In this document: positions 1 through 64,000 of the stretch, piece by piece
Position numbering within the stretch: position 1 is the first letter of the stretch
How the letters are laid out: each line of letters opens with the position of its first letter
Source: Levilactobacillus brevis
GTDB taxonomy: Bacteria; Bacillota; Bacilli; Lactobacillales; Lactobacillaceae
Assembly (NCBI GenBank): GCA_021383565.1
Contig: CP079699.1
Location: forward strand, 2,108,001-2,172,000
Direction: 5' to 3'
Length of the DNA: 64,000 nt
Position numbers and translations under genes: made by a program
The notes under the pieces: model-generated
Databases searched by the model: none
What the model was told of the DNA's origin: nothing
Seen by the model: only the letters and a program-made list of their open reading frames with translations

Positions 1-1216
1 TGAAGTTTTTCTCCATGACGGATTGAAGGTAGGTGCCCACGTGTTTGTCATCATCGGTATCGTCGGTCAACAGATTCAGTGTGACCTTAGTCTTACCGGT
101 CTCCTTTAAGTATTTGGCCCAGTAGGTCTTGGCCTTGGCAACGTCAGTGGGGAGAAGATTGCCCAGTTGGGTGGCCATGTCTTCGCCTGTCTTCGGGTTG
201 GCCTGATCCCCGCGGGGAACGGCACTGAGGGCGGGCTTGGACCCGTCTTGGAGTACCTTGCTAGTCAGCGTCTTTCTGTTCGTCACGTAGGAGATCGCTT
301 GGCGCAGATTCTCAGAGTTCGTTGCGGACCGCTTACTGTTCACGTAGAGGTACTGGAGTCGACCCTGCAACGTCTGATGGAGCTCGCGGTTATTGGCGTT
401 GGCTCGGACGTATTGGCTGCTAACGGTGGTCTCCTGGACCTTACCGCTCTTAAATAAAGTGGCTGCGGTGCTTTCATCCTTGGTGACGGCGACCTTGACC
501 TTCTTGATCTTGACGTCCTTGGCGTTCCAGTAGTGGGTGTTCTTCACGTACGTCCAGGACGAGTTGCTTCCGGTCCAGCCGACCAACTTGTAGGCACCGT
601 TACTCATGGTCTTGGTGGCGTTGGTGCCGTACTTCTGGCCGTATTTCTTCACGGTGGCGGTATTCAACGGGTAGTAGTCGGAAACGAGGTCGTTGAAATA
701 AGGGACGGCCTTACTGAGGGTGATTTGAAGTTTAGTCTTGCTGAGGGCCTTGACGCCTAGCGTTGAAGGGTCGGCCTTACCATTCTGGATGGCCGTGTAG
801 CCGGTGATGGCCGACAGCTTGTTGGCGTACTGGGCCTTGGTCTTCGGGGCGACCCAGCGACGCAGCGAGGTCACAAAGTCTTGGGCGGTGACGGCCTGAC
901 CGTTAGCCCATTTGGCGTTCTGCCGTAGGTTAAAGGTGTAGGTCTTGCCGTGGTTGGTGGGCGTGACGACCTTGGTGGCTACGCCCGCGACGATTTTACC
1001 GTTTTGATTGTAAGTGTAGAGACCTTCCATGGTTTGCGAGATGACGCTGCCACTGTTGGTGTCGGTCGACTTGTTGGGGTCGGCGGTGGCGGGTTCGCTG
1101 GGAAGGGTAACGTTTAGCGTCCGATTCTTGGTGGTGTTACCGGCAGCGTTGCCGCAGCCACTCAGGGTGACGAGTAAGAGTAGGGCAAGCGGCGCGGTTA
1201 GAGCAAGATGTTTCAT
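1..1216 (-). CDS. oppA: Oligopeptide ABC transporter substrate-binding lipoprotein OppA, partial
   Basis: The visible 405 codons encode an extracellular lipoprotein that captures peptides for an Opp-type ABC importer; the C-terminus lies beyond the window start. The start is the ATG at 1216, behind GGAGG. Residues 1-20 are a lipoprotein signal with lipobox LSGC (Cys21 would be lipidated). The body follows the SBP_bac_5 pattern (GLYTYNQNGKIVAGVA, then WANGQAVTAQDFVTSLRRWV), closely resembling the second OppA at 12362. A T-box leader precedes it, so expression should rise when a particular tRNA is uncharged. No permease or ATPase genes are adjacent, so it probably feeds a core encoded elsewhere. 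Identity is firm; the peptide substrate is unknown. Confidence 0.93.
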   Translation of the reverse strand, partial: MKHLALTAPLALLLLVTLSGCGNAAGNTTKNRTLNVTLPSEPATADPNKSTDTNSGSVISQTMEGLYTYNQNGKIVAGVATKVVTPTNHGKTYTFNLRQNAKWANGQAVTAQDFVTSLRRWVAPKTKAQYANKLSAITGYTAIQNGKADPSTLGVKALSKTKLQITLSKAVPYFNDLVSDYYPLNTATVKKYGQKYGTNATKTMSNGAYKLVGWTGSNSSWTYVKNTHYWNAKDVKIKKVKVAVTKDESTAATLFKSGKVQETTVSSQYVRANANNRELHQTLQGRLQYLYVNSKRSATNSENLRQAISYVTNRKTLTSKVLQDGSKPALSAVPRGDQANPKTGEDMATQLGNLLPTDVAKAKTYWAKYLKETGKTKVTLNLLTDDTDDDKHVGTYLQSVMEKNF

Positions 1217-1261
1217 CGAAAAACCTCCTAGAATACCAACTGATTAGAATGGTTCTGAAAT

Positions 1262-1301
1262 AAAAAAGCACCCTTACGGAAAAAATTCTCCGTAAGGGTG
1301 C
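1262..1301 (-). terminator. Conditional terminator of the first T-box
   Basis: The 13-bp perfect stem GCACCCTTACGGA/TCCGTAAGGGTGC has an 8-nt loop and is followed on the minus strand by TTTTTTA, 46 nt before the oppA start codon. Confidence 0.9.
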
Positions 1302-1600
1302 AGTCTGCACGGTACCACCTTATTTTTTGCTACTCAAAAAGTAGCGCTATCCATGAACGGCGAGCTTCCTAGAGGGACGGCCCCAGAGTCTAGGATCTAC
1401 TGGGAAATCGAACCACACTCGCGATTCACTGCATTGATAACGGTTGCTACCGGTATAGACTTACTTTATTTTCAGCAAACAGCTCCGAAGGGATGTTCGC
1501 GCCGAAACCCTTGACCCGCTTGCACTAAACCGGGTTCGCTAACAAGGGGAAAATCGGTGCTACTGGACTTCATCATCACTTTTTAATTTTTCTAATCAAT
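1262..1600 (-). promoter_or_regulatory. T-box leader of oppA (first copy)
   Basis: On the minus strand the conserved T-box core AAGGTGGTACCGTGC lies at about 1309-1323, directly before a perfect 13-bp terminator stem (1268-1280 with 1289-1301) followed by a T run. About 270 nt of structured RNA lies upstream, as expected for Stem I and the specifier domain. Uncharged tRNA would stabilise the antiterminator and allow oppA transcription. The specifier triplet could not be assigned with confidence; a GAACAT stretch sits before CGGAGC, as in the second T-box. Confidence 0.88.
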
Positions 1601-1702
1601 TGTTAATAATTGCTAGTTTAGCACGAGAATTCAGAAAGTCAACCGGGATTTTAAAATTTAGTTGGCGCTTGACGACCAATTTAGCTGGCAGTCTATAAGT
1701 AG

Positions 1703-1718
1703 TGTTTCACATGAAACA
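1703..1718. promoter_or_regulatory. parS-like site 1 (TGTTTCACATGAAACA)
   Basis: One mismatch to the parS consensus (central CA in place of CG). It lies intergenically, just downstream of a possible promoter (TTGACG at 1669 and TATAAG at 1694) for the secreted protein at 1801. Confidence 0.55.
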
Positions 1719-1800
1719 TTTTCTGAAGGGAGATAATCTCCCGCAATAAAACTATCTTTTTACCCCCAAACCTCGTACACTGATCTCAGGAGGGGAGTAC

Positions 1801-2631
1801 ATGAAAAAAATACATAAATGGGCCCTGGCACTCGCCATCGCTTTGCTCGCGGTGGGCGGTCACGTGACGGCACAGGCGGCCACTAAAACCAAGGCCAAGG
1901 ATTTACCGCTCTACACGACCTACGTCCGGACCAAACACGCCATGGATATCGGCGCCAAGGAGAAAACCAAGACGGGCTATAAGCCGATTCACGTGAAGAA
2001 GAATAAGTTGCTACGGGTCGACGGGATTGTCTTTTACGGTAAGTACCCGAATGCCTATACCAAGGCGACGCTGATCCTCGGGCCGATTCACTACGCGCGC
2101 TACCACCGGATTAAATACAGCAATAAGCTTATTCGTTTTAACACCGCCAACTTTACCTACGTGAAGACGTTGCGAGCCCCGATCCGGACGCAATTGCTAC
2201 GGCAGGGTAAGGGCTTCGTGATGTCTACGACCCAGTTTAACCAGCCGACCTACTCGGCGGCGCTCTACGTCACGTTGGACAATTACATTCAGACCTACAC
2301 CAAGGCTCGGATGACGCAGATTGACGACAACTGGCTGACCCGGAATGTGTACAACGACTTTGCCGAGCAGAAGCCCACGGATAGTGTGAAGATTACCAAG
2401 CTGGTGAAGAAGGGGACCAGCTACAAGATTGACTACCGAACGCCACTGAAGGGTTTTGCCGACCGTAAGATTGGTCCACATCATTATCGGCTGACGATTA
2501 AACAGGGGAGCAAGCAATCTCAGGGCTACACGCCGGTCGATGACACCTATGATACAGCCGCTAGTTGGACGAATTTCAAGGTTAACGGTCGCGCTTACTT
2601 TTCTGGGGATGCCGAGTGGGGCCTGAATTAA
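1801..2631 (+). CDS. Secreted protein of unknown function
   Basis: A 276-residue protein with a Sec signal peptide (basic start, hydrophobic core at residues 8-24, likely cleavage after the AQA of TAQAA) and a Lys/Tyr/Thr-rich mature part typical of small exported lactobacillar proteins. The start is supported by AGGAGGGG five bases upstream. No catalytic motif, membrane anchor, LPXTG or WxL motif is visible, so it is probably released or loosely wall-bound. It stands alone between the T-box of oppA and a convergent merR gene. I do not recognise a named family. Confidence 0.75.
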   Translation: MKKIHKWALALAIALLAVGGHVTAQAATKTKAKDLPLYTTYVRTKHAMDIGAKEKTKTGYKPIHVKKNKLLRVDGIVFYGKYPNAYTKATLILGPIHYARYHRIKYSNKLIRFNTANFTYVKTLRAPIRTQLLRQGKGFVMSTTQFNQPTYSAALYVTLDNYIQTYTKARMTQIDDNWLTRNVYNDFAEQKPTDSVKITKLVKKGTSYKIDYRTPLKGFADRKIGPHHYRLTIKQGSKQSQGYTPVDDTYDTAASWTNFKVNGRAYFSGDAEWGLN

Positions 2632-2738
2632 ATGGTTCGCGTGAACCATAAGATAGTTCGACCACCTCAAGCTGACGGTCACAAGAGTTTGGAACAAAAT
2701 TTCTCCAACCCTTGTGTTCCAATTTAGATAGCCGAAAC

Positions 2739-2849
2739 GTGCGCCAAAAGGCAGCCGGTTCCGCTTAAAACTGACAACCAAATCATCCAAGACCGGGATT
2801 ATTCGCTTATCAGCCTTAATGCTCACCGACTAATCGCCTTTTGGCGCAC
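2739..2849. repeat. Perfect 14-bp inverted repeat enclosing 83 bp
   Basis: GTGCGCCAAAAGGC at 2739-2752 is repeated inverted as GCCTTTTGGCGCAC at 2836-2849, followed by CTCTTTTTTA. It lies between two convergent genes. It could act as a long-loop terminator for the + strand gene or be a small mobile-like cassette. Confidence 0.6.
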
Positions 2850-2857
2850 TCTCTTTT

Positions 2858-3619
2858 TTAGCGCGCGTAGCGTTGAATAATGGCCGCTAACGTTTCGGTA
2901 GCGGTGGCCCAGCCCACCCGCTGGTTGTAGTATTGGGCGAAACGCTCATCGGCTAAATACAGTTGCGCCAGGCCGCGATGTTTTTCCGGGGTGTAATTGT
3001 TCCACGTGAAACATAGCCACTGACGATGCAGCCGATAGACTTCGTGAGCGGCCGCGCTGCCTAACTCTTGGCTGACGGTTACTGCCTTTAGCTGGGCGAT
3101 TAAGGCCGCCTCCGTTTCCTGCATGGCCTGGTAGTCGGCGGCACTTAGCGCGGCGAATTTTTGCTGGCTGGTTGCGACGGCGTCTTGGCCGTAACGTTGG
3201 CGGGCTTCGTCACCGAACTGTTGCTCGTTATCGGCGAGGGCTTGCTGTTTAAACGCGGCGAATTTTTCCGAATCTGTCATTTGGGGACCTCCAGTGCGGG
3301 CCGCTAAGGTACGGTCCAGGGTATTCAGCAAGGTCGTGAGGTGGTCGCGTTTGGCCTGAAGTTTGGTGCGTTGGGTGGCTAGAACGACCGTCTGCTCGGC
3401 GGGGGATTGGGCCATGAGTACCTGAATCTGGGCTAAACTAAAGTCGAATGCCTGAAAATAACGAATCAGTTGCAGGCGGTCCACGGCGGCTGGCGAATAT
3501 TCCCGGTAACCATTGGCCGGGTTGCGGTGGGCCGGTAAGAGACCAATTTGATCATAGTAGCGCAGCGTGCGGGGACTGACGTTGGCGAATTGGGCCAACT
3601 GTTGAATGCTGTAGGTCAT
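2858..3619 (-). CDS. MerR-family regulator with TipAS ligand domain
   Basis: 253 residues. An N-terminal MerR winged helix-turn-helix (SIQQLAQFANVSPRTLRYYD, residues about 3-70) is followed by a coiled linker (about 80-115) and a C-terminal TipAS-type domain (about 135-250). TipAS proteins bind thiopeptide-like or other hydrophobic ligands and activate their target promoters. The ATG at 3619 is chosen over an upstream GTG at 3628 because GGAGG sits eight bases before the ATG and overlaps the GTG. The target is unknown; autoregulation is common in the family. A canonical parS sequence lies inside this gene at 2998-3013. Confidence 0.88.
   Translation of the reverse strand: MTYSIQQLAQFANVSPRTLRYYDQIGLLPAHRNPANGYREYSPAAVDRLQLIRYFQAFDFSLAQIQVLMAQSPAEQTVVLATQRTKLQAKRDHLTTLLNTLDRTLAARTGGPQMTDSEKFAAFKQQALADNEQQFGDEARQRYGQDAVATSQQKFAALSAADYQAMQETEAALIAQLKAVTVSQELGSAAAHEVYRLHRQWLCFTWNNYTPEKHRGLAQLYLADERFAQYYNQRVGWATATETLAAIIQRYAR
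2998..3013. promoter_or_regulatory. Canonical parS site (TGTTCCACGTGAAACA)
   Basis: Identical to a commonly used Bacillus subtilis parS variant, with the central CG intact. It lies inside the merR/tipAS coding region. Spo0J/ParB would load here to organise the origin region. Confidence 0.75.
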
Positions 3620-3914
3620 GGCGACCACCTCCTTCTTGCTTAGAGCTTATGATAAGGGCTGACGTCACGTCAAGGTCAAGGCTTTTGGTAAAAATCAGTG
3701 GGTTAACGGTTCCGTGGCACAATTAAAGTTATGATCCCCCAAAGATCAAGGGCAAGCCCGCCACGTCGCGGTTTAGTGCGGAACGTTGATTTTGTGATTA
3801 GGGGCTAGTGTGATAAAATATAGGTATTATTTGTAACTTTTTGCTTCCCCCGTGAGTCGCTTGCGATGTGGGAAGTAAAACGAATTTTCCCAGATGAATC
3901 AGATGAGGAGCAAA

Positions 3915-5930
3915 ATGAAAAAATTATTTTCGCGAGCCAACATACCCGAGTTCTTACAGAACCGGCGTCTGCGTGGCATCGCTATTATGACGGCTGCTCT
4001 GGCCATTCTTGGAATTGTTCTGTCGTTTCTGCTGAACTGGATCTTTGGGATTGTCGTCCTAGTTCTGGTTGGCATCGCCACGCTAATGGTCTTCAACACC
4101 ATGGCGGAGATTGGCGACGACACCACGCAGTACATTTCCGATCTGTCCTTTCGGATTCAGCAGGGTGAACAAGAAGCCCTGTTGCGGATGCCACCAGGCG
4201 TGATGATCTTGGGAGATAGTGATCAGGTGGAATGGGTCAATCCCTACCTTCAGCACTATTTCGGCGATACCGATGTTTTGAGCCGGTCGATTAACGATGT
4301 CGACGCGGACTTGGCGCAGCTGATTAATACGGCTGAACCCAAGACCATGACGACCGTGAAATGGCGCGATAAACGGTTTACGTTGTTTGTGGAACCCGAT
4401 TTCCATGCCGTTTACCTCTACGACATCACGCATTACCAGTTGATTCAGGAACAATACGATAACGAAAAGATTGCTATTGGTCAGGTCTTCTTGGATAACT
4501 ACGATGAAGTTACCCAGTCGATGACCGACCAGGATATCTCTAACCTGCGAAACTACGTGACCAACGAGCTGTCGGCCTGGGTTCAGCAGTTCGATATGTA
4601 CCTGAAACAATTGGATGATGACCACTACTTCGTGCTGGCCTACGCCAAATCGTTGGCGGCCATCGAAGCCGATAAATTCAAGATTCTGGATACGATTCGA
4701 GAGACCACGTCTAAGCAAAACTTCCCGTTGACTCTAAGTATTGGGATTGCATATGGCGATCCCAACCTGAACAAGCTAGCCGACCAAGCCCAGAGTAATC
4801 TGGATTTGGCGCTGGGCCGGGGTGGGGACCAGGTCGTGGTGAAGGCCGCCGACCAGGAAGCCCGTTACTATGGTGGGAAGACCAACCCGATGGAGAAGCG
4901 GACGCGGGTCAGAGCGCGGATGATTTCCCAAGCACTACAGGAATTGATGAACGAGTCCGACCAGATCTTTGTTCAGGGGCACACGCAACCCGATATGGAT
5001 TCGCTGGGCGCCTGCCTGGGGATTCGGCGGATTGCCAAGATGAACCACAAGACCTGTTGGATCGTCTTGGATAAGGAAACGGTCCATTCCGACGTGCAAC
5101 GTTTGTTGGATAACCTGAAAGCCTATCCCGACATCGACGCGGCAATTATCTCCCCGCAGGAAGCTTTGGAAAAGGCCACCGCGCAGAGTATGTTGCTGAT
5201 GGTGGACCACTCGAAGCCGTCCATTTCCATCTCGGCGGACCTCTACCACCGCCTGGAGAACCGCGTGATGATCATTGACCATCACCGGCGGGGCGAAGAA
5301 TTCCCCGAGAACCCCCTGCTGGTCTACATCGAACCGTACGCCAGCTCGACCTGTGAGTTAATCACCGAAATGTTTGAGTACCAGTCCCAAGAGGGCGAAC
5401 CAATCAACAAGCTGGAAGCCACGGCGATGTTGACGGGGATCTTCGTGGACACCAAGCACTTCTCGTTGCGGACCGGGACCCGGACGTTTGACGCGGCCAG
5501 TTACTTGCGGTCTGCCGGAGCGGATTCTATCGAGATGCAACAGTACATGAAGGAAAATGTCGACAGCTACCTGCAACGCAACCACTTAATTGAAATGGTT
5601 GAGTTCGTGAATGAAGACATGGCCTTAATTGCGGGCGAAGAGGACCAAACCTACGATCCGGTCACGGCGGCTCAGGCGGCCGATGACCTGCTGAATATGT
5701 CCGGCGTGGACGCGTCGTTTGTCATCACCCGTCGCGCTGACGGTCGAGTCGGCATTTCCGCGCGGTCACTGGGTGAGATCAACGTCCAGCTGGTCATGGA
5801 AGACATGGGCGGTGGCGGTCATCTCTCCAATGCGGCGACCCAGATTAGTGATAAATCGGTCGCTGAGGTTAAACAGCAGTTGCTGGATATTCTGAACCCA
5901 ACCGAGGAGCCGGTTGACGCGGCTAAATAG
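3915..5930 (+). CDS. gdpP: Cyclic-di-AMP phosphodiesterase GdpP
   Basis: 671-residue membrane enzyme that hydrolyses c-di-AMP and so tunes osmolyte uptake and cell-wall stress. Order seen: two N-terminal transmembrane helices (within about 20-60), a degenerate PAS region, a degenerate GGDEF domain, then DHH and DHHA1 domains. Catalytic signatures are GHTQPDMDSLGA and MIIDHHRRG, with the C-terminal GGGGHLSNAATQ of DHHA1. The ATG at 3915 has AGGAG four bases upstream and is preferred to the in-frame ATG at 3894. It precedes rplI and dnaB as in most Firmicutes. A probable -10 (GATAAAATA, about 3811-3819) lies upstream. Confidence 0.97.
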   Translation: MKKLFSRANIPEFLQNRRLRGIAIMTAALAILGIVLSFLLNWIFGIVVLVLVGIATLMVFNTMAEIGDDTTQYISDLSFRIQQGEQEALLRMPPGVMILGDSDQVEWVNPYLQHYFGDTDVLSRSINDVDADLAQLINTAEPKTMTTVKWRDKRFTLFVEPDFHAVYLYDITHYQLIQEQYDNEKIAIGQVFLDNYDEVTQSMTDQDISNLRNYVTNELSAWVQQFDMYLKQLDDDHYFVLAYAKSLAAIEADKFKILDTIRETTSKQNFPLTLSIGIAYGDPNLNKLADQAQSNLDLALGRGGDQVVVKAADQEARYYGGKTNPMEKRTRVRARMISQALQELMNESDQIFVQGHTQPDMDSLGACLGIRRIAKMNHKTCWIVLDKETVHSDVQRLLDNLKAYPDIDAAIISPQEALEKATAQSMLLMVDHSKPSISISADLYHRLENRVMIIDHHRRGEEFPENPLLVYIEPYASSTCELITEMFEYQSQEGEPINKLEATAMLTGIFVDTKHFSLRTGTRTFDAASYLRSAGADSIEMQQYMKENVDSYLQRNHLIEMVEFVNEDMALIAGEEDQTYDPVTAAQAADDLLNMSGVDASFVITRRADGRVGISARSLGEINVQLVMEDMGGGGHLSNAATQISDKSVAEVKQQLLDILNPTEEPVDAAK

Positions 5931-6001
5931 TTAATTGCTTCTCGCTGGGTTTCGGCGTAGGATTAATAATAAGCATGAATTAAAAGTGAGGAGTGACCGA
6001 C

Positions 6002-6460
6002 GTGAAAGTCATTTTTATGAAGGATGTCCGCGGTAAGGGTAAGCGCGGCGAAATCAAGAATGTTCCTGATGGCTACGCCCAAAACTTCCTGATCAAGCGG
6101 GGATTGGCCAAGGAAGCCAATCAGGCCGCGATGAGCCAGTTGAAGGGTGAACGTAAAGCAGAGGAACGGCGCGAGGCGGAGAACTTAGCCGAAGCCCAGG
6201 ACCTGCAAAAGCACTTGGAAAACGACAAGACAGTCGTTGAGATCGTGGCAAAGGCCGGAGAAGATGGCCGTTTGTTCGGGTCTATTCCTAGTAAACAAAT
6301 CGTGCAAGCCTTGCAGAAGCAATTCGATTTGAAGATTGACAAGCGCAAGGTGGAACTCCCAGAACCGATTCGGTCGCTGGGCTACACCAACGTGCCGGTC
6401 AAGCTGCATTCCGAAGTCACCGCGAAGATTCGCGTGCACGTGGCGGCGAAGCAAAAATAA
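6002..6460 (+). CDS. rplI: 50S ribosomal protein L9
   Basis: 152 residues with the L9 signature [20 protein letters not shown] and the DGYAQNFLI segment of the N-terminal rRNA-binding domain, a long connecting helix and a C-terminal domain. It stabilises the base of the L1 stalk. The start is GTG at 6002: GAGGAG lies eight bases upstream and the protein then begins exactly like other L9 proteins; a GTG at 5993 would swallow the ribosome-binding site. It follows gdpP by 71 bases and is probably co-transcribed with it. Confidence 0.97.
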
Positions 6461-6471
6461 TGAGATTAATG

Positions 6472-6503
6472 AAGACCGTTGCGCTTGCGTGGCGGTCTTT
6501 TTT
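6472..6503 (+). terminator. rplI terminator
   Basis: Stem AAGACCG/CGGTCTT with a 14-nt loop followed by a run of six or more T. Confidence 0.85.
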
Positions 6504-6713
6504 CGTGGGAATTTTACGCGGTGGGCGTTTATCTCTGCCGGGGTGGGCAAAGTAGTGTATGATTCAAGATGAACGGTCATGGCGGGCGAGCATGAATATT
6601 TACCTGACCACCCGTTACATGGTAGAATAGATGTCTTAATGCTTGCGTTATTTTGGTAAGCGCGAGGAATTGGAATGTTGTCTAGGCACCAGTGAAGAGG
6701 TAATTAGTTAAGC

Positions 6714-8105
6714 ATGGATAATAACGTACTCACAGACCATACCCCACCACAGAACCTCGATGCCGAAAAGGCCGTCCTCGGGGCGATCTTTTTAAGTACC
6801 GATGCGTTGGTGGACGCGTTGGAATACCTAGCCCCGGAGGATTTCTACCGCCGGGAACATCAGATTATCTTTCAAGCGATGATCGACCTAAACGACCGCG
6901 ACGAAGCCATTGATGTGGTGACGATCACGGACCGATTAACGGCCAAAAATGAATTGGATGACGTCGGCGGGATTACCTACATCGCCGATTTGGCGGGCGC
7001 CGTACCCACGGCCGCCAATGCCACGTACTATGCCAAGATTGTCCAAGAAAAGGCGATCCTGCGGCGGTTGATTCAGACGGCCACCAACATCGCCACACAA
7101 GGGTACCAGCAGGACGAGGACGTTTCCGACCTGCTGGATAACGCCGAACGTGACATCATGAGTGTGGCGGAAACCCGGAATCAGTCGGGCTTCAAGCCGA
7201 TTCGCGACGTGCTGAATACCTCCTTTGAAGAGATCAATAAGCTCTCCGAACAGGGCGATATCATTACGGGGCTGTCGACGGGCTACGCCGAGCTGGACAA
7301 GATGACCACCGGGCTACATGACGACGAGTTGATGATTTTAGCCGCCCGGCCGGCCGTGGGGAAGACCGCGTTTGCCTTGAATATTGCGCAAAACGTCGGC
7401 ACCAAGACGGATAAGACGGTCGCCATCTTCAGTCTGGAAATGAGTGCGGAGTCGCTGGTCAACCGGATGTTGTGCGCGGAAGGCTCCATCGACGCCAATC
7501 ACCTGCGGACGGGGCAATTGTCCGAAGACGAATGGCAAAACTTGATTGTGGCCATGGGAAGCCTGGCCAAGGCCAGCATCTACATCGACGATACGGCCGG
7601 AAACAAGATCACCGAAATTCGGGCAAAATGTCGGCGGTTGGCGAAGGAAAAGGGTAACCTGGGGCTCATCGTCATCGACTACTTGCAGCTGATTGAAGGT
7701 ACCAACCACGAAAGTCGCCAACAAGAAGTTTCCGATATTTCGCGGCAGTTGAAGAAGCTAGCCAAGGAACTCCACGTGCCAGTCATCGCGTTGTCCCAGC
7801 TCTCACGGGGCGTGGAACAACGTCAGGACAAGCGGCCGGTGTTGTCCGATATTCGGGAATCCGGGTCAATCGAACAGGATGCTGACATCGTTTCTTTCCT
7901 CTACCGGGACGACTATTACGAGCGTGACGGTGATGAGGATGGCGGTGGCGACAACGACAGTGATCCACGTGATGAGGGCGATCAGGATGTCGGGGAAGTC
8001 GAAGTCATTATTGAGAAGAACCGGTCGGGTCCGCGGGGAACCGTCAAGTTGCTCTTCGTAAAATCATTCAATAAATTTTCATCGGTGGCCTATACGCCAG
8101 AATAA
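6714..8105 (+). CDS. dnaB: Replicative DNA helicase DnaB
   Basis: 463-residue hexameric helicase that unwinds DNA at the fork with DnaG and the clamp loader. The N-terminal DnaB domain (about 12-115) starts PPQNLDAEKAVLGAIF. The RecA-like domain carries Walker A ARPAVGKTAFAL and Walker B LIVIDYLQL, plus the conserved LSQLSRGVEQR and DIRESGSIEQDADIV motifs. A very acidic insert (YERDGDEDGGGDNDSDPRDE) precedes the last beta strands and is longer than usual. TAGAAT with an upstream TGG (about 6623-6631) is a probable extended -10 for its own promoter. In many relatives purA follows; here an accessory block does. Confidence 0.98.
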   Translation: MDNNVLTDHTPPQNLDAEKAVLGAIFLSTDALVDALEYLAPEDFYRREHQIIFQAMIDLNDRDEAIDVVTITDRLTAKNELDDVGGITYIADLAGAVPTAANATYYAKIVQEKAILRRLIQTATNIATQGYQQDEDVSDLLDNAERDIMSVAETRNQSGFKPIRDVLNTSFEEINKLSEQGDIITGLSTGYAELDKMTTGLHDDELMILAARPAVGKTAFALNIAQNVGTKTDKTVAIFSLEMSAESLVNRMLCAEGSIDANHLRTGQLSEDEWQNLIVAMGSLAKASIYIDDTAGNKITEIRAKCRRLAKEKGNLGLIVIDYLQLIEGTNHESRQQEVSDISRQLKKLAKELHVPVIALSQLSRGVEQRQDKRPVLSDIRESGSIEQDADIVSFLYRDDYYERDGDEDGGGDNDSDPRDEGDQDVGEVEVIIEKNRSGPRGTVKLLFVKSFNKFSSVAYTPE

Positions 8106-8112
8106 AAAAGTG

Positions 8113-8149
8113 AAGCTGTCGATCGGGAGACTGGTCGGCGGCTTTATTT
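8113..8149 (+). terminator. dnaB terminator
   Basis: A 12-bp stem (AAGCTGTCGATC with GGTCGGCGGCTT, using three or four G-U pairs) and a short T-rich tail. Confidence 0.7.
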
Positions 8150-8309
8150 GATCGCGGTGTGACAGGACCAAAAGGGTGAACTGGTCTAGAGAACTTGCTG
8201 GGAGATTTATGCGGATAACTTGATATGAATCAAGTTGATGTCCCGAATTAATGTGAAAATTGAAAAAATAAGCGGATAAATGGTGTTTAACCGTAAAATT
8301 CATAGGGTT

Positions 8310-8520
8310 GTGCTAGAATGTTCACATTTTCGTCATATTTACAGATTACTATATGAAGCATAGAAGTTAACCAATCGGTTGCTTCTACCAAAGATTAACA
8401 ATCTTTTTTCATGTACTCCTCCTCCCCTGGAATAATGAAAAAATAGTTAACGTCATTGTTATAAATGACGTTACCCCTACTCCGATGACCATCGCTTTCC
8501 CCGAGCGGTGGTTTTTTTTG
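8310..8520 (+). ncRNA. Structured, possibly transcribed RNA locus (unassigned)
   Basis: No confident gene occupies 8150-8633. On the + strand an extended -10 (TGCTAGAAT, about 8312-8320) is followed by a hairpin at 8361-8387 (TAGAAG...CTTCTA), a short hairpin plus T run at 8391-8409 (AAGATT/AATCTT), a perfect 10-bp hairpin at 8449-8473 (TAACGTCATT/AATGACGTTA) and a terminator at 8488-8519 (CCATCGCT/AGCGGTGG then eight T). This looks like one or two small RNAs or a leader cut off from its gene by the IS30 insertion. On the minus strand, 8409-8492 could encode a 27-residue hydrophobic peptide. Confidence 0.4.
8488..8519 (+). terminator. Intrinsic terminator left of the IS30 element
   Basis: Stem CCATCGCT/AGCGGTGG, 7-nt loop, then eight T. 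The IS30 left end begins five bases after the T run. Confidence 0.8.
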
Positions 8521-8523
8521 TGC

Positions 8524-9641
8524 GACGAATTTACAATTGAAGTGCAACAAGTAAGAAGATAAAAAAGGAACTCATAGCCTGAGTCCTGTAAAATGAAGTC
8601 ACCACAACAATCATTTAAAGGAGATTTTAGGCTATGAGTTCGTACAAACATCTTACCTTAAAAGACCGAGAATGCATACTGTTAGGCGTCACTTTAAACG
8701 ATAGCTATCAAGTTATTGCGGAGAAAATTGGCTGTTCTAAAGCCACTGTATCACGTGAAGTTACACGCAATGGCGGTCGTGATGCATACTCAGCTGTCAA
8801 AGCACAAGAGAGCTACCAAAGGCGCCGACTGAAGAGCCGCCGTCCTAGACTCCTAACTGACCTGAAATTACGAGATTTTGTCCTTCGCTGCATCGTTCAA
8901 TACCAATGGTCTCCCGAACAAATCTCAGGGCGTTTACTTCACGAAAATAGTGGATGGCGAATTAGTTACAACACCATTTATCGCGGAATTGAACGTGATA
9001 ATTTGGGAATTAAACGTAAGAGTCGTGGCGCTCGTGGTTTTGCCCGTAAACTCCGCCATCGTGGCAAAACTCGCAAGGTCAAAGGAACAATCAATGAACG
9101 ACGGGGGCGGTTTAATGATGTTCCTTCAGTCCATGAGCGGCCAGTGTCGTGTGATAACCGGAGCTGGTTTGGCCATTGGGAAGGTGACACCGTTCGAGGT
9201 AAGACTGGACGTTCAGCTTTAGTTACGTTGGTGGACCGTAAATCACGTTACTTACTATCTCAACGAGTTTCCAAAGTAAACGCCAAGAACGTTACACAAG
9301 CTATGATTGACTTATTGCATACTGTGACGCCCAAACGAGTTCGTACGCTTACGCCGGATCGTGGGACTGAATTCGCAAGATATCGTGAAGTTAGTCAAGA
9401 GCTAGGTATTCCGGTCTATTTTCCAGATCCACACGCACCACAGCAACGGGGAACTAACGAGAATACAAATGGTCTTATTCGTGAGTATTTCCCAAAAGGA
9501 ACTGATTTAGATCAACTCACTGACCAAGATATCTGTCAGTTCATTGAAACATTAAATAACCGACCACGTAAGGTCTTAGGCTGGAAGAGTCCATCAGAAA
9601 TTTTCTTTGGAATAAAGTTGCGCTTGACTTGACAATTTGTC
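8524..9641 (+). mobile_element. IS30-family insertion sequence
   Basis: About 1118 bp bounded by imperfect 26-bp inverted repeats (8524-8549 and 9616-9641; shared core GAC-AATT--CAA-T-AAG-GCAAC) and enclosing one transposase. GC flanks each end and could be a 2-bp target duplication, although GC is self-complementary and could equally belong to the repeats. Base composition is more AT-rich than the neighbours. The element looks intact. Confidence 0.85.
8634..9632 (+). CDS. IS30-family transposase
   Basis: 332 residues. The N-terminal helix-turn-helix (KDRECILLGVTLNDSYQVIA ... ATVSREVTRNGG) recognises the inverted repeats. The C-terminal DDE integrase core shows GHWEGDTV, TPDRGTEF and the YFPDPHAPQQRGTNENTNG motif with the catalytic Glu. 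The ATG at 8634 follows AAAGGAG. The full family length and the absence of stops suggest an active element. Confidence 0.96.
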   Translation: MSSYKHLTLKDRECILLGVTLNDSYQVIAEKIGCSKATVSREVTRNGGRDAYSAVKAQESYQRRRLKSRRPRLLTDLKLRDFVLRCIVQYQWSPEQISGRLLHENSGWRISYNTIYRGIERDNLGIKRKSRGARGFARKLRHRGKTRKVKGTINERRGRFNDVPSVHERPVSCDNRSWFGHWEGDTVRGKTGRSALVTLVDRKSRYLLSQRVSKVNAKNVTQAMIDLLHTVTPKRVRTLTPDRGTEFARYREVSQELGIPVYFPDPHAPQQRGTNENTNGLIREYFPKGTDLDQLTDQDICQFIETLNNRPRKVLGWKSPSEIFFGIKLRLT

Positions 9642-9667
9642 GCCTAAAAATACGCGCGCGGACGAGA

Positions 9668-9683
9668 TGTTTCACATGAAACA
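9668..9683. promoter_or_regulatory. parS-like site (TGTTTCACATGAAACA)
   Basis: Same sequence as the site at 1703. It lies between the IS30 right end and the stop codon of the flavoprotein gene. Confidence 0.55.
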
Positions 9684-10220
9684 TTATTTCGTTAGTGTCA
9701 GAAATTGCCGACGGAGGGCCAGACAACTTTCCGGGAGCGTCGAGCGGGCCGCCACGTCATGGGCGCCATCGGCCGTGACAATACCGGTGCCCTGAAAGTC
9801 CATCTGAAGCCAATCGCAGGAGGCGCGTACGGCATCGGCAATGCCCGTGGCCTTGCGTTCGGGTTGATCGGCACCGACGATCAAGAGATAGACGCGTTTA
9901 CCGGCGAAGGGGAAGTCGTGACTAAAGCTGTCAAACCATCGATCCATGAAGACCTTGAGTTGGCCCGTCATGCCGTACCAGTACACGGGTGTCCCCAGCA
10001 CGATATCGCTGGCTCGGGCAAAGTCCGTGCGCATGAAGGCCTCGTAGTCGTCGCTAGTGTCGCGCTGGTCGCGGTCGGTCTCCCGGTCATCTTGGACGAA
10101 ATGCAACGTGTAATCCGTGAGGTGTCGGGTGGTGTGGGGACAATCGGTCAGTAGGCGTTCACCAAGGGTCGCGGTGTTGCCGTGACGCCGAGGACTGCCG
10201 TTGATGAATAAAATGGTCAT
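9684..10220 (-). CDS. NAD(P)H-dependent flavin reductase / flavodoxin-like protein
   Basis: 178 residues of the NADPH-dependent FMN reductase superfamily. The phosphate-binding loop FINGSPRRHGNTATL is at the N-terminus and the flavin-site motif GTPVYWYGMTGQLKVFMDR sits in the middle. Such cytosolic proteins reduce quinones, azo compounds or nitro compounds. GAGGAG lies 13 bases before the ATG. It is divergent from an MFS gene, and a cre-like site (10280) lies in the shared upstream region. The substrate is unknown. Confidence 0.88.
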   Translation of the reverse strand: MTILFINGSPRRHGNTATLGERLLTDCPHTTRHLTDYTLHFVQDDRETDRDQRDTSDDYEAFMRTDFARASDIVLGTPVYWYGMTGQLKVFMDRWFDSFSHDFPFAGKRVYLLIVGADQPERKATGIADAVRASCDWLQMDFQGTGIVTADGAHDVAARSTLPESCLALRRQFLTLTK

Positions 10221-10279
10221 ACTAGAAAATCTCCTCTGTAAAGGTTACGTAAATTTCGATAAGTCTACTTCGTTAGGAT

Positions 10280-10293
10280 TGGAAACGTTTTCT
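10280..10293. promoter_or_regulatory. cre-like CcpA site (TGGAAACGTTTTCT)
   Basis: Matches TGNAARCGNWWWCA except for the last base. It lies in the divergent region of the flavoprotein and MFS genes. Confidence 0.45.
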
Positions 10294-10372
10294 TGAAATT
10301 AGTGGGTGGTCATTTTCCGAAGGCTAGTGCTAGAATGTAGCTTAACGTACTTTTGGGAAAGGGAGGGTCACG

Positions 10373-11551
10373 ATGAAACAAGAAATTCGGTTGCGCTGGT
10401 TACTGCTCGGCGCGCTGTTCAGTAGTATCGGCATGAGCTTTATCTGGCCATTGACGACGATCTACATGCACAATCGGTTGGGAACCTCGCTTACGGAAGT
10501 GGGGATTATCTTACTGTTCTATTCACTGGCCAATGTCGTGGGAAGTGTGCTGGGCGGCCGGCTATTCGACCGGCTCAATCCCTATTATTTGACGATCGGT
10601 GGGGTCAGCGTGTCCCTGCTGACGTTGGGCAGTCTGATCTTCAATCACGGGTGGCCGGCGTTTCCCATCTCGCTTATCTTCCTGGGGTTGGCCTCCGGGT
10701 GGACCCTGACGATGGTGAATTCACTGGGAACCACGATTCACAGCCGCGATGGTCGATACATATTTAACATGTTATATTTCGCGCAGAACTTAGGGGTCGT
10801 CTTGGGGACGGCCATGGTGGGCTACGTCTATAATACCAGTGTAGCCCTGCTGTTTGGCATTGCGACGAGCCTGTTTGTGCTCTTTCTGATCGTCGCGGTG
10901 CTCTGCTATCATGCGCCGGCGGTCATGCAGCGGCAGGTGGTTCAACAGGAACGGCACAGCGTCCACATTGCGCTACCGAATCGGCGGATCATGGCCGGCT
11001 TCTTCATTTCGCTGGTGGTGATCTGGATCATGTATGAGCAGTGGGTCTCCAACCTCTCCGTCTATATGACGGGCATGGGGATTCCCATGAAGGATTACAG
11101 CCTGTTGTGGACGCTTAACGCCGGGCTGATCGTGGTCTTCCAGGCGCTGATTAACTGGTTCTCGCACTATTTCAGCAATCTCTATTTGCAGGTGTACGCC
11201 GGCATCTTTTTCGTAGCGGTTTCCTTTGTCACACTGATCTTTGCCAAGGACTACCTGCATTTCGTGATTGCCATGGTGATTCTGACGATGGGTGAGGCGA
11301 CGGCCTTTCCGGCGATTCCTGCTATCGTCAACAACCTGACGCCGACCGCGGTTAAGGGAAAATACCAAGGCATGGCCAACGCCTGGGCCTCGGTCGGTAA
11401 GGCGGTCGGTCCCTTATTCGGGGGAATCGTGATCGACCACTCCTCCTATACGTTGCTCTTTATCATTGCAGCGCTGGCCAATCTGGTGATTCTGGGGTTG
11501 AACGGCGTGATTATTACGGGCAACCAACACCGTGTGGAAACTTTTAAATGA
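10373..11551 (+). CDS. MFS transporter
   Basis: 392 residues with about 12 predicted membrane helices. The loop after helix 2 carries the MFS motif A variant GGRLFDRLNPYY, and the central loop near residue 185-200 is basic and polar. The size and layout are of drug/H+ antiporters of the DHA1 type, but no substrate-specific residue is recognisable. GGGAGGG lies seven bases before the ATG. It may work with the divergently transcribed flavin reductase (detoxify and export); this is inference. Confidence 0.85.
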   Translation: MKQEIRLRWLLLGALFSSIGMSFIWPLTTIYMHNRLGTSLTEVGIILLFYSLANVVGSVLGGRLFDRLNPYYLTIGGVSVSLLTLGSLIFNHGWPAFPISLIFLGLASGWTLTMVNSLGTTIHSRDGRYIFNMLYFAQNLGVVLGTAMVGYVYNTSVALLFGIATSLFVLFLIVAVLCYHAPAVMQRQVVQQERHSVHIALPNRRIMAGFFISLVVIWIMYEQWVSNLSVYMTGMGIPMKDYSLLWTLNAGLIVVFQALINWFSHYFSNLYLQVYAGIFFVAVSFVTLIFAKDYLHFVIAMVILTMGEATAFPAIPAIVNNLTPTAVKGKYQGMANAWASVGKAVGPLFGGIVIDHSSYTLLFIIAALANLVILGLNGVIITGNQHRVETFK

Positions 11552-11622
11552 GTTCTGGAGAGAATGGTGTATAATAACACTAGGTAATTGTCAGAATCAT
11601 TAGGGAAATCAGGGGAAAGCAC

Positions 11623-11898
11623 ATGAAAAAAAGATTGAGGGGAATCGGTGGCCTGCTGATTGGTTTAGTGGCGGGGCTGTTGCTATTTGTGCAACCGCCA
11701 CACAATCAGTCGACGATCACCGACTCCGTTGTCAAACCCACTTCGGGGCAGACGGCGGTTCAAGTTACGAATACCACGGGGAGCGGTCACGTCGAGATTA
11801 AGACGCAGACCACGACGAGTCAAGAGGGGAAAATGGTGAGCCGGCAAACGACGACCACCACGCCGGTTCGACAACAGCAGAATCGGACGCATCACTAG
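11623..11898 (+). CDS. Small single-span membrane or secreted protein
   Basis: 91 residues: a basic start (MKKRLR), one hydrophobic segment (GIGGLLIGLVAGLLLFV, about 8-24) and a Thr/Gln/Ser-rich hydrophilic tail with a run of TTTTTP type. GGGGAAAG precedes the ATG. It follows the MFS gene by 71 bases. The family is not recognised; the segment may be an uncleaved signal anchor. Confidence 0.65.
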   Translation: MKKRLRGIGGLLIGLVAGLLLFVQPPHNQSTITDSVVKPTSGQTAVQVTNTTGSGHVEIKTQTTTSQEGKMVSRQTTTTTPVRQQQNRTHH

Positions 11899-11954
11899 TG
11901 CATACGCGTTAAATTTTTAGCAGAATAATACTGATTGAACCAGAGATATACAGG

Positions 11955-11992
11955 AGAGCTAACCTACAGGGATAAGGGTTAGCTCTTTTTTT
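11955..11992 (+). terminator. Terminator after the small membrane protein
   Basis: Perfect stem AGAGCTAACC/GGTTAGCTCT followed by a T run. Confidence 0.9.
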
Positions 11993-12079
11993 ACCCAAAT
12001 ATTCAGAAAATATACATAAAAATGAATGTTTATAAAAGCATTGACATCAGTAATGAATGATGATAAATTAAATATCAAT

Positions 12080-12333
12080 AAATGAGACCAAGCAAAGAAG
12101 AGTAGCCTTAAGCAATGTGTCCAGCGAGTTCGGGATGATGGAAGCCGAATCCAACGGTTAAGGTGAAGCGCATCGGAGCGTCGGGACAGTGAACGAGGTA
12201 GTTGTCCCTGAGTCGTGCCCATTACCGCACGGGAGCTGATCAGTGTCAGCGCCATGAGAGATAAAACAAGGTGGTACCGCGAGCCATTCGCCCTTGTTGG
12301 TTTGAAAAAACCAACGAAGACGAGTGGCTTTTT
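12080..12333 (+). promoter_or_regulatory. T-box leader of oppA (second copy)
   Basis: Stem I (GAAGAGTAGCCTTAA...TTAAGG) is followed by the T-box core AAGGTGGTACCGCG at 12268-12281 and a terminator at 12282-12333 whose stem combines GCCATTCG/CGAGTGGC with GTTGGTTT/AAACCAAC and ends in T5. The specifier loop probably lies in GAAGCGCATCGGAGC; the exact triplet is uncertain. It controls the OppA gene at 12362. Confidence 0.93.
12282..12333 (+). terminator. Conditional terminator of the second T-box
   Basis: Long interrupted stem followed by TTTTT, 29 bases before the oppA ATG. Confidence 0.85.
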
Positions 12334-12361
12334 GCATTTAAACGAAATGAGGGATTGGCAT

Positions 12362-13972
12362 ATGAAAAAATTAGTGGGATTAAGTTTCGGTTTATTGGCC
12401 ATCGTAGCGCTGGCCGGTTGTGGGACCACACAGGCAAAGAGTAGTGCAGACAAGGCGTTAGACGTGACGATGGTTGGGAATCCAGCCACGGCCAACCCCG
12501 CCATTTCGGGGGATTCTAACAGTTCCAGTCTAATTGCCCAGACGCAAGAGGGCCTGTACACGTTGAACGAGAACGGTAAGGTCGTGGCCGGCGTGGCCGA
12601 GAAGGTCGTCAAACCAACGAAGAATGGGACTGTCTATACATTTAAACTGAAGAAGGCCGCAAAATGGTCCAACGGCGATCCCGTGACGGCCCAAGACTTC
12701 GTCACCTCCTTTCAGTGGCAGGTTAATCCGCAATCTAAGTCGCAGGTAGCCAATAAGCTGAAGTTCTTAAAGAACTACGACGCCGTGCAAGCCGGTAAGC
12801 AACCGGTCTCTGCACTGGGGGTTAAGGCGTTGGATAAGTCGACGTTACAATTAACGTTGTCCAAGCCGCAACCTTGGTTGCCCGATATTCTGGCCACGGC
12901 CGAATATCCAATGAAGACCGATTTATTTAAGAAGTATGGGAGTAAATATGGCACGTCCGCTACGAAGACCATGTCCGAAGGGGCCTACAAGTTGGTCGGT
13001 TGGAGCGGTACCACGGATAGTTGGTCCTACGTGAAGAACACTCATTACTGGAATGCCAAGAACGTCAAGATTGGCAAGGTTAACGTCCAGGTCGTTAAGG
13101 ATCCCGGCACCTCCGCCAGCCTCTTCAAGTCCGGCAAGGTCCAAGAGACTGTTCTGTCCGGTCAATACATCAAGCAAAACGCCAACAATAAGGAACTGAA
13201 GACGACGCTGAACAGTTCGATGCGGTTCCTTGAATTTAACGATAAAAAGACAGTTACGCACAATACCAAGGTGCGGCAAGCCTTCTCCTACGTGGTAAAC
13301 CGGACGGCCTTGACCAAGAATGTCTTGCAGGATGGTTCGGCGGCCGCCAAGAGCCTGATTCCTTATGGTGATGGCAACGACCCGACCACGGGGAAGGACT
13401 TCTCCGAAGATGTAGGTAACCTGCTCAGCTACAATCCCCAGAAGGCAACGCAGCTGTGGAATCAAGCCAAGAAGGAACTGGGAATCAAGAAGGCCAGTCT
13501 GGAACTGCTGACGGCCGACACGGATGAGCAGAAGCACACGGCCCAGTACCTGCAACAACAGGCGCAGAAATACATGCCGGGCTTGACCCTAAACATCAAG
13601 TCCATGCCACTGGCCCAACAGATCGCTAAGGGGTCCGCAGGGAACTTCGACATCGACTTGGATGGTTGGACGACCGATTGGCGGGATCCATCCGACTTCT
13701 TACAAATGGCCGATGGCACTAGTTCCGTGAACTTCACCAAGTGGAACAACACCCACTTTACGAATCAGATGAAAGAAATTGATAACACCTCCGCGTACAC
13801 GACCCAGCAACGGTGGGATCTGATGAAGCAAGCCGACAAGTACGTGACCCAACAGGCCGGTTTGGTCCCTCTGTACCAACAAGCCAAGGCCCACCTGGTC
13901 TCCAGTCAGGTTGGTGGTTTGAAGTACACCATGATGACGGATGCCCAGTACAAGTACGCCTACTGGAAGTAG
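12362..13972 (+). CDS. oppA: Oligopeptide ABC transporter substrate-binding lipoprotein OppA
   Basis: 536 residues, full length. The start is the ATG at 12362 (GAGGG upstream); the frame stays open upstream only because it reads through the T-box. The signal carries lipobox LAGC (Cys21). SBP_bac_5 features include GLYTLNENGKVVAGVAEKVV, KWSNGDPVTAQDFVTSFQW, the EGAYKLVGW segment and a C-terminal WTTDWRDPSDFLQ. It binds peptides outside the cell for import. The protein at 1-1216 is a close paralogue with its own T-box. No transport core genes are adjacent. It ends in a strong terminator. Confidence 0.96.
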   Translation: MKKLVGLSFGLLAIVALAGCGTTQAKSSADKALDVTMVGNPATANPAISGDSNSSSLIAQTQEGLYTLNENGKVVAGVAEKVVKPTKNGTVYTFKLKKAAKWSNGDPVTAQDFVTSFQWQVNPQSKSQVANKLKFLKNYDAVQAGKQPVSALGVKALDKSTLQLTLSKPQPWLPDILATAEYPMKTDLFKKYGSKYGTSATKTMSEGAYKLVGWSGTTDSWSYVKNTHYWNAKNVKIGKVNVQVVKDPGTSASLFKSGKVQETVLSGQYIKQNANNKELKTTLNSSMRFLEFNDKKTVTHNTKVRQAFSYVVNRTALTKNVLQDGSAAAKSLIPYGDGNDPTTGKDFSEDVGNLLSYNPQKATQLWNQAKKELGIKKASLELLTADTDEQKHTAQYLQQQAQKYMPGLTLNIKSMPLAQQIAKGSAGNFDIDLDGWTTDWRDPSDFLQMADGTSSVNFTKWNNTHFTNQMKEIDNTSAYTTQQRWDLMKQADKYVTQQAGLVPLYQQAKAHLVSSQVGGLKYTMMTDAQYKYAYWK

Positions 13973-14042
13973 CACAAAATGAAGCCGTGAGTGTTCGCCC
14001 AGAGAGACCCCACTCACCCGCTAAACCAACCCCTATCTTGAG

Positions 14043-14073
14043 AGCCGACCCGCAGCAATGTGGGTCGGCTTTT
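14043..14073 (+). terminator. oppA terminator
   Basis: Perfect 9-bp stem AGCCGACCC/GGGTCGGCT followed by a short T run. Confidence 0.88.
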
Positions 14074-14257
14074 GCAGTTTAATAACTGGGGAATAGTTGT
14101 ATGGGAAGACTAATCAGCTGGCGATTGGTTTATTTTACTATGAAAGTAAGGTGGATCTCGGGGAACCGTTTCGGTCGATTATTTGGGGGATCGCAGGCTT
14201 TAGCCGGCAACAAATAGCGACTGAATGGGGCAGATCCGACTTGGAGGAGGCGGTCTA

Positions 14258-14494
14258 ATGCGTTTTCAAAAAATATTGCGAGATCAAATTGGACAAACGG
14301 TTGATTTGTTAGAAATTTTTATATGTTTACTCGTGCCGGTGCTCTTGGTCAAGGGAATGATTGATTTTATTTCCCAAAGACAGGTGTTCTGGCTGAGAGA
14401 CATCATCCTTTTCTTAAAGAGTGTGGTGGGCTTCATTGCGTTATCGATCCCATGCGATCTCTTCGAAGCGGTTCACCGCTATCGGTCACGCTGA
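14258..14494 (+). CDS. Small two-span membrane protein
   Basis: 78 residues starting at the ATG at 14258, where GGAGGAGG lies nine bases upstream (an upstream in-frame ATG at 14225 lacks a site). Two hydrophobic segments (about 16-36 and 45-64) are separated by a charged loop. The family is not recognised. The gene lies alone between the oppA terminator and a convergent secreted-protein gene. Confidence 0.6.
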   Translation: MRFQKILRDQIGQTVDLLEIFICLLVPVLLVKGMIDFISQRQVFWLRDIILFLKSVVGFIALSIPCDLFEAVHRYRSR

Positions 14495-14533
14495 ACAGGT
14501 AACGGCGGGTTCACAACGGAACGCGCTGTTTTT

Positions 14534-15136
14534 TTAGGCCGGAAAGTCTAAGCCAATCTTGCGATGCAACGGTTTACTGGTCTTCTTGTGGGGTTGCTTG
14601 GCCGTCAGGGTCACGATTTCTTGGCGAAAGGCCTGATCGGTCGGTAGGGAACGCACGGGAATCTTAAACGTCACTTGCGTGTGATTCTTACTGGCGACGT
14701 GATAGGTCTTTCCGCGGAATTTAAGCGTGACGCGGCTGTGTTTGGGAACCGTAACGGTTGGTTGCCAGATTTTCTGTTGCGCAGGTGTCTTGGCGGCGTG
14801 TAGAGCCGGTTTCTTGGTCGCATAACGCTTGGCGGCGACTTTCCTATTCAGATGGCCATTAGTGACCTTAAACGTGCCGTAGCCGCGAAATTTGACGTCA
14901 AACTGGTGATGCTTGGTGGCCGTCGTCAATTTGGCCAACTCCCGGCCCTTGTAGGTTACTTTGAGCGTCTGAGCGCGGGCTGATTTAACCTTGAGGTGGA
15001 GTTGATGGGTGTGCCCGTTGTAGCGCGCCTGGGTCACGGTGAAATTGGGGCTGGCGGTACTGGACTTGATGGTCACCCCCACGGCGACCGTGGCGATGGT
15101 GAGGGCGATGAGGCCCCCTAAGGTCAATTTATTCAT
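14534..15136 (-). CDS. Membrane-anchored or secreted protein of unknown function
   Basis: 200 residues from the ATG at 15136 (GGAGG ten bases upstream; the open frame before it lacks a site). An N-terminal hydrophobic segment (5-24) is followed by a very basic His/Lys/Thr-rich region with repeated beta-strand-like pieces such as TLKVTYKGRELAKL and VTLKFRGKTYHV, suggesting one or two small Ig-like folds. No anchor motif is present. It resembles other small exported lactobacillar proteins in this window. Confidence 0.7.
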   Translation of the reverse strand: MNKLTLGGLIALTIATVAVGVTIKSSTASPNFTVTQARYNGHTHQLHLKVKSARAQTLKVTYKGRELAKLTTATKHHQFDVKFRGYGTFKVTNGHLNRKVAAKRYATKKPALHAAKTPAQQKIWQPTVTVPKHSRVTLKFRGKTYHVASKNHTQVTFKIPVRSLPTDQAFRQEIVTLTAKQPHKKTSKPLHRKIGLDFPA

Positions 15137-15304
15137 CAGCGAGATTCCTCCATAATATTTAGTTTTCAGATTACGGAAATTACACTGCCAAGTCAACGTT
15201 TTGCCACTTTATACAGTGAATTGAATACAATTTCGCTTATAGCAAACCTAATGAGGCTAACAAAACGGCGGCCCACAACTGAACGTTGGGTCGCCGTTAT
15301 CTAG

Positions 15305-16306
15305 TTAATGGAGCATATCTTCTGTATAAATGGTGTGGTCCGAGACGTGTTCAAATAGTTCATGGCCATTGTTGTTGTGGGTATCCAGAAACATGCCTTG
15401 GCCGTCATTAATCACGTAATATTGGCCGTTGGTGTTCTTGGCCAGCATGACCAGGAGATTTTCATGTTGCGGGAGAATCTCGCTATCGGCCACGGCCATG
15501 GTTTTGGTGCCCCCTTGGGTAAACGTGATGGTGCGACCGGTCGTCCCCTTAAATCGCTGGTCAATATGGAGCGTTTGGGTGGTGTAGTAGTTTTTCGGTG
15601 CCTTGTGATGACTGACACTCTTGGTAATTTCACCCTCGACAATCACGCTAGCGGCCTTCTTCAGGTTCTGAAGCCCATTGAGGCCGTCGTAGTCCCTGAC
15701 ATGGTCAACTTCCAGTTCCGGTTTAGCGGTGGCTGTCAGCGTGGCGCGGGTCTTAACTGGCGTGCTGTAGGCCTTCTGGACGCCCTTAACGTCGCAGTTG
15801 CGAATCGTATATTTGCGGTTGGTCGGCCCCATAACGCTGACGGCACCGGCGCTGTTGTGGGCGAGACCCAACCCGTGGCCCAGCTCGTGAATGGCCACGT
15901 TGCCCCGTTGCTTCTTGGTGTAATGGTACTGCTTCAGGACGTAGCGGTTGAGATACATGCCGGCCCCCGTTTGATGGCCGTTTTGATCAAACGACTTCCC
16001 GCTATAGGCCATGCCGGTGGCGTTGGTCCAGATACCGGTCTTCTTGCTGACTGTGGTCACGTAGGAGCGCGAACGCTTATTTTTGGTAGTCGACCACTTG
16101 AAGGCCTTGGTTTTGTTCCAGGCCTGTTGCGCGGACTTCCAGACCGACCGATAGTACTTGCTGGTCGATTTGGTATAGTAACTGGCCCGCTTCGTTGCGT
16201 AGCGGTAGTTGTTAATGGGCGTGGGGTTCTTAGTCGCCGCGGCTGCTGAGATCGGGCTGAACAGGGCACAGCAGCCGACAAGCCCGAGCCAATATTTCTT
16301 CATCAT
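15305..16306 (-). CDS. Secreted matrixin-type zinc metalloprotease (M10-like)
   Basis: 333 residues. A Sec signal (1-24, AAAA cleavage region) is followed by a metzincin catalytic domain with the zinc motif HELGHGLGLAH at residues 140-150 and a downstream Met-turn SVMGP. The part after about residue 190 has no recognised domain and may aid substrate binding. It should be an extracellular or wall-associated endopeptidase. There are two adjacent ATGs (16306, 16303), with GAGAGG rather far upstream. No propeptide cysteine switch is evident. It could act on surface proteins or supply peptides for OppA; that is inference. Confidence 0.85.
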   Translation of the reverse strand: MMKKYWLGLVGCCALFSPISAAAATKNPTPINNYRYATKRASYYTKSTSKYYRSVWKSAQQAWNKTKAFKWSTTKNKRSRSYVTTVSKKTGIWTNATGMAYSGKSFDQNGHQTGAGMYLNRYVLKQYHYTKKQRGNVAIHELGHGLGLAHNSAGAVSVMGPTNRKYTIRNCDVKGVQKAYSTPVKTRATLTATAKPELEVDHVRDYDGLNGLQNLKKAASVIVEGEITKSVSHHKAPKNYYTTQTLHIDQRFKGTTGRTITFTQGGTKTMAVADSEILPQHENLLVMLAKNTNGQYYVINDGQGMFLDTHNNNGHELFEHVSDHTIYTEDMLH

Positions 16307-16484
16307 AAATAGAACCAATCCTCTCCGGTCGAAATCTAGATGGGCCGCGTGACCAAGATACATTAGCCATTAAATAGTCCAAATAGCGTACGAGTTAAGA
16401 TTAGTCCCATTCTCGGGGTCTGTCCAGCCGTGTTGGTCAAACTGAATAAACATAAGCAAAACGGATATTTATAACTTGAGGACA

Positions 16485-16529
16485 CAAAAAAATCAGCAAC
16501 CACGAAGATGTCTTCGTGAAAGCTGATTA
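16485..16529 (-). terminator. tRNA-Lys terminator
   Basis: Minus-strand stem AATCAGC...GCTGATT with inner CACGAAGA/TCTTCGTG, followed by TTTTTTT. Confidence 0.9.
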
Positions 16530-16536
16530 GTAGTTA

Positions 16537-16609
16537 TGGGCAGTCAGGGGATCGAACCCTGGACCCACGGATTAAGAGTCCGTTGCTCTGCCAGCTGAGC
16601 TAACTGCCC
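16537..16609 (-). tRNA. tRNA-Lys(CTT)
   Basis: 73 nt reading GGGCAGTTAGCTCAGCTGG at the 5' end. The acceptor stem GGGCAGT/ACTGCCC, D-loop, anticodon loop CTCTTAA (anticodon CTT, Lys) and T-arm GGTTCGATCCC are all intact. CCA is not encoded. It stands alone and is followed by its own terminator. Confidence 0.97.
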
Positions 16610-17227
16610 ATGTGATTAAGTTGTTGCTGTTGTATGTCTTCCATATCAACGAGAACTATCATATCATGGGGATGGGGGGTGCGCAACCCCTTTTCGAAAA
16701 AAAGTTGATTTTTATTCAAAAAATTGGTTATTGAGGGGGCTACATTTCCTGATTTACCGGGAATTAACCGGATTTTTGAAAAATAAAAATTTTTTTGAAA
16801 AAAAGTGCCATAACGGTCCAAATCGCGGTGAATGGGGAGTGGAACGCGGCTAAAAAAATATAAAACGGACATAAAGTGCTGATTCGTCTAGTACTGAATG
16901 CCATTTCCCGGGAAATACTTGTTTAACACAAGCTTAACCCCTACTGCGGTCTGAACTGAAAGAAACTTTATGATGTGTTATAATTCAAGTAGCGTTGTTT
17001 TCCCGTCGCTGGAAGTTTATCAGGACGGTCAACGCACCTTAAAAAACACGGGTCAGTGACAACGACTGATCCATTATTCCTTGACTTTAAACGATCAACA
17101 CAAAACCGTACAAAAATCGTAGTGGCCCCGTTGACGATGGTATCGTGACATCCAACGGCTGGCCTGCCGGTAATCCTGCAATTACCGGATCGGACTGTAT
17201 TTCCCTTTAAGGAGGAAATTTTTAATT
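16610..17227. other. Gene-free region: AT-rich spacer and walR promoter/leader
   Basis: 16610-16900 is AT-rich with homopolymer runs and holds nothing recognisable. A TATAAT at 16979 with CTGAAA 17 bases upstream is a plausible walR promoter. It would give a leader of about 240 nt with several hairpins, including CCGGTAAT/ATTACCGG at about 17167-17188, ending in AAGGAGG before the walR ATG. Confidence 0.5.
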
Positions 17228-17944
17228 ATGCCTAAAAAAATTCTAGTTGTCGATGACGAAAAGCCTATTACTGATATTATGAAGTTTAATTTGGAAAAAG
17301 AAGGATACGAAGTGGATGTCGCCTACGATGGCGAAGCCGCCATTCAACAGGTTGAAGACGGCAATCCAGACCTCGTCATCCTGGATTTAATGTTGCCCAA
17401 GGTCGATGGACTGGAAGTTGCCCGTGAGATTCGTAAGAAGCATGACATGCCCATTATCATGGTAACGGCCAAGGATTCCGAGCTCGACAAGGTGTTGGGC
17501 CTGGAATTAGGGGCTGACGATTACGTGACCAAGCCGTTCTCTAACCGGGAACTGGTGGCCCGGGTTAAGGCTAACTTACGCCGGCAGAACACGGCGGCCC
17601 ACGCCCAACCGGAAGAACCCGAGAACCAAGACATCGAGATTGGCGACTTAACCATCCATCCCGAGGCGTACTCCGTGTCTAAGCGGGGCGCTAACATCGA
17701 ATTAACCCACCGTGAATTTGAACTACTCCACTATTTGGCGCAACACATCGGCCAAGTCATGACCCGGGAACACTTGTTACAGACGGTCTGGGGCTATGAT
17801 TACTTCGGTGACGTTCGGACCGTGGACGTGACGGTTCGGCGCCTACGGGAAAAGATTGAAGACAGTCCTAGTCATCCTACTTGGTTGGTGACGCGCCGGG
17901 GCGTTGGTTACTATTTGCGTAACCCCGATTCTGATCAGGCTTAA
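17228..17944 (+). CDS. walR: Response regulator WalR
   Basis: 238-residue OmpR/PhoB-type regulator. The receiver domain (3-118) has Asp9-Asp10 and phospho-acceptor Asp53 in [13 protein letters not shown]; the winged-helix DNA-binding domain (about 135-232) ends with [18 protein letters not shown] and [10 protein letters not shown]. With WalK it controls peptidoglycan hydrolases and is essential in most Firmicutes. AAGGAGG lies upstream. It is first gene of the walRKHI operon; the stop is followed 47 bases later by walK. Confidence 0.98.
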
Positions 17945-17991
17945 GCTAGCGGTTTGCCGCTAAATCTCGCATTGGAGGAGTATGTGACTTC

Positions 17992-19848
17992 GTGAATAGC
18001 AAAATTAAATTTTTCCAGTCGATTCACTTTAAAATCGCGCTGGTCTTCGCGCTACTCCTATTACTAACGCTGGAGATCGTGGGTGCCGTGTTCGTCCGGC
18101 AGCTGGAACGTCAAAACTTGAACACGTTTAAGTCCCAACAAGTGGTGCAGACGTACATCGTCAACCGCTTGTCGGACGAGCTGTCGACCACGAATACCAC
18201 CAAGGCCGATAAGAAGATTAAATCGACACTCTCGGAGATCAACAATACCAATAATGCCCAGATTCGGGTTATCGACAACAAGGGGACCATTCGGGGAACC
18301 AACGAAGTCGATAATCAGGGGATCGTTGGCCAAAAGACCACCGACAATAACATTAAGAATTCGATTTATAACAACCGTGATGTGGTCCGCACCACGTACA
18401 ATTCGCAAAATAATAGTCGTTACTATACGACGATTACGCGACTAATTCGCACTCAGGGAAATAATAGCGAATTAGTCGGGGTTATTTACATGCGGTCTAG
18501 TCTGGATTCCGTCTATCAAAATATTAATCAAATCACGCTGATCTACTTCTCCGCAACGTTTGTGGCGATTATCTTGGGACTCGTGATGGCGATCATTATT
18601 TCCCGGGCAATTACCCGACCGATTGACGAAATGAAGAAGCAGACGCTACGGATTGCCCGGGGGGACTACTCCGGACACGTGCGAGTCTACGGAACCGACG
18701 AACTGGGCCAATTGGCCAGTGCCGTCAATAACCTGTCTGTCCGCGTGGAAGAGGCGCAAGAATCGACCGAATCCGAACGGCGGCGGCTAGACTCCGTGAT
18801 GTCCCACATGACCGATGGGGTTATTGCCACCGATCGGCGGGGAAATGTCACCATTATTAACGAAACGGCCACGAGTTTCTTGGATACGGATACCGACAGT
18901 GCCGTAGGAAAATCCATTCTGGATCTCTTGGCGATTCGCGACGACTATACGTTGCGTGAATTGCTGGAGGACCCGGATGATTTAGTCTTGGACTTTTCAA
19001 CCAAGGACCATGATCTCATCCTTCAAGCCTACTTCTCCCTGATTCAGCGAGAATCCGGCTTCATCTCCGGGCTGGTCTGTGTGCTCCACGATGTCACGGA
19101 ACAACAGAAGATTGATCAGGACCGGAAACAATTCGTGTCCAACGTGTCTCATGAGTTGCGGACGCCGTTGACCAGTGTCCGGGCCTACATCGAATCCCTG
19201 TCCGAAGGCGCTTGGAAGGACCCAGAGGTTGCCCCGCAATTTCTGAAGGTCACCCAGGAGGAAACGGACCGGATGATTCGGATGATCAATGACCTATTGA
19301 CCCTGTCACGGATGGATTCCGGGACGCAAAAGCTTGATTTAGAAATGGTTAACTTAAACGAACTGTTCAACTACGTGTTGGACCGGTTCGATATGATGTT
19401 GAAACAAGACGACCGGCCGGAAAAGACCTATACGATCAAGCGCGACTTCACCAAGCGCGACCTGTGGGTTGAAATTGATACCGACCGCTTTACCCAAGTG
19501 CTGGATAACTTGATGAACAATGCCATCAAGTATTCACCGGATGGGGGCGTCGTGACCTGCCGGCTGTTGGAGACCCATAATAACGTGATTCTCAGCGTGT
19601 CTGACCAAGGTTTAGGGATTCCGCGTGCGGATATTCCACGCATCTTTGACCGGTTCTACCGGGTAGATAAGGCCCGTTCCCGGGCACAGGGTGGTACAGG
19701 CCTCGGCTTGGCTATTTCCCGGGAAGTTGTGCAACTACTCGGTGGCCGAATCTGGGTCGATAGTCGTGAAGGACGGGGGTCAACGTTCTACATTTCTCTG
19801 CCTTACAAGCCGTATGAAGAGGAGGATCTTTGGGATGAAGATAACTAA
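17992..19848 (+). CDS. walK: Sensor histidine kinase WalK
   Basis: 618 residues, GTG start with GGAGGAG upstream. Order: TM1 (14-34), an extracellular sensor loop (about 36-180), TM2 (182-204), HAMP (205-258), PAS (about 265-370), the H-box FVSNVSHELRTPLTS with phospho-His387, then an HATPase domain with NLMNNAIKYS, DQGLGIP and GGTGLGLAIS. It phosphorylates WalR and is restrained by WalH and WalI in the membrane. Its end overlaps the walH start by 14 bases. Confidence 0.98.
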   Translation: MNSKIKFFQSIHFKIALVFALLLLLTLEIVGAVFVRQLERQNLNTFKSQQVVQTYIVNRLSDELSTTNTTKADKKIKSTLSEINNTNNAQIRVIDNKGTIRGTNEVDNQGIVGQKTTDNNIKNSIYNNRDVVRTTYNSQNNSRYYTTITRLIRTQGNNSELVGVIYMRSSLDSVYQNINQITLIYFSATFVAIILGLVMAIIISRAITRPIDEMKKQTLRIARGDYSGHVRVYGTDELGQLASAVNNLSVRVEEAQESTESERRRLDSVMSHMTDGVIATDRRGNVTIINETATSFLDTDTDSAVGKSILDLLAIRDDYTLRELLEDPDDLVLDFSTKDHDLILQAYFSLIQRESGFISGLVCVLHDVTEQQKIDQDRKQFVSNVSHELRTPLTSVRAYIESLSEGAWKDPEVAPQFLKVTQEETDRMIRMINDLLTLSRMDSGTQKLDLEMVNLNELFNYVLDRFDMMLKQDDRPEKTYTIKRDFTKRDLWVEIDTDRFTQVLDNLMNNAIKYSPDGGVVTCRLLETHNNVILSVSDQGLGIPRADIPRIFDRFYRVDKARSRAQGGTGLGLAISREVVQLLGGRIWVDSREGRGSTFYISLPYKPYEEEDLWDEDN

Positions 19849-21136
19849 AGCCCTCTTGCCACTTGGATTAGCCGCGGCCGTTACCGTCAGTGTGGTTCTG
19901 TCCGCGATGATTTGGACGAATCCGGCGCAGTACGAACGCAACCGCCAGCGCAGTTCGAATACACCCACGACGGAGCTTAGTACGCGCCCGCAAAAGGATG
20001 TGTACCTCCCGACGCAGGTGGTCTACAGCGACGTGAACGGCAATCAGGAATTACTGAACAACCGGAAAGTTAACCTGACCACGGAACTGCGTGAAGCGCT
20101 GACGAAGTGGCAGTTTAGCCGCGTCAATCGCGTCAACGTCTCGTCGAAGGCGGCCTATATGCGCTACCTGACGCGCAAGAGTAGCCTGCTCCTGTCGTAT
20201 GCCAGCCCGATTAACGTGAAGATGTTTAACACGGTGTTTGGTAGCAATCTGAACAGCCGGACGACGCAATTCTCTCGTATTCTGGTGCCGCTCAATGATC
20301 GGGACCATATCTATCTGCTAGACGACAAGCGACAAGATGTCTATCAGGTGACGGTCAAGTCCTCGGACACCCAGGCGATTCGTAAGATTATGAAGGAAAA
20401 CCTCTTTCGGATTAACGTGACAATGAAGTGGCTGAGTCAATCGGCCACGGCGTACGTGAAATCCGGGGTCACGGTGCCTTCGTATAGTTATCTGGTCAAC
20501 CAGCAGTCGACCGATTACTTCACCACACGGCTCCTGAATAAGGGGGAATCGACCAACGTGTCGGCGAAGAAGACCAAGGATAGTACGATTTACGGTGATG
20601 GGGCTTCCCGGCAGTTGACGGTCTACAGCAAGCAGGGCACGGCGCTGTTTGAAGATTACAGTGCGTTGCAGTCCTCGTTGACGTTTAGTCAGGCATTGAA
20701 GGCCAGCTACTCGGCCGTGAAGACCATTGGGATTCCGATGGAAAACTTGCGGTACTACGGCTATAGCGCGAAGAATTCGACGGTTACGTACCGTAGCTTT
20801 GTGGAAGGCTTCCCCATTTTTAACCAGAGTAACTACGGCGCCGCGCGGATTCAGATGCTCTCGCAGGGCGTGCGCCGGTACAACTTCTCCCTCTATAGTC
20901 TGCAAGTTCCCGTGCCCACCGATAAAAAGTCGGTGACGTTGCCCGGGACGCAGGCGGTCATTGATCAACTGGTCGCGGCGGGTTATCGTAAAGATAAGAT
21001 TAGTAGCCTCCAGGTGGGGTATCAGTGGCTGACGTCCACCTCGTCGGATAAGGTGGTTAACCTGACGCCGACGTGGTACGTGCACTACAATGGGAGCTGG
21101 AAGACCTACACGCAACTGTTGAAGCAACAACAGTAA
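19835..21136 (+). CDS. walH: WalRK accessory protein WalH (YycH)
   Basis: 433 residues; ATG at 19835 with GAGGAGG upstream, overlapping walK. One N-terminal transmembrane helix (about 7-27) and a large extracellular part that in YycH proteins forms three domains and contacts WalI and WalK. The order and overlap match the family; sequence similarity across genera is low, so the name rests on synteny plus topology. Confidence 0.93.
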   Translation: MKITKALLPLGLAAAVTVSVVLSAMIWTNPAQYERNRQRSSNTPTTELSTRPQKDVYLPTQVVYSDVNGNQELLNNRKVNLTTELREALTKWQFSRVNRVNVSSKAAYMRYLTRKSSLLLSYASPINVKMFNTVFGSNLNSRTTQFSRILVPLNDRDHIYLLDDKRQDVYQVTVKSSDTQAIRKIMKENLFRINVTMKWLSQSATAYVKSGVTVPSYSYLVNQQSTDYFTTRLLNKGESTNVSAKKTKDSTIYGDGASRQLTVYSKQGTALFEDYSALQSSLTFSQALKASYSAVKTIGIPMENLRYYGYSAKNSTVTYRSFVEGFPIFNQSNYGAARIQMLSQGVRRYNFSLYSLQVPVPTDKKSVTLPGTQAVIDQLVAAGYRKDKISSLQVGYQWLTSTSSDKVVNLTPTWYVHYNGSWKTYTQLLKQQQ

Positions 21137-21162
21137 TCCGGTGAAAGGAAGGGCGGTCCGGC

Positions 21163-22020
21163 ATGGATTTTCGGCGAATTGAGTGGCTATTTTTAGTCGC
21201 GTTTATCGCAATTGATATCTTTTTGTTTGCGGCGTTCCAACACGACACGACGGGACAAACGGATGCGACGACGAGTCGGTCCGCGGATAGCGATACGACC
21301 ATCATCAAGGAAATGCGGACGGACGATATCAAGTTCGGTACGCCGTCCAAGAAGAGTGGCGAGGGGTACTACGTGTCTACCAGTAATGACGATAGCATCA
21401 AGAGTAGTCTGACGTCGCTGTCGGATCAGACGGTCCGTTATCAGTCGGATGGGACGATTAGCTCGACCTTCAAGACCGCCATTACGGGCGTGAACCCCGA
21501 TCATCCGGATAAGGCTCTAGATACGGTGGTGGGCAACACGGCGCTGATTCTCAATGGGAGTCAGTATAAATATAACCAGCAACTGTCGAGTCGTAACACG
21601 GTGGTCTACACGCAACGCGTCACGGACGGTCAGATTTATTCCAAGTATGGTGAAATTCGGTTTAGCCTGACCAATGCAGGCACCGTTACCGGCTATACGC
21701 AGGGGTATCTGACGGACGTCACGACCTTGCGGGAAAAGACGGAAACCATTTCAGAACGAAAAGCGCTGATCTGGCTGTACCAATATAACCAGATCGCCAA
21801 CAATACCAAGATTGTGTGGACCAAGTTGGCCTATACCCGCTACTTTAACTTGAAGAACAGTAGCGTCTACATTCCGACTTGGGTCATCGCGGTCAAGGCC
21901 AATAGCGGTAGCAACGCGGGCGTCTTGCAGCTGAAGCACGTCAATGCCTTTACGGGGGCCATTCTGACGTCGGATAGCAACGTCAAGACCGTCAGCGGAA
22001 CGGCCACAACCAGCGATTAG
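21163..22020 (+). CDS. walI: WalRK accessory protein WalI (YycI)
   Basis: 285 residues: one N-terminal helix (MDFRRIEWLFLVAFIAIDIFL typical of YycI) and an extracellular domain similar in fold to the YycH C-terminal part. It forms a membrane complex with WalH and WalK to set kinase output. It is 26 bases after walH and is followed by a terminator at 22074, so walJ may be transcribed separately. Confidence 0.94.
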   Translation: MDFRRIEWLFLVAFIAIDIFLFAAFQHDTTGQTDATTSRSADSDTTIIKEMRTDDIKFGTPSKKSGEGYYVSTSNDDSIKSSLTSLSDQTVRYQSDGTISSTFKTAITGVNPDHPDKALDTVVGNTALILNGSQYKYNQQLSSRNTVVYTQRVTDGQIYSKYGEIRFSLTNAGTVTGYTQGYLTDVTTLREKTETISERKALIWLYQYNQIANNTKIVWTKLAYTRYFNLKNSSVYIPTWVIAVKANSGSNAGVLQLKHVNAFTGAILTSDSNVKTVSGTATTSD

Positions 22021-22073
22021 AAGAAAATAAAGTGTGAGCAAATACAGCTCAGCTAAAGTTCGGCGACACAAGG

Positions 22074-22100
22074 AGTCTGGGCGGGTCCCAGACTTTTTTA
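22074..22100 (+). terminator. walI terminator
   Basis: Stem AGTCTGGG/CCCAGACT with a 5-nt loop and T6. Confidence 0.88.
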
Positions 22101-22173
22101 ATTGGGTGAATAATAAGTTACAAGTCCGCCGAAATGCGGTATTATAACGGTATTGAATTTAAGGAGAGGTCGA

Positions 22174-23001
22174 ATGGATTTGCGGACGGAAACAGCAACA
22201 GCGGATGACTTACGCATCAGCGTGTTATCTAGCGGTAGTACGGGAAACGTGTGCTACGTGGAGAGTCCCAACGAACGGATCATGATTGATGCCGGGTTGA
22301 GTGGGAAGAAGATTGAAAAGTTGATGGGCGATATCAACCGAAATATGCAGGACGTCAACGCTCTGCTGGTCACCCATGAACATTCGGACCATCGTCAGGC
22401 CGTGGGCATTTTGGCGCGGCGCTACGAACAGCTCAATGTCTATGCCAATCAGGGAACGTGGGATGCCATGAGCCCGAAGATTGGCAAGGTCGACTTGGCG
22501 CAGAAGCACCTGTTTGCCCCAGATACCGTCCAGACGTTTGGCGATATTGACGTGGAGAGTTTCTCGGTGTCCCATGACGCGGCCGAACCCCAATTCTACG
22601 CGATTCACTATCACGGAAAGACCTTCGTGATTTTGACGGATACTGGTTATGTGTCGGAACACGTGGAAGGCGTGATTGCCGACGCGGACGCCTACCTGTT
22701 GGAATGCAACCATGACGTGGAAATGCTGCGGATGGGCGAATACTCATGGCCGTTGAAGCAACGGATTCTGGGCGACAAGGGTCACTTGTCCAACGAAGAG
22801 GGGGCCGACGCGTTGATGGACGTGCTGGGCAACCGCACCAAGAAGATTTACCTGGGGCACCGTAGTCTGCACAATAACATGCAGTCGCTGTGTCATTTAA
22901 CCGTGGCCTCCATGATGGAGAACCGCGACTTCGGCGTGGGCCACGACTTCCAGTTGATCGATACCAACCCGGAGGAGGCCACCCCCTTAGTGGCTTTATA
23001 A
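22174..23001 (+). CDS. walJ: Metallo-beta-lactamase-fold exonuclease WalJ (YycJ)
   Basis: 275 residues from the ATG at 22174 (AAGGAGAGG just upstream). The zinc motif is THEHSDH with further metal ligands in LLECNHD and YLGHRS. YycJ-type proteins are cytosolic 5'-3' DNA exonucleases implicated in mismatch repair and in linking cell division with replication. Its place between walI and htrA is conserved. Confidence 0.95.
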   Translation: MDLRTETATADDLRISVLSSGSTGNVCYVESPNERIMIDAGLSGKKIEKLMGDINRNMQDVNALLVTHEHSDHRQAVGILARRYEQLNVYANQGTWDAMSPKIGKVDLAQKHLFAPDTVQTFGDIDVESFSVSHDAAEPQFYAIHYHGKTFVILTDTGYVSEHVEGVIADADAYLLECNHDVEMLRMGEYSWPLKQRILGDKGHLSNEEGADALMDVLGNRTKKIYLGHRSLHNNMQSLCHLTVASMMENRDFGVGHDFQLIDTNPEEATPLVAL

Positions 23002-23150
23002 AGAAACCGTAAACTTTAGGACTTCGGCAAGCATTTGTCAAAAAAAATTCACACAATCCAGCTATTATAAGAGTTATCAAAAAGTTGCGGTTGGTGGCCT
23101 GATGCCCTGACCGACGAATGAGGAGGGTTAGCGCGTTTCTGCGCAATGCT

Positions 23151-24506
23151 ATGGATAACAAAAATAATAATCAAAATAATCAAGCTAATGATAATAACCA
23201 GGCAACACCAACACCCACGCCGGAACCCCAACCACGTAAGCGGCGGGGCGGCTTGACCTTAACTAAGGTGGCGGTCACGGCTGCGGTCGCCGGGTTACTG
23301 GGCGGCGGGGTCGCCTACGGTGGTATTAATTATATTAATAATAATGGAATTAATGATACCGCGGTACCGAGTGGCAGTAACTCGACGGGGAACACCAAGA
23401 CCTCGAACGTGACGGTCAACGTTTCCACGCAATCGACCAAGGCCTTTAACAAGGTCAAGGGGGCCATGGTCTCCGTGGTCAACCTGCAAAAGCAGAATAG
23501 TAGTAGCAACACCTTGGGTCAATTGTTCGGGGAAAGTTCATCCTCGAACTCCAGTAAGTCCAAGTCCGAATTGGAGGAGGCTTCGGAAGGCTCCGGGGTG
23601 GTCTACAAGAAGGACGGTAATACCGCCTACATCGTGACCAACAACCACGTGGTCTCCGGCTCATCCGCACTGCGGGTGGTCACCAGCTCGGGTAAGCAGC
23701 TGCAGGCGAAGTTGGTCGGGAAGGATTCCGTGACCGACTTGGCCGTGCTGAAGGTTAACGGCGCGGACCTGAAGACGGTGGCCTCGTTCGGTGATTCCGA
23801 TAAGATTAAGGTCGGCGAGACGGCCTTGGCCATTGGGTCACCGCTGGGGAGCCAGTACGCGACGTCGTTGACGGAAGGGATCATTTCCGCGAAGAAACGG
23901 ACGATTGAGACCACGAACTCGGCCGGTACCCAGACCGGGAATGCCACGGTTATCCAAACCGATGCCGCGATTAACCCCGGGAACTCCGGTGGGGCGCTGA
24001 TTAACGTCGGCGGTCAAGTCGTGGGGATCACGTCCTCGAAGATTGCCAGCGATGCTGAAGGGACCAGCGTTGAGGGGATGGGCTTTGCCATTCCATCTAA
24101 CGAAGTCGTCAACATCATCAATCAACTGGTGAAGAACGGTAAGGTGGTTCGGCCGGCGTTGGGGATTACCTACGTCGACTTGGCCAACGTTTCCAGCGCG
24201 CAACAGAAGTCAGTGTTGAAGCTGCCGTCTAGCGTGGATGCAGGGGTTGTGGTCATGAGTGCCTCGTCCGGTTCACCGGCGAAGAAGGCCGGTCTGTCCA
24301 AGTATGATGTCATCACGGAGTTGGGCGGTCACAAGATTTCTGACCAATCGACGCTGCGGGATATTCTCTACAAGTACAAGCTGAACGATACTGTGTCGAT
24401 GACTTACTACCATAATGGGAAGAAGCAGACGACGAAGGTTAAGTTGACCGAGAGTAGTTCGCAATTGAAGAGCACGACCAGTACTACCGAAAACTCAGAA
24501 AGTTAG
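23151..24506 (+). CDS. htrA: HtrA/DegP-like membrane serine protease
   Basis: 451 residues. An Asn/Gln/Pro-rich cytoplasmic head, one transmembrane helix (about 37-59), a Ser-rich linker, a trypsin-like domain with triad His166 (TNNHVV), Asp196 (SVTDLAVL) and Ser279 (NPGNSGGAL), then one PDZ domain. It degrades misfolded exported proteins. The start is unclear: AGGAGGG (23121-23127) is 23 bases before the ATG at 23151, with a small GCGC/GCGC hairpin between them; an ATG at 23118 has no ribosome-binding site. Confidence 0.95.
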   Translation: MDNKNNNQNNQANDNNQATPTPTPEPQPRKRRGGLTLTKVAVTAAVAGLLGGGVAYGGINYINNNGINDTAVPSGSNSTGNTKTSNVTVNVSTQSTKAFNKVKGAMVSVVNLQKQNSSSNTLGQLFGESSSSNSSKSKSELEEASEGSGVVYKKDGNTAYIVTNNHVVSGSSALRVVTSSGKQLQAKLVGKDSVTDLAVLKVNGADLKTVASFGDSDKIKVGETALAIGSPLGSQYATSLTEGIISAKKRTIETTNSAGTQTGNATVIQTDAAINPGNSGGALINVGGQVVGITSSKIASDAEGTSVEGMGFAIPSNEVVNIINQLVKNGKVVRPALGITYVDLANVSSAQQKSVLKLPSSVDAGVVVMSASSGSPAKKAGLSKYDVITELGGHKISDQSTLRDILYKYKLNDTVSMTYYHNGKKQTTKVKLTESSSQLKSTTSTTENSES

Positions 24507-24514
24507 ACGAAATG

Positions 24515-24551
24515 AAAGCGGTCGTTGGATTTTTCCAGCGGCCGCTTTTTG
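24515..24551 (+). terminator. htrA terminator
   Basis: Stem AAAGCGGTCGTTGG/CCAGCGGCCGCTTT (with G-U pairs) followed by TTTTT. Confidence 0.88.
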
Positions 24552-24693
24552 CGTATGATAAACTAGTCAATGAAAAGCCGAAGTTTAAGGTCGGCTAAAG
24601 TTAAATGAAAACGTACCCGGTGGTTGGCCGCCCGAACGAACTAACCGGGAGGCGCACGGGTAATTCAGGCCGAAAAATAATTGAAATTATGTC

Positions 24694-25021
24694 TGTGGAT
24701 AACTTGGGGGATAACCAATCCATCTAGTCAGTGGAAAAGTTATGAACAGGACTGGAACGGCAATGAGAGCGGTGCAAAAGTTATCCACAGGTGCTGGGGA
24801 TAACTGTGGATAGAAAAAAGATGGCGCAGATTAATAGGACTGAAATGCTGGTGTGGTACGGATTGTAAGCGGAGACGCCGAACGTCCGTTTCGTAAATGA
24901 CCGGTGGATAACTAAATAGGGATTGACTTTTTTACAAAAAATAGATGTCGTAGGTCGGAACTGATTTACCCCCAACATCTAGGAAGATAGGTTGTCCACC
25001 TGTGGATAACTTTGTGGACAA
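24694..25021. promoter_or_regulatory. DnaA-box cluster upstream of rlmH
   Basis: Matches to TTATNCACA in either orientation: exact at 24694-24702, 24781-24789 and 25001-25009; TTGTCCACA-type at 25013-25021; one mismatch at 24740-24748, 24795-24803, 24805-24813 and 24903-24911; weaker at 24992-25000 and 24706-24714. The region is gene-free. B. subtilis has a known DnaA-box cluster at the same place (yydA, the rlmH orthologue), where it titrates DnaA. No dnaA or dnaN is nearby, so this is not oriC itself. Confidence 0.8.
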
Positions 25022-25042
25022 CCTGTGTACAGGAGGATAATT

Positions 25043-25521
25043 ATGAACATCAAGTTTGTCGTCGTTGGGAAGTTGAAGGAAAAGTATTTCAAACAGGGAA
25101 TCGCGGAGTATGCCAAGCGGCTCTCCCGTTTCTGTAAATTTACCATCGTGGAGGTCCCCGATGAAAAGGCGCCGGAAAGCATGTCGCAAGCCGAAATGGA
25201 CCAGGTCATGGCGGCGGAGGGGCCCGTATCTTAAGTAAGATCAAGGACCGCGAATACGTCTACGCGCTGGCCATCCTGGGCAAGGAACGCTCATCGGAAG
25301 AGTTTGCCAAGGAAATCAAGGATCTGACTACCTACGGCCATTCGGACATCACCTTCGTCATTGGGGGCTCGCTAGGTCTGACGCCGGCCGTCCTGAAGCG
25401 CGCGGACACCCAGATTTCATTTGGCCGCTTCACGTTGCCCCACCAGCTGATGCGGTTGGTGCTGACGGAGCAGGTTTACCGGGCGTTTATGATTAATGAG
25501 GGGAGTCCTTATCATAAGTGA
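25043..25521 (+). pseudogene. rlmH: 23S rRNA m3-pseudouridine-1915 methyltransferase RlmH, frameshifted
   Basis: The first 60 or so codons ([20 protein letters not shown] ... [11 protein letters not shown]) match the RlmH N-terminus; the frame then stops at 25232. Shifting by one base at the G run 25219-25222 restores [20 protein letters not shown] through the SPOUT-knot motif FVIGGSLGL and the terminal [16 protein letters not shown]...PYHK, ending at 25521. One missing G explains everything. It is either a real inactivating indel or a homopolymer sequencing error. AGGAGG lies upstream. Confidence 0.9.
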
Positions 25522-25534
25522 TGGTATAGCAGAT

Positions 25535-25645
25535 ATGAAAAAATGTAGTCAGTGTAGACGACGGGGAAATGGGGATTATGGACTATCAATTGCCGACGAT
25601 GAACAACTGGAATATGTTCCTAGCCTTATGAAACAGGCTTGGTGA
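25535..25645 (+). CDS. Possible 36-residue CxxC peptide
   Basis: An open frame beginning MKKCSQCRRRGNGDYG and ending at TGA 25645. One CxxC pair and a basic patch hint at a metal-binding remnant. There is no clear ribosome-binding site and no known family, so it may be noise or the remnant of a larger gene. Confidence 0.2.
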   Translation: MKKCSQCRRRGNGDYGLSIADDEQLEYVPSLMKQAW

Positions 25646-25716
25646 AAGCATATTGGAGAGTAAAGACTAGTATGCTATATGATATTCTGAGCTTTAAAAT
25701 TAATAGATTGTAAACT

Positions 25717-25758
25717 AAAACGGCGCCCCGCAGTCCATCCCGACTACGGAGCGCTTTT
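25717..25758 (-). terminator. Terminator of the Rrf2 gene
   Basis: Minus-strand stem GCGCTCCGTAGTC/GACTGCGGGGCGC (two G-U pairs), loop GGGATG, followed by a T-rich tail. Confidence 0.8.
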
Positions 25759-25764
25759 ACTTTT

Positions 25765-26211
25765 CTAAATCATCTTAATATCGTCCATCAACTGCCCAAT
25801 CGTAATCCCCTGAAGATAGGCAATCGCCTGGGATTCGGCGTCGCCCAGAATGCTTTCGAGCGTCTCCTGAAATCCGGACACGTCCAGCCGTTCCTCGCCT
25901 TCTGGGTAGTCAAATTCGACCTTATCTTTCTTGGGGGTAGCATCGGCGCCCACGGCCAAGTAGATATCGGCCAGCGTGATGTCTTGCGGCGACTTTTCCA
26001 AGTAGTAGCCGCCGTCGCGACCGCCTTTAGACGCGATGATATCGGCCTTACACAGAGACGTCATGATCCGGCGAACGAAGGTAGCATGGGTTTTGACACG
26101 GTTAGCAATCATGGAGCTGCTAATGATACCGCCGCTTTTTCCCAGCCAGACAACCGCTTGGATGGCAGTCCGCAAGCGTGGTGGGCCGAGGTGAATATTA
26201 CGCGTTGTGAT
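25765..26211 (-). CDS. Rrf2-family transcriptional regulator
   Basis: About 149 residues. A winged helix (IQAVVWLGKSGGIISSSMIA ... VRRIMTSLCKADII) and the Rrf2 hallmark KGGRDGGYYLEKSPQDITLADI are clear. The cysteine triad of iron-sulfur Rrf2 proteins is absent, so another signal is sensed. The start is odd: a good site (AAGGAG, 26221-26226) lies nine bases before ATC at 26211, with no ATG, GTG or TTG at the right distance; TTG at 26232 would read through the site. It is divergent from the pilus operon, which may be a target. Confidence 0.85.
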   Translation of the reverse strand: MTTRNIHLGPPRLRTAIQAVVWLGKSGGIISSSMIANRVKTHATFVRRIMTSLCKADIIASKGGRDGGYYLEKSPQDITLADIYLAVGADATPKKDKVEFDYPEGEERLDVSGFQETLESILGDAESQAIAYLQGITIGQLMDDIKMI

Positions 26212-26673
26212 GGGAATCCTCTCCTTTGTCAATCTAACCGCAGTACACGAGACTTTAAAAGAATATGCAACAATTCTAAGCACAATTAGTGTGAAAGACT
26301 AACTGCAACTTTTATAAGCACAGTATAGCACGCTGAATTTTAATTGCAATAATTTTAAGAACATATTTAATTTGGCCTTTTTAAAGGGATGTCGGAGCCT
26401 TTATGTTGCGGGTAGTTTCAGATTGATTTTTCGGTGAAGAGCCCCAATCATCTAGCAGATACTGGCGGTTAATGCTTTGAACGGGATGATTTAAGCTGGC
26501 AAATCGAGAGTTAATAACATTCCGGTCTTGCTTCACTATATAACTAGATAACCAAGTTAATGTTATTATAAAATACATATGGAGTTCATAAGTTATTCAC
26601 ACTTCGTTGCTATTCTAAAAATATTCAAAAAAGAGGACGGCTCGCACCCCACAGGGAGATGGAGGATTACCGC
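26212..26673. other. Gene-free region between the Rrf2 gene and the pilus operon
   Basis: Holds two near-identical 20-bp direct repeats (26265-26284 and 26344-26363), candidate regulator sites, and a probable -10 (TATTATAAAAT, about 26563-26573) for the pilus operon. The middle part (26380-26560) carries no gene I can support. Confidence 0.45.
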
Positions 26674-29304
26674 ATGAAGAAGATAATACGAGCGATCATG
26701 ATATTGGGATGTTTCTTGGGATTGGCGTCATTGCTACGTATTCACGCGCAGCAACGGGAAGATATCATTCAAACGGCGGTTCTCCAAGACCGAACGGGGA
26801 ATGCTGTTAAAGAAGTCACGAGTCATCAACCGCAGGACTTGCAGATGGCCCTGACCGTCAAGTTGCCAGCGGGGGAGACGATGGTAACGTTAGTCGATCA
26901 GGACAATGCTAAATTTAAAATCGGTGATATTTCCGACCTACAGCCAGAAGAGGATATCACAGCACGCGTTGACCGACAACACCACCTTTTGCTCAGAAAT
27001 GATCAAGATGAAATGCGAAAGGTGGCTGTGATCGTCCCGCTGGAAGTCACGAACCCCTTGCTCATTGCCAGTTTACAACTAGAATTACAAGTTGCTGATT
27101 CGGTGGAAACCTTCACGCTGCCTGAAGTCACGGTGACTGCTGATGACACCGAGGAAGCTGTAAAGGAATCGACGAAAGACTCTGCAAAAGAGTCGGTCAA
27201 AGCGTCCAGCAAACAGCGACCAGCCGACTCGGCAAAAGACACACAGACCAAGGAGTCGATTGTCAAAGAAACAACTAGTGAGGATACAATCAAGGAATCG
27301 GTGGCCTCGAGTGATCAAAAGGCCAGCGAAAATAAACGGCAAGGTTCGCAAACTACTGGAAATGCACAGTCAAAAGAATCGACCACGTCCAGCGAGTCAG
27401 TAACGAAAAAAGCAGTGAGTGATGAAGTTGCCAAAGTCGCAAACTCTACGCAAGCGAAGAATGTGCAACGCTTGGCGACGATTAAGTCAGCGCTGGCGAA
27501 CGAAGAAATCGCCGTTCATCGGGCGCAGATCCAAATGGAAAGCTGGTCGGATGAGTTGATTATGGGCGGAACGATCTTGGATAAGGATGTCACGCTCTAC
27601 GAAAAGAAATTGGGAGAAGACCAAAATATTACAGTAGGTGGCTATTACGGTGGTACCAATTTCAACAACTTCGAGACGCGTTACCACTCGTCTTACCTAC
27701 AAAAGAACGGCGGGGAGAAGGCCTACGCCATCGCAATTAATGGGCAACCAACTTTGGACAAAACCGACACCATCGAGGTCTACTATCCCAATGTTGGCGC
27801 ATATACCACATCAACCACGGTGGAGACGCCGACGGAACAGATGGGCGTTCTCATTCAGATTTCAAATCTTAAGTACCATGAAAAGATGGAGAAAGCCAAT
27901 GCTGGTCGAGCCTACTTTGACTTCTCCAACAATTTCTACTCCGGCATGGTGTATAACGGCATTTACGAGTTCGACATCGACATGACGTTTACCAATGCTG
28001 ATGGGACGAAAGCCTTACGCTTCCCGGGGAAGAATGCTCAGGACGACTATCAGACCCACTTCACGTTCGGGTCATTAAATGGTAATGAGTCCAATCAACA
28101 CGAATGGGCCGGTACTCGGTCGAACTTGGCGGGTAAGCTGGCGCCCCAGGCCTTGATTAAAGAGCACGACAAAGGTTGGTATGAAGGCATTGGTATCGGT
28201 GTGACGCCAGGAGAGGATCACAGTGGTGACCAATACTGGGGTGACTACCTCGGTTCCAGCGACTACGAACTAGGGGCGGTGTCCTTCCCGATGGTTGGGA
28301 CGACGCAGCTCTTTAAGCTCCGAAGTGAATTCGGCTTCACGTGGCAGTCATTCTCCAGTGGCTACATCATGCCTTTGGAACCCGCAGCGCCACAGAAGAC
28401 GGTTCATCGGACTAGCGAGCTAGGCCTGGGAAACAACAATCTTGATGGTGTGACCATTGACCGGGATGTCGATGATCTCAATAGCTTCTACTACACGATT
28501 TATCAACCAACGTACAGTATCCCCAACGAGTCCATCGCCAAGCCGAATGAGATTATCTTCCGCGACCGACTGCCACAGGGCGTCACCGTCACGAAAGAAA
28601 ACATTCAGTTGTTCAACACGGATGGCAAATTAATTGACGTCGGTGGTGGCGATATCACCATTTCCGAAGATGGGACGGTCGTCTATAAACTGTCTGACCA
28701 GGAGATTGAAGCGTTGACGTTCGACGGAAAATCCTTTGCGGTTCAACTGAAGGTGACGCTGGCCGATGACTTCGTAGGAACACTCAAGAACCGGGCCAGC
28801 ATCGAGTTTAACTCCGGCGACGGTCACACTTGGCGCAAACGCACGAATCGTGTGGTGACACGGTTCTTCCGCGGCTACCCGCATGAGTTCCAAAAGATTG
28901 ATGGGACCACCAACAAGCCGCTGACGGGTGCGGAATTCATCGTTCGAAACGCGGCGGGCGGGTACCTAACGTTTGATCGGAGTGGCAAGTTTGAAAAAGT
29001 GGTGACGGATAGGGCGGCGGCTACCCGGCTAACGGGCGACGATACCGGCAAGTTTAGGATTACGGGGCTCCCGCGTGGCGAGTACACGTTGATTGAAACG
29101 CAGGCGCCGGAGGGCTATGTCATTGGCTCAACCACTAAATTTACGATTTCGGACAAGACACAGAGCACCCCGCAGCAAATTAAAAACGATCCGTACAGTC
29201 TGCCCGTAACTGGGGGACATGGCATCTTCTGGTTCATTGTGATTGGGCTCACGCTCACCCTATCGTCGATCGTCATTTGGCGCACACACCCTAGAGGAGG
29301 ATAA
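26674..29304 (+). CDS. LPXTG-anchored pilus tip/adhesin protein with SpaA-type domain
   Basis: 876 residues from the ATG at 26674 (GGAGG eight bases upstream). A signal peptide (1-30), a Ser/Lys/Glu-rich low-complexity stretch (about 165-265), a large central adhesive region, a prealbumin-like SpaA domain near the C-terminus (GAEFIVRNAAGGYLTFDRSG ... ETQAPEGYVIG, containing the E-box Glu for isopeptide formation) and the sorting signal LPVTG (843-847), hydrophobic span and basic tail. As first and largest gene of the operon it should be the pilus tip adhesin. The ligand is unknown. Confidence 0.9.
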   Translation: MKKIIRAIMILGCFLGLASLLRIHAQQREDIIQTAVLQDRTGNAVKEVTSHQPQDLQMALTVKLPAGETMVTLVDQDNAKFKIGDISDLQPEEDITARVDRQHHLLLRNDQDEMRKVAVIVPLEVTNPLLIASLQLELQVADSVETFTLPEVTVTADDTEEAVKESTKDSAKESVKASSKQRPADSAKDTQTKESIVKETTSEDTIKESVASSDQKASENKRQGSQTTGNAQSKESTTSSESVTKKAVSDEVAKVANSTQAKNVQRLATIKSALANEEIAVHRAQIQMESWSDELIMGGTILDKDVTLYEKKLGEDQNITVGGYYGGTNFNNFETRYHSSYLQKNGGEKAYAIAINGQPTLDKTDTIEVYYPNVGAYTTSTTVETPTEQMGVLIQISNLKYHEKMEKANAGRAYFDFSNNFYSGMVYNGIYEFDIDMTFTNADGTKALRFPGKNAQDDYQTHFTFGSLNGNESNQHEWAGTRSNLAGKLAPQALIKEHDKGWYEGIGIGVTPGEDHSGDQYWGDYLGSSDYELGAVSFPMVGTTQLFKLRSEFGFTWQSFSSGYIMPLEPAAPQKTVHRTSELGLGNNNLDGVTIDRDVDDLNSFYYTIYQPTYSIPNESIAKPNEIIFRDRLPQGVTVTKENIQLFNTDGKLIDVGGGDITISEDGTVVYKLSDQEIEALTFDGKSFAVQLKVTLADDFVGTLKNRASIEFNSGDGHTWRKRTNRVVTRFFRGYPHEFQKIDGTTNKPLTGAEFIVRNAAGGYLTFDRSGKFEKVVTDRAAATRLTGDDTGKFRITGLPRGEYTLIETQAPEGYVIGSTTKFTISDKTQSTPQQIKNDPYSLPVTGGHGIFWFIVIGLTLTLSSIVIWRTHPRGG

Positions 29305-29307
29305 TCC

Positions 29308-30768
29308 ATGAAATTCACTAAAGTACGACAACTATTACTCGCGGCCTTTGCTGTTTGTGGTTTGGCCCTTGGTGGCCGCGCCGTGGCTCACGCTGATGAT
29401 ACGGCTCCGTCCACGGTTTCGATTAACCTACACAAATTAGACAATCGAACGGACGAAGCCGAGACGCAGCCCGAAGATTCGAACAAGGTGATTGAAAACA
29501 CCGGGGATGAACTGAAACTACCGGATGGTGTGACCCCCTACGATGCTCAGAAATTGGGGGATGTGACCTTTGGCATCTATGATCTGACGGCATTTCTGGC
29601 AACTAAGAATGTCGTGAGTGGCCAGACCTCCGCCGAAGATTTTGAAAAGGTCCGCGACGATGTGATTGCGGAGATTATCGGTGATAAAACCGATCCGGCC
29701 GAAGTTTTACAAGCGCAGCAGGATTTTGTAGAGAAGTACAACCTACAGCCGGTTCAAACGAAAAAGTTGACCGACTCAGCGGGTATTTTAACCTTTTCTG
29801 ACCTGGCAAATAAGGGATTTTACCTGATTATGGAAACCGCAGCGCCAACCCATCATTTGACGGGGCTCTCAGCGCCCATGATTATCGGACTGCCCCTGTC
29901 TAACAAGGCGACCATCCACTTATACCCCAAGAACCTAGTAGCCCGGGACGTGGACCCCGAGATTCACAAGGTCGGGCGTAACCCGGAAAGGCCAACTAGC
30001 GGGAAGTATCTGGGCTTGAAAGGCGTGGAGTTTACGTTACAACGGGCGGACGGTAAGGGCGAGTCGCGAGAATTGGCGACTGATGAAAAAGGGAACATTG
30101 CCTTTGGCAACTTGGAAGTTGGGACCGAATACGTCCTGACGGAAGCTGACAACTCGCTATATCCTTACTACAATCAGGCCAGTGCCAAGGACCATAAGAC
30201 AGCGCTAACGTTTACCGTGGACAAGGAAGGCAACGTTAAGGCGGTTAAAATGTTGCCAGATGCCAAGCACTTTGTCATTAAAGGGTCAAAGATTAGCATT
30301 TTAAATGACCTGACGCTGGGTGGGGCGAAGTTCAAGAAGGTTGATTCCAAGACCGAAAAAGGGCTAGCCGGCGCGAAGTTCAAGGTGCAGAAGGTCGATT
30401 CAAATGGGAAAATCTTCTGGGCGGTCTTTAACCGCGGGACCTTTGTGAAATGGGTCGACAATAAGGCTGACGGGACGACGCTGACCTCTAACCAGCATGG
30501 AAAATTCAAGTTCAACGGGGTGCCCTACGTGTACGATGGCAAGGTGACGTATAATCTGATCGAAACGCAAGCGCCGGCCGGTTATGCCTTGTTGAAGGAA
30601 GCAACTGAATTTGAAATCGATGGTCAGGTCCACATTGAGACCATTAAGAACCATAGCTACGCGCTTCCGGTTACCGGGGGAATGGGCATTTGGCTATTTC
30701 TCCTCGTCGGGGGACTCCTGATGGGTGGCGCGGGTTACCTGTACTACCGGCAACGGCGGTCAAGCTAA
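29308..30768 (+). CDS. Major (backbone) pilin, LPXTG-anchored
   Basis: 486 residues, starting three bases after the previous stop with GGAGG upstream. A signal peptide (1-29), a pilin motif YPKN whose Lys208 would be joined to the next subunit, two SpaA/Cna-B domains (about 210-320 and 335-445) with the E-box LIETQAPAGY, and the sorting signal LPVTG (453-457). A class C sortase would polymerise it through the LPXTG Thr and the pilin Lys. Confidence 0.94.
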   Translation: MKFTKVRQLLLAAFAVCGLALGGRAVAHADDTAPSTVSINLHKLDNRTDEAETQPEDSNKVIENTGDELKLPDGVTPYDAQKLGDVTFGIYDLTAFLATKNVVSGQTSAEDFEKVRDDVIAEIIGDKTDPAEVLQAQQDFVEKYNLQPVQTKKLTDSAGILTFSDLANKGFYLIMETAAPTHHLTGLSAPMIIGLPLSNKATIHLYPKNLVARDVDPEIHKVGRNPERPTSGKYLGLKGVEFTLQRADGKGESRELATDEKGNIAFGNLEVGTEYVLTEADNSLYPYYNQASAKDHKTALTFTVDKEGNVKAVKMLPDAKHFVIKGSKISILNDLTLGGAKFKKVDSKTEKGLAGAKFKVQKVDSNGKIFWAVFNRGTFVKWVDNKADGTTLTSNQHGKFKFNGVPYVYDGKVTYNLIETQAPAGYALLKEATEFEIDGQVHIETIKNHSYALPVTGGMGIWLFLLVGGLLMGGAGYLYYRQRRSS

Positions 30769-30789
30769 CTAGAGAAGGGAGGACTCCCG

Positions 30790-31572
30790 ATGCGCAAATG
30801 GCTTGTGATCCTACTGGGATGTTTAGGTCTAGGCGTGATTGGTTATCCGGCCGCCAGTAACTTGGTGACCGGGTGGCGTCAGCAGGGGGTCCTAGTGGCC
30901 TACAAGAATCAGCTGAAGACGGCGAGTCGGGACCACCGGCGATCTCTTCAGCGGTCCTTGCAACGACAAACGACGGCTACGGGAATGGCGGTTATTGACC
31001 CGTTTAAGACCGAGACGGCCCGTTTCATGGAAACGACGCCGTTAGCGCTGGTGGCGATTCCCGAAATTGACGTGGAACTTCCCGTGTTTGTCGGAACCAG
31101 TGATGCGGTGCTTCAGAAGTATGCGGGATTGGTCCACGGAACGGATGTCCCGCAAGGTAAACGCAATCAACATAGCCTGATTACTGCGCATCGTGGGGCG
31201 CCCAATGCAACGCTATTCACGGACCTTCCGCGGCTGAAGCGCGGCGACCGATTCTACCTGAAGAATGCGTACGGGCTGATGACCTACGAGGTAACGACCA
31301 TCCGGACCGTCAAGGCGGCCACGCGTCAGCCGATTCTCCGGTCGACAAGTAAAAATCAGGTAACGTTGATGACCTGTACGCCGTATATGGTGAACACGCA
31401 TCGTTTGCTGGTGACGGGGGAGCGTATCCCCAACGAGACGCAAACGATTCCTAAAGGTAGATTCGTTTGGGATTGGTATAAGATAGGCTTACTGGTACTG
31501 GCGGTGCTGCTGTTGGTTGGCGGTGCGTGGACGGGTTACCGCCGTTATCGCCGGGTGAAGGAGGGAAAATAA
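30790..31572 (+). CDS. Class C (pilin-polymerising) sortase
   Basis: 260 residues with an N-terminal and a C-terminal membrane helix (the latter about 228-248), characteristic of class C sortases. Catalytic His lies in SLITAHRGAP, Cys in VTLMTCTPY and Arg in RLLVTGERI. A lid-like DPF segment (IDPFK, residues about 74-78) also fits class C. It builds covalent pili from the upstream pilins. GGGAGG precedes the ATG inside a small GGGA/TCCC hairpin that may damp translation. Confidence 0.94.
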   Translation: MRKWLVILLGCLGLGVIGYPAASNLVTGWRQQGVLVAYKNQLKTASRDHRRSLQRSLQRQTTATGMAVIDPFKTETARFMETTPLALVAIPEIDVELPVFVGTSDAVLQKYAGLVHGTDVPQGKRNQHSLITAHRGAPNATLFTDLPRLKRGDRFYLKNAYGLMTYEVTTIRTVKAATRQPILRSTSKNQVTLMTCTPYMVNTHRLLVTGERIPNETQTIPKGRFVWDWYKIGLLVLAVLLLVGGAWTGYRRYRRVKEGK

Positions 31573-32262
31573 ATGGCCAAACGTAAGCGACGATTTAGAA
31601 AAAGTTCCCTCTGGCTGCTGGCGATGTTCCTGGTGGGGAGTGGACTGGTGCTCCTTGGTTTGACGCAAAAGTCTTCCATCACGCAAATGGGCGAAACGGC
31701 GCTGCGGGGGATGACGGTGGAAAGTATCCAGCAGGCTAAGCAGGCGTCCCGTGGTAAGACGACGCCGTTTAACTATAAGAAGACTGCGCAGCTGACACCA
31801 CTGACGGTTGGTGGCTACGGGTTACGCGAGTTGGTGGGCCACAGCGGGTACGATGGCGCGGTCGGTCAACTTCGCGTCCCGGCAGTGGGTTTGGACCTGC
31901 CGATTGGCGTTGGCGTCAGTAATGCCGTGCTGGTTCGGGGAGCGGGCACGCTCAAGGCGGACCAGCAGATGGGTCAGGGGAATTACGCGCTGGCGGGACA
32001 CTATATGACGGCCAAACGCCTCCTGTTCTCGCCACTCAAGGGCGTTCGTCAGGGGGATAGTATCTATCTGACGGATAAACGGCAAACCTACCGCTACAAA
32101 GTTACTCGCGTTCAAGTGGTTGATCGCCACCAGATCGACGTCATCGATGATGTCCCCGGTAAGCGCCTCGTCACCTTGGTAACCTGTGCCTCCGCGAGAC
32201 GCGGCGAACCGAAGCGACTGGTGGTTCGTGGAGAGCTGCAGACGGTGAAGCGGGTGGTGTGA
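31573..32262 (+). CDS. srtA: Second sortase, class A-like
   Basis: 229 residues with a single N-terminal helix (about 12-30). Catalytic motifs: ALAGHYM (His), VTLVTCASA (Cys) and EPKRLVVRGEL (Arg). The lack of a C-terminal helix and the TLVTC motif point to a class A-type enzyme that attaches finished pili or other LPXTG proteins to the wall. The ATG follows directly after the previous stop, so the four genes form one translationally coupled operon. Whether it is the only housekeeping sortase cannot be known from this window. Confidence 0.88.
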   Translation: MAKRKRRFRKSSLWLLAMFLVGSGLVLLGLTQKSSITQMGETALRGMTVESIQQAKQASRGKTTPFNYKKTAQLTPLTVGGYGLRELVGHSGYDGAVGQLRVPAVGLDLPIGVGVSNAVLVRGAGTLKADQQMGQGNYALAGHYMTAKRLLFSPLKGVRQGDSIYLTDKRQTYRYKVTRVQVVDRHQIDVIDDVPGKRLVTLVTCASARRGEPKRLVVRGELQTVKRVV

Positions 32263-32282
32263 GGTGCGGGTAGTGAGAAGGA

Positions 32283-32331
32283 AAAGGCAGTTCTGAGACT
32301 GGATTGGATTCCAGGTCGGAACTGCCTTTTT
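32283..32331 (+). terminator. Pilus operon terminator
   Basis: Stem AAGGCAGTTC...GAACTGCCTT followed by TTTTT. Confidence 0.92.
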
Positions 32332-32363
32332 GGTGGTTGGGTGGAGTGGGGAAATTTGAAAAA

Positions 32364-32379
32364 TGTTTCATGTGAAACA
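32364..32379. promoter_or_regulatory. parS-like site (TGTTTCATGTGAAACA)
   Basis: One mismatch to the parS consensus, intergenic, between the pilus terminator and the CRISPR remnant. Confidence 0.55.
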
Positions 32380-32436
32380 AGAATATTTCAGGTGCGGGGA
32401 AATACTGATTAAAAAAGCACCTAGTCTCCTATTAGG

Positions 32437-32525
32437 GACTTACCCCTACATCTGTGGGGAATACTTGATTGGCGTGCCGGCATTAAAGTCATCTGGAGGA
32501 TCACCCCCACGTCTGTGGGGAATGC
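32437..32525 (+). CRISPR. Decayed type I-E-like CRISPR remnant (two repeats, one spacer)
   Basis: Two 28-bp units (32437-32464 and 32498-32525) end in CTGTGGGGAATAC and CTGTGGGGAATGC and differ at three of the last 23 positions. They enclose a 33-bp spacer, giving the 61-bp period of type I-E arrays. The second unit contains the usual GGATCACCCCCAC half. A third, poorer copy may end at 32405. No cas gene lies in the window, so this is probably a relic. Confidence 0.6.
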
Positions 32526-32943
32526 CGCAACAATGTGCTGGCGAATAAGCAATATTTACAAGACCACACAAACCGATCAGTTTACTCTTACAGCATACAA
32601 TGTTGAGGATAGATTAACAATGAATATGACGGGACTTAATTATAAAGATCGGCAATGCTTCTAAAAGCTACAGAAGAGATATCATTGGAATATTTAAATT
32701 TGGAGTATGTTGTTATTTAACAAGTCAGGTAGGAATCCACAACAAGTATATTTTGGAATTCAATAAGTCTCTTTTGAGGACTCATGCCAAAGTTGGAATA
32801 ATCAAGCAATACTCCACCTGATACGAAGTAAGTTGGGTAATTTCGGAAACCCACTTGATCTAAATAAGACGGGTATACTAGGTTTTAGAAAACATGGGAT
32901 ACGCTCCAATGGGCTTATTTAATCTTGAAAAGCATCACCCAAG
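32526..32943. other. Gene-free decayed region
   Basis: AT-rich stretch with no intact gene. It holds the minus-strand gene fragment described separately (32717-32884). Confidence 0.5.
32717..32884 (-). pseudogene. Fragment of a possible thioredoxin-fold protein
   Basis: A 55-codon stop-to-stop frame without a start reads ...SYLDQVGFRNYPTYFVSGG..., then GVLLDYSNFGMSPQKRLIEF. The GFRNYPTYFVSGG piece resembles the cis-Pro region of thioredoxin-like or bacteriocin-accessory proteins (xYPTxxxxxxG). No active-site CxxC is present. It is probably the C-terminal remnant of a deleted gene. Confidence 0.35.
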
Positions 32944-32944
32944 A

Positions 32945-32992
32945 CAAAAAGCTCCCCCTAGCCAATGGTAACCGCTAATTAGAGGAAGCTTT
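32945..32992 (-). terminator. Terminator of the DUF2075 gene
   Basis: Minus-strand stem AAGCTTCCTCTA/TAGGGGGAGCTT (G-U pairs) followed by TTTTTG. Confidence 0.78.
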
Positions 32993-33015
32993 ACACCAAT
33001 GTATTTCAAGAAAAA

Positions 33016-34185
33016 CTATTTCCCAGTCGTTCCCAATTCCAACAATCGGTGGCGCAGTGCATCGTCGTAGGCCGTCAGGTACAGGCCGTACTTACCGCGC
33101 TTCATCAACACGTTCAGAACGTTAGCGATGAAAGTCTTGTACTCTTCTTGGGTGAAATGCCGGTCCTTACGCTTCTTGAAAATTTCCTTGTGGGAGTATT
33201 TTTCAGGAATGATAGTCATCGTATCCGTCTGTGGGTCGTAGCCAAAGGACGGCCCGATAATCATGCCCACGTAGTTCAGATCAAAGCCTTGTAGCGTGTA
33301 AATCGTGCCGACCTGCGTGATGGAGCCTTCTCGCTTGGCCCAGTGGGTACGTTGCGGATCCCATTCGTCCCACGGAAGATTGAAGCTATCCATCTCCACG
33401 TTGTGCCGGCCGTCGATTCGCGGAAAGCCCGAGGTGGCAACCATCCGACTCATGCCGACTTCTTTATTCCGTTGCTTAATCTTGTCAAACATGGCGCCGG
33501 CCGTGTCGAACATCTTGAATTCAAAACGACTATCGTCCGGGAAGGGTTTCATGGGTTTCTCGGCGGTTAAGTCGTCCATCCAGGCGATCTGATCGTCACT
33601 GGCGACCATCCGATATTGGAAGTTCATACTAAATAACTTATGTGGATGGTTACCAATCGTCTTATAAAGTAAGTTCTGGTCCCAATACATCTTAGACTGG
33701 AAGACCTGATCAAAGTCGTAAACGACCACGACCACCTTGGCCAGATTCATCAAGTCTGTCAACTGGTTTTGCCCGCGATAGTGCGCGTACGGTTCAGACT
33801 TGGAGTAGAGTAGGTGGGCTTCATCAACGAAGATGATGTCGTATTTCTTATGGTTCTTTTGTGCGTAGTTAATTAGCGACGTTGGACGCCGAATCTCGCT
33901 GGCTTTCATGTTGGGAATGGAGGCGGCCAGGTCGCGATAGGCCTTATACAGCTCCGGGTGATTGACCACCAGTGAGGTCTTGTAGTGCCGGTCGGTCATG
34001 TACTGCCGCACCAGCTCCATCAGGACAACTGATTTACCGGTCCCCGCAGCGCCTTCGATGATGGCCACGGAAGACGTGTCACCGGTCAGACCCTGCTTGA
34101 TGTAAGCGTTGAGGTTGGTGATCACCGATTTTTGATCGTCCGAGAGATCATCGACAAAGAATTGTTCTTGTAAAATTTTATTCAT
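33016..34185 (-). CDS. DUF2075-type P-loop ATPase (DNA/RNA helicase-like)
   Basis: 389 residues. Walker A is EGAAGTGKSVVLMEL (about 44-58), Walker B DIIFVDEAHLLY (about 115-126), followed by SMNFQYRMVASDDQ and GTIYTLQGFDLNYVGMI, all typical of the DUF2075/Schlafen-3-like helicase superfamily. It lacks the N-terminal nuclease found in longer relatives. Such proteins are widespread as stand-alone cytosolic ATPases or as parts of defence systems; here no partner is adjacent. The role is unknown. Confidence 0.85.
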   Translation of the reverse strand: MNKILQEQFFVDDLSDDQKSVITNLNAYIKQGLTGDTSSVAIIEGAAGTGKSVVLMELVRQYMTDRHYKTSLVVNHPELYKAYRDLAASIPNMKASEIRRPTSLINYAQKNHKKYDIIFVDEAHLLYSKSEPYAHYRGQNQLTDLMNLAKVVVVVYDFDQVFQSKMYWDQNLLYKTIGNHPHKLFSMNFQYRMVASDDQIAWMDDLTAEKPMKPFPDDSRFEFKMFDTAGAMFDKIKQRNKEVGMSRMVATSGFPRIDGRHNVEMDSFNLPWDEWDPQRTHWAKREGSITQVGTIYTLQGFDLNYVGMIIGPSFGYDPQTDTMTIIPEKYSHKEIFKKRKDRHFTQEEYKTFIANVLNVLMKRGKYGLYLTAYDDALRHRLLELGTTGK

Positions 34186-34345
34186 GTGTGCGTGATAACT
34201 CCTACTATAAAATTTAGTTAGCCGTTCGTAAAAAAGCTATTGCTATTATAGCAGTTACGAGGGGAATTGCCGTCGCTTTCCGGGATTTAGATACCAAATT
34301 GTAAGTGAAATCGTTTTCGAAAGAATTGATCTTTCGAAAATAAAA

Positions 34346-34397
34346 CGCCCACCAAGACTTGAAATTTCTTTCAAGACACAGTGGGTAGGTTATTTTT
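34346..34397 (-). terminator. Terminator of the frameshifted secreted gene
   Basis: Stem CCCAC...TCTTGAAA/TTTCAAG...GTGGG with a GAAA loop and a T-rich tail on the minus strand; also T-rich on the other side. Confidence 0.75.
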
Positions 34398-34425
34398 AAG
34401 TGAACAGATAAGCAAATGCGTTGCG

Positions 34426-34918
34426 CTAGCCCTTGTCACCGGCCGAACCAATACGAATCAGATGATACATCTTGCCTGTTTTGGCATCGATGGCATGGGA
34501 TTCGTAGTTCCAGTAAGGTCGTTTGGAATGCTTGGGCCGAACGAGGTAAACGCTGATAAAGGTATAGTAAGTAGTTGAACGCTTCGTTTGATGCTTGACG
34601 TGATTGGTATTCGTAAAAATATTGAAAGTACCCGAATAGATGGTATGTGACCGCCCATCGTAGCCGTTATAAACACTCTTATAGTATTGTTTTGTAAAGG
34701 TTGCTGGAATAGGGCAGGTGGTATTTCTTACGAAGCTGTTTCATGGTGTACCGGGTCTTACCAACCTTGTATGTTTTGGGTCCCTTTTTCTTCTTATGGA
34801 CCTTTGCCTTCTTGGCGACTGCGTAGGCGGTCGTTGTGGCCGATAGCGTGGCGCCCAATCCTAACAAACAGGCGGCGTTTACTAGGATAATGGTTAAGTA
34901 TTTGACTGGTTTAAACAC
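34426..34918 (-). pseudogene. Small secreted protein gene, frameshifted
   Basis: The N-terminal part (34918 down to about 34695) encodes a signal peptide and a basic region YKVGKTRYTMKQLRKKYHLP, then runs into a stop at 34679. Moving one base into the next frame near 34685-34700 restores QYYKSVYNGYDGRSHTIYSG and a Tyr/His/Lys-rich tail ending at TAG 34426 (KTGKMYHLIRIGSAGDKG). The composition resembles the small secreted protein at 43007. Either a pseudogene or a one-base sequencing error. Confidence 0.65.
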
Positions 34919-35085
34919 CTAAATCCCCCCTCAATTGGGTTTAGTATGACGAAAGTCGGGGGCTTTTTCAAAGCTAGCTTTCCCCGAATTATGCCTTGTA
35001 CAACGCCAAAGAGGCAAATCACTTCTCTTCGCCACCAAACTCCCGTAGACTAGTCCTAGCAAGTCTTACTGAAAGGGTGATTTCT

Positions 35086-35679
35086 ATGAAAATTGGGGTT
35101 GTAGGTTCTGGTACGGTCGGCACGATTTTGACGCAAACGTTTAGTCGCGGGGACAATACGATTATCCTCAGTCACGCCGGTGGAGCGGCCAGTCTGGCGG
35201 CGCGGCATGCGGAATTTGCCGACAACGTGACGTTTGACGAGGTGACCGTGGCCTTGCAGCAACCACTGGTCATCATCGCGGTGCCCTTTACTGTCGCGCC
35301 CGATGTGCTCCGACAGGTGACGGACTACCAGCAACGGATCGTCGTGGACGTGACCAATCAATTTACCGCCGATTTCAAAAAGATTGATACACGACCATTG
35401 ACCGGAAGCGAGGTCATCGCCGCCGCGGCCCACAACGCGCGAGTCATCAAGGCCTTCAACACGTTGCCGCACGAGCTCATGACGGGGCAGGTCGCCGGTC
35501 CTGGTCGCCGGGTGCTCTTCTATGCTGGGGATGATCGTGAGGCCAAACGCACTTTCGCCGACCTGGTGAAGCCCCTCAATTTCCGGCCAGTTAACCTGGG
35601 CAAACTCCGTCACGGTGGCAGTGTCATGCAAGTTGGTGGCGGTCTCGGACACACGGCCTTCGTCCAGTTGGATGAGTAA
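35086..35679 (+). CDS. NADPH-dependent F420 reductase-like / NAD(P)-binding oxidoreductase
   Basis: 197 residues. The Rossmann motif GVVGSGTVGTIL opens the protein, followed by the pattern of the F420-dependent NADP reductase family (IIAVPFTVAPDVL, VVDVTNQF, IKAFNTLPHELM, LFYAGDDREAK). Lactobacilli do not make F420, so it probably handles another hydride acceptor. The ATG at 35086 has GAAAGGG upstream; the frame is open further up but without a site. Confidence 0.85.
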   Translation: MKIGVVGSGTVGTILTQTFSRGDNTIILSHAGGAASLAARHAEFADNVTFDEVTVALQQPLVIIAVPFTVAPDVLRQVTDYQQRIVVDVTNQFTADFKKIDTRPLTGSEVIAAAAHNARVIKAFNTLPHELMTGQVAGPGRRVLFYAGDDREAKRTFADLVKPLNFRPVNLGKLRHGGSVMQVGGGLGHTAFVQLDE

Positions 35680-35692
35680 GCCGCCTTTGAAA

Positions 35693-35708
35693 TGTTTCAT
35701 GTGAAACA
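35693..35708. promoter_or_regulatory. parS-like site (TGTTTCATGTGAAACA)
   Basis: One mismatch to parS; intergenic, 14 bases after the oxidoreductase stop and before a bidirectional terminator. Confidence 0.55.
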
Positions 35709-35716
35709 TGACTTCA

Positions 35717-35764
35717 AAAATAGCGCGCCAGTCTGGTAACTTCTCCCGACTGACGCGCTTTAAT
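35717..35764. terminator. Bidirectional terminator
   Basis: Stem AGCGCGCCAGTC/GACTGACGCGCT between convergent genes, with A-rich and T-rich flanks. Confidence 0.8.
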
Positions 35765-36210
35765 TAACTAAGTTTTTTATACAAGATACGATTCAGCCGG
35801 CCAAACTGATCTTCTCGGCGATCGACCAATTCGTAATCCAAGTGCTCGTATAGACCCACGTGGCGGGTAACGATGTACAGTTCGTCGATACCTGCCGCCT
35901 GGGCCGCCGCTTCCGCCTGCTGGACCAAACGCAAGCTGATCCCCTGACCGCGATCATCGGGACTCACGTAGACCGAGCTAACAAACGGAGAGTAGGGCGT
36001 GTCGGGCACGATGTCCGTTGCCAACAGCGCGCAGAAGCCGGCCATTTTATCGCCGTCCGTGGCATAGACGACGCGTTCCCACTGTTGCCACGTGGCGGTC
36101 TTCATGCGCTTCGCGAGGTGGGCGCCGGCTGGCCAGTCAATCGTCCCGATCTGTTCGGCGGCGGCCAACCAGGTGGCGCTGTGTGGCGTTAATAAGTGGT
36201 AAGCAGTCAC
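35764..36210 (-). CDS. GNAT-family N-acetyltransferase
   Basis: 148 residues with the GNAT acetyl-CoA motif A (SSVYVSPDDRGQGISLRLVQ, containing RGQGxxL) in the middle and ELYIVTRHVGLYEHLDYELV at the C-terminus. It transfers acetyl groups from acetyl-CoA to an unknown amine. It starts 23 bases downstream of the NADH oxidase-like gene on the same strand and may be co-transcribed with it. Confidence 0.88.
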   Translation of the reverse strand: MTAYHLLTPHSATWLAAAEQIGTIDWPAGAHLAKRMKTATWQQWERVVYATDGDKMAGFCALLATDIVPDTPYSPFVSSVYVSPDDRGQGISLRLVQQAEAAAQAAGIDELYIVTRHVGLYEHLDYELVDRREDQFGRLNRILYKKLS

Positions 36211-36231
36211 GGTGATTCCTCTTTTCTTCAG

Positions 36232-37587
36232 TTAAGTTCTGAGATACCCGTTTTCTTGATCTACCGCCTTTTGTGCGGCGAGATTTAGGTAGTTGAAGGG
36301 TTCGTTGAAGTTGGGTGAAAATAACATGTCCAGCATGGCCAGTTGGTCGATGGTCCCGCCGTTTTGCATGACGCCCGACACGGTATTAGCCGCCTGCGAG
36401 ACGTCGTGTTCACACATCAGCTGGGTGCCCAGAACCTTTCGTGTATTACGATCGTAAATTAAAATCACGGTAATTGGGTAGGCGTCGGGCATGAAGTCTG
36501 GACGGTAAGGCCCCGTGTAGGTGACGCTCGCCGCATTAATCTTGGCTTCCCGCGTCCGAGAAAGCGTCAGGCCGGTACAGGCGACCGTGTGATTGAAGAC
36601 CAACATGCCCGTCGTGACCTGGGTGCCAATCGTTCGTAGTCGACGCTCAAAGACGTTGATACCGGCCAGCGCACCCTGACGGATGGCGTGAGAGACCAGC
36701 GGCGCATAGGTCACCGTCTTAATCGGATTGTAGTGGCTCACGGCGGCGTCCCCGGCGGCTAAAATGTCGCGGTCCGAGGATTGCATGTAGTCATCGGTTA
36801 AAATCGCCCCGTTCTGGGCCATGGCAACCTGACCCTGGAGAAGCTCCGTTTGGGGGATAACGCCCGCACTGATGGCGGCCATATCGACCTCGAAGTCGCC
36901 GGCCTCTGAATTTAACAGGAGCTGACCATCCGGCGCGTCCTGAAAGCCGGTCACTCGGGTGTTAGTGAGAACGTGAACGCCCTTATCCGTGAGCAACTGC
37001 GCAATCTTCTCAGATAGCTCCGGCTCAACGTAATCGTCGAGTAGGTGCGCGGGCTGTTGAATTAAAATGACCTCGTGCCCGGACTCCCGATACCCTTCGG
37101 CTAGTTCAATGCCGACGTAGCCGCCCCCGATAATGGCGACCTTTTGTTTTTGAGCGGTATAGGTACAGATGTTATTGGCCTGACTGTAAGTCTTGCAGAG
37201 CAGGACGCGGGGATTCTCGATGCCTGGAATGGCGGGAATCGCCGTGATCGAGCCGGTCGCCATGATGAGTTTGTCGTAAGTCACGGTCGTCTGGGCCTTG
37301 GTGATGAGGTTCTGGACCAACAGGGTGTGGTCGTGAGCGTTGACGCGGATGACATCATAATTTAGGTTCAGGTCGACGCCGCGGCGCGTGAAATCAGCGG
37401 GTTCCTGGTACTGGGCGTCCGACAACGCGCGGACGGTCCCCTTAATATGTAAATACGTGGCGCAAGACAAATAAGAAATGTCAGACTGGCGCTCATAGAC
37501 GACGATTTTCGCCTGGGGATAATTTTTAAGAATTTGTTTGACCGCAGCGATACCGGCGTGCGTGCAACCAATAATCACGACTTTCAT
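36232..37587 (-). CDS. FAD-dependent NADH oxidase / CoA-disulfide reductase family
   Basis: 451 residues. An N-terminal FAD-binding GxHxGxxA-like motif (IIGCTHAGIAAV), redox-active Cys42 in LSCATYLHI, a second dinucleotide fold (VAIIGGGYVGIELAEGY) for NADH, DILAAGDAA for FAD, and a C-terminal dimerisation domain. The single-cysteine type fits water-forming NADH oxidase or NADH peroxidase, used by lactobacilli for oxygen tolerance and NAD+ recycling. Reaction choice (oxidase, peroxidase or CoA-disulfide) cannot be settled by eye. Confidence 0.9.
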   Translation of the reverse strand: MKVVIIGCTHAGIAAVKQILKNYPQAKIVVYERQSDISYLSCATYLHIKGTVRALSDAQYQEPADFTRRGVDLNLNYDVIRVNAHDHTLLVQNLITKAQTTVTYDKLIMATGSITAIPAIPGIENPRVLLCKTYSQANNICTYTAQKQKVAIIGGGYVGIELAEGYRESGHEVILIQQPAHLLDDYVEPELSEKIAQLLTDKGVHVLTNTRVTGFQDAPDGQLLLNSEAGDFEVDMAAISAGVIPQTELLQGQVAMAQNGAILTDDYMQSSDRDILAAGDAAVSHYNPIKTVTYAPLVSHAIRQGALAGINVFERRLRTIGTQVTTGMLVFNHTVACTGLTLSRTREAKINAASVTYTGPYRPDFMPDAYPITVILIYDRNTRKVLGTQLMCEHDVSQAANTVSGVMQNGGTIDQLAMLDMLFSPNFNEPFNYLNLAAQKAVDQENGYLRT

Positions 37588-37681
37588 TTAGACAAGCCCT
37601 TTCTTTTTTAACTTATTTCGGTCTTTTATAGTATACTGATGTTATAGTTAATGCAAACCATCCATTTAGGGGGTATTTTTA

Positions 37682-38374
37682 TTGAAAATCACGTATCGTT
37701 ATTTCGTTCAACCACAGATTGATACGGCCACTAAAACTATTTTTGGCTACGAGCTGTTGATGAAACAACTTACCCCTGATGGCTGGCGACTGCCAGAGTC
37801 CTTTTCCGCCATCGACCCGCAGATTATCGCGGATCTTCTCGTGGAGACGACCAAGGTGTTATCACTCAAGGTCCGCTACTGCTCGGTGAATGTGAGTCGC
37901 GAGCAGTTGATGACCACGCCGATTACCAACGCCATCATTAAGAGTCAAGAACAACTCTACCCCACGAAACTAGTGGTGGAGTTAACCGAAGACGATGGTC
38001 CTCAGAAGTACACGATGGCCGACCTGTTGCCGCAACTCAAGCGGTTCATCGACCAGGGAATGGAACTGTCCCTCGATGATGTGGGGACGGGTGATAATTA
38101 CTTTAAGGATGTTCAAGAACTATTGCCGTTAGCCTCAGAGATTAAATTTGCTTTGCAGAACTTCAACCGGGATTTCAAAGATCCCCATATTTTACAGAAA
38201 CTCCACTTCTGGCACGCGATTAGCGCGGAGTATGGTCTACGCCTCGTTTTAGAGGGGATTGAGGACCAAGCGGATAATCGCCTCAGCAAGAAGCTGGGGA
38301 TTCGGTTGAAACAAGGCTACTACTTTAGTAAACCACAATTGTTGAAGTTACCACAAGATACTTGCTTGACCTAA
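37682..38374 (+). CDS. EAL-domain protein (putative c-di-GMP phosphodiesterase)
   Basis: 230 residues, a lone EAL domain. Residues for metal binding and catalysis are largely in place: ELL for EAL (FGYELLMK), NVS, ELTED, DDVGTGDN, EIKFA and LEGIED. It would hydrolyse cyclic-di-GMP or bind it as a receptor. The start is TTG at 37682; GGGGG lies 12 or so bases before, so the start is weak. A TATACT -10 lies at about 37633. No GGDEF partner is in the window apart from the degenerate one in GdpP. Confidence 0.85.
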   Translation: MKITYRYFVQPQIDTATKTIFGYELLMKQLTPDGWRLPESFSAIDPQIIADLLVETTKVLSLKVRYCSVNVSREQLMTTPITNAIIKSQEQLYPTKLVVELTEDDGPQKYTMADLLPQLKRFIDQGMELSLDDVGTGDNYFKDVQELLPLASEIKFALQNFNRDFKDPHILQKLHFWHAISAEYGLRLVLEGIEDQADNRLSKKLGIRLKQGYYFSKPQLLKLPQDTCLT

Positions 38375-38403
38375 ATGAAGATTTTGACCCATTAGTGGGC
38401 AAG

Positions 38404-38446
38404 AGTAGGGCTACTGGTCGAATTGGCTGGTAGCACTACTTTTTTA
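38404..38446 (+). terminator. EAL gene terminator
   Basis: Stem AGTAGGGCTAC/GTAGCACTACT followed by TTTTTT. Confidence 0.85.
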
Positions 38447-38749
38447 TAAATAAAATTATAATAGAATACAATAAAAATAATTTACAATTCTAATGGTCTT
38501 TGGGCGTGATTATCTGGTATACTGGAGTCAGAGAAAAAGTGAAGTTGATATTCTGATGGGACTAGCCGGTGAGAACTAGGGGTTGGTTAGTCTGATTAGG
38601 TTGAGAAGTTTAAACAGAAGGATGAGCGTTGGGCCTACGACAATTAAATTGATGGTAAACCTAATTAACTTCTAATCCAGCTAAGCGTTGGTTGAAAGAA
38701 ACGGAAAATGCGCTCAAGGAAAGGATTACATACAGAGGAGGCATTTGTC
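38447..38749 (+). other. Promoter and long leader of the surface protein gene
   Basis: A probable -10 TATACT (about 38517-38522) is followed by a leader of about 220 nt with related short motifs (TTAGGTT...GAAGTTT near 38596 and AACCTAATTAACTTC near 38657) that could pair. No open frame is supported. The leader ends in GAGGAGG before the ATG at 38750. Confidence 0.4.
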
Positions 38750-40672
38750 ATGATCGTGGGGAGGATGGTTCGGCTGCTTGTCGCAATGCTGGCTGTCTTA
38801 GTGATGATGGGGATTCGTCAGCAAATGGCGCAGTCACGCGAGGTTGTTGTGTACGCGGCGACGATTCCGGGGATGCAGAAGCCTAGCCCGGCACCGATTG
38901 GGATGTTGGGTTTGTATTTGAATACGGGATTTAATTTACAACCCGCGGATGTTTATACCTCTGTTGGGCATGAGAAGATGTTGAGTACAGGAACTGCTCA
39001 TTCTGTACTTGATTTACTTTATCTTTATGCTACGGATCATTTCCAATGGGCACAGTCAGAAGATGAGGGGGTTAATTGGAAAGATATGCCGGGAAAAGAC
39101 GGCGCTAACTTAATGGTGACGCCTGAGAAGGTAGGGACAGTCTACTATCAACAAAGATTTAAGTACTATCATATTATAAATACGTGGCCGCAAGTTGTTA
39201 CACTTCCGTTAGTACCAACGACCTACTATTCACGTGTCGCTGCCATAACTACCTTTCCAGTCCCAATCTCTGCAACAGATTTAACCGTAACAACTGATAA
39301 CGACTATCTGTATAACAATCAGAAAGATGCGCAACAAACTTATGTCCATGCCACGCCAACGCCGGTAAATGCCACTGGGGACATCATCTGGTCGAGTTCG
39401 GATACGAGCCTGGCAACCGTTTCTGAACACACGGGTGAGGTGACGGCGAATATTAGTGGTGAGACCGGAGTCGTCAAGATAAAAGGGACGCTGACCAATT
39501 CAGATGGGACGTCTGTTGCGGCTGAGGTACCGATTACGATTGGTGGTGGCCTAGACTCGCAAACGGTTGATGAGGGGCAAACGGCAACGTTTACGATTCG
39601 GGGAAAGTTCGATCAAACACCCGAGAATATCACGTGGTATCGCGTGGATAATCAAGGACGCAGTACAAAGATTAACGGGCAATCTGGCTTGAGTTACACC
39701 ACGCCGGCGTCTACTCAGGCGGATAATCAACAACACTACTATGCCGTGGTGACCATTAAGGATGCCGGTGATAAACTGCACCCGATTACGACTAATCAGG
39801 CCCTACTAACCGTAATTCCAGATCCAACGCCAAAGGTGACCGTCACGAATACGGTGGAAAATTTAAGCACGAATAGTAAGCCGTCAACTACGCTCGATAA
39901 CGTACACTATAATGATATCTGTCAGATAACAGGGACGGTGACGGATACAAATGCGGCGTCTAAACTAGATGATGGTGACTTTTCCATTAATTTACCGAAA
40001 GATGCGGACGGCATCCTTGTAGAGGTGGATGGGAAACCAGCTGGATACAAGACTACAGACAATGGCGCGCAGAAAAATTACTTGGCGACTGGTCAGAGTT
40101 TCAAGGATGAAAAGACGCATACGTTTAGTGTGTCATTCATAAACCATCAGAAGCAAAATTTAAGATATTCAACCGGCGTTACATTTCAGGGATACGCCGA
40201 TAAGAGTCGCAGTCAGTCACTGGGTACCTTTACAGGGAATGATGTCCAGCTAAACTTTACCGATGGCAAATTGAAGGCCGTTGCTAATGATGTCGATTTC
40301 GGCCGCCTAACGATGCAAAATCTCGGGCAAAATTTACCAGGGAAAGCCGCTGGGGATGGGGAATTGTTGGATATTACGGATAATCGGCAAAATAAGGCCG
40401 CTACTCGCATCGATTTACGCCAGTCGGCACCGTTAAACAATGGGCAAGCGAATCTGGCCGCTACGATGAGTTTTGATCCCGGGAGTAAACAGGCGCGGTT
40501 ACCTTTGTCGACTGCAGACCAGACGCTTGTGACGACCAAAGCTGGCGATACCTTGTCTTCAATCGGCGGGGCACAGGGGCAAGGGCTAACCATTAAGGTG
40601 ACCACTGGCGACTTCCAGCCAGGGACGACGTACACGACCCAATTAATCTGGAGTATTGTCACGGGACCATGA
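38750..40672 (+). CDS. Secreted surface protein with Ig-like domain and WxL-like C-terminus
   Basis: 640 residues from the ATG at 38750 (GAGGAGG eight bases upstream). A signal peptide (about 1-35), an N-terminal region of unknown fold, a BIG2-like module (ATGDIIWSSSDTSLATVSEH, near 215-270), a second Ig-like module (EGQTATFTIRGKFDQTPENI), and a C-terminal stretch ending TYTTQLIWSIVTGP, which resembles the second motif of WxL domains that bind peptidoglycan non-covalently. Base composition is more AT-rich than its neighbours, suggesting acquisition by transfer. An orphan: no DUF916 partner is adjacent. Confidence 0.75.
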   Translation: MIVGRMVRLLVAMLAVLVMMGIRQQMAQSREVVVYAATIPGMQKPSPAPIGMLGLYLNTGFNLQPADVYTSVGHEKMLSTGTAHSVLDLLYLYATDHFQWAQSEDEGVNWKDMPGKDGANLMVTPEKVGTVYYQQRFKYYHIINTWPQVVTLPLVPTTYYSRVAAITTFPVPISATDLTVTTDNDYLYNNQKDAQQTYVHATPTPVNATGDIIWSSSDTSLATVSEHTGEVTANISGETGVVKIKGTLTNSDGTSVAAEVPITIGGGLDSQTVDEGQTATFTIRGKFDQTPENITWYRVDNQGRSTKINGQSGLSYTTPASTQADNQQHYYAVVTIKDAGDKLHPITTNQALLTVIPDPTPKVTVTNTVENLSTNSKPSTTLDNVHYNDICQITGTVTDTNAASKLDDGDFSINLPKDADGILVEVDGKPAGYKTTDNGAQKNYLATGQSFKDEKTHTFSVSFINHQKQNLRYSTGVTFQGYADKSRSQSLGTFTGNDVQLNFTDGKLKAVANDVDFGRLTMQNLGQNLPGKAAGDGELLDITDNRQNKAATRIDLRQSAPLNNGQANLAATMSFDPGSKQARLPLSTADQTLVTTKAGDTLSSIGGAQGQGLTIKVTTGDFQPGTTYTTQLIWSIVTGP

Positions 40673-40674
40673 GA

Positions 40675-40690
40675 TGTTTCATGTGAAACA
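40675..40690. promoter_or_regulatory. parS-like site (TGTTTCATGTGAAACA)
   Basis: One mismatch to parS; starts two bases after the stop codon of the surface protein gene. Confidence 0.55.
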
Positions 40691-40865
40691 AGTTGTCACC
40701 GGGAGATGAGGGCCGAGTTGATTTAATCCAAGTGAAACTCAGAATTTCGTTAATCTTGGTAGAGATAGTATAATAGTTAAGAATGACGGTTGTCGAAACA
40801 AGACGGCGGTCGCTACGTACCAGACTTAGCGAATTAAATGAGCAATTCGAAGGAGTAAATCAACC

Positions 40866-42863
40866 ATGAAGCACATCGTAGCGGGAATTATTGCCCACGT
40901 CGATGCCGGGAAGACCACGCTGTCAGAGGCGTTGTTATACCGGTCCGGCGCGTTGCGGCAATTGGGGCGCGTGGATAACGGCGACGCCTTTCTTGATCCC
41001 GATGATCTGGAAAAACAGCGTGGCATTACGATCTTTTCCCATCAGGCGAGTCTCCAGCACGGTGACCTCGATCTCACGTTACTGGATACCCCGGGGCACG
41101 TGGATTTTGCCTCCCAAACGGAACAAGTTTTAAGTGTCCTCGATTATGCCATCTTAGTGGTTTCGGCCACCGATGGCATTCAGGGGTATACGCGGACGTT
41201 GTGGCGCCTGTTGCAACATTACCGGGTCCCCACGTTTATCTTTGTCAATAAAATGGACGCGGATACCGCCGACCGTGAGCGGGTCTTGGCCCAGCTCCAA
41301 CAGGTCTTTTCGCCGGGGTGTATTGCCTTTAACGATGAGACGACTGCGGACGGGGCTATTCCAGCGGCGTCCTACGAGGATCTCGCCATGCAAGACGACG
41401 CGGTACTGGCGGACTTCTTGGATAGCGGCACGGTGGCTGATGCGACCGTGCGTCAAATGATTCAGGCACGTCAGGTTTTCCCCTGTTACTTTGGGGCGGC
41501 CTTGAAGTTGGCTGGGATTGACAGCCTACTGGCGGGCCTCGAACAGTGGACGCAGGCCGTGACCTACCCCGCTGAATTTGGCGCGAAGGTTTTTAAAATT
41601 TCTCACGACGATAAGGGTGAGCGACTCACGTGGTTGCGGTTAACCGGGGGCGTTTTAGCCAATAAAGACGTGATCCTCGACGAACAAAAGGTGAATCCGC
41701 TACGGGTGTATGACGGGGCTAAATTCACCATTCAGTCCCAAGTGACTGCGGGTGAAGTCTGTGCCATTCCTAACCTGACGGCGACACATCCGGGTCAGGG
41801 GTTGGGTCAGCAGGCCGCGGGACGAACGCCGGAAATTCAGCCGGTGTTAAACTACACGTTGGACCCCAAGGACAATGATATTCACACGTGTCTGACGATT
41901 CTCCGCCAGCTGGAGGACGAAGATCCTCAGCTTCACGTGGCGTGGTCCAGTCATTTACAAGAGATTCGCGTTCAGATCATGGGCGCCGTTCAATTGGAAA
42001 TTCTCCAGCAAATCTTACGCGAACGATTCAACCTCGACGTCGGTTTTGGCGCGGGGAGCATTCTCTACAAGGAGACGTTGACCCAGGCGGTAGAAGGCGT
42101 GGGCCACTTCGAACCGTTGCGTCACTACGCTGAAGTTCACCTCCTCATGCAACCAGCACCGCGGGGCAGTGGCGTCACCTTTGCGGCCGACTGTGACTTG
42201 GAAATTCTCGGGAAAAACTGGCAGCATCAAGTGCTGACGAGCCTGCGGGCCAAGGAACATTTGGGTGTCTTGACGGGCGCCCCACTGACGGACGTCAAGA
42301 TTGCCTTGGTGACCGGTCGTGCCAGTATCGTGCATTCGGTGGGCGGTGACTTTCGTGAGGCCACCTGGCGTGCGGTACGGCAAGGTTTGATGATGGCGCA
42401 GGCAGCTGGTCACGCTGAACTGCTGGAACCATGGTATCGTTTCCGGTTGGAGGTCGGTCAGGAGCAGGTCGGTCGAGCGATGACGGATATTCAGCGCATG
42501 CATGGGCAGTTTGATACGCCCGACACAGCTGCTGGTACCAATGCAGCTGCGGGCATGACGGTTCTGACGGGAACGGCCCCGGTCAGCGAGATGCAGGGTT
42601 ACGTGCAGGAAGTCAATGCCTACACGCACGGTCAGGGCCAACTGGAATGTTTGATCGACGGCTACCGACCGTGCCACAATGCGGCGGAAGTCGTTGCGGC
42701 CGCGGATTATGATCCGGTCGGTGATTTGGATAACACGCCGGGGTCCGTCTTCTGTGCGCACGGCGCGGGCTACCCCGTTCACTGGGATGATGTCCCGGGG
42801 ATGGCGCACGTGGATTATGCGTATTCGGCGGCTGACTTGGCAAAATTAAAAATAACGGAATAA
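40866..42863 (+). CDS. TetM/TetO-family ribosome-protection-type GTPase
   Basis: 665 residues related to EF-G. G1 is AHVDAGKTTLSEAL, switch I RGITIFS, G3 DTPGHVDF, G4 NKMD, followed by domains II-V as in ribosomal protection proteins. Members release tetracycline from the ribosome; chromosomal relatives in lactobacilli are often annotated this way without proven resistance. AAGGAG lies before the ATG. Single-copy context, base composition and a strong terminator suggest a native gene rather than a recently acquired one. Confidence 0.88.
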   Translation: MKHIVAGIIAHVDAGKTTLSEALLYRSGALRQLGRVDNGDAFLDPDDLEKQRGITIFSHQASLQHGDLDLTLLDTPGHVDFASQTEQVLSVLDYAILVVSATDGIQGYTRTLWRLLQHYRVPTFIFVNKMDADTADRERVLAQLQQVFSPGCIAFNDETTADGAIPAASYEDLAMQDDAVLADFLDSGTVADATVRQMIQARQVFPCYFGAALKLAGIDSLLAGLEQWTQAVTYPAEFGAKVFKISHDDKGERLTWLRLTGGVLANKDVILDEQKVNPLRVYDGAKFTIQSQVTAGEVCAIPNLTATHPGQGLGQQAAGRTPEIQPVLNYTLDPKDNDIHTCLTILRQLEDEDPQLHVAWSSHLQEIRVQIMGAVQLEILQQILRERFNLDVGFGAGSILYKETLTQAVEGVGHFEPLRHYAEVHLLMQPAPRGSGVTFAADCDLEILGKNWQHQVLTSLRAKEHLGVLTGAPLTDVKIALVTGRASIVHSVGGDFREATWRAVRQGLMMAQAAGHAELLEPWYRFRLEVGQEQVGRAMTDIQRMHGQFDTPDTAAGTNAAAGMTVLTGTAPVSEMQGYVQEVNAYTHGQGQLECLIDGYRPCHNAAEVVAAADYDPVGDLDNTPGSVFCAHGAGYPVHWDDVPGMAHVDYAYSAADLAKLKITE

Positions 42864-42869
42864 TTCCCT

Positions 42870-42906
42870 AAACGGCGTGATTTATCCTCAAAATCACGCC
42901 GTTTTT
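42870..42906 (+). terminator. Terminator of the GTPase gene
   Basis: Perfect 14-bp stem AAACGGCGTGATTT/AAATCACGCCGTTT followed by T5. Confidence 0.93.
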
Positions 42907-43006
42907 AGCCCCAACGTCACCATTTGGCGCCCATAACTTGTATAATCAGAGGCGGAGTTGGCAGGGAGAGTCTCCAACTTCAAAATGCAGGAAAGTAGGG
43001 GATGTT

Positions 43007-43465
43007 ATGTTCAAGAAGTTACTGGGATTAAGCACACTACTCGCCGTGGGGGTCGTAGGTGGCCTGCTGGGTCCCGCCCAACCAGCCGCTGCGCGCTCGC
43101 CTAAAACGTTGCGGGGAATAGCCTACACGCACACCACACCGGTGCGGTCGCGGGGAACCTGGTACAACTGGGACAAGGAGATCGGTGCGAACAAGATTAT
43201 TGTAAAGAAGCACCAGGTCAAGTGGTATTACCGGCAACATAAGCAGGGAAAGTGGCATCACGAACAGACCTTAACCGGCAAGAAGCTCTACGTTTATCAC
43301 CAGACGTTACAGCATAAGAAATTGTTTGGCTTCTACGCAGCTTATGAAGATGACTTTAACTTCTTTTACACGGGGACAAAGAAGATTCACGGCAAGTCCG
43401 TCAAATATCTCTCCTCGGCCGGACTGTATACGTATTATCATGCGTGGAAATATGCGACTCGTTAG
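43007..43465 (+). CDS. Small secreted protein of unknown function
   Basis: 152 residues from the ATG at 43007 (AGGGGA upstream). A signal peptide (1-27, cleavage near PAAARS) precedes a Tyr/His/Lys-rich domain (WYNWDKEIGANKIIVKKHQ, WYYRQHKQGKWHHE). Such proteins are common exported proteins of unknown role in lactobacilli and share style with the frameshifted gene at 34426-34918. Confidence 0.72.
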   Translation: MFKKLLGLSTLLAVGVVGGLLGPAQPAAARSPKTLRGIAYTHTTPVRSRGTWYNWDKEIGANKIIVKKHQVKWYYRQHKQGKWHHEQTLTGKKLYVYHQTLQHKKLFGFYAAYEDDFNFFYTGTKKIHGKSVKYLSSAGLYTYYHAWKYATR

Positions 43466-43590
43466 CGCTACCAAGCAGTCCTAGTCTGACGTAAGTTTCA
43501 TGCGCCGCGCTACTGTGCTATACTATGGCCATTCTAGGGATTTGCAGGCGATACCCAGGCTAACATTGCCGTCGATGGAAAGGAATTACC

Positions 43591-44256
43591 ATGCGTCTAA
43601 ATGTTTTGCAACACACGTCTGACGAGGGACCCGGAGCCATTGTAAGCTGGGCTCGGCAGCGAGGATATACGCTGTACACGTATCATCCCGACCAATTCGG
43701 TCAGTTACCGACGGCGGATGAGACGGACCTACTCGTTGTTTTGGGTGGTCCCATGAGTCCTAACGATGAGTATCCTTGGATCAAGCAGGAGCGGGCCCTC
43801 ATTAGGGAGCTTTTGAACCGCGACGTTCCTATATTCGGCGCATGCTTCGGTGCGCAGCAGATTACCAAGACGCTGGGGTATCCGGTAACCAAGGCGCCCG
43901 CTAAGGAGGTGGGCTGGGCCCCGGTTTATCGGCAAGGTACCGTGATTCCCGGGTTATCCGCCCAACTGAATGTTCTCCACTGGCATGAAGAGATGTTTAC
44001 CTTACCGGAGACGGCCCAGCTACTCTTTTCTAGTGATCGGGTTGCCAATCAAGGATTTGTCCTGAATCATCGGGTCGTGGGGCTACAATTTCACATCGAA
44101 CCGGAGGCCGCTAATGTTTGCGAAATGGTCATCAATGACTTCCCTTACATTGCGGGCTCCGTACTCCAGCAAACGGCGGCAGATATTCTAGCAACGCCAG
44201 TCCCCGCGGAGAATCGGCGGGCTTTATTTCAAATCTTAGACTATATCACGTCTTAA
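43591..44256 (+). CDS. Class I glutamine amidotransferase
   Basis: 221 residues of the GATase1 fold. Nucleophile Cys lies in FGACFGAQQITKTLG, and the His-Glu pair in LQFHIEPEA. The enzyme is of the stand-alone GMP-synthase-like group (LLVVLGGPMSPND), which hydrolyses gamma-glutamyl amides or serves an unknown synthetase. A ribosome-binding site AAAGGAA precedes the ATG. No partner synthetase is adjacent. Confidence 0.9.
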   Translation: MRLNVLQHTSDEGPGAIVSWARQRGYTLYTYHPDQFGQLPTADETDLLVVLGGPMSPNDEYPWIKQERALIRELLNRDVPIFGACFGAQQITKTLGYPVTKAPAKEVGWAPVYRQGTVIPGLSAQLNVLHWHEEMFTLPETAQLLFSSDRVANQGFVLNHRVVGLQFHIEPEAANVCEMVINDFPYIAGSVLQQTAADILATPVPAENRRALFQILDYITS

Positions 44257-44417
44257 TTGGCCAATCCAAATAGTGGTGAACTGAGAACCAGTCAGTTTGC
44301 CACTATTATTAATAATTAACGATTGATAATTAGCATCAAACCAATTTGTTACAACGTTTTACCCATTTCCCTTGCCCTCCCATCAGCTATCCTGTAAACT
44401 GACAATTACACAAATTA

Positions 44418-44431
44418 TGCAAACGTTTTAA
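44418..44431. promoter_or_regulatory. cre-like CcpA site (TGCAAACGTTTTAA)
   Basis: One mismatch to TGNAARCGNWWWCA, 18 bases before the DUF1097 gene start. Confidence 0.4.
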
Positions 44432-44448
44432 CGTAAAAGGGGTAGCTC

Positions 44449-44997
44449 ATGAAAATTAGTAAAAAAGTCTGGTTCGATGCGCTTGGCGTTGGGCTGTTCA
44501 CGCTGGTCTACAGTCTGATTATGGGGGGCTTGTCGCTATGGATGGGATCCGCGGCCTTTATTGCCGTCTCGTATTTCTTTGGCGCCGGTTTTCCCAAGGA
44601 CAAGCTCTGGAACATCCTGCTGAGCTTTGCGCTGGGGATTGTCTGGGGGCTGATTGCCTTTCGCCTGCTACAGATTCCCAGCCTTTCGTCGCTATGGCCC
44701 AGTGCCGTGATGTTTGGCGTGATGACCTTTATCGTCTTGTTTCTGCAGGGGACCATCATGAAATTCACCGTTGTGCCGGCCTGGCTCATTGCCTGGGGGA
44801 CCACGATGCTCATCATCACCAATATCACCGTCCACAACTGGTCACTCTTTGTTGTCCAACTCTACGGGTCCATGTTGCTGGGGATCTTCGTGATCGGCTA
44901 CGCCTCGGACGCCTTTAACTGGGTGATGTTCCGGCTATTTCCGGATAAGAAAGCAGCTAAGTCACCAGAAACACTCGCCGAAGATGAACAGGATTAA
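44449..44997 (+). CDS. DUF1097-family membrane protein
   Basis: 182 residues with five or six predicted membrane helices and a short acidic C-terminal tail, matching the DUF1097 pattern (ALGVGLFTLVYSLIMGG; FFGAGFPKDKLWN). The function of the family is unknown. A cre-like site overlaps its likely promoter, hinting at carbon-source control. AAAGGGG lies before the ATG. Confidence 0.8.
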   Translation: MKISKKVWFDALGVGLFTLVYSLIMGGLSLWMGSAAFIAVSYFFGAGFPKDKLWNILLSFALGIVWGLIAFRLLQIPSLSSLWPSAVMFGVMTFIVLFLQGTIMKFTVVPAWLIAWGTTMLIITNITVHNWSLFVVQLYGSMLLGIFVIGYASDAFNWVMFRLFPDKKAAKSPETLAEDEQD

Positions 44998-45004
44998 ATA
45001 CTAA

Positions 45005-45037
45005 GGGGCAACGCCAAAGACTGGCGGTGCCCCTTTT
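45005..45037 (+). terminator. DUF1097 gene terminator
   Basis: Stem GGGGCAACGCC/GGCGGTGCCCC (one G-U pair) followed by TTTT. Confidence 0.9.
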
Positions 45038-45107
45038 AATTGGCAGCATTTCACCAGATTCTGTCTTTCTTCTCGGGTTTTTGCTAAGCTGAAAGGGAGG
45101 TGATTTC

Positions 45108-45995
45108 ATGCAGATACAAGAAGGTTACATGCCGTTTCAAACGTACCACACCTACTACCGAATAGTGGGGGACCTGCACAACGGGCAAACGCCGCTGTTA
45201 CTGTTACACGGCGGTCCCGGGTCGACCCACAATTATTTCGAAGCGTTCGATGAACTGACGGCCACGACCGGGCGGCCCATCGTGATGTACGATCAACTCG
45301 GTTGCGGGCAGTCGGACATGCCGGACGACCCGCAACTTTGGCGTGCGCAGACCTGGGTGGCCGAGCTGCAGGCCCTGCGTGACTATCTCGGGTTGACCAA
45401 GATTCACCTATTGGGACAATCGTGGGGTGGCATGCTGGCCATCATCTATCTGTGTGACCACCAGCCACGGGGAATTCAGAGCCTCACACTGGCCAGCACG
45501 CTTTCGTCGGCCCAGCTCTGGGCGCGAGAACAGCACCGGATGATTGGATTCATGAGTGTCGCGGACCAGTCGGCTATCGCGCAAGCCGAACGCAGCGGGG
45601 ATTTCACAACACCCGCCTATCAGACGGCCAATCAACATTTCATGACGCGTCACGCGGCCGGCCCCGTGACGGCGGACTCGCCGGCGTTCTTACGGCGGGC
45701 TAAACGGCCGGGCACCGTGGCCTACAACACGGCCTGGGGACCCAACGAGTATTTTCCCACGGGGACCCTCAGAGACTACGAGTACACGGCCAAACTCGCT
45801 CGGATCACGACGCCCACGTTGGTCACCAGTGGTGTCAATGACCTCTGTACGCCGCTTATCGCCAAGACGATGGTCGATCACCTGCCAAACGCCGAATGGA
45901 CGCTGTTCGCCCACAGTCGGCACATGGCCTTCATCGAAGAACCGGCCGCCTATCTGGCACGGTTGACGACGTGGTTGGCACAACATGATGCGTAA
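45108..45995 (+). CDS. pepI: Proline iminopeptidase (alpha/beta hydrolase, S33)
   Basis: 295 residues. The oxyanion motif HGGPGSTHNYF, nucleophile Ser105 in GQSWGGML, Asp in SGVNDLCTP and His in HSRHMAFIE form the S33 triad. The enzyme removes N-terminal proline from peptides in the cytosol, the last step in using casein-like or plant peptides brought in by Opp. GGAGGTG lies five bases before the ATG. It ends at a bidirectional terminator. Confidence 0.92.
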   Translation: MQIQEGYMPFQTYHTYYRIVGDLHNGQTPLLLLHGGPGSTHNYFEAFDELTATTGRPIVMYDQLGCGQSDMPDDPQLWRAQTWVAELQALRDYLGLTKIHLLGQSWGGMLAIIYLCDHQPRGIQSLTLASTLSSAQLWAREQHRMIGFMSVADQSAIAQAERSGDFTTPAYQTANQHFMTRHAAGPVTADSPAFLRRAKRPGTVAYNTAWGPNEYFPTGTLRDYEYTAKLARITTPTLVTSGVNDLCTPLIAKTMVDHLPNAEWTLFAHSRHMAFIEEPAAYLARLTTWLAQHDA

Positions 45996-46000
45996 ATTAA

Positions 46001-46038
46001 AAATGCCCACTAACTTAATCGAAAGTTAGTGGGCGTTT
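46001..46038. terminator. Bidirectional terminator
   Basis: Perfect stem GCCCACTAACTT/AAGTTAGTGGGC between convergent genes. Confidence 0.88.
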
Positions 46039-46047
46039 CGCTTGGTC

Positions 46048-46488
46048 TTAAAGGTCGTTCGCGTTAGCCATCATCTGTTCCATCACCCGATCGAGCGTGT
46101 CCAGATCGGCTTGCGGAATGCCGGCCGTCACCTGTTCGCGGAAGGCTTCAGCTAGCGGAATACTTTGCTTTAACAGGTTTTCACCTGCCGTCGTCAGCGT
46201 GAGTAGGCGGGCACGGTGGTCCTTGGTACTGACCGCCACCGTGATGAGCGCGTCGGCCCGCAACTGATTGACGATTTTGACCATGCTAGGGCCGGTGATG
46301 CCGATGAGCTCGGCCAGATCGCGCTGCCGGATTTGGGCCTGCTGATCGATGTAGTAGAGGGCCATCCAGGCGCTGCGGTTGATGCCCATGGGGGTCAACG
46401 CGTCGTTGAATTTATTGGCGAAAAGCTTACTACTGCGGGAAGTAATGCACATGATACAGCTGTCCAAGTCGAATTGAGATGTTGCCAT
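46048..46488 (-). CDS. MarR-family regulator, OhrR-like
   Basis: 146 residues with a MarR winged helix (IRQRDLAELIGITGPSMVKI, DHRARLLTLTTAGENLL). Cys11 and Cys14 (LDSCIMCITSRSSK) sit where OhrR has its peroxide-sensing cysteine, so an oxidant-sensing repressor is likely. It is divergent from two OsmC genes and a 16-bp palindrome (46553-46568) lies between them. The ATG at 46488 is preferred; a GTG nine bases upstream is possible. Confidence 0.88.
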   Translation of the reverse strand: MATSQFDLDSCIMCITSRSSKLFANKFNDALTPMGINRSAWMALYYIDQQAQIRQRDLAELIGITGPSMVKIVNQLRADALITVAVSTKDHRARLLTLTTAGENLLKQSIPLAEAFREQVTAGIPQADLDTLDRVMEQMMANANDL

Positions 46489-46552
46489 TGAAGTCACCGC
46501 CCTCGAAAGAAATTAGATGCCTTATTATACCATGTATCGAATTAAAAGATAG

Positions 46553-46568
46553 ATAGTTAGCTAACTAT
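46553..46568. promoter_or_regulatory. Palindromic operator between marR and osmC genes
   Basis: Perfect palindrome ATAGTTAGCTAACTAT. It abuts the -35 (TTTACT, 46568) of a promoter with -10 TATAAT (46590-46595), so a bound MarR dimer would block osmC transcription. Confidence 0.7.
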
Positions 46569-46600
46569 TTACTTTGCTCAGCTGTTCATTATAATGAAGT

Positions 46601-46614
46601 TGTAAGCGCTTATC
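46601..46614. promoter_or_regulatory. cre-like CcpA site (TGTAAGCGCTTATC)
   Basis: Close to the cre consensus, located just after the osmC -10 box, where CcpA binding would repress. Confidence 0.4.
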
Positions 46615-46638
46615 AAAACGAAATAGGGGGCTACACCA

Positions 46639-47076
46639 ATGGAAAGATATCAAGCAACGGCCAGAAAAACCATGTCGGGTCTACAAGTTGACGTTCATTC
46701 TCGTGGCGTACATACCACCATCGACGAGCCGCAGAGCTTGGGTGGGACGAACACGGGGATGAATCCAGTGGAACTACTCTTGAGCTCACTGGGCACGTCC
46801 CTCCAAGCAACGGCGGCTGAATTGGCGCCGGAAAACAAGTTTGAATATGAGCAAATGACCGTCAATCTAGAAGGTGATCTGGATGCTGCTGGCTTTATGG
46901 GTGACCCAGACATTCGCAATGGATTTCAAGAAATTCGGTATACCCTTCAGTTCAAGACGCAAGCCTCGCAAGCCGAATGCGGCCGCTTTGCGGATTTGGT
47001 AGCGGCTAATTGTCCGGTCGAAGATATGCTGAAAAATGGGGTCACGGTCGCATTAGATCAAGTTGAGATTGTTTAA
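46639..47076 (+). CDS. OsmC/Ohr-family protein (first)
   Basis: 145 residues of the OsmC fold (GGTNTGMNPVELLLSSLGTSLQA; NCPVEDMLKNGV). OsmC/Ohr proteins use two cysteines to reduce organic peroxides; here the C-terminal Cys (NCPVED) is kept, but the first site reads SLGTSL rather than LxxCxxA, so peroxidase activity is doubtful. It forms an operon with the second OsmC gene 15 bases downstream and is probably repressed by the divergent MarR. Confidence 0.88.
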   Translation: MERYQATARKTMSGLQVDVHSRGVHTTIDEPQSLGGTNTGMNPVELLLSSLGTSLQATAAELAPENKFEYEQMTVNLEGDLDAAGFMGDPDIRNGFQEIRYTLQFKTQASQAECGRFADLVAANCPVEDMLKNGVTVALDQVEIV

Positions 47077-47091
47077 AAGGAGGCCGTCAAC

Positions 47092-47505
47092 ATGGCAATG
47101 GAGACGTTTAAAGTTCAGGTAACCAGTACCGACCAACCGAAAGAATATCAAGCAACCGTTCGCGATTTTACGGTAAAATTAGCGCCTGATTCCACGACGG
47201 CCAACAGCCCTCACGAGGCGGTGTTACAAGCGCTCGGGGCCTGCGAGGCCATCGTGATGGCGTCCTTCAATAAGCAACAGGGCTTCACCTACCGGGATGT
47301 TTACTACACCCTAGAAGGGTTAAAATCTAGCGATGCCCAGCGCCCGGGACTGGAGCGCATCGGTGTGGCCGTTCATTTGGATACGCCCGAGTCGAAAAAA
47401 AAGTGTCAGGAATTTATGACCTTTACCGAGAACACCTGTCCGGTCATGGACAACTTAACCCATACAGTTCCGGTGAAGCGGACCGGTGTCACGGTCGTTG
47501 CATGA
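47092..47505 (+). CDS. OsmC/Ohr-family protein (second)
   Basis: 137 residues. Both cysteines expected for thiol peroxidases of this fold are present: QALGACEAIVM and ENTCPVMDNL. It is therefore the likelier catalytic member of the pair and would reduce organic hydroperoxides. AAGGAGG lies before the ATG. It may pair with the preceding paralogue as a heterodimer, since one carries the missing cysteine; this is inference. Confidence 0.9.
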   Translation: MAMETFKVQVTSTDQPKEYQATVRDFTVKLAPDSTTANSPHEAVLQALGACEAIVMASFNKQQGFTYRDVYYTLEGLKSSDAQRPGLERIGVAVHLDTPESKKKCQEFMTFTENTCPVMDNLTHTVPVKRTGVTVVA

Positions 47506-47522
47506 CATCATCGCACCAAGCT

Positions 47523-47558
47523 AGGGGCCTGAGACCAAACGTCTTGGGTCCTTTTTTG
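47523..47558 (+). terminator. osmC operon terminator
   Basis: Stem GGGCCTGAGAC/GTCTTGGGTCC with G-U pairs, followed by TTTTTT. Confidence 0.85.
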
Positions 47559-47565
47559 TCGCCAA

Positions 47566-47581
47566 TGTTTCACATGAAACA
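47566..47581. promoter_or_regulatory. parS-like site (TGTTTCACATGAAACA)
   Basis: One mismatch to parS, flanked by an outer CCAA/TTGG, which makes the palindrome longer. Intergenic, right after a terminator. Confidence 0.55.
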
Positions 47582-47680
47582 TTGGCGGTAATTCTAAAGA
47601 ATAGTTAAGGATTCGCCCCGGCGCGCAACCAAAACCAGATTTTTTACATTAGTAAGAGTATAGGGGGAATGTGCGGCCTC

Positions 47681-48427
47681 CTAGTGCCGATAAATAAACA
47701 CCAGCTCACTAGCCGTCGACCGGTCCGGTGCGTACTGCCAGTCGGGATGGTCGAAGCGCGTGACGGCCGCCACCGTCTGGACCTGATGCTCGGCCAAGAA
47801 GCGGACCATTTCACCGCGGGCCATCTTGGCCAACGTCGCCTTCACCTTGAGTTGGCCGTTGACCAGACTACCGAAGACGACGGTCACAAAGGGTTGTTGT
47901 GGCGCGAGGTAGGGTCTGATGGTCTTGGCGTATTCCTGTGAGGCCAGGTTGATAATCGGTTCTGGCGTCGGCGTCAGCGCACGGTACAGCTGACTACCCC
48001 AGAAGGCGTAGAGGTTATGGTGATGATTAACGGATAACCGTGACTGCATTTCCAGCCGGTAGGGGACGACGCCGTCAAATGGTCGCAGAATCCCGTAAAA
48101 ACCGGAGAGAATGCGCAGGTTGGCCCGCACGTATGCCAGTGCCGGTGCGGTAAACAGGTCGGGGGCCATGTACTGGTACTGAATGCCGCTGAAGGCCAGC
48201 AAGGCCGGCGTCAACTGGCGGGTTAAGTCGAGTTCTTGCAGCCAGGCGTAGTTCGGCCGGGCCAGCTTGTTGCTACAGTGCCAGAGCGCCTTGGCTTGGT
48301 CGTAGTCGAGTTGCCGCAACCGGATCAAGATTTGGCGTGTCTGGTCCAGATACTGCGGCCGGCCGTCACAGGCAAAGGTGTCGGGATCGACAACCATCTT
48401 TTTGGCGGGCGCAATGATGATTTTCAC
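47681..48427 (-). CDS. yaaA: Peroxide-stress protein YaaA (DUF328/UPF0246)
   Basis: 248 residues starting at GTG 48427 with AGAAGG upstream. The family pattern is clear: IIIAPAKKMVVDPDTF, FSGIQYQYMAP, LSGFYGILRPFDGVVPYRLEM, NLASQEYAKTI. YaaA binds DNA and lowers free iron during peroxide stress in E. coli. Its nearness to the MarR/OsmC module strengthens the impression of an oxidative-stress neighbourhood. Confidence 0.93.
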   Translation of the reverse strand: MKIIIAPAKKMVVDPDTFACDGRPQYLDQTRQILIRLRQLDYDQAKALWHCSNKLARPNYAWLQELDLTRQLTPALLAFSGIQYQYMAPDLFTAPALAYVRANLRILSGFYGILRPFDGVVPYRLEMQSRLSVNHHHNLYAFWGSQLYRALTPTPEPIINLASQEYAKTIRPYLAPQQPFVTVVFGSLVNGQLKVKATLAKMARGEMVRFLAEHQVQTVAAVTRFDHPDWQYAPDRSTASELVFIYRH

Positions 48428-48490
48428 GGCAGAGACCTTCTTTCGGAGAGATTTCGATTCTAAGCGTAGCATAGTTTCGCAGTTAAGACG

Positions 48491-48522
48491 CCAAAAAGAG
48501 CTCGGACCGGGGCCCGAACTCT
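48491..48522 (-). terminator. GH30 gene terminator
   Basis: Minus-strand stem AAGAGTTCGG/CCGAGCTCTT (one G-U pair) followed by TTTTTGG. Confidence 0.85.
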
Positions 48523-48577
48523 TGGGAATCAAATTTAATTCAGCGAGACATAAACGTTGCGCTTAAAGACGTTAGGC

Positions 48578-50128
48578 TTAAACGAGCTGGCTACCGGCAC
48601 TCTGGCCAGGCGCCACGTCATCGTGGTTGGCCGGCGTCGGGTTCAGTGCAAAGTCATCGTCGGCGGGGATGGTCGAGGTGTTTATCTCGCCATCGGACTT
48701 GTGTAGCGTGACCGTACCGTAAGCGGGGACCGTCGCGATTTGCCAGTGATCGCCATCGCCGTTAACCGTCACGGCCGCCTTGATGGGCGTGTCCGTTGGG
48801 TTGTAGAGGTGGGCCACGATGTCGCCGTTAGCGCCGAGAAAGGCCACGGAACCGAGACTACCGGTATAGCCGTCCTTGGTGTAATTGGTCGAACCGATGA
48901 CGGTCGAGCCAGTCGGTACGTCTTGGCCGAAGTTACGCAGCATGAAGTACTCGAGGTTCCGCTGAACCTTCCCGGTGGTGTGGTCGATGGTGACAACCCC
49001 TTCCCGGCCGGTGGAATCCGCGGCGTTTGGCAAGCCCCGTTCATCCAACGCGAGGTTCCAGAGCGTAATCATGCTCAGGCCGTTGTGAACCAGCCAGTTG
49101 CCAATCACGCTGAACATGATGTGAGCGGACTCTTCGGGGTCATCGGTCATCATGCAGCGCCGTTCGGTCATGACCACGTCCCAGTTGGGATAGGTCCGGT
49201 TGGCGTTGTAGAGGTTCTCAAATGGCCCGGAGTAGGTGTGAACCGCCAGTCCGTCAAAGGCGGCGGCCTCGGCCGGCGTCACTTCTTCTTCGATTGGCTT
49301 GGTCAACGCGTGGAAACTGTCGTCCAGCAGGTATAACTTGGTGTCGGGGAAGGCGCGATTCAGCGCTGGCCGCAGATACTTGTAGCCGAAGCTGGCCAAT
49401 TCAGGAATCGTCCAGATCATGGCTGGCCAATGAGCGGCGTTCGAAGGTTCATTTTGAATCGTCAAGCCGTAGATCGGAATCCCCAACTTGCGATATTCTT
49501 CAATGTAGCGAATGAAGTATTGGGCGTAGATGTATTCGAAGCGGTTCTCTTCGGTGTAGCCGTTGCCGGTAAATTCGCCAAAGCGCAGATGACCACCGTG
49601 GGTCAAGTGACCGGTGTTTTTCATCCAAGCGGGACCGGACCACGGGGAGGCGATGATCTTCAGTGCCGGGTTAATTTGCAGGATTTCCTGTAAAACGGGC
49701 ACGATGTTCTTTAGGTCTTTCGTCGCATCCGGTGCACCGGGTTGGCCTTCGCCAATGGAGAAGTGTTCCAGCTTGTTGTCGTGCTCGCCGTAAGGCATGT
49801 CGTCGTAGGTGTAGTAGGCCTGACTCTGGAAGTCACACGACCCTAAAGGTACCCGGACGCTCGAGAAGCCGCCTTGCTCAGGATCGAAGAGTTCGGTCAA
49901 CAAGTCGTGACGTTGCTGGGCGTCCATGTCTTGCCAGAGTAAATGTGCGGCGGAGTCGGTGATGGCGGCTCCGGCCCCTTTCCAGTCTTGGTGCTTGTCG
50001 GTCGGATCGATGATGATCTTCTTGGCCGTCGCCGCGTCGGTCTGGTAATCCGGGGTGGCCAGCGGTGCACGCCGTTGGGTGAGGTCGCCAGAAGTCGTGG
50101 TCCAAAATTCGTGTTTAAATTTTCTCAT
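48578..50128 (-). CDS. Glycoside hydrolase family 30 (glucosylceramidase-like)
   Basis: 516 residues; ATG at 50128 with GGAGG ten bases upstream. A GH30 barrel with acid/base Glu227 in GLTIQNEPSNA and nucleophile Glu322 in VVMTERRC, plus a C-terminal beta domain (SVAFLGANGDIVAHLYNPTD). There is no signal peptide, so it works inside the cell on imported glycosides. Substrate (beta-glucosides or xylosides) is uncertain. The divergent AraC gene and a cre-like site at 50220 suggest induction by substrate and carbon repression. Confidence 0.9.
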   Translation of the reverse strand: MRKFKHEFWTTTSGDLTQRRAPLATPDYQTDAATAKKIIIDPTDKHQDWKGAGAAITDSAAHLLWQDMDAQQRHDLLTELFDPEQGGFSSVRVPLGSCDFQSQAYYTYDDMPYGEHDNKLEHFSIGEGQPGAPDATKDLKNIVPVLQEILQINPALKIIASPWSGPAWMKNTGHLTHGGHLRFGEFTGNGYTEENRFEYIYAQYFIRYIEEYRKLGIPIYGLTIQNEPSNAAHWPAMIWTIPELASFGYKYLRPALNRAFPDTKLYLLDDSFHALTKPIEEEVTPAEAAAFDGLAVHTYSGPFENLYNANRTYPNWDVVMTERRCMMTDDPEESAHIMFSVIGNWLVHNGLSMITLWNLALDERGLPNAADSTGREGVVTIDHTTGKVQRNLEYFMLRNFGQDVPTGSTVIGSTNYTKDGYTGSLGSVAFLGANGDIVAHLYNPTDTPIKAAVTVNGDGDHWQIATVPAYGTVTLHKSDGEINTSTIPADDDFALNPTPANHDDVAPGQSAGSQLV

Positions 50129-50219
50129 AACTAAACTGCCTCCAATAGGATTCGATGATTGTGCAATAATGGTATAAGCGGGTCGAAACTCCAAGAAATA
50201 AGCCCGGGTACTCTTTTAT

Positions 50220-50233
50220 CGTAACCGCTTACA
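50220..50233. promoter_or_regulatory. cre-like CcpA site upstream of the GH30 gene
   Basis: Minus-strand TGTAAGCGGTTACG; one mismatch to the consensus, 92 bases upstream of the GH30 start codon. Confidence 0.45.
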
Positions 50234-50352
50234 GGAAAATCGTCCATGGCGATTACTACCTTGAATTTGTCCAAATGGAAACCAAATGGGATTGCCGCAA
50301 CAAAGCCAACATGGTAGGCTGGAGCTAAGCTTTTAGAGAGGGGACGGGTTGG

Positions 50353-51216
50353 ATGGCTCAACAATACTTGTTTCAGACCATTGAATCGAATATCTATCTG
50401 TATGCCGGTCATTTTCAACGGAACTTTCCCAGTTGGCACTATCCCCGGGAACAGCACCAGTTATTTGAGCTGATTACGGTATTGCAGGGGAGCGTGACCC
50501 TATTCATGGGACCGCGTCGGCTGGTAATTAAGGCCGGCGAGGCAATCATCATCACGCCGGAAACGCCCCACGAAAGCTTCAACTTTAGCGGGGATCGACT
50601 CCAGTTCTTCTGCTTCCACTTTAACGTGGGGGACTTAGAACTCAAGACGCAGATTATCAAAAATCTTGGAAACGTGGTGGCTCCTCGGGACTCCGCGGTT
50701 AGCCGCGCGGCGCACCAGTTCATCCAGTCGCTCATGGAATTGGAAGACCGTGATATTCAGGGCACGGCCCGTAAATTTCGGCTGGAGATCTTCTTTTTGG
50801 AGCTACTGACGACGTTGTCTCAGGCACAGCCGGTGGTGACGGCGGCGCAGGAGTATCCGGAGCGCGAGGTGGTCCTGGCACAGAAGCTGGCGAGTGGGCT
50901 CTTTCGCGATGACGGAACGCGCCGCACCTTTCAGGCGGTCTGTGCCGCCCGCAACGTCAGCACCACGTATGGTCACCGGATCTTCAAGCGCGTCTATGGC
51001 ATTACGCCCAGTGGGTATGCGCACGAGCGGCAATTCAGCCGGGCCAAGGTGCTACTGGAAATCGGGGAGAATTCCATCGAAGACATCGCCCTACAGCTTA
51101 AGTTTAGCAGTCAGGCCAGCTTTAGTAAGCAGTTCAAGAAGTGGTCGGGAATGACGCCCAGTGCGTTTCGCAAGACCCAGCAACGTGACCACCAGTCGGC
51201 CGACTATCTCGTTTAG
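50353..51216 (+). CDS. AraC-family regulator with cupin sensor domain
   Basis: 287 residues. An N-terminal cupin-like ligand domain (about 20-110, GSVTLFMGPRRLVIKAGEAI) is linked to a C-terminal pair of helix-turn-helix motifs (about 185-280, GITPSGYAHERQFSRAKVLL and SFSKQFKKWSGMTPSAFR). Such regulators sense a sugar and switch on the adjacent glycosidase; the divergent GH30 gene is the obvious target. There is no strong ribosome-binding site directly before the ATG (GAGAGGGG is about 14 bases away). Confidence 0.9.
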   Translation: MAQQYLFQTIESNIYLYAGHFQRNFPSWHYPREQHQLFELITVLQGSVTLFMGPRRLVIKAGEAIIITPETPHESFNFSGDRLQFFCFHFNVGDLELKTQIIKNLGNVVAPRDSAVSRAAHQFIQSLMELEDRDIQGTARKFRLEIFFLELLTTLSQAQPVVTAAQEYPEREVVLAQKLASGLFRDDGTRRTFQAVCAARNVSTTYGHRIFKRVYGITPSGYAHERQFSRAKVLLEIGENSIEDIALQLKFSSQASFSKQFKKWSGMTPSAFRKTQQRDHQSADYLV

Positions 51217-51220
51217 CCAA

Positions 51221-51236
51221 TGTTTCATGTGAAACA
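51221..51236. promoter_or_regulatory. parS-like site (TGTTTCATGTGAAACA)
   Basis: One mismatch to parS; five bases after the AraC stop codon and before the terminator of the convergent gene. Confidence 0.55.
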
Positions 51237-51247
51237 TCGGTGGCAAA

Positions 51248-51277
51248 CAAAAAGCAGCCGGCCTAGGCCAACTGCTC
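51248..51277 (-). terminator. Aldo/keto reductase terminator
   Basis: Minus-strand stem AGCAGTTGGC/GCCGGCTGCT, 4-nt loop, then TTTTTG. Confidence 0.82.
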
Positions 51278-51286
51278 TTGAAGACA

Positions 51287-52264
51287 TTACCACATGTATT
51301 CGATGGGATCTTTGATGTATTTATTGTAAACATCGGTCACAACGGCCATCTGATCCGCCGTCAGGGGCTTAATCTCGGCCGCATGAGTGTTGCGTTCGAT
51401 TTGACGAGGATTGCTGGCTCCTGGAATGACGGCCGAAACGGCGTCAAACATCAGGATGTACCGTAGGGCGGTATCGGCCAAGTTGTCGGTGCCGAGGCGT
51501 TCCTTTAGTTCTTGGGCCGCCTTGACGCCGGTCAGGTAGTCGACGCCGGAGAAAGTCTCGCCCTTGCTGAAGTGCTGGCCGTCTCGGTTGTTCATCCGGT
51601 GGTCGGCGGGATCAAAGTGCGTGTCCGCGGTGAATTTACCGGTTAGAAGGCCACTGGCCAGAGGGACCCGTGCTAAGATTCCCACGTTGGCCTTTTTCGC
51701 CAGGTCAAAGAAGAGTCTGGCCGGGCGGAGCCGGAACATGTTGAAGATGATTTCGACGCTGGAAATGTCATAGTCCAGCGACTTAATCGCCTCTTCGACC
51801 CGTTCAACGCTGACGCCGTAATTGGCAATCTTGCCTTCCTTTTTGAGGTCGTCCAAGGTTTTAAACGTTTCGGGTTGGTAGTAGATGCTCATCGGTGGGC
51901 AGTGTAACAGGACTTGATCGAGCGAATCGACTTGCATGTTTTGCAAGGATTCCTCCACGTATCTTCTGATGGCCTTGGGACTGAAATGGTCCGCGGTCAG
52001 GGGCATTTCTTTTCGCCCAACCTTAGTCGAGTAGTGGACATCGGGGTGGCGCTTAATAAATTGGCCGACGACCTTTTCGCTCATGCCATCTTGGTACCCA
52101 TCGGCCGTGTCAAAGAAGTTAACGCCGCGGTCATAGGCGGCTTCCAGGGTGTCGAGGGCGTCCTTTTCGTCAAAGGGTGCGCCCCATTTGCCCCCGAGTT
52201 GCCAGGTGCCGAGTGAAACTTCGCTGATGTTGAAACCGGTTTTTCCCAACTTTCTAAATTCCAT
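51287..52264 (-). CDS. Aldo/keto reductase
   Basis: 325 residues; ATG at 52264 with AAGGGAAGG upstream. TIM-barrel family pattern LGTWQLGG, catalytic Asp/Tyr region NFFDTADGYQDGMSEKVVG, Lys in YSTKVGRK, His in LLHCPP, and the NADPH site IPGASNPRQIERN. It reduces aldehydes or ketones. The divergent MerR gene of the AdhR type and the operator between them suggest induction by toxic aldehydes. Confidence 0.93.
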   Translation of the reverse strand: MEFRKLGKTGFNISEVSLGTWQLGGKWGAPFDEKDALDTLEAAYDRGVNFFDTADGYQDGMSEKVVGQFIKRHPDVHYSTKVGRKEMPLTADHFSPKAIRRYVEESLQNMQVDSLDQVLLHCPPMSIYYQPETFKTLDDLKKEGKIANYGVSVERVEEAIKSLDYDISSVEIIFNMFRLRPARLFFDLAKKANVGILARVPLASGLLTGKFTADTHFDPADHRMNNRDGQHFSKGETFSGVDYLTGVKAAQELKERLGTDNLADTALRYILMFDAVSAVIPGASNPRQIERNTHAAEIKPLTADQMAVVTDVYNKYIKDPIEYMW

Positions 52265-52303
52265 AGTGGTTAACCTTCCCTTCTGATTTATATTTAGCAT
52301 AGC

Positions 52304-52323
52304 ACTTGAAGCGCGCTTCAAGT
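52304..52323. promoter_or_regulatory. MerR operator, 20-bp perfect palindrome
   Basis: ACTTGAAGCGCGCTTCAAGT lies between a -35 (TTTACT) and a -10 (TATGCT) of the aldo/keto reductase promoter that are 19 bp apart, the stretched spacing that MerR-family activators correct by twisting DNA. Confidence 0.8.
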
Positions 52324-52359
52324 AAAGTTTTTTATTTCGCAAGATAGGACTGATCAAAC

Positions 52360-52776
52360 ATGACAGAATTGACGATTTCAGAAGTTTCCCAACAGTATCA
52401 CTTGGCGCCATCAACGTTGCGGTACTACGAGCGTTTGGGCTTGATTCCTAACGTGCAACAGCGGGGCAATCACCGCGTTTATAACGAGGCCAATTTGGAA
52501 AAATTAAACAGCATCGTCTGCTTTAAGAACTCGGGGATGAGCATGAGTGAGCTCCAAACATTGCTGAGCTATCAGGAAACGGGGACTGATTTGGATAAAA
52601 TCTTGACGGTACTGAAAGAACACGAGGTCAGCGTCGCCCAGCAGTTGGCCAAACTGGCGCAGTATCACCGGCACATTACCCAGAAGGTCGCCTTTTACTC
52701 GGCTATTAAGGAAGCGGAAGCTACGGGCGCACCCCGGCCGGATTGGGCGGATTATAAGCCGGGGGATGAGCGGTAG
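52360..52776 (+). CDS. MerR-family regulator, AdhR-like
   Basis: 138 residues: winged helix (ISEVSQQYHLAPSTLRYYER), a conserved Cys (SIVCFKNSGMSMSEL, residue about 53) where AdhR senses aldehydes, then a dimerisation coiled coil. It should bind the palindrome at 52304 and activate the divergent aldo/keto reductase. The start has only a weak site (TAGGA, 13 bases before). Confidence 0.88.
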   Translation: MTELTISEVSQQYHLAPSTLRYYERLGLIPNVQQRGNHRVYNEANLEKLNSIVCFKNSGMSMSELQTLLSYQETGTDLDKILTVLKEHEVSVAQQLAKLAQYHRHITQKVAFYSAIKEAEATGAPRPDWADYKPGDER

Positions 52777-53330
52777 GGGATTGGTGTTAGGTAGATTTGT
52801 GGTTGTTGGGACGTATGTAGAGGTAAGCCAGATTCTTCTGCTTAGAAAACTGAGTGTGCTCCGTTGATGGTTAGACTGGTTTAGAGCGTTAGATTTGCTC
52901 TTGTAGTTTATGTTACGGAGATTTGCGGCCTCTGAAACGCGTTCCCTCGGGCAGCCCCCTGCGCTTGCCCCCGATAAGCACCGGCGTTTGGCTGTTGCTA
53001 GTCACCCTCGTCCGACCCGTTTGATTGGTTCTTCGCGGGGATGATCCAGAAACTTGCGGCCTTTGAAACGCGTTATGCAAGCCAGATTCTTCCGCTTAGA
53101 AAAATAAGGAACTCCTGCCCGGCGTAGTTGCTAGTGGTTAGACTGGTTTAGAGCGTTAGGTTTGCTCTCGTAGTTTATGTTACGGAGATTTGCGGCCTTT
53201 GAAACGTGCTCCGTAAGCCAGATTCTTCCGCTTAGACAAATAAGCCGCTCCTGTCCGGCATAGCCGAACAGAAGCCCCTTATTTCCCTAATGCTCAGAAT
53301 CTAAGCGGCTTACTCCGCACTCTTATACAA
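52777..53330. repeat. Noncoding repeat field (two interleaved repeat units)
   Basis: Unit 1 (49 bp, begins AAGCCAGATTCTTC) at 52825 (partial, about 25 bp), 53079-53127 and 53215-53263. Unit 2 (72 bp, begins TGGTTAGACTGGTTTAGAGC) at 52868-52939 and 53135-53206 with three mismatches, plus a 17-bp piece at 53054-53070. The third unit 1 forms a long nested hairpin with 53278-53313. No open frame is supported. The nature is unknown. Confidence 0.8.
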
Positions 53331-53362
53331 AAAAGCAGTCCCGCGTTCTACTCGGGACTGCT
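53331..53362 (-). terminator. MFS exporter terminator
   Basis: Minus-strand perfect 10-bp stem AGCAGTCCCG/CGGGACTGCT followed by T6. Confidence 0.92.
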
Positions 53363-53430
53363 GTGGTAAGGTGCGGCGACCTTCGGAATGCTTACGCACC
53401 GATCGCTTTCCCTTACCTTGGTTTGGCACC
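53363..53430 (-). ncRNA. Structured element before the terminator (unassigned)
   Basis: Nested stems GGTAAG/CTTACC and GTGCG/CGCAC, plus a short TGG/CCA pair, lie between the stop codon of the MFS gene and its terminator. It could be a 3' UTR structure or a small RNA of about 130 nt ending at that terminator. It matches no riboswitch that I recognise. Confidence 0.35.
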
Positions 53431-53462
53431 ATCAGCTAGTATCGCACGGGGCCGGTGGGAAG

Positions 53463-54842
53463 TCAACCTTCTTGGACGCCGCGGACTGTCATTAATTTGA
53501 TGGACACGCCGAGCGCAATAATCAGAAAGGCCAGGCACATGGCAAATCCCGCTTGAATCCCCATCTGAGGAGCGTTGGGGTGGGACGTGAAAAACTTTGT
53601 CGCAAGGTTAATCGTCGCGATAATAATTGCCGTTCCAAATGACCCGGAAATTTGCCGCAACGTGTTGAACGTCGCCACGCCATCGGCCACGAGCCGGTTG
53701 GGCAAGTGCGTCAGGGCGTGCGTTTGAATCGGAATCAGGATTAACACCAATCCCAGTTGGCGGATAGTCTGCCCCACCGTCAACATGATCACCGAAGCAT
53801 TAACGTCGATAAAGGCTTGCATGAAGGTCCCGAAACAGTCAATCAACAGCCCCGTGGTGACAATCACACGGACGGGGTAGCGGTCATACAGCCGACCACT
53901 GATGGGCGACATGACCCCCGTGAGGCATGCCCCTGGCAGTAGCGCAATTCCCGAGATAATGGGGCTCTGGTGCATGATGGACTGAATCAATAGCGGCAAT
54001 AGAATGGTGTTGCCGTACATGGTCGCCACGATCAGCGCATTGAGGCTGGTAGCGGTGGTGAACTGCCCGCTCTTAAAAATCTTGGGGTTAATCAGCGGGT
54101 TGGCACTATGTAGTTGTTGCCGAATGAATGCGGTGGTAAGCACGATCCCAATCAGGAAAGGTACCACGACAAACGGTGAGGTCAGCGCGTACTGGCCGAC
54201 ATTTGAGAAACTCCACAGCAGGCCGAGGGACCCGAAGCTCACTAGAAACAAACCGAGACGGTCCAGCGTTGGCGATTCGTTCGTCGGGACGCTGGGTAAC
54301 CGGTAATAGGCCAGAATCAGGTCGATCAGGATGAACGGCGCCACCAGAATAAACAGGTAGCGCCACGAGAAGTAAGTCAAAATGACCCCGGACAACGTGG
54401 GCCCAATAATGGGAGAAAAGTTGAAGGCAAGGCCGACAATTCCCATGACGGCCCCCTTCTTAGTGGGCGCGGCGTACCGAATGGCGAGGATATTGACCAG
54501 CGGCATCATGACACCGGAACCGGTGGCTTGAATCATGCGGCCGAGGATCAGCACCCAGAAACTCTGCGCCACACTGCCCAGGAGGGTCCCGGCCAGAAAG
54601 ATGGCGGTAAACAGGATAAATAGCCGGCGAAACGTGAATTTCTTAATCAAATAGGCACTCACGGGAATCATCATCGCGCTGACCAGCATGTAGCCGTTGC
54701 TGATCCACTGCACGGTCGATGAGTTGACGTGAAAGACGGTCATGAACGTTGGTAACGCAACGTTCATCAGGGTGGAACACAGGATACCGAAGAAAGTGCC
54801 AAGTACCATGATAAATAACGATTGCTTGATTTGCTTGGACAT
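53463..54842 (-). CDS. EmrB/QacA-type MFS drug exporter (DHA2)
   Basis: 459 residues with 12-14 predicted membrane helices. The family segments MNVALPTFMTVFHVNSSTVQWISNGYML-like (first loop), LGRMIQATGSGVMMPLVN and GPTLSGVIL (antiporter motif C) are present. It uses the proton gradient to expel drugs or toxic metabolites. AGAAGG lies before the ATG. It stands alone, convergent with the repeat field, and ends in a strong terminator. Confidence 0.9.
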   Translation of the reverse strand: MSKQIKQSLFIMVLGTFFGILCSTLMNVALPTFMTVFHVNSSTVQWISNGYMLVSAMMIPVSAYLIKKFTFRRLFILFTAIFLAGTLLGSVAQSFWVLILGRMIQATGSGVMMPLVNILAIRYAAPTKKGAVMGIVGLAFNFSPIIGPTLSGVILTYFSWRYLFILVAPFILIDLILAYYRLPSVPTNESPTLDRLGLFLVSFGSLGLLWSFSNVGQYALTSPFVVVPFLIGIVLTTAFIRQQLHSANPLINPKIFKSGQFTTATSLNALIVATMYGNTILLPLLIQSIMHQSPIISGIALLPGACLTGVMSPISGRLYDRYPVRVIVTTGLLIDCFGTFMQAFIDVNASVIMLTVGQTIRQLGLVLILIPIQTHALTHLPNRLVADGVATFNTLRQISGSFGTAIIIATINLATKFFTSHPNAPQMGIQAGFAMCLAFLIIALGVSIKLMTVRGVQEG

Positions 54843-55033
54843 TGAATGGCCTTCTCTTCTCTATTAAATTGCACAACTTCTCCAATCATACTGATAATTG
54901 AAAAGTTAGTCAATCGGTCTAGGCAACCGATGAAACGCGAATCACCGGCCAATTCGCCATTGGCCGATACGTCGAGGCGTTAGTGGTCAAATTAGTCACT
55001 TATTCATACCAGTTACGCTTTTGTGAAATATAT

Positions 55034-55047
55034 TGTAAGCGTTTATA
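55034..55047. promoter_or_regulatory. cre-like site with palindrome upstream of ribokinase
   Basis: TGTAAGCGTTTATA resembles cre and is part of a perfect 14-bp palindrome CGTTTATATAAACG (55039-55052), which might instead bind a LacI-type ribose regulator. Confidence 0.45.
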
Positions 55048-55093
55048 TAAACGGTGAATTGTGTTAATTTAGAAAGTAAAGAGGTGTCCAGGT

Positions 55094-56017
<924 letters not shown>

Positions 56018-56029
56018 AGTTAAGTAAGG

Positions 56030-56065
56030 GTTGTCCGATCAGCAATTGATTGGGCGCCTTTTTAA
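56030..56065 (+). terminator. rbsK terminator
   Basis: Imperfect stem with core CCGATCA/TGATTGG and a T5 tail. Confidence 0.65.
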
Positions 56066-56170
56066 TATCAGCCGACCGTCAGTCTGAGCAGATTGATTGC
56101 GCCCGCGTACAGGCGTCCGTATACTTAAGGATAATCATTGTTAAGCCGAAGCCAAAGGAGGCAGTTTACC

Positions 56171-56425
56171 ATGAAGAATCTACTACTCGGTGTCAGTCTG
56201 GCGGCCAATGTGGCGCTGGCCTACTTGGTGGTCGCCGATCGTGATCAATTCAAGGCCCTACAGTCCCGCGCGGATAGTGCGGTGGACCAGGTGGCAGGTA
56301 AGGCCCAGCAGTTAAAGGGGTCTCTGACCGGAGACCTCGGTGATAAGGTCAAGGGCAACCTGCGTGAGGGCCGTGGTGATGTAAAAGAAGTTATCAATGA
56401 CGTGAAGTCGGAGTTTAAAGCGTAA
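56171..56425 (+). CDS. Small CsbD-like stress protein with membrane anchor
   Basis: 84 residues from the ATG at 56171 (AAGGAGG upstream). One hydrophobic N-terminal segment (about 3-20) is followed by a charged helical tail with the Gly/Lys pattern of CsbD-type general-stress proteins (GKAQQLKGSLTGDLGDKVKG). The role is unknown. It has its own strong terminator and is probably monocistronic. Confidence 0.65.
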   Translation: MKNLLLGVSLAANVALAYLVVADRDQFKALQSRADSAVDQVAGKAQQLKGSLTGDLGDKVKGNLREGRGDVKEVINDVKSEFKA

Positions 56426-56434
56426 TTTAACAGT

Positions 56435-56471
56435 CAAACGGGTCGCGGGAAGTTTTCCCGCGGCCCGTTTG
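56435..56471 (+). terminator. Terminator of the CsbD-like gene
   Basis: Stem AAACGGGTCGCGGGAA/TTCCCGCGGCCCGTTT with a 3-nt loop. Confidence 0.85.
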
Positions 56472-56535
56472 TGCGCTGTGTGGCCGTTGATGAGTTTTTA
56501 AGTATTAACTGATTTTAATAATCAATTATTAATAA

Positions 56536-57726
56536 TTAGCCCACGTTGATGTTGGTGAAGTTATAGAGGTGCCAACCGTCCGTTAGATGCGGATTGTTGC
56601 GGGCTTTATTTGGTGGTACGCCCACGAAGCGTTTGAACTCGCGGGTCAGGTGGGCCTGGTCGGCAAAGTTTAGGATGGCTGCGATTTCCGAGAGCGGCAG
56701 GTTGGTCGTCTGGAGAATTTCAATCGCCCGGTTAATCTTGACGAGAATCTTGAACCGAGAGATCGTGACGCCGACCTCGCTGTGAAATAATGCAGATAGA
56801 TAGTGGGGAGAAATTCCCAGCTGATTGGCGAGTTGGCCCATGGTGACGTTGGTTTCGGGACCGTTCATGATGATCTGATAGGCCCGCCGTACCGGAGCGG
56901 ATAGATGGACGGCCTTGAGTTGGTGGACCCGTTGCGCCATGTCTTTGATCATGGTTTCAATGCCACTCATCACGTCGTCGTAGGTAGTCAACGTCTCCAG
57001 CGTCCGCACGTAATGGTCGTTGAGTGAATAGGCCTGATCAAAATCCATGCCGGCATGAATGGCCGCGCGCAGGGTCACCGACGTGCTGATGATGCCCCAA
57101 TTCTTGATGTTTCGCAGATTACTGCCGTCCGCGAGAATTCCGATACGCCCAGAGTTCACCAGGCCGATGAAGGCGTCGTGAACCATCGAGGGTTTGCCCA
57201 ACTCGACGGCTGTCTTCAACGCTTTTTCATAGGCGTAGCTGACGTGCGCACCCTCGTCCTCGAAGTTCACTAGAATCAGCTTGTCGTTGAACTGATTGGA
57301 GGGGATGGCCTGGTCAAAGGCGGTGGTGATGGCAGCCTCGCTCAGTGGGAGTCGCAGCAATTGCGCCAACACCAGAATCTGGTCAATGCACTGCTGCCGC
57401 GGAATCGAATAGGTACTCAGCACCTGCGGCAGATAAATGGTACGGGCGTCCGTACTGCTGGGCCGCCGACTGGTCACATCGGTGAGAAGGATGGGGCCCA
57501 AGATATAGGTGTGCTCGTCCTGAATCAGGCAGACGGAGAAGAGATTCTGACTGTGGCGAAAGACGGTGATGGCGGTCTCCCGATTGGGGATTTCATGGAA
57601 GATAGCGGTATAGGCGGCCGCCAGTAGTTTACCCTGCTTAAAGACGACTTCGGGGCGATGCTGAAAGGTCTTGAAGATGACGGCCGGCGCATTGATGGCC
57701 GCCAGATAACGGGTTACTAGACTCAC
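56536..57726 (-). CDS. AraC-family transcriptional regulator (large)
   Basis: 396 residues, GTG start with GAGGGGG upstream. The C-terminal 100 residues hold the AraC double helix-turn-helix (VTMGQLANQLGISPHYLSAL; LPLSEIAAILNFADQAHLTR). The N-terminal 270 residues form an uncharacterised sensor region of the kind seen in YSIRK-like AraC regulators of lactobacilli. Its target is not obvious; neighbours are a CsbD-like gene and a DMT carrier. A cre-like site lies upstream. Confidence 0.88.
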   Translation of the reverse strand: MSLVTRYLAAINAPAVIFKTFQHRPEVVFKQGKLLAAAYTAIFHEIPNRETAITVFRHSQNLFSVCLIQDEHTYILGPILLTDVTSRRPSSTDARTIYLPQVLSTYSIPRQQCIDQILVLAQLLRLPLSEAAITTAFDQAIPSNQFNDKLILVNFEDEGAHVSYAYEKALKTAVELGKPSMVHDAFIGLVNSGRIGILADGSNLRNIKNWGIISTSVTLRAAIHAGMDFDQAYSLNDHYVRTLETLTTYDDVMSGIETMIKDMAQRVHQLKAVHLSAPVRRAYQIIMNGPETNVTMGQLANQLGISPHYLSALFHSEVGVTISRFKILVKINRAIEILQTTNLPLSEIAAILNFADQAHLTREFKRFVGVPPNKARNNPHLTDGWHLYNFTNINVG

Positions 57727-58054
57727 GAGAACCCCCTCACTTTCGTTAAATAAAATTCAAAAAGTAGATATTTATTCAAAGACTAAGCAGAAAAGTCCGA
57801 TTATGTAAGCGCTATATTAGTTATACCGTAGCTTGCGCAGAAATACCAGTGGGGGTTGCCTCGCGTATTGACTAGCCAGAGTTCAGATGGGGAACCTGCC
57901 CCCAACCGGTGTTGCCAAATTGGCTAGCCCAAGCGAGCCACCAAGGCCGCCGGGGTTACTTTACACCGGTCACGACAGTTTTACCCGATTATCTGCAGGC
58001 ATCCGCAGTTTAGGAGGCGTATAATGAAAGGGTGAAATTTATTGAACGGGGTGA
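57727..58054. other. Intergenic region with divergent promoters
   Basis: Holds a cre-like site TGTAAGCGCTATAT (57804-57817) near the AraC promoter and a TATAAT (about 58018-58024) that may drive the DMT gene. No other feature is seen. Confidence 0.4.
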
Positions 58055-58951
58055 ATGTTTTTGCGAAAGTTAGCACCATTCTTTGTGGCGTTGGGCGCGA
58101 TTAGTTTTGGCGTCCCGGCCACACTGATGAAGATTGCCCGGAGTGAGGGTGTGGTCAACGGACCGCTATTATTCTGGTCATTTCTAAGTGCCGTGGTGAT
58201 TCTCGGCGTGATTCACATTGCGCGGCGACGGTGGCTGCGGTATCAACATACGAATTGGAAGCAGATCTTGGCGGTGATGGCCGCCGGGACGGCCTCTGGT
58301 TTTACCAATACCTTCTATATTCAATCGTTGAAATTAATTCCGGTGGCGGCCGCCGCAGTCATGCTGATGCAGGCGGTCTGGTTGTCGGTCTTGCTGGGTA
58401 GCATTATTCACAAGCGGCGACCATCGCGGCTTCAGGTCATCAGCATTGTGCTGGTCCTGATTGGGACGGTGCTGGCGGCCGGACTCTTTCCGATTACGCA
58501 GTCGCTGTCGTTGTGGGGCCTGTTTCTGGCCTTTCTGGCGGCCTGCGCGTATGCCTGCACGATTCAGTTTACCGCGATGCTGGGGAACAACTTGGACCCG
58601 ATGAGTAAGACGTGGTTGCTGTGTGTGGGGGCTTTCCTGCTGATTTCGGTCGCTTGGGGACCACAGATTGTCTCGGCACCGGTGACGTTTGATACCGTTA
58701 AATGGGCGTTTTGGATTGCCATCTTCTCCATGGTCTTCCCGCTGGTGGCCTACTCAATCTTCATGCAGTACCTAGACCTCGGAATTGGGCCAATTCTGTC
58801 GTCACTGGAATTGCCCGCCTCCATCACGATTGCCTTTCTGGTCTTAGGCGAACGAGTGGATTGGCTTCAGGTTGTCGGCGTGCTCATCATCATTGGCGCC
58901 GTGATTCTCCCGAACGTGTGGGGGATGCAGCGTCAGAATCAATTACGCTAA
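58055..58951 (+). CDS. DMT-superfamily (EamA) transporter
   Basis: 298 residues with ten predicted membrane helices in two EamA repeats (about 5-135 and 150-290; the second has LGERVDWLQVVGVLIIIGAV). It is a small-molecule permease or exporter of unknown substrate. GGGGTGA precedes the ATG. It ends next to a parS-like site and a terminator. Confidence 0.88.
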   Translation: MFLRKLAPFFVALGAISFGVPATLMKIARSEGVVNGPLLFWSFLSAVVILGVIHIARRRWLRYQHTNWKQILAVMAAGTASGFTNTFYIQSLKLIPVAAAAVMLMQAVWLSVLLGSIIHKRRPSRLQVISIVLVLIGTVLAAGLFPITQSLSLWGLFLAFLAACAYACTIQFTAMLGNNLDPMSKTWLLCVGAFLLISVAWGPQIVSAPVTFDTVKWAFWIAIFSMVFPLVAYSIFMQYLDLGIGPILSSLELPASITIAFLVLGERVDWLQVVGVLIIIGAVILPNVWGMQRQNQLR

Positions 58952-58952
58952 T

Positions 58953-58968
58953 TGTTTCATGTGAAACA
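58953..58968. promoter_or_regulatory. parS-like site (TGTTTCATGTGAAACA)
   Basis: One mismatch to parS, two bases after the DMT stop codon and directly before the terminator. Confidence 0.55.
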
Positions 58969-58970
58969 AC

Positions 58971-59012
58971 AGAAGTCGCCCGCCGACATTGTCCGCGGTG
59001 CGGCTTCTTTTT
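58971..59012 (+). terminator. DMT gene terminator
   Basis: Stem AGAAGTCGCCCGC/GCGGTGCGGCTTCT (one mismatch) followed by T4. Confidence 0.82.
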
Positions 59013-59052
59013 GTGGTATTCTAGGTGCAACTAAAGTCAGGGGGATGAAAAA

Positions 59053-59649
59053 ATGACGACGATCACCGAAGAAACGCTATCATTAGATGCCGTAGCGGCA
59101 GGAAATCAATACGTGGATTGCGAGTTGACCTACTCCAATCAAGACATTCGGGTTGAAGAGGTGACTTTTGACAAATGTCGCTTCCAGCAGACAGATTTCA
59201 AGGGCAGTGAGTGGCTCGACTGTAACTTTCGGGGTTGTCAGTTTCTGAATTGCCAATTCCAGCAAAGCTATCTGTATCGTTGCGCGTTCAATGCTTGCCA
59301 GCTCTTGGGTAGCGACTTCACCGAAGCACGGCTAAAGGATATGACCATCGTCGACTCGCGAGCGGACTACGCCAACTTCGCCGAGGCCGTCCTCACCGGG
59401 GTGACGCTGATCGACACCCGGTTGCTAGAGGCAAGCTTTCAAGCGGTGACGGTTAAACGGTATCTGAACTTCAACCGCTGCGACTTGACCCGCGCCGATT
59501 TTACGGAAAGTCGACTAAAATTGGTCGATTTACGCAGTAGCCAGATTACGGCGCTCGCCTTTACCCCCGGACTGGTCCGGGGCTGTCAGATTGACCCCCT
59601 GCAGGCCGTGACCTTTGCGGCGGCGTTGGGGCTAGATATTCAGGATTAA
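59053..59649 (+). CDS. Pentapeptide-repeat protein
   Basis: 198 residues made largely of degenerate A(D/N)LXX pentapeptides (CNFRGCQFLNCQFQQSYLYR; CDLTRADFTESRLKLVDLRS) that would fold as a right-handed quadrilateral beta helix. Relatives such as Qnr and McbG mimic DNA and protect gyrase, but most members have no known role. GGGGGATG lies before the ATG. An IS3-family element sits inside its terminator. Confidence 0.85.
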   Translation: MTTITEETLSLDAVAAGNQYVDCELTYSNQDIRVEEVTFDKCRFQQTDFKGSEWLDCNFRGCQFLNCQFQQSYLYRCAFNACQLLGSDFTEARLKDMTIVDSRADYANFAEAVLTGVTLIDTRLLEASFQAVTVKRYLNFNRCDLTRADFTESRLKLVDLRSSQITALAFTPGLVRGCQIDPLQAVTFAAALGLDIQD

Positions 59650-59654
59650 AAAAG

Positions 59655-59682
59655 TGAGTAGCGGCTGCGTACTGAAGTGAAC
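59655..59682 (+). terminator. Left half of a terminator split by the IS3-family element
   Basis: AAAAGTGAGTA here pairs with TACTCACTTTT at 61113-61123. Without the element the two halves form one hairpin whose loop is the insertion site. Confidence 0.75.
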
Positions 59683-59703
59683 CCCATAAATTGGAGTGAA
59701 TTT

Positions 59704-60579
59704 CTAAGCTACTAATTGGCTGGCATGTTCCCGGTATTTTACCGGGGACATGCCGGCCAATTTTGTTTTTATCCGGTGGTAATTGTAATAATCTACGTAT
59801 TCGGTTATTGCTGCCGCAAGCTCTTGATAACTGCTATAACTGTGATTATGAACAGTCTCTACCTTAAGAATGTGGAAAATACTCTCTGCTACGGCGTTAT
59901 CAAGGCATGTGGCCTTGCGGCTCATGCTTTGAAAGACTCGAGCTTCTTTGAGAATATTGATATATCGACAGTTCTGGTACTGGAATCCTTGATCCGAGTG
60001 AATAGTCATTCGATAAGGCACTTTGGGTCTTCTTACTGTAAGGCGTTCTAAGGGATCAGTGACGAATTTAACTGTTGGATGCTGACTAATTGCCCACTCA
60101 AGAATTTCTCCGTTATAAAGATCAATGTAGGCAGTGAAGTATGCACGTTCATTGACGGTCTGATGACCCCAACGCACTTCGGTGACATCAGTCACGATTT
60201 TTTGAAAAGGGCGATTGGTCTTAAAGTTGCGATTTAGACGGTTTCTAGCGATTTTACCGACAGTACCTTTATACGAGTTGTACTTCTTTGTTTGCCGTTT
60301 AAAGGCAGTGCACAATAAATTATTTTCGCGCATGATTCTCAAAACCGCCTTATGATTGACCAGTATGCCTTTATTCCTAAGTGCTAAGGTTACAGTGCGA
60401 TAACCATAGTCTGGATTGTTTTGTCGAATCTTTTTGACCTCTTCAACTAACGTTGAAGAGGTGTTTTGATACTTACGATGACAAGCATCATGATAGCTAC
60501 TGCTCGACATCTTGGCCGCTTTCAATACCACAACTAATTTGACGTTGAATTTACACCTTAGCTCAGTGATTAGCTGGGC
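59704..60579 (-). CDS. IS150-like transposase OrfB (DDE integrase, frameshift product)
   Basis: The catalytic half with an HTH_21-like segment and the rve DDE core (VTDVTEVRWG, TIHSDQGFQYQN, catalytic Glu in CLDNAVAESIFHILKVE). An ATG-initiated frame begins at 60531, but the same frame continues upstream as AQLITELRCKFNVKLVVVLK to 60579, where a -1 slip on the AAAAAG run of OrfA would join it. The product is expected to be an OrfAB fusion. Confidence 0.93.
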   Translation of the reverse strand, partial: AQLITELRCKFNVKLVVVLKAAKMSSSSYHDACHRKYQNTSSTLVEEVKKIRQNNPDYGYRTVTLALRNKGILVNHKAVLRIMRENNLLCTAFKRQTKKYNSYKGTVGKIARNRLNRNFKTNRPFQKIVTDVTEVRWGHQTVNERAYFTAYIDLYNGEILEWAISQHPTVKFVTDPLERLTVRRPKVPYRMTIHSDQGFQYQNCRYINILKEARVFQSMSRKATCLDNAVAESIFHILKVETVHNHSYSSYQELAAAITEYVDYYNYHRIKTKLAGMSPVKYREHASQLVA

Positions 60580-61097
60580 TTTTTCTTGGTTTGAGATTTT
60601 TTCTGTGCTAAGGCTTCGAGTTTTTCCAAGTAGGCTACCCGAATGCGTAAAATTTCATTCTCTTCTTGAAGTTGTTTGAGTGTTTTAGAATCCTTTGATT
60701 TGCCTGTCACTTTTAAAGACCGTCCTTTGAATGGCTTCAAACGTCCCTCAATCAGCTTTCGCTCCCAATCCCATATTGTAACTGGGTTCTTTAGGCGGAA
60801 GTGGCTTGCTGTAGCTGGATATGAGGCATGATGAGTCTGTCGCCATTTGATGACTTTAATTTTAAAGGAATAGTCGTAAAAAGTCTTCTCTGAATGGTTC
60901 TCCAAGCCCGGAATACCAAACAATTTAAAATTGGCTAACCATTGATAAATGGTCGCGGAGCCTTTGATCCCATACTCTTGCATTAATTTCTGTGGCGATT
61001 TTCCTTGAAGATATTTAGTTAAGACTTGTTGTTTTATTTTAGCTGAAAACATAGTAAAACCCCTCGAGTTGGATTTACTCCAATTCGAGGGGTTCAC
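60570..61097 (-). CDS. IS150-like transposase OrfA
   Basis: 175 residues with a helix-turn-helix (YLQGKSPQKLMQEYGIKGSA; ATASHFRLKNPVTIWDWERK) that binds the inverted repeats and a C-terminal leucine-zipper-like coil (TLKQLQEENEILRIRVAYLE). It ends KKSQTKKKPS over an A-rich slippery stretch (AAGAAAAAG, 60579-60587) where -1 frameshifting yields OrfAB. The first in-frame ATG lies a little further in (about 61052). Confidence 0.92.
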   Translation of the reverse strand: MNPSNWSKSNSRGFTMFSAKIKQQVLTKYLQGKSPQKLMQEYGIKGSATIYQWLANFKLFGIPGLENHSEKTFYDYSFKIKVIKWRQTHHASYPATASHFRLKNPVTIWDWERKLIEGRLKPFKGRSLKVTGKSKDSKTLKQLQEENEILRIRVAYLEKLEALAQKKSQTKKKPS

Positions 61098-61115
61098 TTC
61101 AGTACAGGTCGTTAC

Positions 61116-61259
61116 TCACTTTTGGTTCGCGATGACGGTTACCGGGGTAGGTTCGAGGGTCGTGGCTTCCGCGCGGGTGCTCCAGTGGCTCAGACAGATG
61201 CTGGCGGTGGCCCCGAGGATAATGATGGCGAGGATGATTTTGATGACTTTTTCGTTGAT
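61116..61259 (-). CDS. Small single-span membrane protein with apparent AUC start
   Basis: 47 residues: NEKVIKIILAIIILGATASI gives one transmembrane helix after a short charged head, then a Thr/Glu/Pro tail. AAGGAGG at 61268-61274 lies eight bases before ATC 61259, where an ATG would be expected. The only other candidate, TTG at 61313, reads through the site and has AAAGGA only a base or so away. Function unknown. Its last codons overlap the terminator stem that the IS entered. Confidence 0.5.
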   Translation of the reverse strand: MNEKVIKIILAIIILGATASICLSHWSTRAEATTLEPTPVTVIANQK

Positions 61260-61351
61260 GGTAAGGGCCTCCTTGGTTGGGTCGAGGATAACAGGTTTGA
61301 TGGGCGAGGGCAAGTCCTTTGCGAAGATGCTTACCCGACAGAGGGCTAGTT

Positions 61352-61385
61352 AAAAAGGATTGCCCAAATATGAGCAATCCTTTTT
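61352..61385. terminator. Bidirectional terminator
   Basis: Stem AAAAAGGATTGC/GCAATCCTTTTT between the secreted protein gene and the small membrane protein gene. Confidence 0.85.
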
Positions 61386-61387
61386 AG

Positions 61388-62287
61388 CTAGCCACTAACC
61401 CCGTCATATCCAATAAACGTGAAGTAGGTCTTGCCGCCAATGCGATAGAGACTGTCGAAGGTACCGGCAATGCCGTTGTCTTCGTTACCAGCGTTGTGTT
61501 GGGGGTCGTGTAAGTTCTTTAGCGTCACGCGATATTGATAAAGGCCGGCGTGACTGACGCGCTTGGTTTTTAAGCCCTTGATATCGTGGCTGAAATACAG
61601 CACGCGGTACGGGTCATGGAAGTCGGTCTTAGTGATCTTCGCCATGCCAGCTGGCTTTTGCATGAAGCCCAGTCCCGCGTTGGCCTTGGCGTCGTATTTC
61701 ATATATTCGAGATAGCCATCGGGGGTCACGCGAATGCTGGCCGTAGTGGTCTCCTCGGAGCTCAGCGCGGCCTGGGCACCGCCGAGATACAGGTCACCGT
61801 GGCTGTAGCCGGGCATGAAGTCCGGGGCGGGAATTCGCTTAAACGCCGTCAATTTATCCGTGGCCTTGAGGGTCGCCTGGGGATCGTAAGCGCCAGCTCC
61901 AGGGTCGATCGTGTAGCCAGTCGGCGCGCTCTGCTGGATGAGCGGATAACTTAGCCGCGCCAAGTACAATTGAAGCGTGGGAACGAGAAAATCACCGGAT
62001 TTGGTGCTCGTGAGATTTCCCGCCACCACTGTTCCGGCCGGGATGGTGAGATCGCGGCTGAGTGCGTGCCCCACTTTGTGCGTGGGGACGAAGTTGACTT
62101 TGACTTTGATGGTGCGGGTGACTTCGAAGTATTGACTGAGGTTCAAGAAGTCGGTGCTGGCCGTGAAGTTACCGACCTTAACCAAAGCGCTGGGCTTTTC
62201 GGTCTGTGCGTTGCTCGATCGTCCGCCGACCAGGAGCGCTGCTAAACAGGCCGCGATTCCGGCGCCAATTTTAAAGAATTTATGCAT
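61388..62287 (-). CDS. Secreted protein of unknown function
   Basis: 299 residues with a signal peptide (1-27, cleavage near SNAQTEK). The mature part has no recognised motif, anchor or catalytic residues; it is mostly beta-strand-like with a Tyr/Gly-rich C-terminus (RIGGKTYFTFIGYDG). AGGAGG lies 14 bases before the ATG. Probably exported; role unknown. Confidence 0.72.
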   Translation of the reverse strand: MHKFFKIGAGIAACLAALLVGGRSSNAQTEKPSALVKVGNFTASTDFLNLSQYFEVTRTIKVKVNFVPTHKVGHALSRDLTIPAGTVVAGNLTSTKSGDFLVPTLQLYLARLSYPLIQQSAPTGYTIDPGAGAYDPQATLKATDKLTAFKRIPAPDFMPGYSHGDLYLGGAQAALSSEETTTASIRVTPDGYLEYMKYDAKANAGLGFMQKPAGMAKITKTDFHDPYRVLYFSHDIKGLKTKRVSHAGLYQYRVTLKNLHDPQHNAGNEDNGIAGTFDSLYRIGGKTYFTFIGYDGVSG

Positions 62288-62567
62288 GCTGCCATCCGGC
62301 CTCCTACGAAATTTTGGATACGTTTAGTATACCGGAAAGCCCGTTATAAACAAACGAACAAATGTTCTTTTGTGGAAAATTTTCGAAGTTAACCCGGGTT
62401 ATATTTCCCTAAAATAATTAGGGCCAACGGTCGGGGCGTTATCTCTTGTCTCGCGGCGTGGGCGGATTGGTCATTCTCGTGATGTTGCTGCTGGTACCTC
62501 AGGATGCCGACACGATTGTTGGTTTTTGCGCGGGGTTACGTGGCTGAATTAAGCATAACGTCGAAGA

Positions 62568-62593
62568 ACTGACAAGAAATTGTCAGTTTTTTT
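62568..62593 (+). terminator. Intrinsic terminator
   Basis: Stem AACTGACAA/TTGTCAGTT, 5-nt loop, T7. Confidence 0.85.
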
Positions 62594-62603
62594 GATTTAC
62601 CTG

Positions 62604-62632
62604 TTGACTTAAAGTTAACAAGTCGTTATGAT
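62604..62632 (+). promoter_or_regulatory. Promoter of the SnoaL/QorB genes
   Basis: TTGACT, 17-bp spacer, TATGAT. The spacer contains ACTT/AAGT arms that may serve a repressor. Confidence 0.75.
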
Positions 62633-62691
62633 GATCCCTGCGCTTTAGAAAGTAACAACAAATTCAATTCATTTAAAGAGGCTGATAACAG

Positions 62692-63069
62692 ATGACCAAT
62701 AAACAACGCGCATTGGATTATTTAAAGGCGGCATTTGTCGACAAAGACTTAGCGAAGGTGGAGACTTTTCTGGGCGACCACTGGATACAGCACAATCCCA
62801 ACGTGCCCGATGGTCTAGAGGCATTGCGGGGAATTATCGCCGGTAATGAAATTAACTGGCAACCTAGTATTGCGTTGGAAGAGGGCGATATCGTGGCGGT
62901 TCATGGGCGCTACACCAATTTCTTTGGCAAGACGATGATCGGTGTAGATTTTTTCCGCTTTGATGAAAACGGCAAGATGACGGAGCACTGGGATGTTCTA
63001 CAAGAAGAGGTTCCAGCCGACAAGACCGCCAGTGGCAATGCCATGTTCCCGATTGTTCCGCAAAAATAA
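62692..63069 (+). CDS. SnoaL-like (NTF2-fold) protein
   Basis: 125 residues of the SnoaL/NTF2 superfamily (LDYLKAAFVDKDLAKVETFL; IQHNPNVPDGLEALRG; GVDFFRFDENGKMTEHWDVL), with the His/Asp residues typical of this cone fold. The family includes cyclases and isomerases, but small stand-alone members are usually of unknown role. It is placed 65 bases before the QorB-like reductase and may act in the same quinone or aldehyde response. Confidence 0.87.
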   Translation: MTNKQRALDYLKAAFVDKDLAKVETFLGDHWIQHNPNVPDGLEALRGIIAGNEINWQPSIALEEGDIVAVHGRYTNFFGKTMIGVDFFRFDENGKMTEHWDVLQEEVPADKTASGNAMFPIVPQK

Positions 63070-63134
63070 CCCGGGAAATTTTTATCCTAGCTGTTGCAAT
63101 CTAATTAACAGATGTTAAAATAAGGAGATAATTA

Positions 63135-63995
63135 ATGATGAAGTATGCTATTTCTGCAGCGACTGGACATTTCGGTCAAATCGCCATTCAACACTTATTG
63201 AAGACCGTCCCAGCTAGCAATATTGTCGCGATTGTCCGTAACGCCAAGAAGGGCCATCTGGTACTACCAGATGGCATCACGATTCGCCAGGCCGATTATA
63301 CGGACGAAGCCGCGCTGGAGACGGCATTGGCGGGCGTCGATCGCTTGCTGTTTATTTCGTCCGTTCCCGGTGGTGAGATTTCACGGCAACAACAGCATGC
63401 CAACGTGGTGAGTGCGGCACAAGCGGCGGGCGTTGAGTACGTCGCCTACACCAGTTTTGCCAAGGCCGATACGGCGCAATCACCGCTATCCAGGGACCAT
63501 GTGACAACGGAGAAGTTGATCAAGTCGAGTGGATTGGCCTACAGTTTCTTGCGGAACGCTTGGTACTTGGAAAATGAAATCAGTTATTTGCAGGCTGGTG
63601 CCGCAAGAAAGTCTGGTGTTTACGCGGCCGGCGCGGGGCAGATTAGTTTCGCCCTGGAACGGGAATATGCCGAAGCCGCGGCAAAGGTCTTGCAACTGGC
63701 GAATCCACAACCAGTGTATGAGTTCGGTGGCCAGCCGCGGACCTATGCTGACTTAGCCAAGGCCGTCCAGCAGGCGACGGGCAAGCCCGCAGACTTCCAG
63801 TCGGTCTCCAGTGACGCGTACCGCCAAGCGTTGTTAGCCGGCGGTATGGCGGCGGAAATGGTCGATGTCTTTGCCAGCATGCAACAAATGATGAAAGATA
63901 ATGAACTTAAGGTGACGGCCGCTGATCTAGAATCCGTTCTGGGACGGTCATTGACACCACTCCCCGACGCAATTAACGAGATTTTACAGCGTTAG
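63135..63995 (+). CDS. qorB: NAD(P)H:quinone oxidoreductase, QorB/NmrA-like SDR
   Basis: 286 residues: an atypical short-chain dehydrogenase fold with the N-terminal nucleotide motif ISAATGHFGQIAIQHL, no catalytic Tyr-x-x-x-Lys, and the QorB-type LLFISSVPGGEISRQQQHAN and FLRNAWYLEN segments. It reduces quinones with NADPH to limit redox stress. AAGGAG lies before the double ATG (63135/63138). It is probably in an operon with the SnoaL gene. Confidence 0.9.
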   Translation: MMKYAISAATGHFGQIAIQHLLKTVPASNIVAIVRNAKKGHLVLPDGITIRQADYTDEAALETALAGVDRLLFISSVPGGEISRQQQHANVVSAAQAAGVEYVAYTSFAKADTAQSPLSRDHVTTEKLIKSSGLAYSFLRNAWYLENEISYLQAGAARKSGVYAAGAGQISFALEREYAEAAAKVLQLANPQPVYEFGGQPRTYADLAKAVQQATGKPADFQSVSSDAYRQALLAGGMAAEMVDVFASMQQMMKDNELKVTAADLESVLGRSLTPLPDAINEILQR

Positions 63996-64000
63996 GCAGA

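What the first reader, a model, noticed from the sequence alone, without database searches (positions are those of the whole stretch)
1703..58968. Nine parS-like 16-mers in 64 kb, eight with a central CA/TG instead of CG
Sites at 1703, 9668 and 47566 read TGTTTCACATGAAACA; sites at 32364, 35693, 40675, 51221 and 58953 read the reverse complement TGTTTCATGTGAAACA; 2998 is the exact B. subtilis-type parS. All eight variants are intergenic, and most lie within a few bases of a stop codon or terminator. An unbiased 16-mer would not occur once by chance here. B. subtilis carries about ten sites per chromosome, so this is unusually dense. They may be a relaxed parS set for Spo0J/ParB loading of SMC, or a repeated element bound by another protein.
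Basis: partly seen in the sequence, partly recalled or inferred. Interest (0 to 1): 0.75.

Follow-up and report, generated by a model that had tools for sequence, protein, structure and literature searches.

The report
Off-consensus parS sites around oriC
The window comes from the replication-origin region of a Lactobacillaceae chromosome and carries chromosome-segregation docking sites (parS) that mostly differ from the textbook palindrome by one central base; this form is common in the genus, swaps with the textbook form between species, and almost never has both halves altered.

Summary
Eight TGTTTCACATGAAACA / TGTTTCATGTGAAACA sites and one TGTTCCACGTGAAACA lie at the stated places (expected by chance 0.00). 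The whole genome has 13 CA/TG, 4 CG and 0 TA sites plus two TGTTCCACGTGAAACA. All 19 lie between -111 and +127 kb of dnaA, where GC skew flips.

They are best read as parS sites. ParB has parS-type specificity residues, Noc NBS-type ones. Orthologous sites in related species switch between CG, CA and TG. In public genomes 32 of 116 stretches holding the CA 16-mer also carry a parB-family gene; 99 of 101 control proteins match at most 3. Two clostridial contigs have 5 and 6 CA/TG sites beside parB.

Notable is a half-site rule: one half may end in T instead of C, almost never both (1 TA of 172 sites in 15 genus genomes). Some genera are CA-rich, others CG-dominated, with the same ParB recognition motif. 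The density is not exceptional. ParB binding and SMC loading are untested. A variant of a known element; moderate interest.

The parts
1703..1718 (.). parS-like site, CA core (TGTTTCACATGAAACA); genome C1:2109703, +22.2 kb from dnaA
   Evidence: intergenic, between divergent genes
2998..3013 (.). canonical-core parS (TGTTCCACGTGAAACA) inside a MerR/TipAS-family regulator gene (2858-3628, -)
   Evidence: aligned copies keep the CG core in G003 and G005
9668..9683 (.). parS-like site, CA core; directly abuts the stop of the FMN reductase gene on the - strand (9684-10220)
   Evidence: aligned copy is CG in G003 and the same CA form in G002 and G006
32364..32379 (.). parS-like site, TG core, between convergent genes, 101 bases after a sortase gene
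35693..35708 (.). parS-like site, TG core, 13 bases after a stop, convergent gap
40675..40690 (.). parS-like site, TG core, 2 bases after a stop
47566..47581 (.). parS-like site, CA core, convergent gap
51221..51236 (.). parS-like site, TG core, 4 bases after the stop of an AraC-family gene, convergent gap
58953..58968 (.). parS-like site, TG core, 1 base after the stop of an EamA-transporter gene
   Evidence: same form at the aligned place in G002, G005 and G006

Best explanation
The sites are working chromosomal parS sites for the cell's Spo0J-type ParB. A ParB dimer reads the 16-mer as two half-sites, one canonical (GTTTCAC) and one that ends in T (GTTTCAT). One canonical half plus a near-canonical half is enough to nucleate ParB, so the last base of one half can drift in non-coding DNA, while a site with both halves altered (TA core) is nearly excluded. 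Inside genes the codon (for example CGT, Arg) helps hold the core at CG. Shown here: clustering round oriC, the half-site rule, change of form at orthologous places, neighbourhood with parB in other bacteria, parS-type residues in ParB. Inferred: binding, CTP-clamp loading, spreading, SMC recruitment.
For: (1) 17 of 17 TGTTTCAYRTGAAACA sites of the genome lie in 238 kb round dnaA at the GC-skew switch, rough scan p 5e-16. (2) The core changes at orthologous positions. Of 64 sites read in six other species, 24 align through to G000: 16 with the same core, 6 with another, 2 facing no intact site. Behind one thioesterase gene 23 species have 11 TG, 8 CA, 4 CG, 0 TA, with at least 7 changes on a gene tree in which 10 of 23 inner branches are well supported. 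(3) 1 TA of 172 sites in 15 genus genomes; 26 expected if the halves varied independently, binomial 1.6e-11, ignoring shared ancestry. (4) 32 of 116 public stretches with the CA 16-mer carry a parB-family match; of 101 controls, mnmG-like 26, mnmE-like 15 (usual parAB neighbours, recalled), the other 99 at most 3, median 0. (5) In four other genera the CA/TG sites examined flank dnaA (G092, G264, G258, G070). (6) ParB has R and G at the two conserved parS-type positions (Caulobacter R173, G201); Noc has Q, K, K, R. (7) In P. aeruginosa single heptamers GTTTCAC or GTTCCAC bind ParB in vivo (passages of PMC10419367).
Against: No binding data. In P. aeruginosa, sites with altered cores (parS5 TGTTCTACATGGAACA, parS10 TGTTCCACAGGGAACA) bind ParB more weakly, and the authors call an intact CACGTG core important (passages of PMC4368675). 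In the class sample the CG core dominates: CA core in 72 of 329 genomes, at most four per genome outside the family; CG core in 250 of 329. In genus g38 four of four exact sites examined in one genome (G178, which has eight) are CG although intergenic, while ParB of four other g38 genomes has the same recognition motif, so ParB tolerance alone does not explain the lineage difference. 40 of 64 sites in the six species do not align through to G000, so sites also come and go. parA/parB lie about 325 kb from dnaA, not beside the sites.
Confidence: 0.87

Rival explanations
1. The CA/TG sites are binding sites of Noc, the ParB paralogue that acts in nucleoid occlusion, rather than of ParB.
For: A Noc gene lies beside parA/parB, and Noc and ParB recognise related sites (PMC7383237, passages).
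Against: The sites have G at half-site position 1 and A at position 6, the two parS-defining bases; the cell's Noc has the NBS-type residues (read). A separate NBS-like motif is enriched (20 against 3 control matches at up to 3 mismatches) and ranges over 0.22-2.26 Mb of the contig. The CA/TG sites change into CG parS at orthologous places.
Confidence: 0.04
2. The CA/TG sites are decayed or drifting parS relics with no present role, kept by chance or slow loss.
For: Single-base difference from the consensus by a transition; sites turn over (40 of 64 do not align through, 2 face a broken site in G000; no site within 30 bases of the thioesterase stop in G004, G021 and G026).
Against: Where kept, the outer bases are kept while the flanks diverge; TA core is nearly absent; forms move back and forth across the tree; 13 of 19 sites in this genome are of this form, not a small tail.
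Confidence: 0.06
3. CACGTG is avoided because of a restriction-modification system or CpG mutation, which pushes the core to CA/TG.
For: CACGTG is a palindromic hexamer of the kind that restriction enzymes use (recalled).
Against: CACGTG is not depleted in the 260-kb region (81 seen, 75.9 expected), and neither is CG (19110 against 17132).
Confidence: 0.02
4. An interspersed repeat or transcription-terminator element unrelated to ParB.
For: Intergenic position, several sites right behind stop codons.
Against: Flanks of the sites share no evident sequence beyond the 16 bp (by eye); confined to the ori region; parB neighbourhood in other bacteria.
Confidence: 0.01

Closest known systems
B. subtilis-type chromosomal parS (TGTTNCACGTGAAACA), bound by Spo0J/ParB
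   Same: Length, outer bases, oriC-centred clustering, a ParB with the parS-type specificity residues in the same genome
   Different: Core is CA or TG in 13 of 19 sites here, so the site is asymmetric; the set surrounds dnaA while parA/parB lie about 325 kb away
Pseudomonas aeruginosa parS5 and parS10 (altered cores) and half-parS heptamers
   Same: Known examples of ParB sites with a broken CACGTG core, and of binding to one arm alone (PMC4368675 and PMC10419367, passages)
   Different: There they are weak minority sites with further mismatches; here a single-base asymmetric form is the commonest form next to oriC
Noc binding site NBS (TATTTCCCGGGAAATA, letters recalled)
   Same: Related 16-bp site of a ParB paralogue
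   Different: Bases 1 and 6 of the half-site differ; a separate NBS-like motif is present in this genome

Membership tests
chromosomal parS (Spo0J/ParB type) | 16-bp inverted repeat of two GTTNCAC-type half-sites | tested here: met
   one half exact, the other with C to T at its last base
chromosomal parS (Spo0J/ParB type) | exact consensus with symmetric CACGTG core | tested here: not met
   13 of 19 sites in the genome have CA or TG at the centre; hence filed as a variant, not as the canonical form
chromosomal parS (Spo0J/ParB type) | clustered round oriC | tested here: met
   all 19 sites between -111 and +127 kb of dnaA; GC skew changes sign there
chromosomal parS (Spo0J/ParB type) | genome encodes ParB with parS-specificity residues (R173, G201 of Caulobacter) | tested here: met
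   residues matched by motif, read from the sequence
chromosomal parS (Spo0J/ParB type) | bound by ParB, with CTP-dependent loading and spreading | not testable with these tools
   needs ChIP-seq or biochemistry
chromosomal parS (Spo0J/ParB type) | recruits SMC | not testable with these tools
   smc was not searched for either
Noc binding site (NBS) | A at half-site position 1 and C at position 6 | tested here: not met
   sites have G and A there; criteria from PMC7383237, passages
interspersed repeat element | sequence shared beyond the palindrome and spread over the genome | tested here: not met
   flanks unrelated by eye; sites confined to the ori region

The most novel reading that the evidence does not exclude
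The asymmetry itself is used: sites with one canonical and one weakened half-site form a tuned or one-sided loading platform, giving ParB clamps (and through them SMC) a lower or oriented entry rate, and lineages switch between fewer symmetric and more asymmetric sites as a way of setting ParB/SMC flux. The near-absence of TA and the genus-level split between CA-rich and CG-dominated sets would follow. No polarity relative to oriC was seen in this genome (left arm 1 CA:2 TG, right arm 3 CA:7 TG), which speaks against the oriented version but not the tuned one.
Probability: 0.15. Interest if true: 0.7.

Novelty: new variant of a known kind. Interest (0 to 1): 0.45.

Why it matters
A search with the symmetric CACGTG consensus would miss most sites here (13 of 19 in this genome; 133 of 172 in 15 genus genomes). 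The half-site rule gives a natural test of how much of parS a ParB dimer needs to close its CTP clamp: one exact half plus one with T at its last base appears to be tolerated, two altered halves appear not to be. The split between CA-rich and CG-dominated genera with the same ParB recognition motif is an open question that ChIP-seq and in vitro loading could settle.

Tried and rejected
ParB residue as cause: I suspected Gln after the conserved Gly (SMGQAR; His in B. subtilis and Caulobacter, recalled). It is present in 108 of the 110 Lactobacillaceae ParB proteins read (110 of 140 genomes with a match), in CG-dominated genera too, so it does not separate them. A column scan between 17 CA-rich and 11 CG-rich genomes (43 of the 110 had three or more exact 16-mer sites) gave no HTH contact residue; the top columns were residues 20, 23 and 76, outside the DNA-binding domain, and 209 (Lys in 7 of 11 CG-rich, in none of 17 CA-rich). 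All are confounded by relatedness, four of the 11 being one genus, so 209 is only a lead.

Restriction avoidance and CpG loss: rejected, no depletion of CACGTG or CG. Coding constraint as the whole explanation: rejected. In this genome CA/TG sites are 13 of 13 intergenic with ORFs of at least 120 aa (12 of 13 at 80 aa) and CG sites are 3 of 6 coding (Fisher p 0.021). But g38 keeps CG at intergenic sites, and in other genera 2 of 21 CA/TG sites fall in called ORFs. The coding site 60 bp from the thioesterase site has CG wherever it was read except possibly G004, where a TG-core site aligns to that place at 69% identity. Polarity relative to oriC: none. Excess of CA/TG beyond neutral drift: 13:3 among intergenic sites here does not differ from 2:1 (p 0.29). 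Convergent-gap preference (9 of 15 or 11 of 16 intergenic sites, p 0.001 to 2e-5 by ORF cut-off) may only reflect avoidance of promoters. Literature: exact-letter searches for the CA/TG 16-mer, its 14-mer core and degenerate spellings found no paper in the held library; topic searches are. Passages of PMC8357415, PMC4333373, PMC5815017 and PMC7280372 gave no CA/TG-core site. The 2007 parS survey by Livny and colleagues is not held and may already show such sites.
Full report
What is there. The window is C1:2108001-2172000 of a 2.68-Mb genome. Genome-wide there are 17 exact TGTTTCAYRTGAAACA sites (13 CA/TG, 4 CG, no TA) and two TGTTCCACGTGAAACA. Beyond these, two sites have 2 mismatches (one 3 kb from the dnaA start, one at 770 kb) and ten have 3, two of them inside the 238-kb block; the reversed control pattern gives 5. 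dnaA is at C1:2087499-2088836, GC skew changes sign at the 10-kb bin that holds it, and the 19 sites lie at -110.8 to +127.3 kb from its start. The window covers about +20 to +84 kb. Genes for ParB, ParA and Noc lie together at about 1.762 Mb, some 325 kb away.

Which organism. The genus has 35 genomes in the held set; 34 of 35 carry the motif, the exception being a 72% complete genome. Of 19 named records compared, Levilactobacillus hammesii aligns to the ori region mostly at about 80-86%, a Lactobacillus sp. HBUAS51381 at 84-88%, L. namurensis at 67-71%, and L. tongjiangensis only over short pieces. The organism is most likely a Levilactobacillus; no marker tree was made.

Why parS. Four lines point to ParB. 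First, position: all sites are round oriC. Second, change of form at orthologous places. In 49 stretches from six other species (all listed sites of G001-G005, 6 of 10 of G006) 64 sites were read. 24 align through to G000: 16 with the same core, 6 with another, 2 facing no intact site; the other 40 do not align through, so the set also turns over. Examples: G000 TG versus CG in G002 and G006 (C1:2214813), CA versus CG in G003 (2117668), CG versus CA in G004 (2192004), TG versus CA in G001 (2075256). The site just behind a thioesterase gene (C1:2075256) was followed through the genus. Of 34 genomes with a match, 30 gave loci, 26 of these held the gene end, and 23 of 26 have the site within 30 bases of the stop: 11 TG, 8 CA, 4 CG. 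The pattern used to find it allowed variation at positions 1, 5, 8, 9, 12 and 16 only; positions 1 and 5 vary in four species each, 8 and 9 as described, 12 and 16 not at all, while the flanks differ widely. The gene tree needs at least 7 core changes; 10 of its 23 inner branches are well supported. A second site 60 bp away, inside the neighbouring gene, has CG wherever read, except possibly in G004. Third, neighbourhood. In 257 billion bases a 16-mer is expected about 120 times by chance on both strands (my arithmetic), so part of these are chance hits; even so 32 of 116 have a parB-family match at 1e-8 (36-69% identity). Of 101 control proteins from the ori region (first 300 residues) the median matches 0 stretches. 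Only two exceed 3: 26 and 15, which I recognise by eye as MnmG and MnmE (sequence, not searched). L056 (Lachnospiraceae) has five CA sites within 0.7 kb upstream of parB, and L112 (Clostridia) six CA/TG sites within 0.5 kb on the 3' side of the parB match. Fourth, protein: the ParB helix reads GKSRPYIANY...SMGQAR, the Noc helix GKSQGFVANKLRLLK...TERHGR, which by the published key are parS and NBS types (PMC7383237, outline and passages).

The half-site rule. In the 15 genus genomes that share there are 172 sites: 132 CA/TG, 39 CG and, by subtraction, 1 TA (in G011). With T in 39% of halves, 26 TA sites are expected if halves vary independently; the sites are related by descent, so the probability is only indicative. 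In the 116 collection stretches the 12-base frame GTTTCA-NN-TGAAAC has 76 CA, 78 TG, 50 CG, 1 TA and 1 GG; these were chosen for the CA form, so only the scarcity of TA is informative. The simplest reading is that ParB needs one exact GTTTCAC half and tolerates GTTTCAT in the other. That fits reported binding of P. aeruginosa ParB to single heptamers (PMC10419367, passages) and is in tension with the weaker binding of its altered-core sites, which carry other mismatches too (PMC4368675, passages).

How widespread. In the family sample CA occurs in 151 of 301 genomes (29 of 40 genera) and CG in 150 of 301 (31 of 40). Genera differ: g1 (this one), g14, g23 and g26 are mostly CA; g38 and g16 mostly CG. 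Single species break the pattern of their genus (G018 in g1: 2 CA, 8 CG; G119 in g20: 0 CA, 8 CG). These counts use the exact 16-mer and miss sites with other outer bases: G070 and G102 of g37 show one CA site each by 16-mer but four CA and one CG by 14-mer core. In the class sample (329 genomes, 3 of the family) the CA core occurs in 72 and the CG core in 250; the reversed CA control occurs in about 10. In G092, G264, G258 and G070, one genome each of four other genera, the CA/TG sites examined lie round dnaA; in G067 and G178 no dnaA lay in the stretches fetched. ParB recognition residues do not explain the split.

Gene context. With simple ORF calling (coding share 0.74 to 0.80), 15 or 16 of 19 sites are intergenic, 7 lie within 5 bases of a stop codon, and gaps between convergent genes are over-represented. 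Intergenic parS is normal: nine of ten C. glutamicum sites are intergenic (PMC7083940, passages). In this genome the core form follows context (CA/TG 13 of 13 intergenic at the 120-aa cut-off, CG 3 of 6); in the four other CA-carrying genera and G067, 19 of 21 CA/TG sites are intergenic.

Verdict. It is a variant of a known element. Worth a specialist's time are the half-site rule and the unexplained CA/CG split between lineages. No paper with the CA/TG letters was found in the held library, but the older parS survey could not be read, so I do not claim that it is unreported.

Noticed in passing
genome G000 C1:1761504-1763927 versus C1:2087499 (outside the window): The noc-parA-parB cluster lies about 325 kb from dnaA, and the parS set stays with dnaA, not with parB.
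   Followed up: partly
L362 (G000 C1:769001-773000): A stretch about 98.7% identical (1,656 and 243 bases) to the thioesterase locus of genus member G003 sits 1.3 Mb from oriC; the identity ends at base 14 of its parS site, which reads TGTTTCACGTGAAAAC, so this apparently imported parS is not intact away from oriC. The break may simply be the recombination end.
   Followed up: partly
genome G000 C1:2124751-2127728 (window 16751-19728): Four NBS-like (Noc-type) sites within 3 kb: one at 1, two at 2 and one at 3 mismatches.
   Followed up: no
window 1261-1580: Looks like a T-box leader on the - strand (T-box-like motif by eye), beside the first parS-like site; not searched in Rfam.
   Followed up: no
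L056:311-1014 and L112:2304-2783: Clostridial contigs with parS arrays made wholly of CA/TG-core sites (five and six) beside parB.
   Followed up: partly
L062, L069, L076 and Psychrobacter records L049, L080, L084, L095, L111, L120: CA-core 16-mers in Campylobacterota-type, unclassified and six Psychrobacter contigs without a parB match in the held stretch; their role was not examined.
   Followed up: no
ParB of genera g9, g10 and g15 (L215-L217, L236-L239, L243, L244): The Gly at the position of Caulobacter G201 reads Ala in these ParB proteins (MAQAR or NAQAR), although the paper read in passages calls it absolutely conserved.
   Followed up: no
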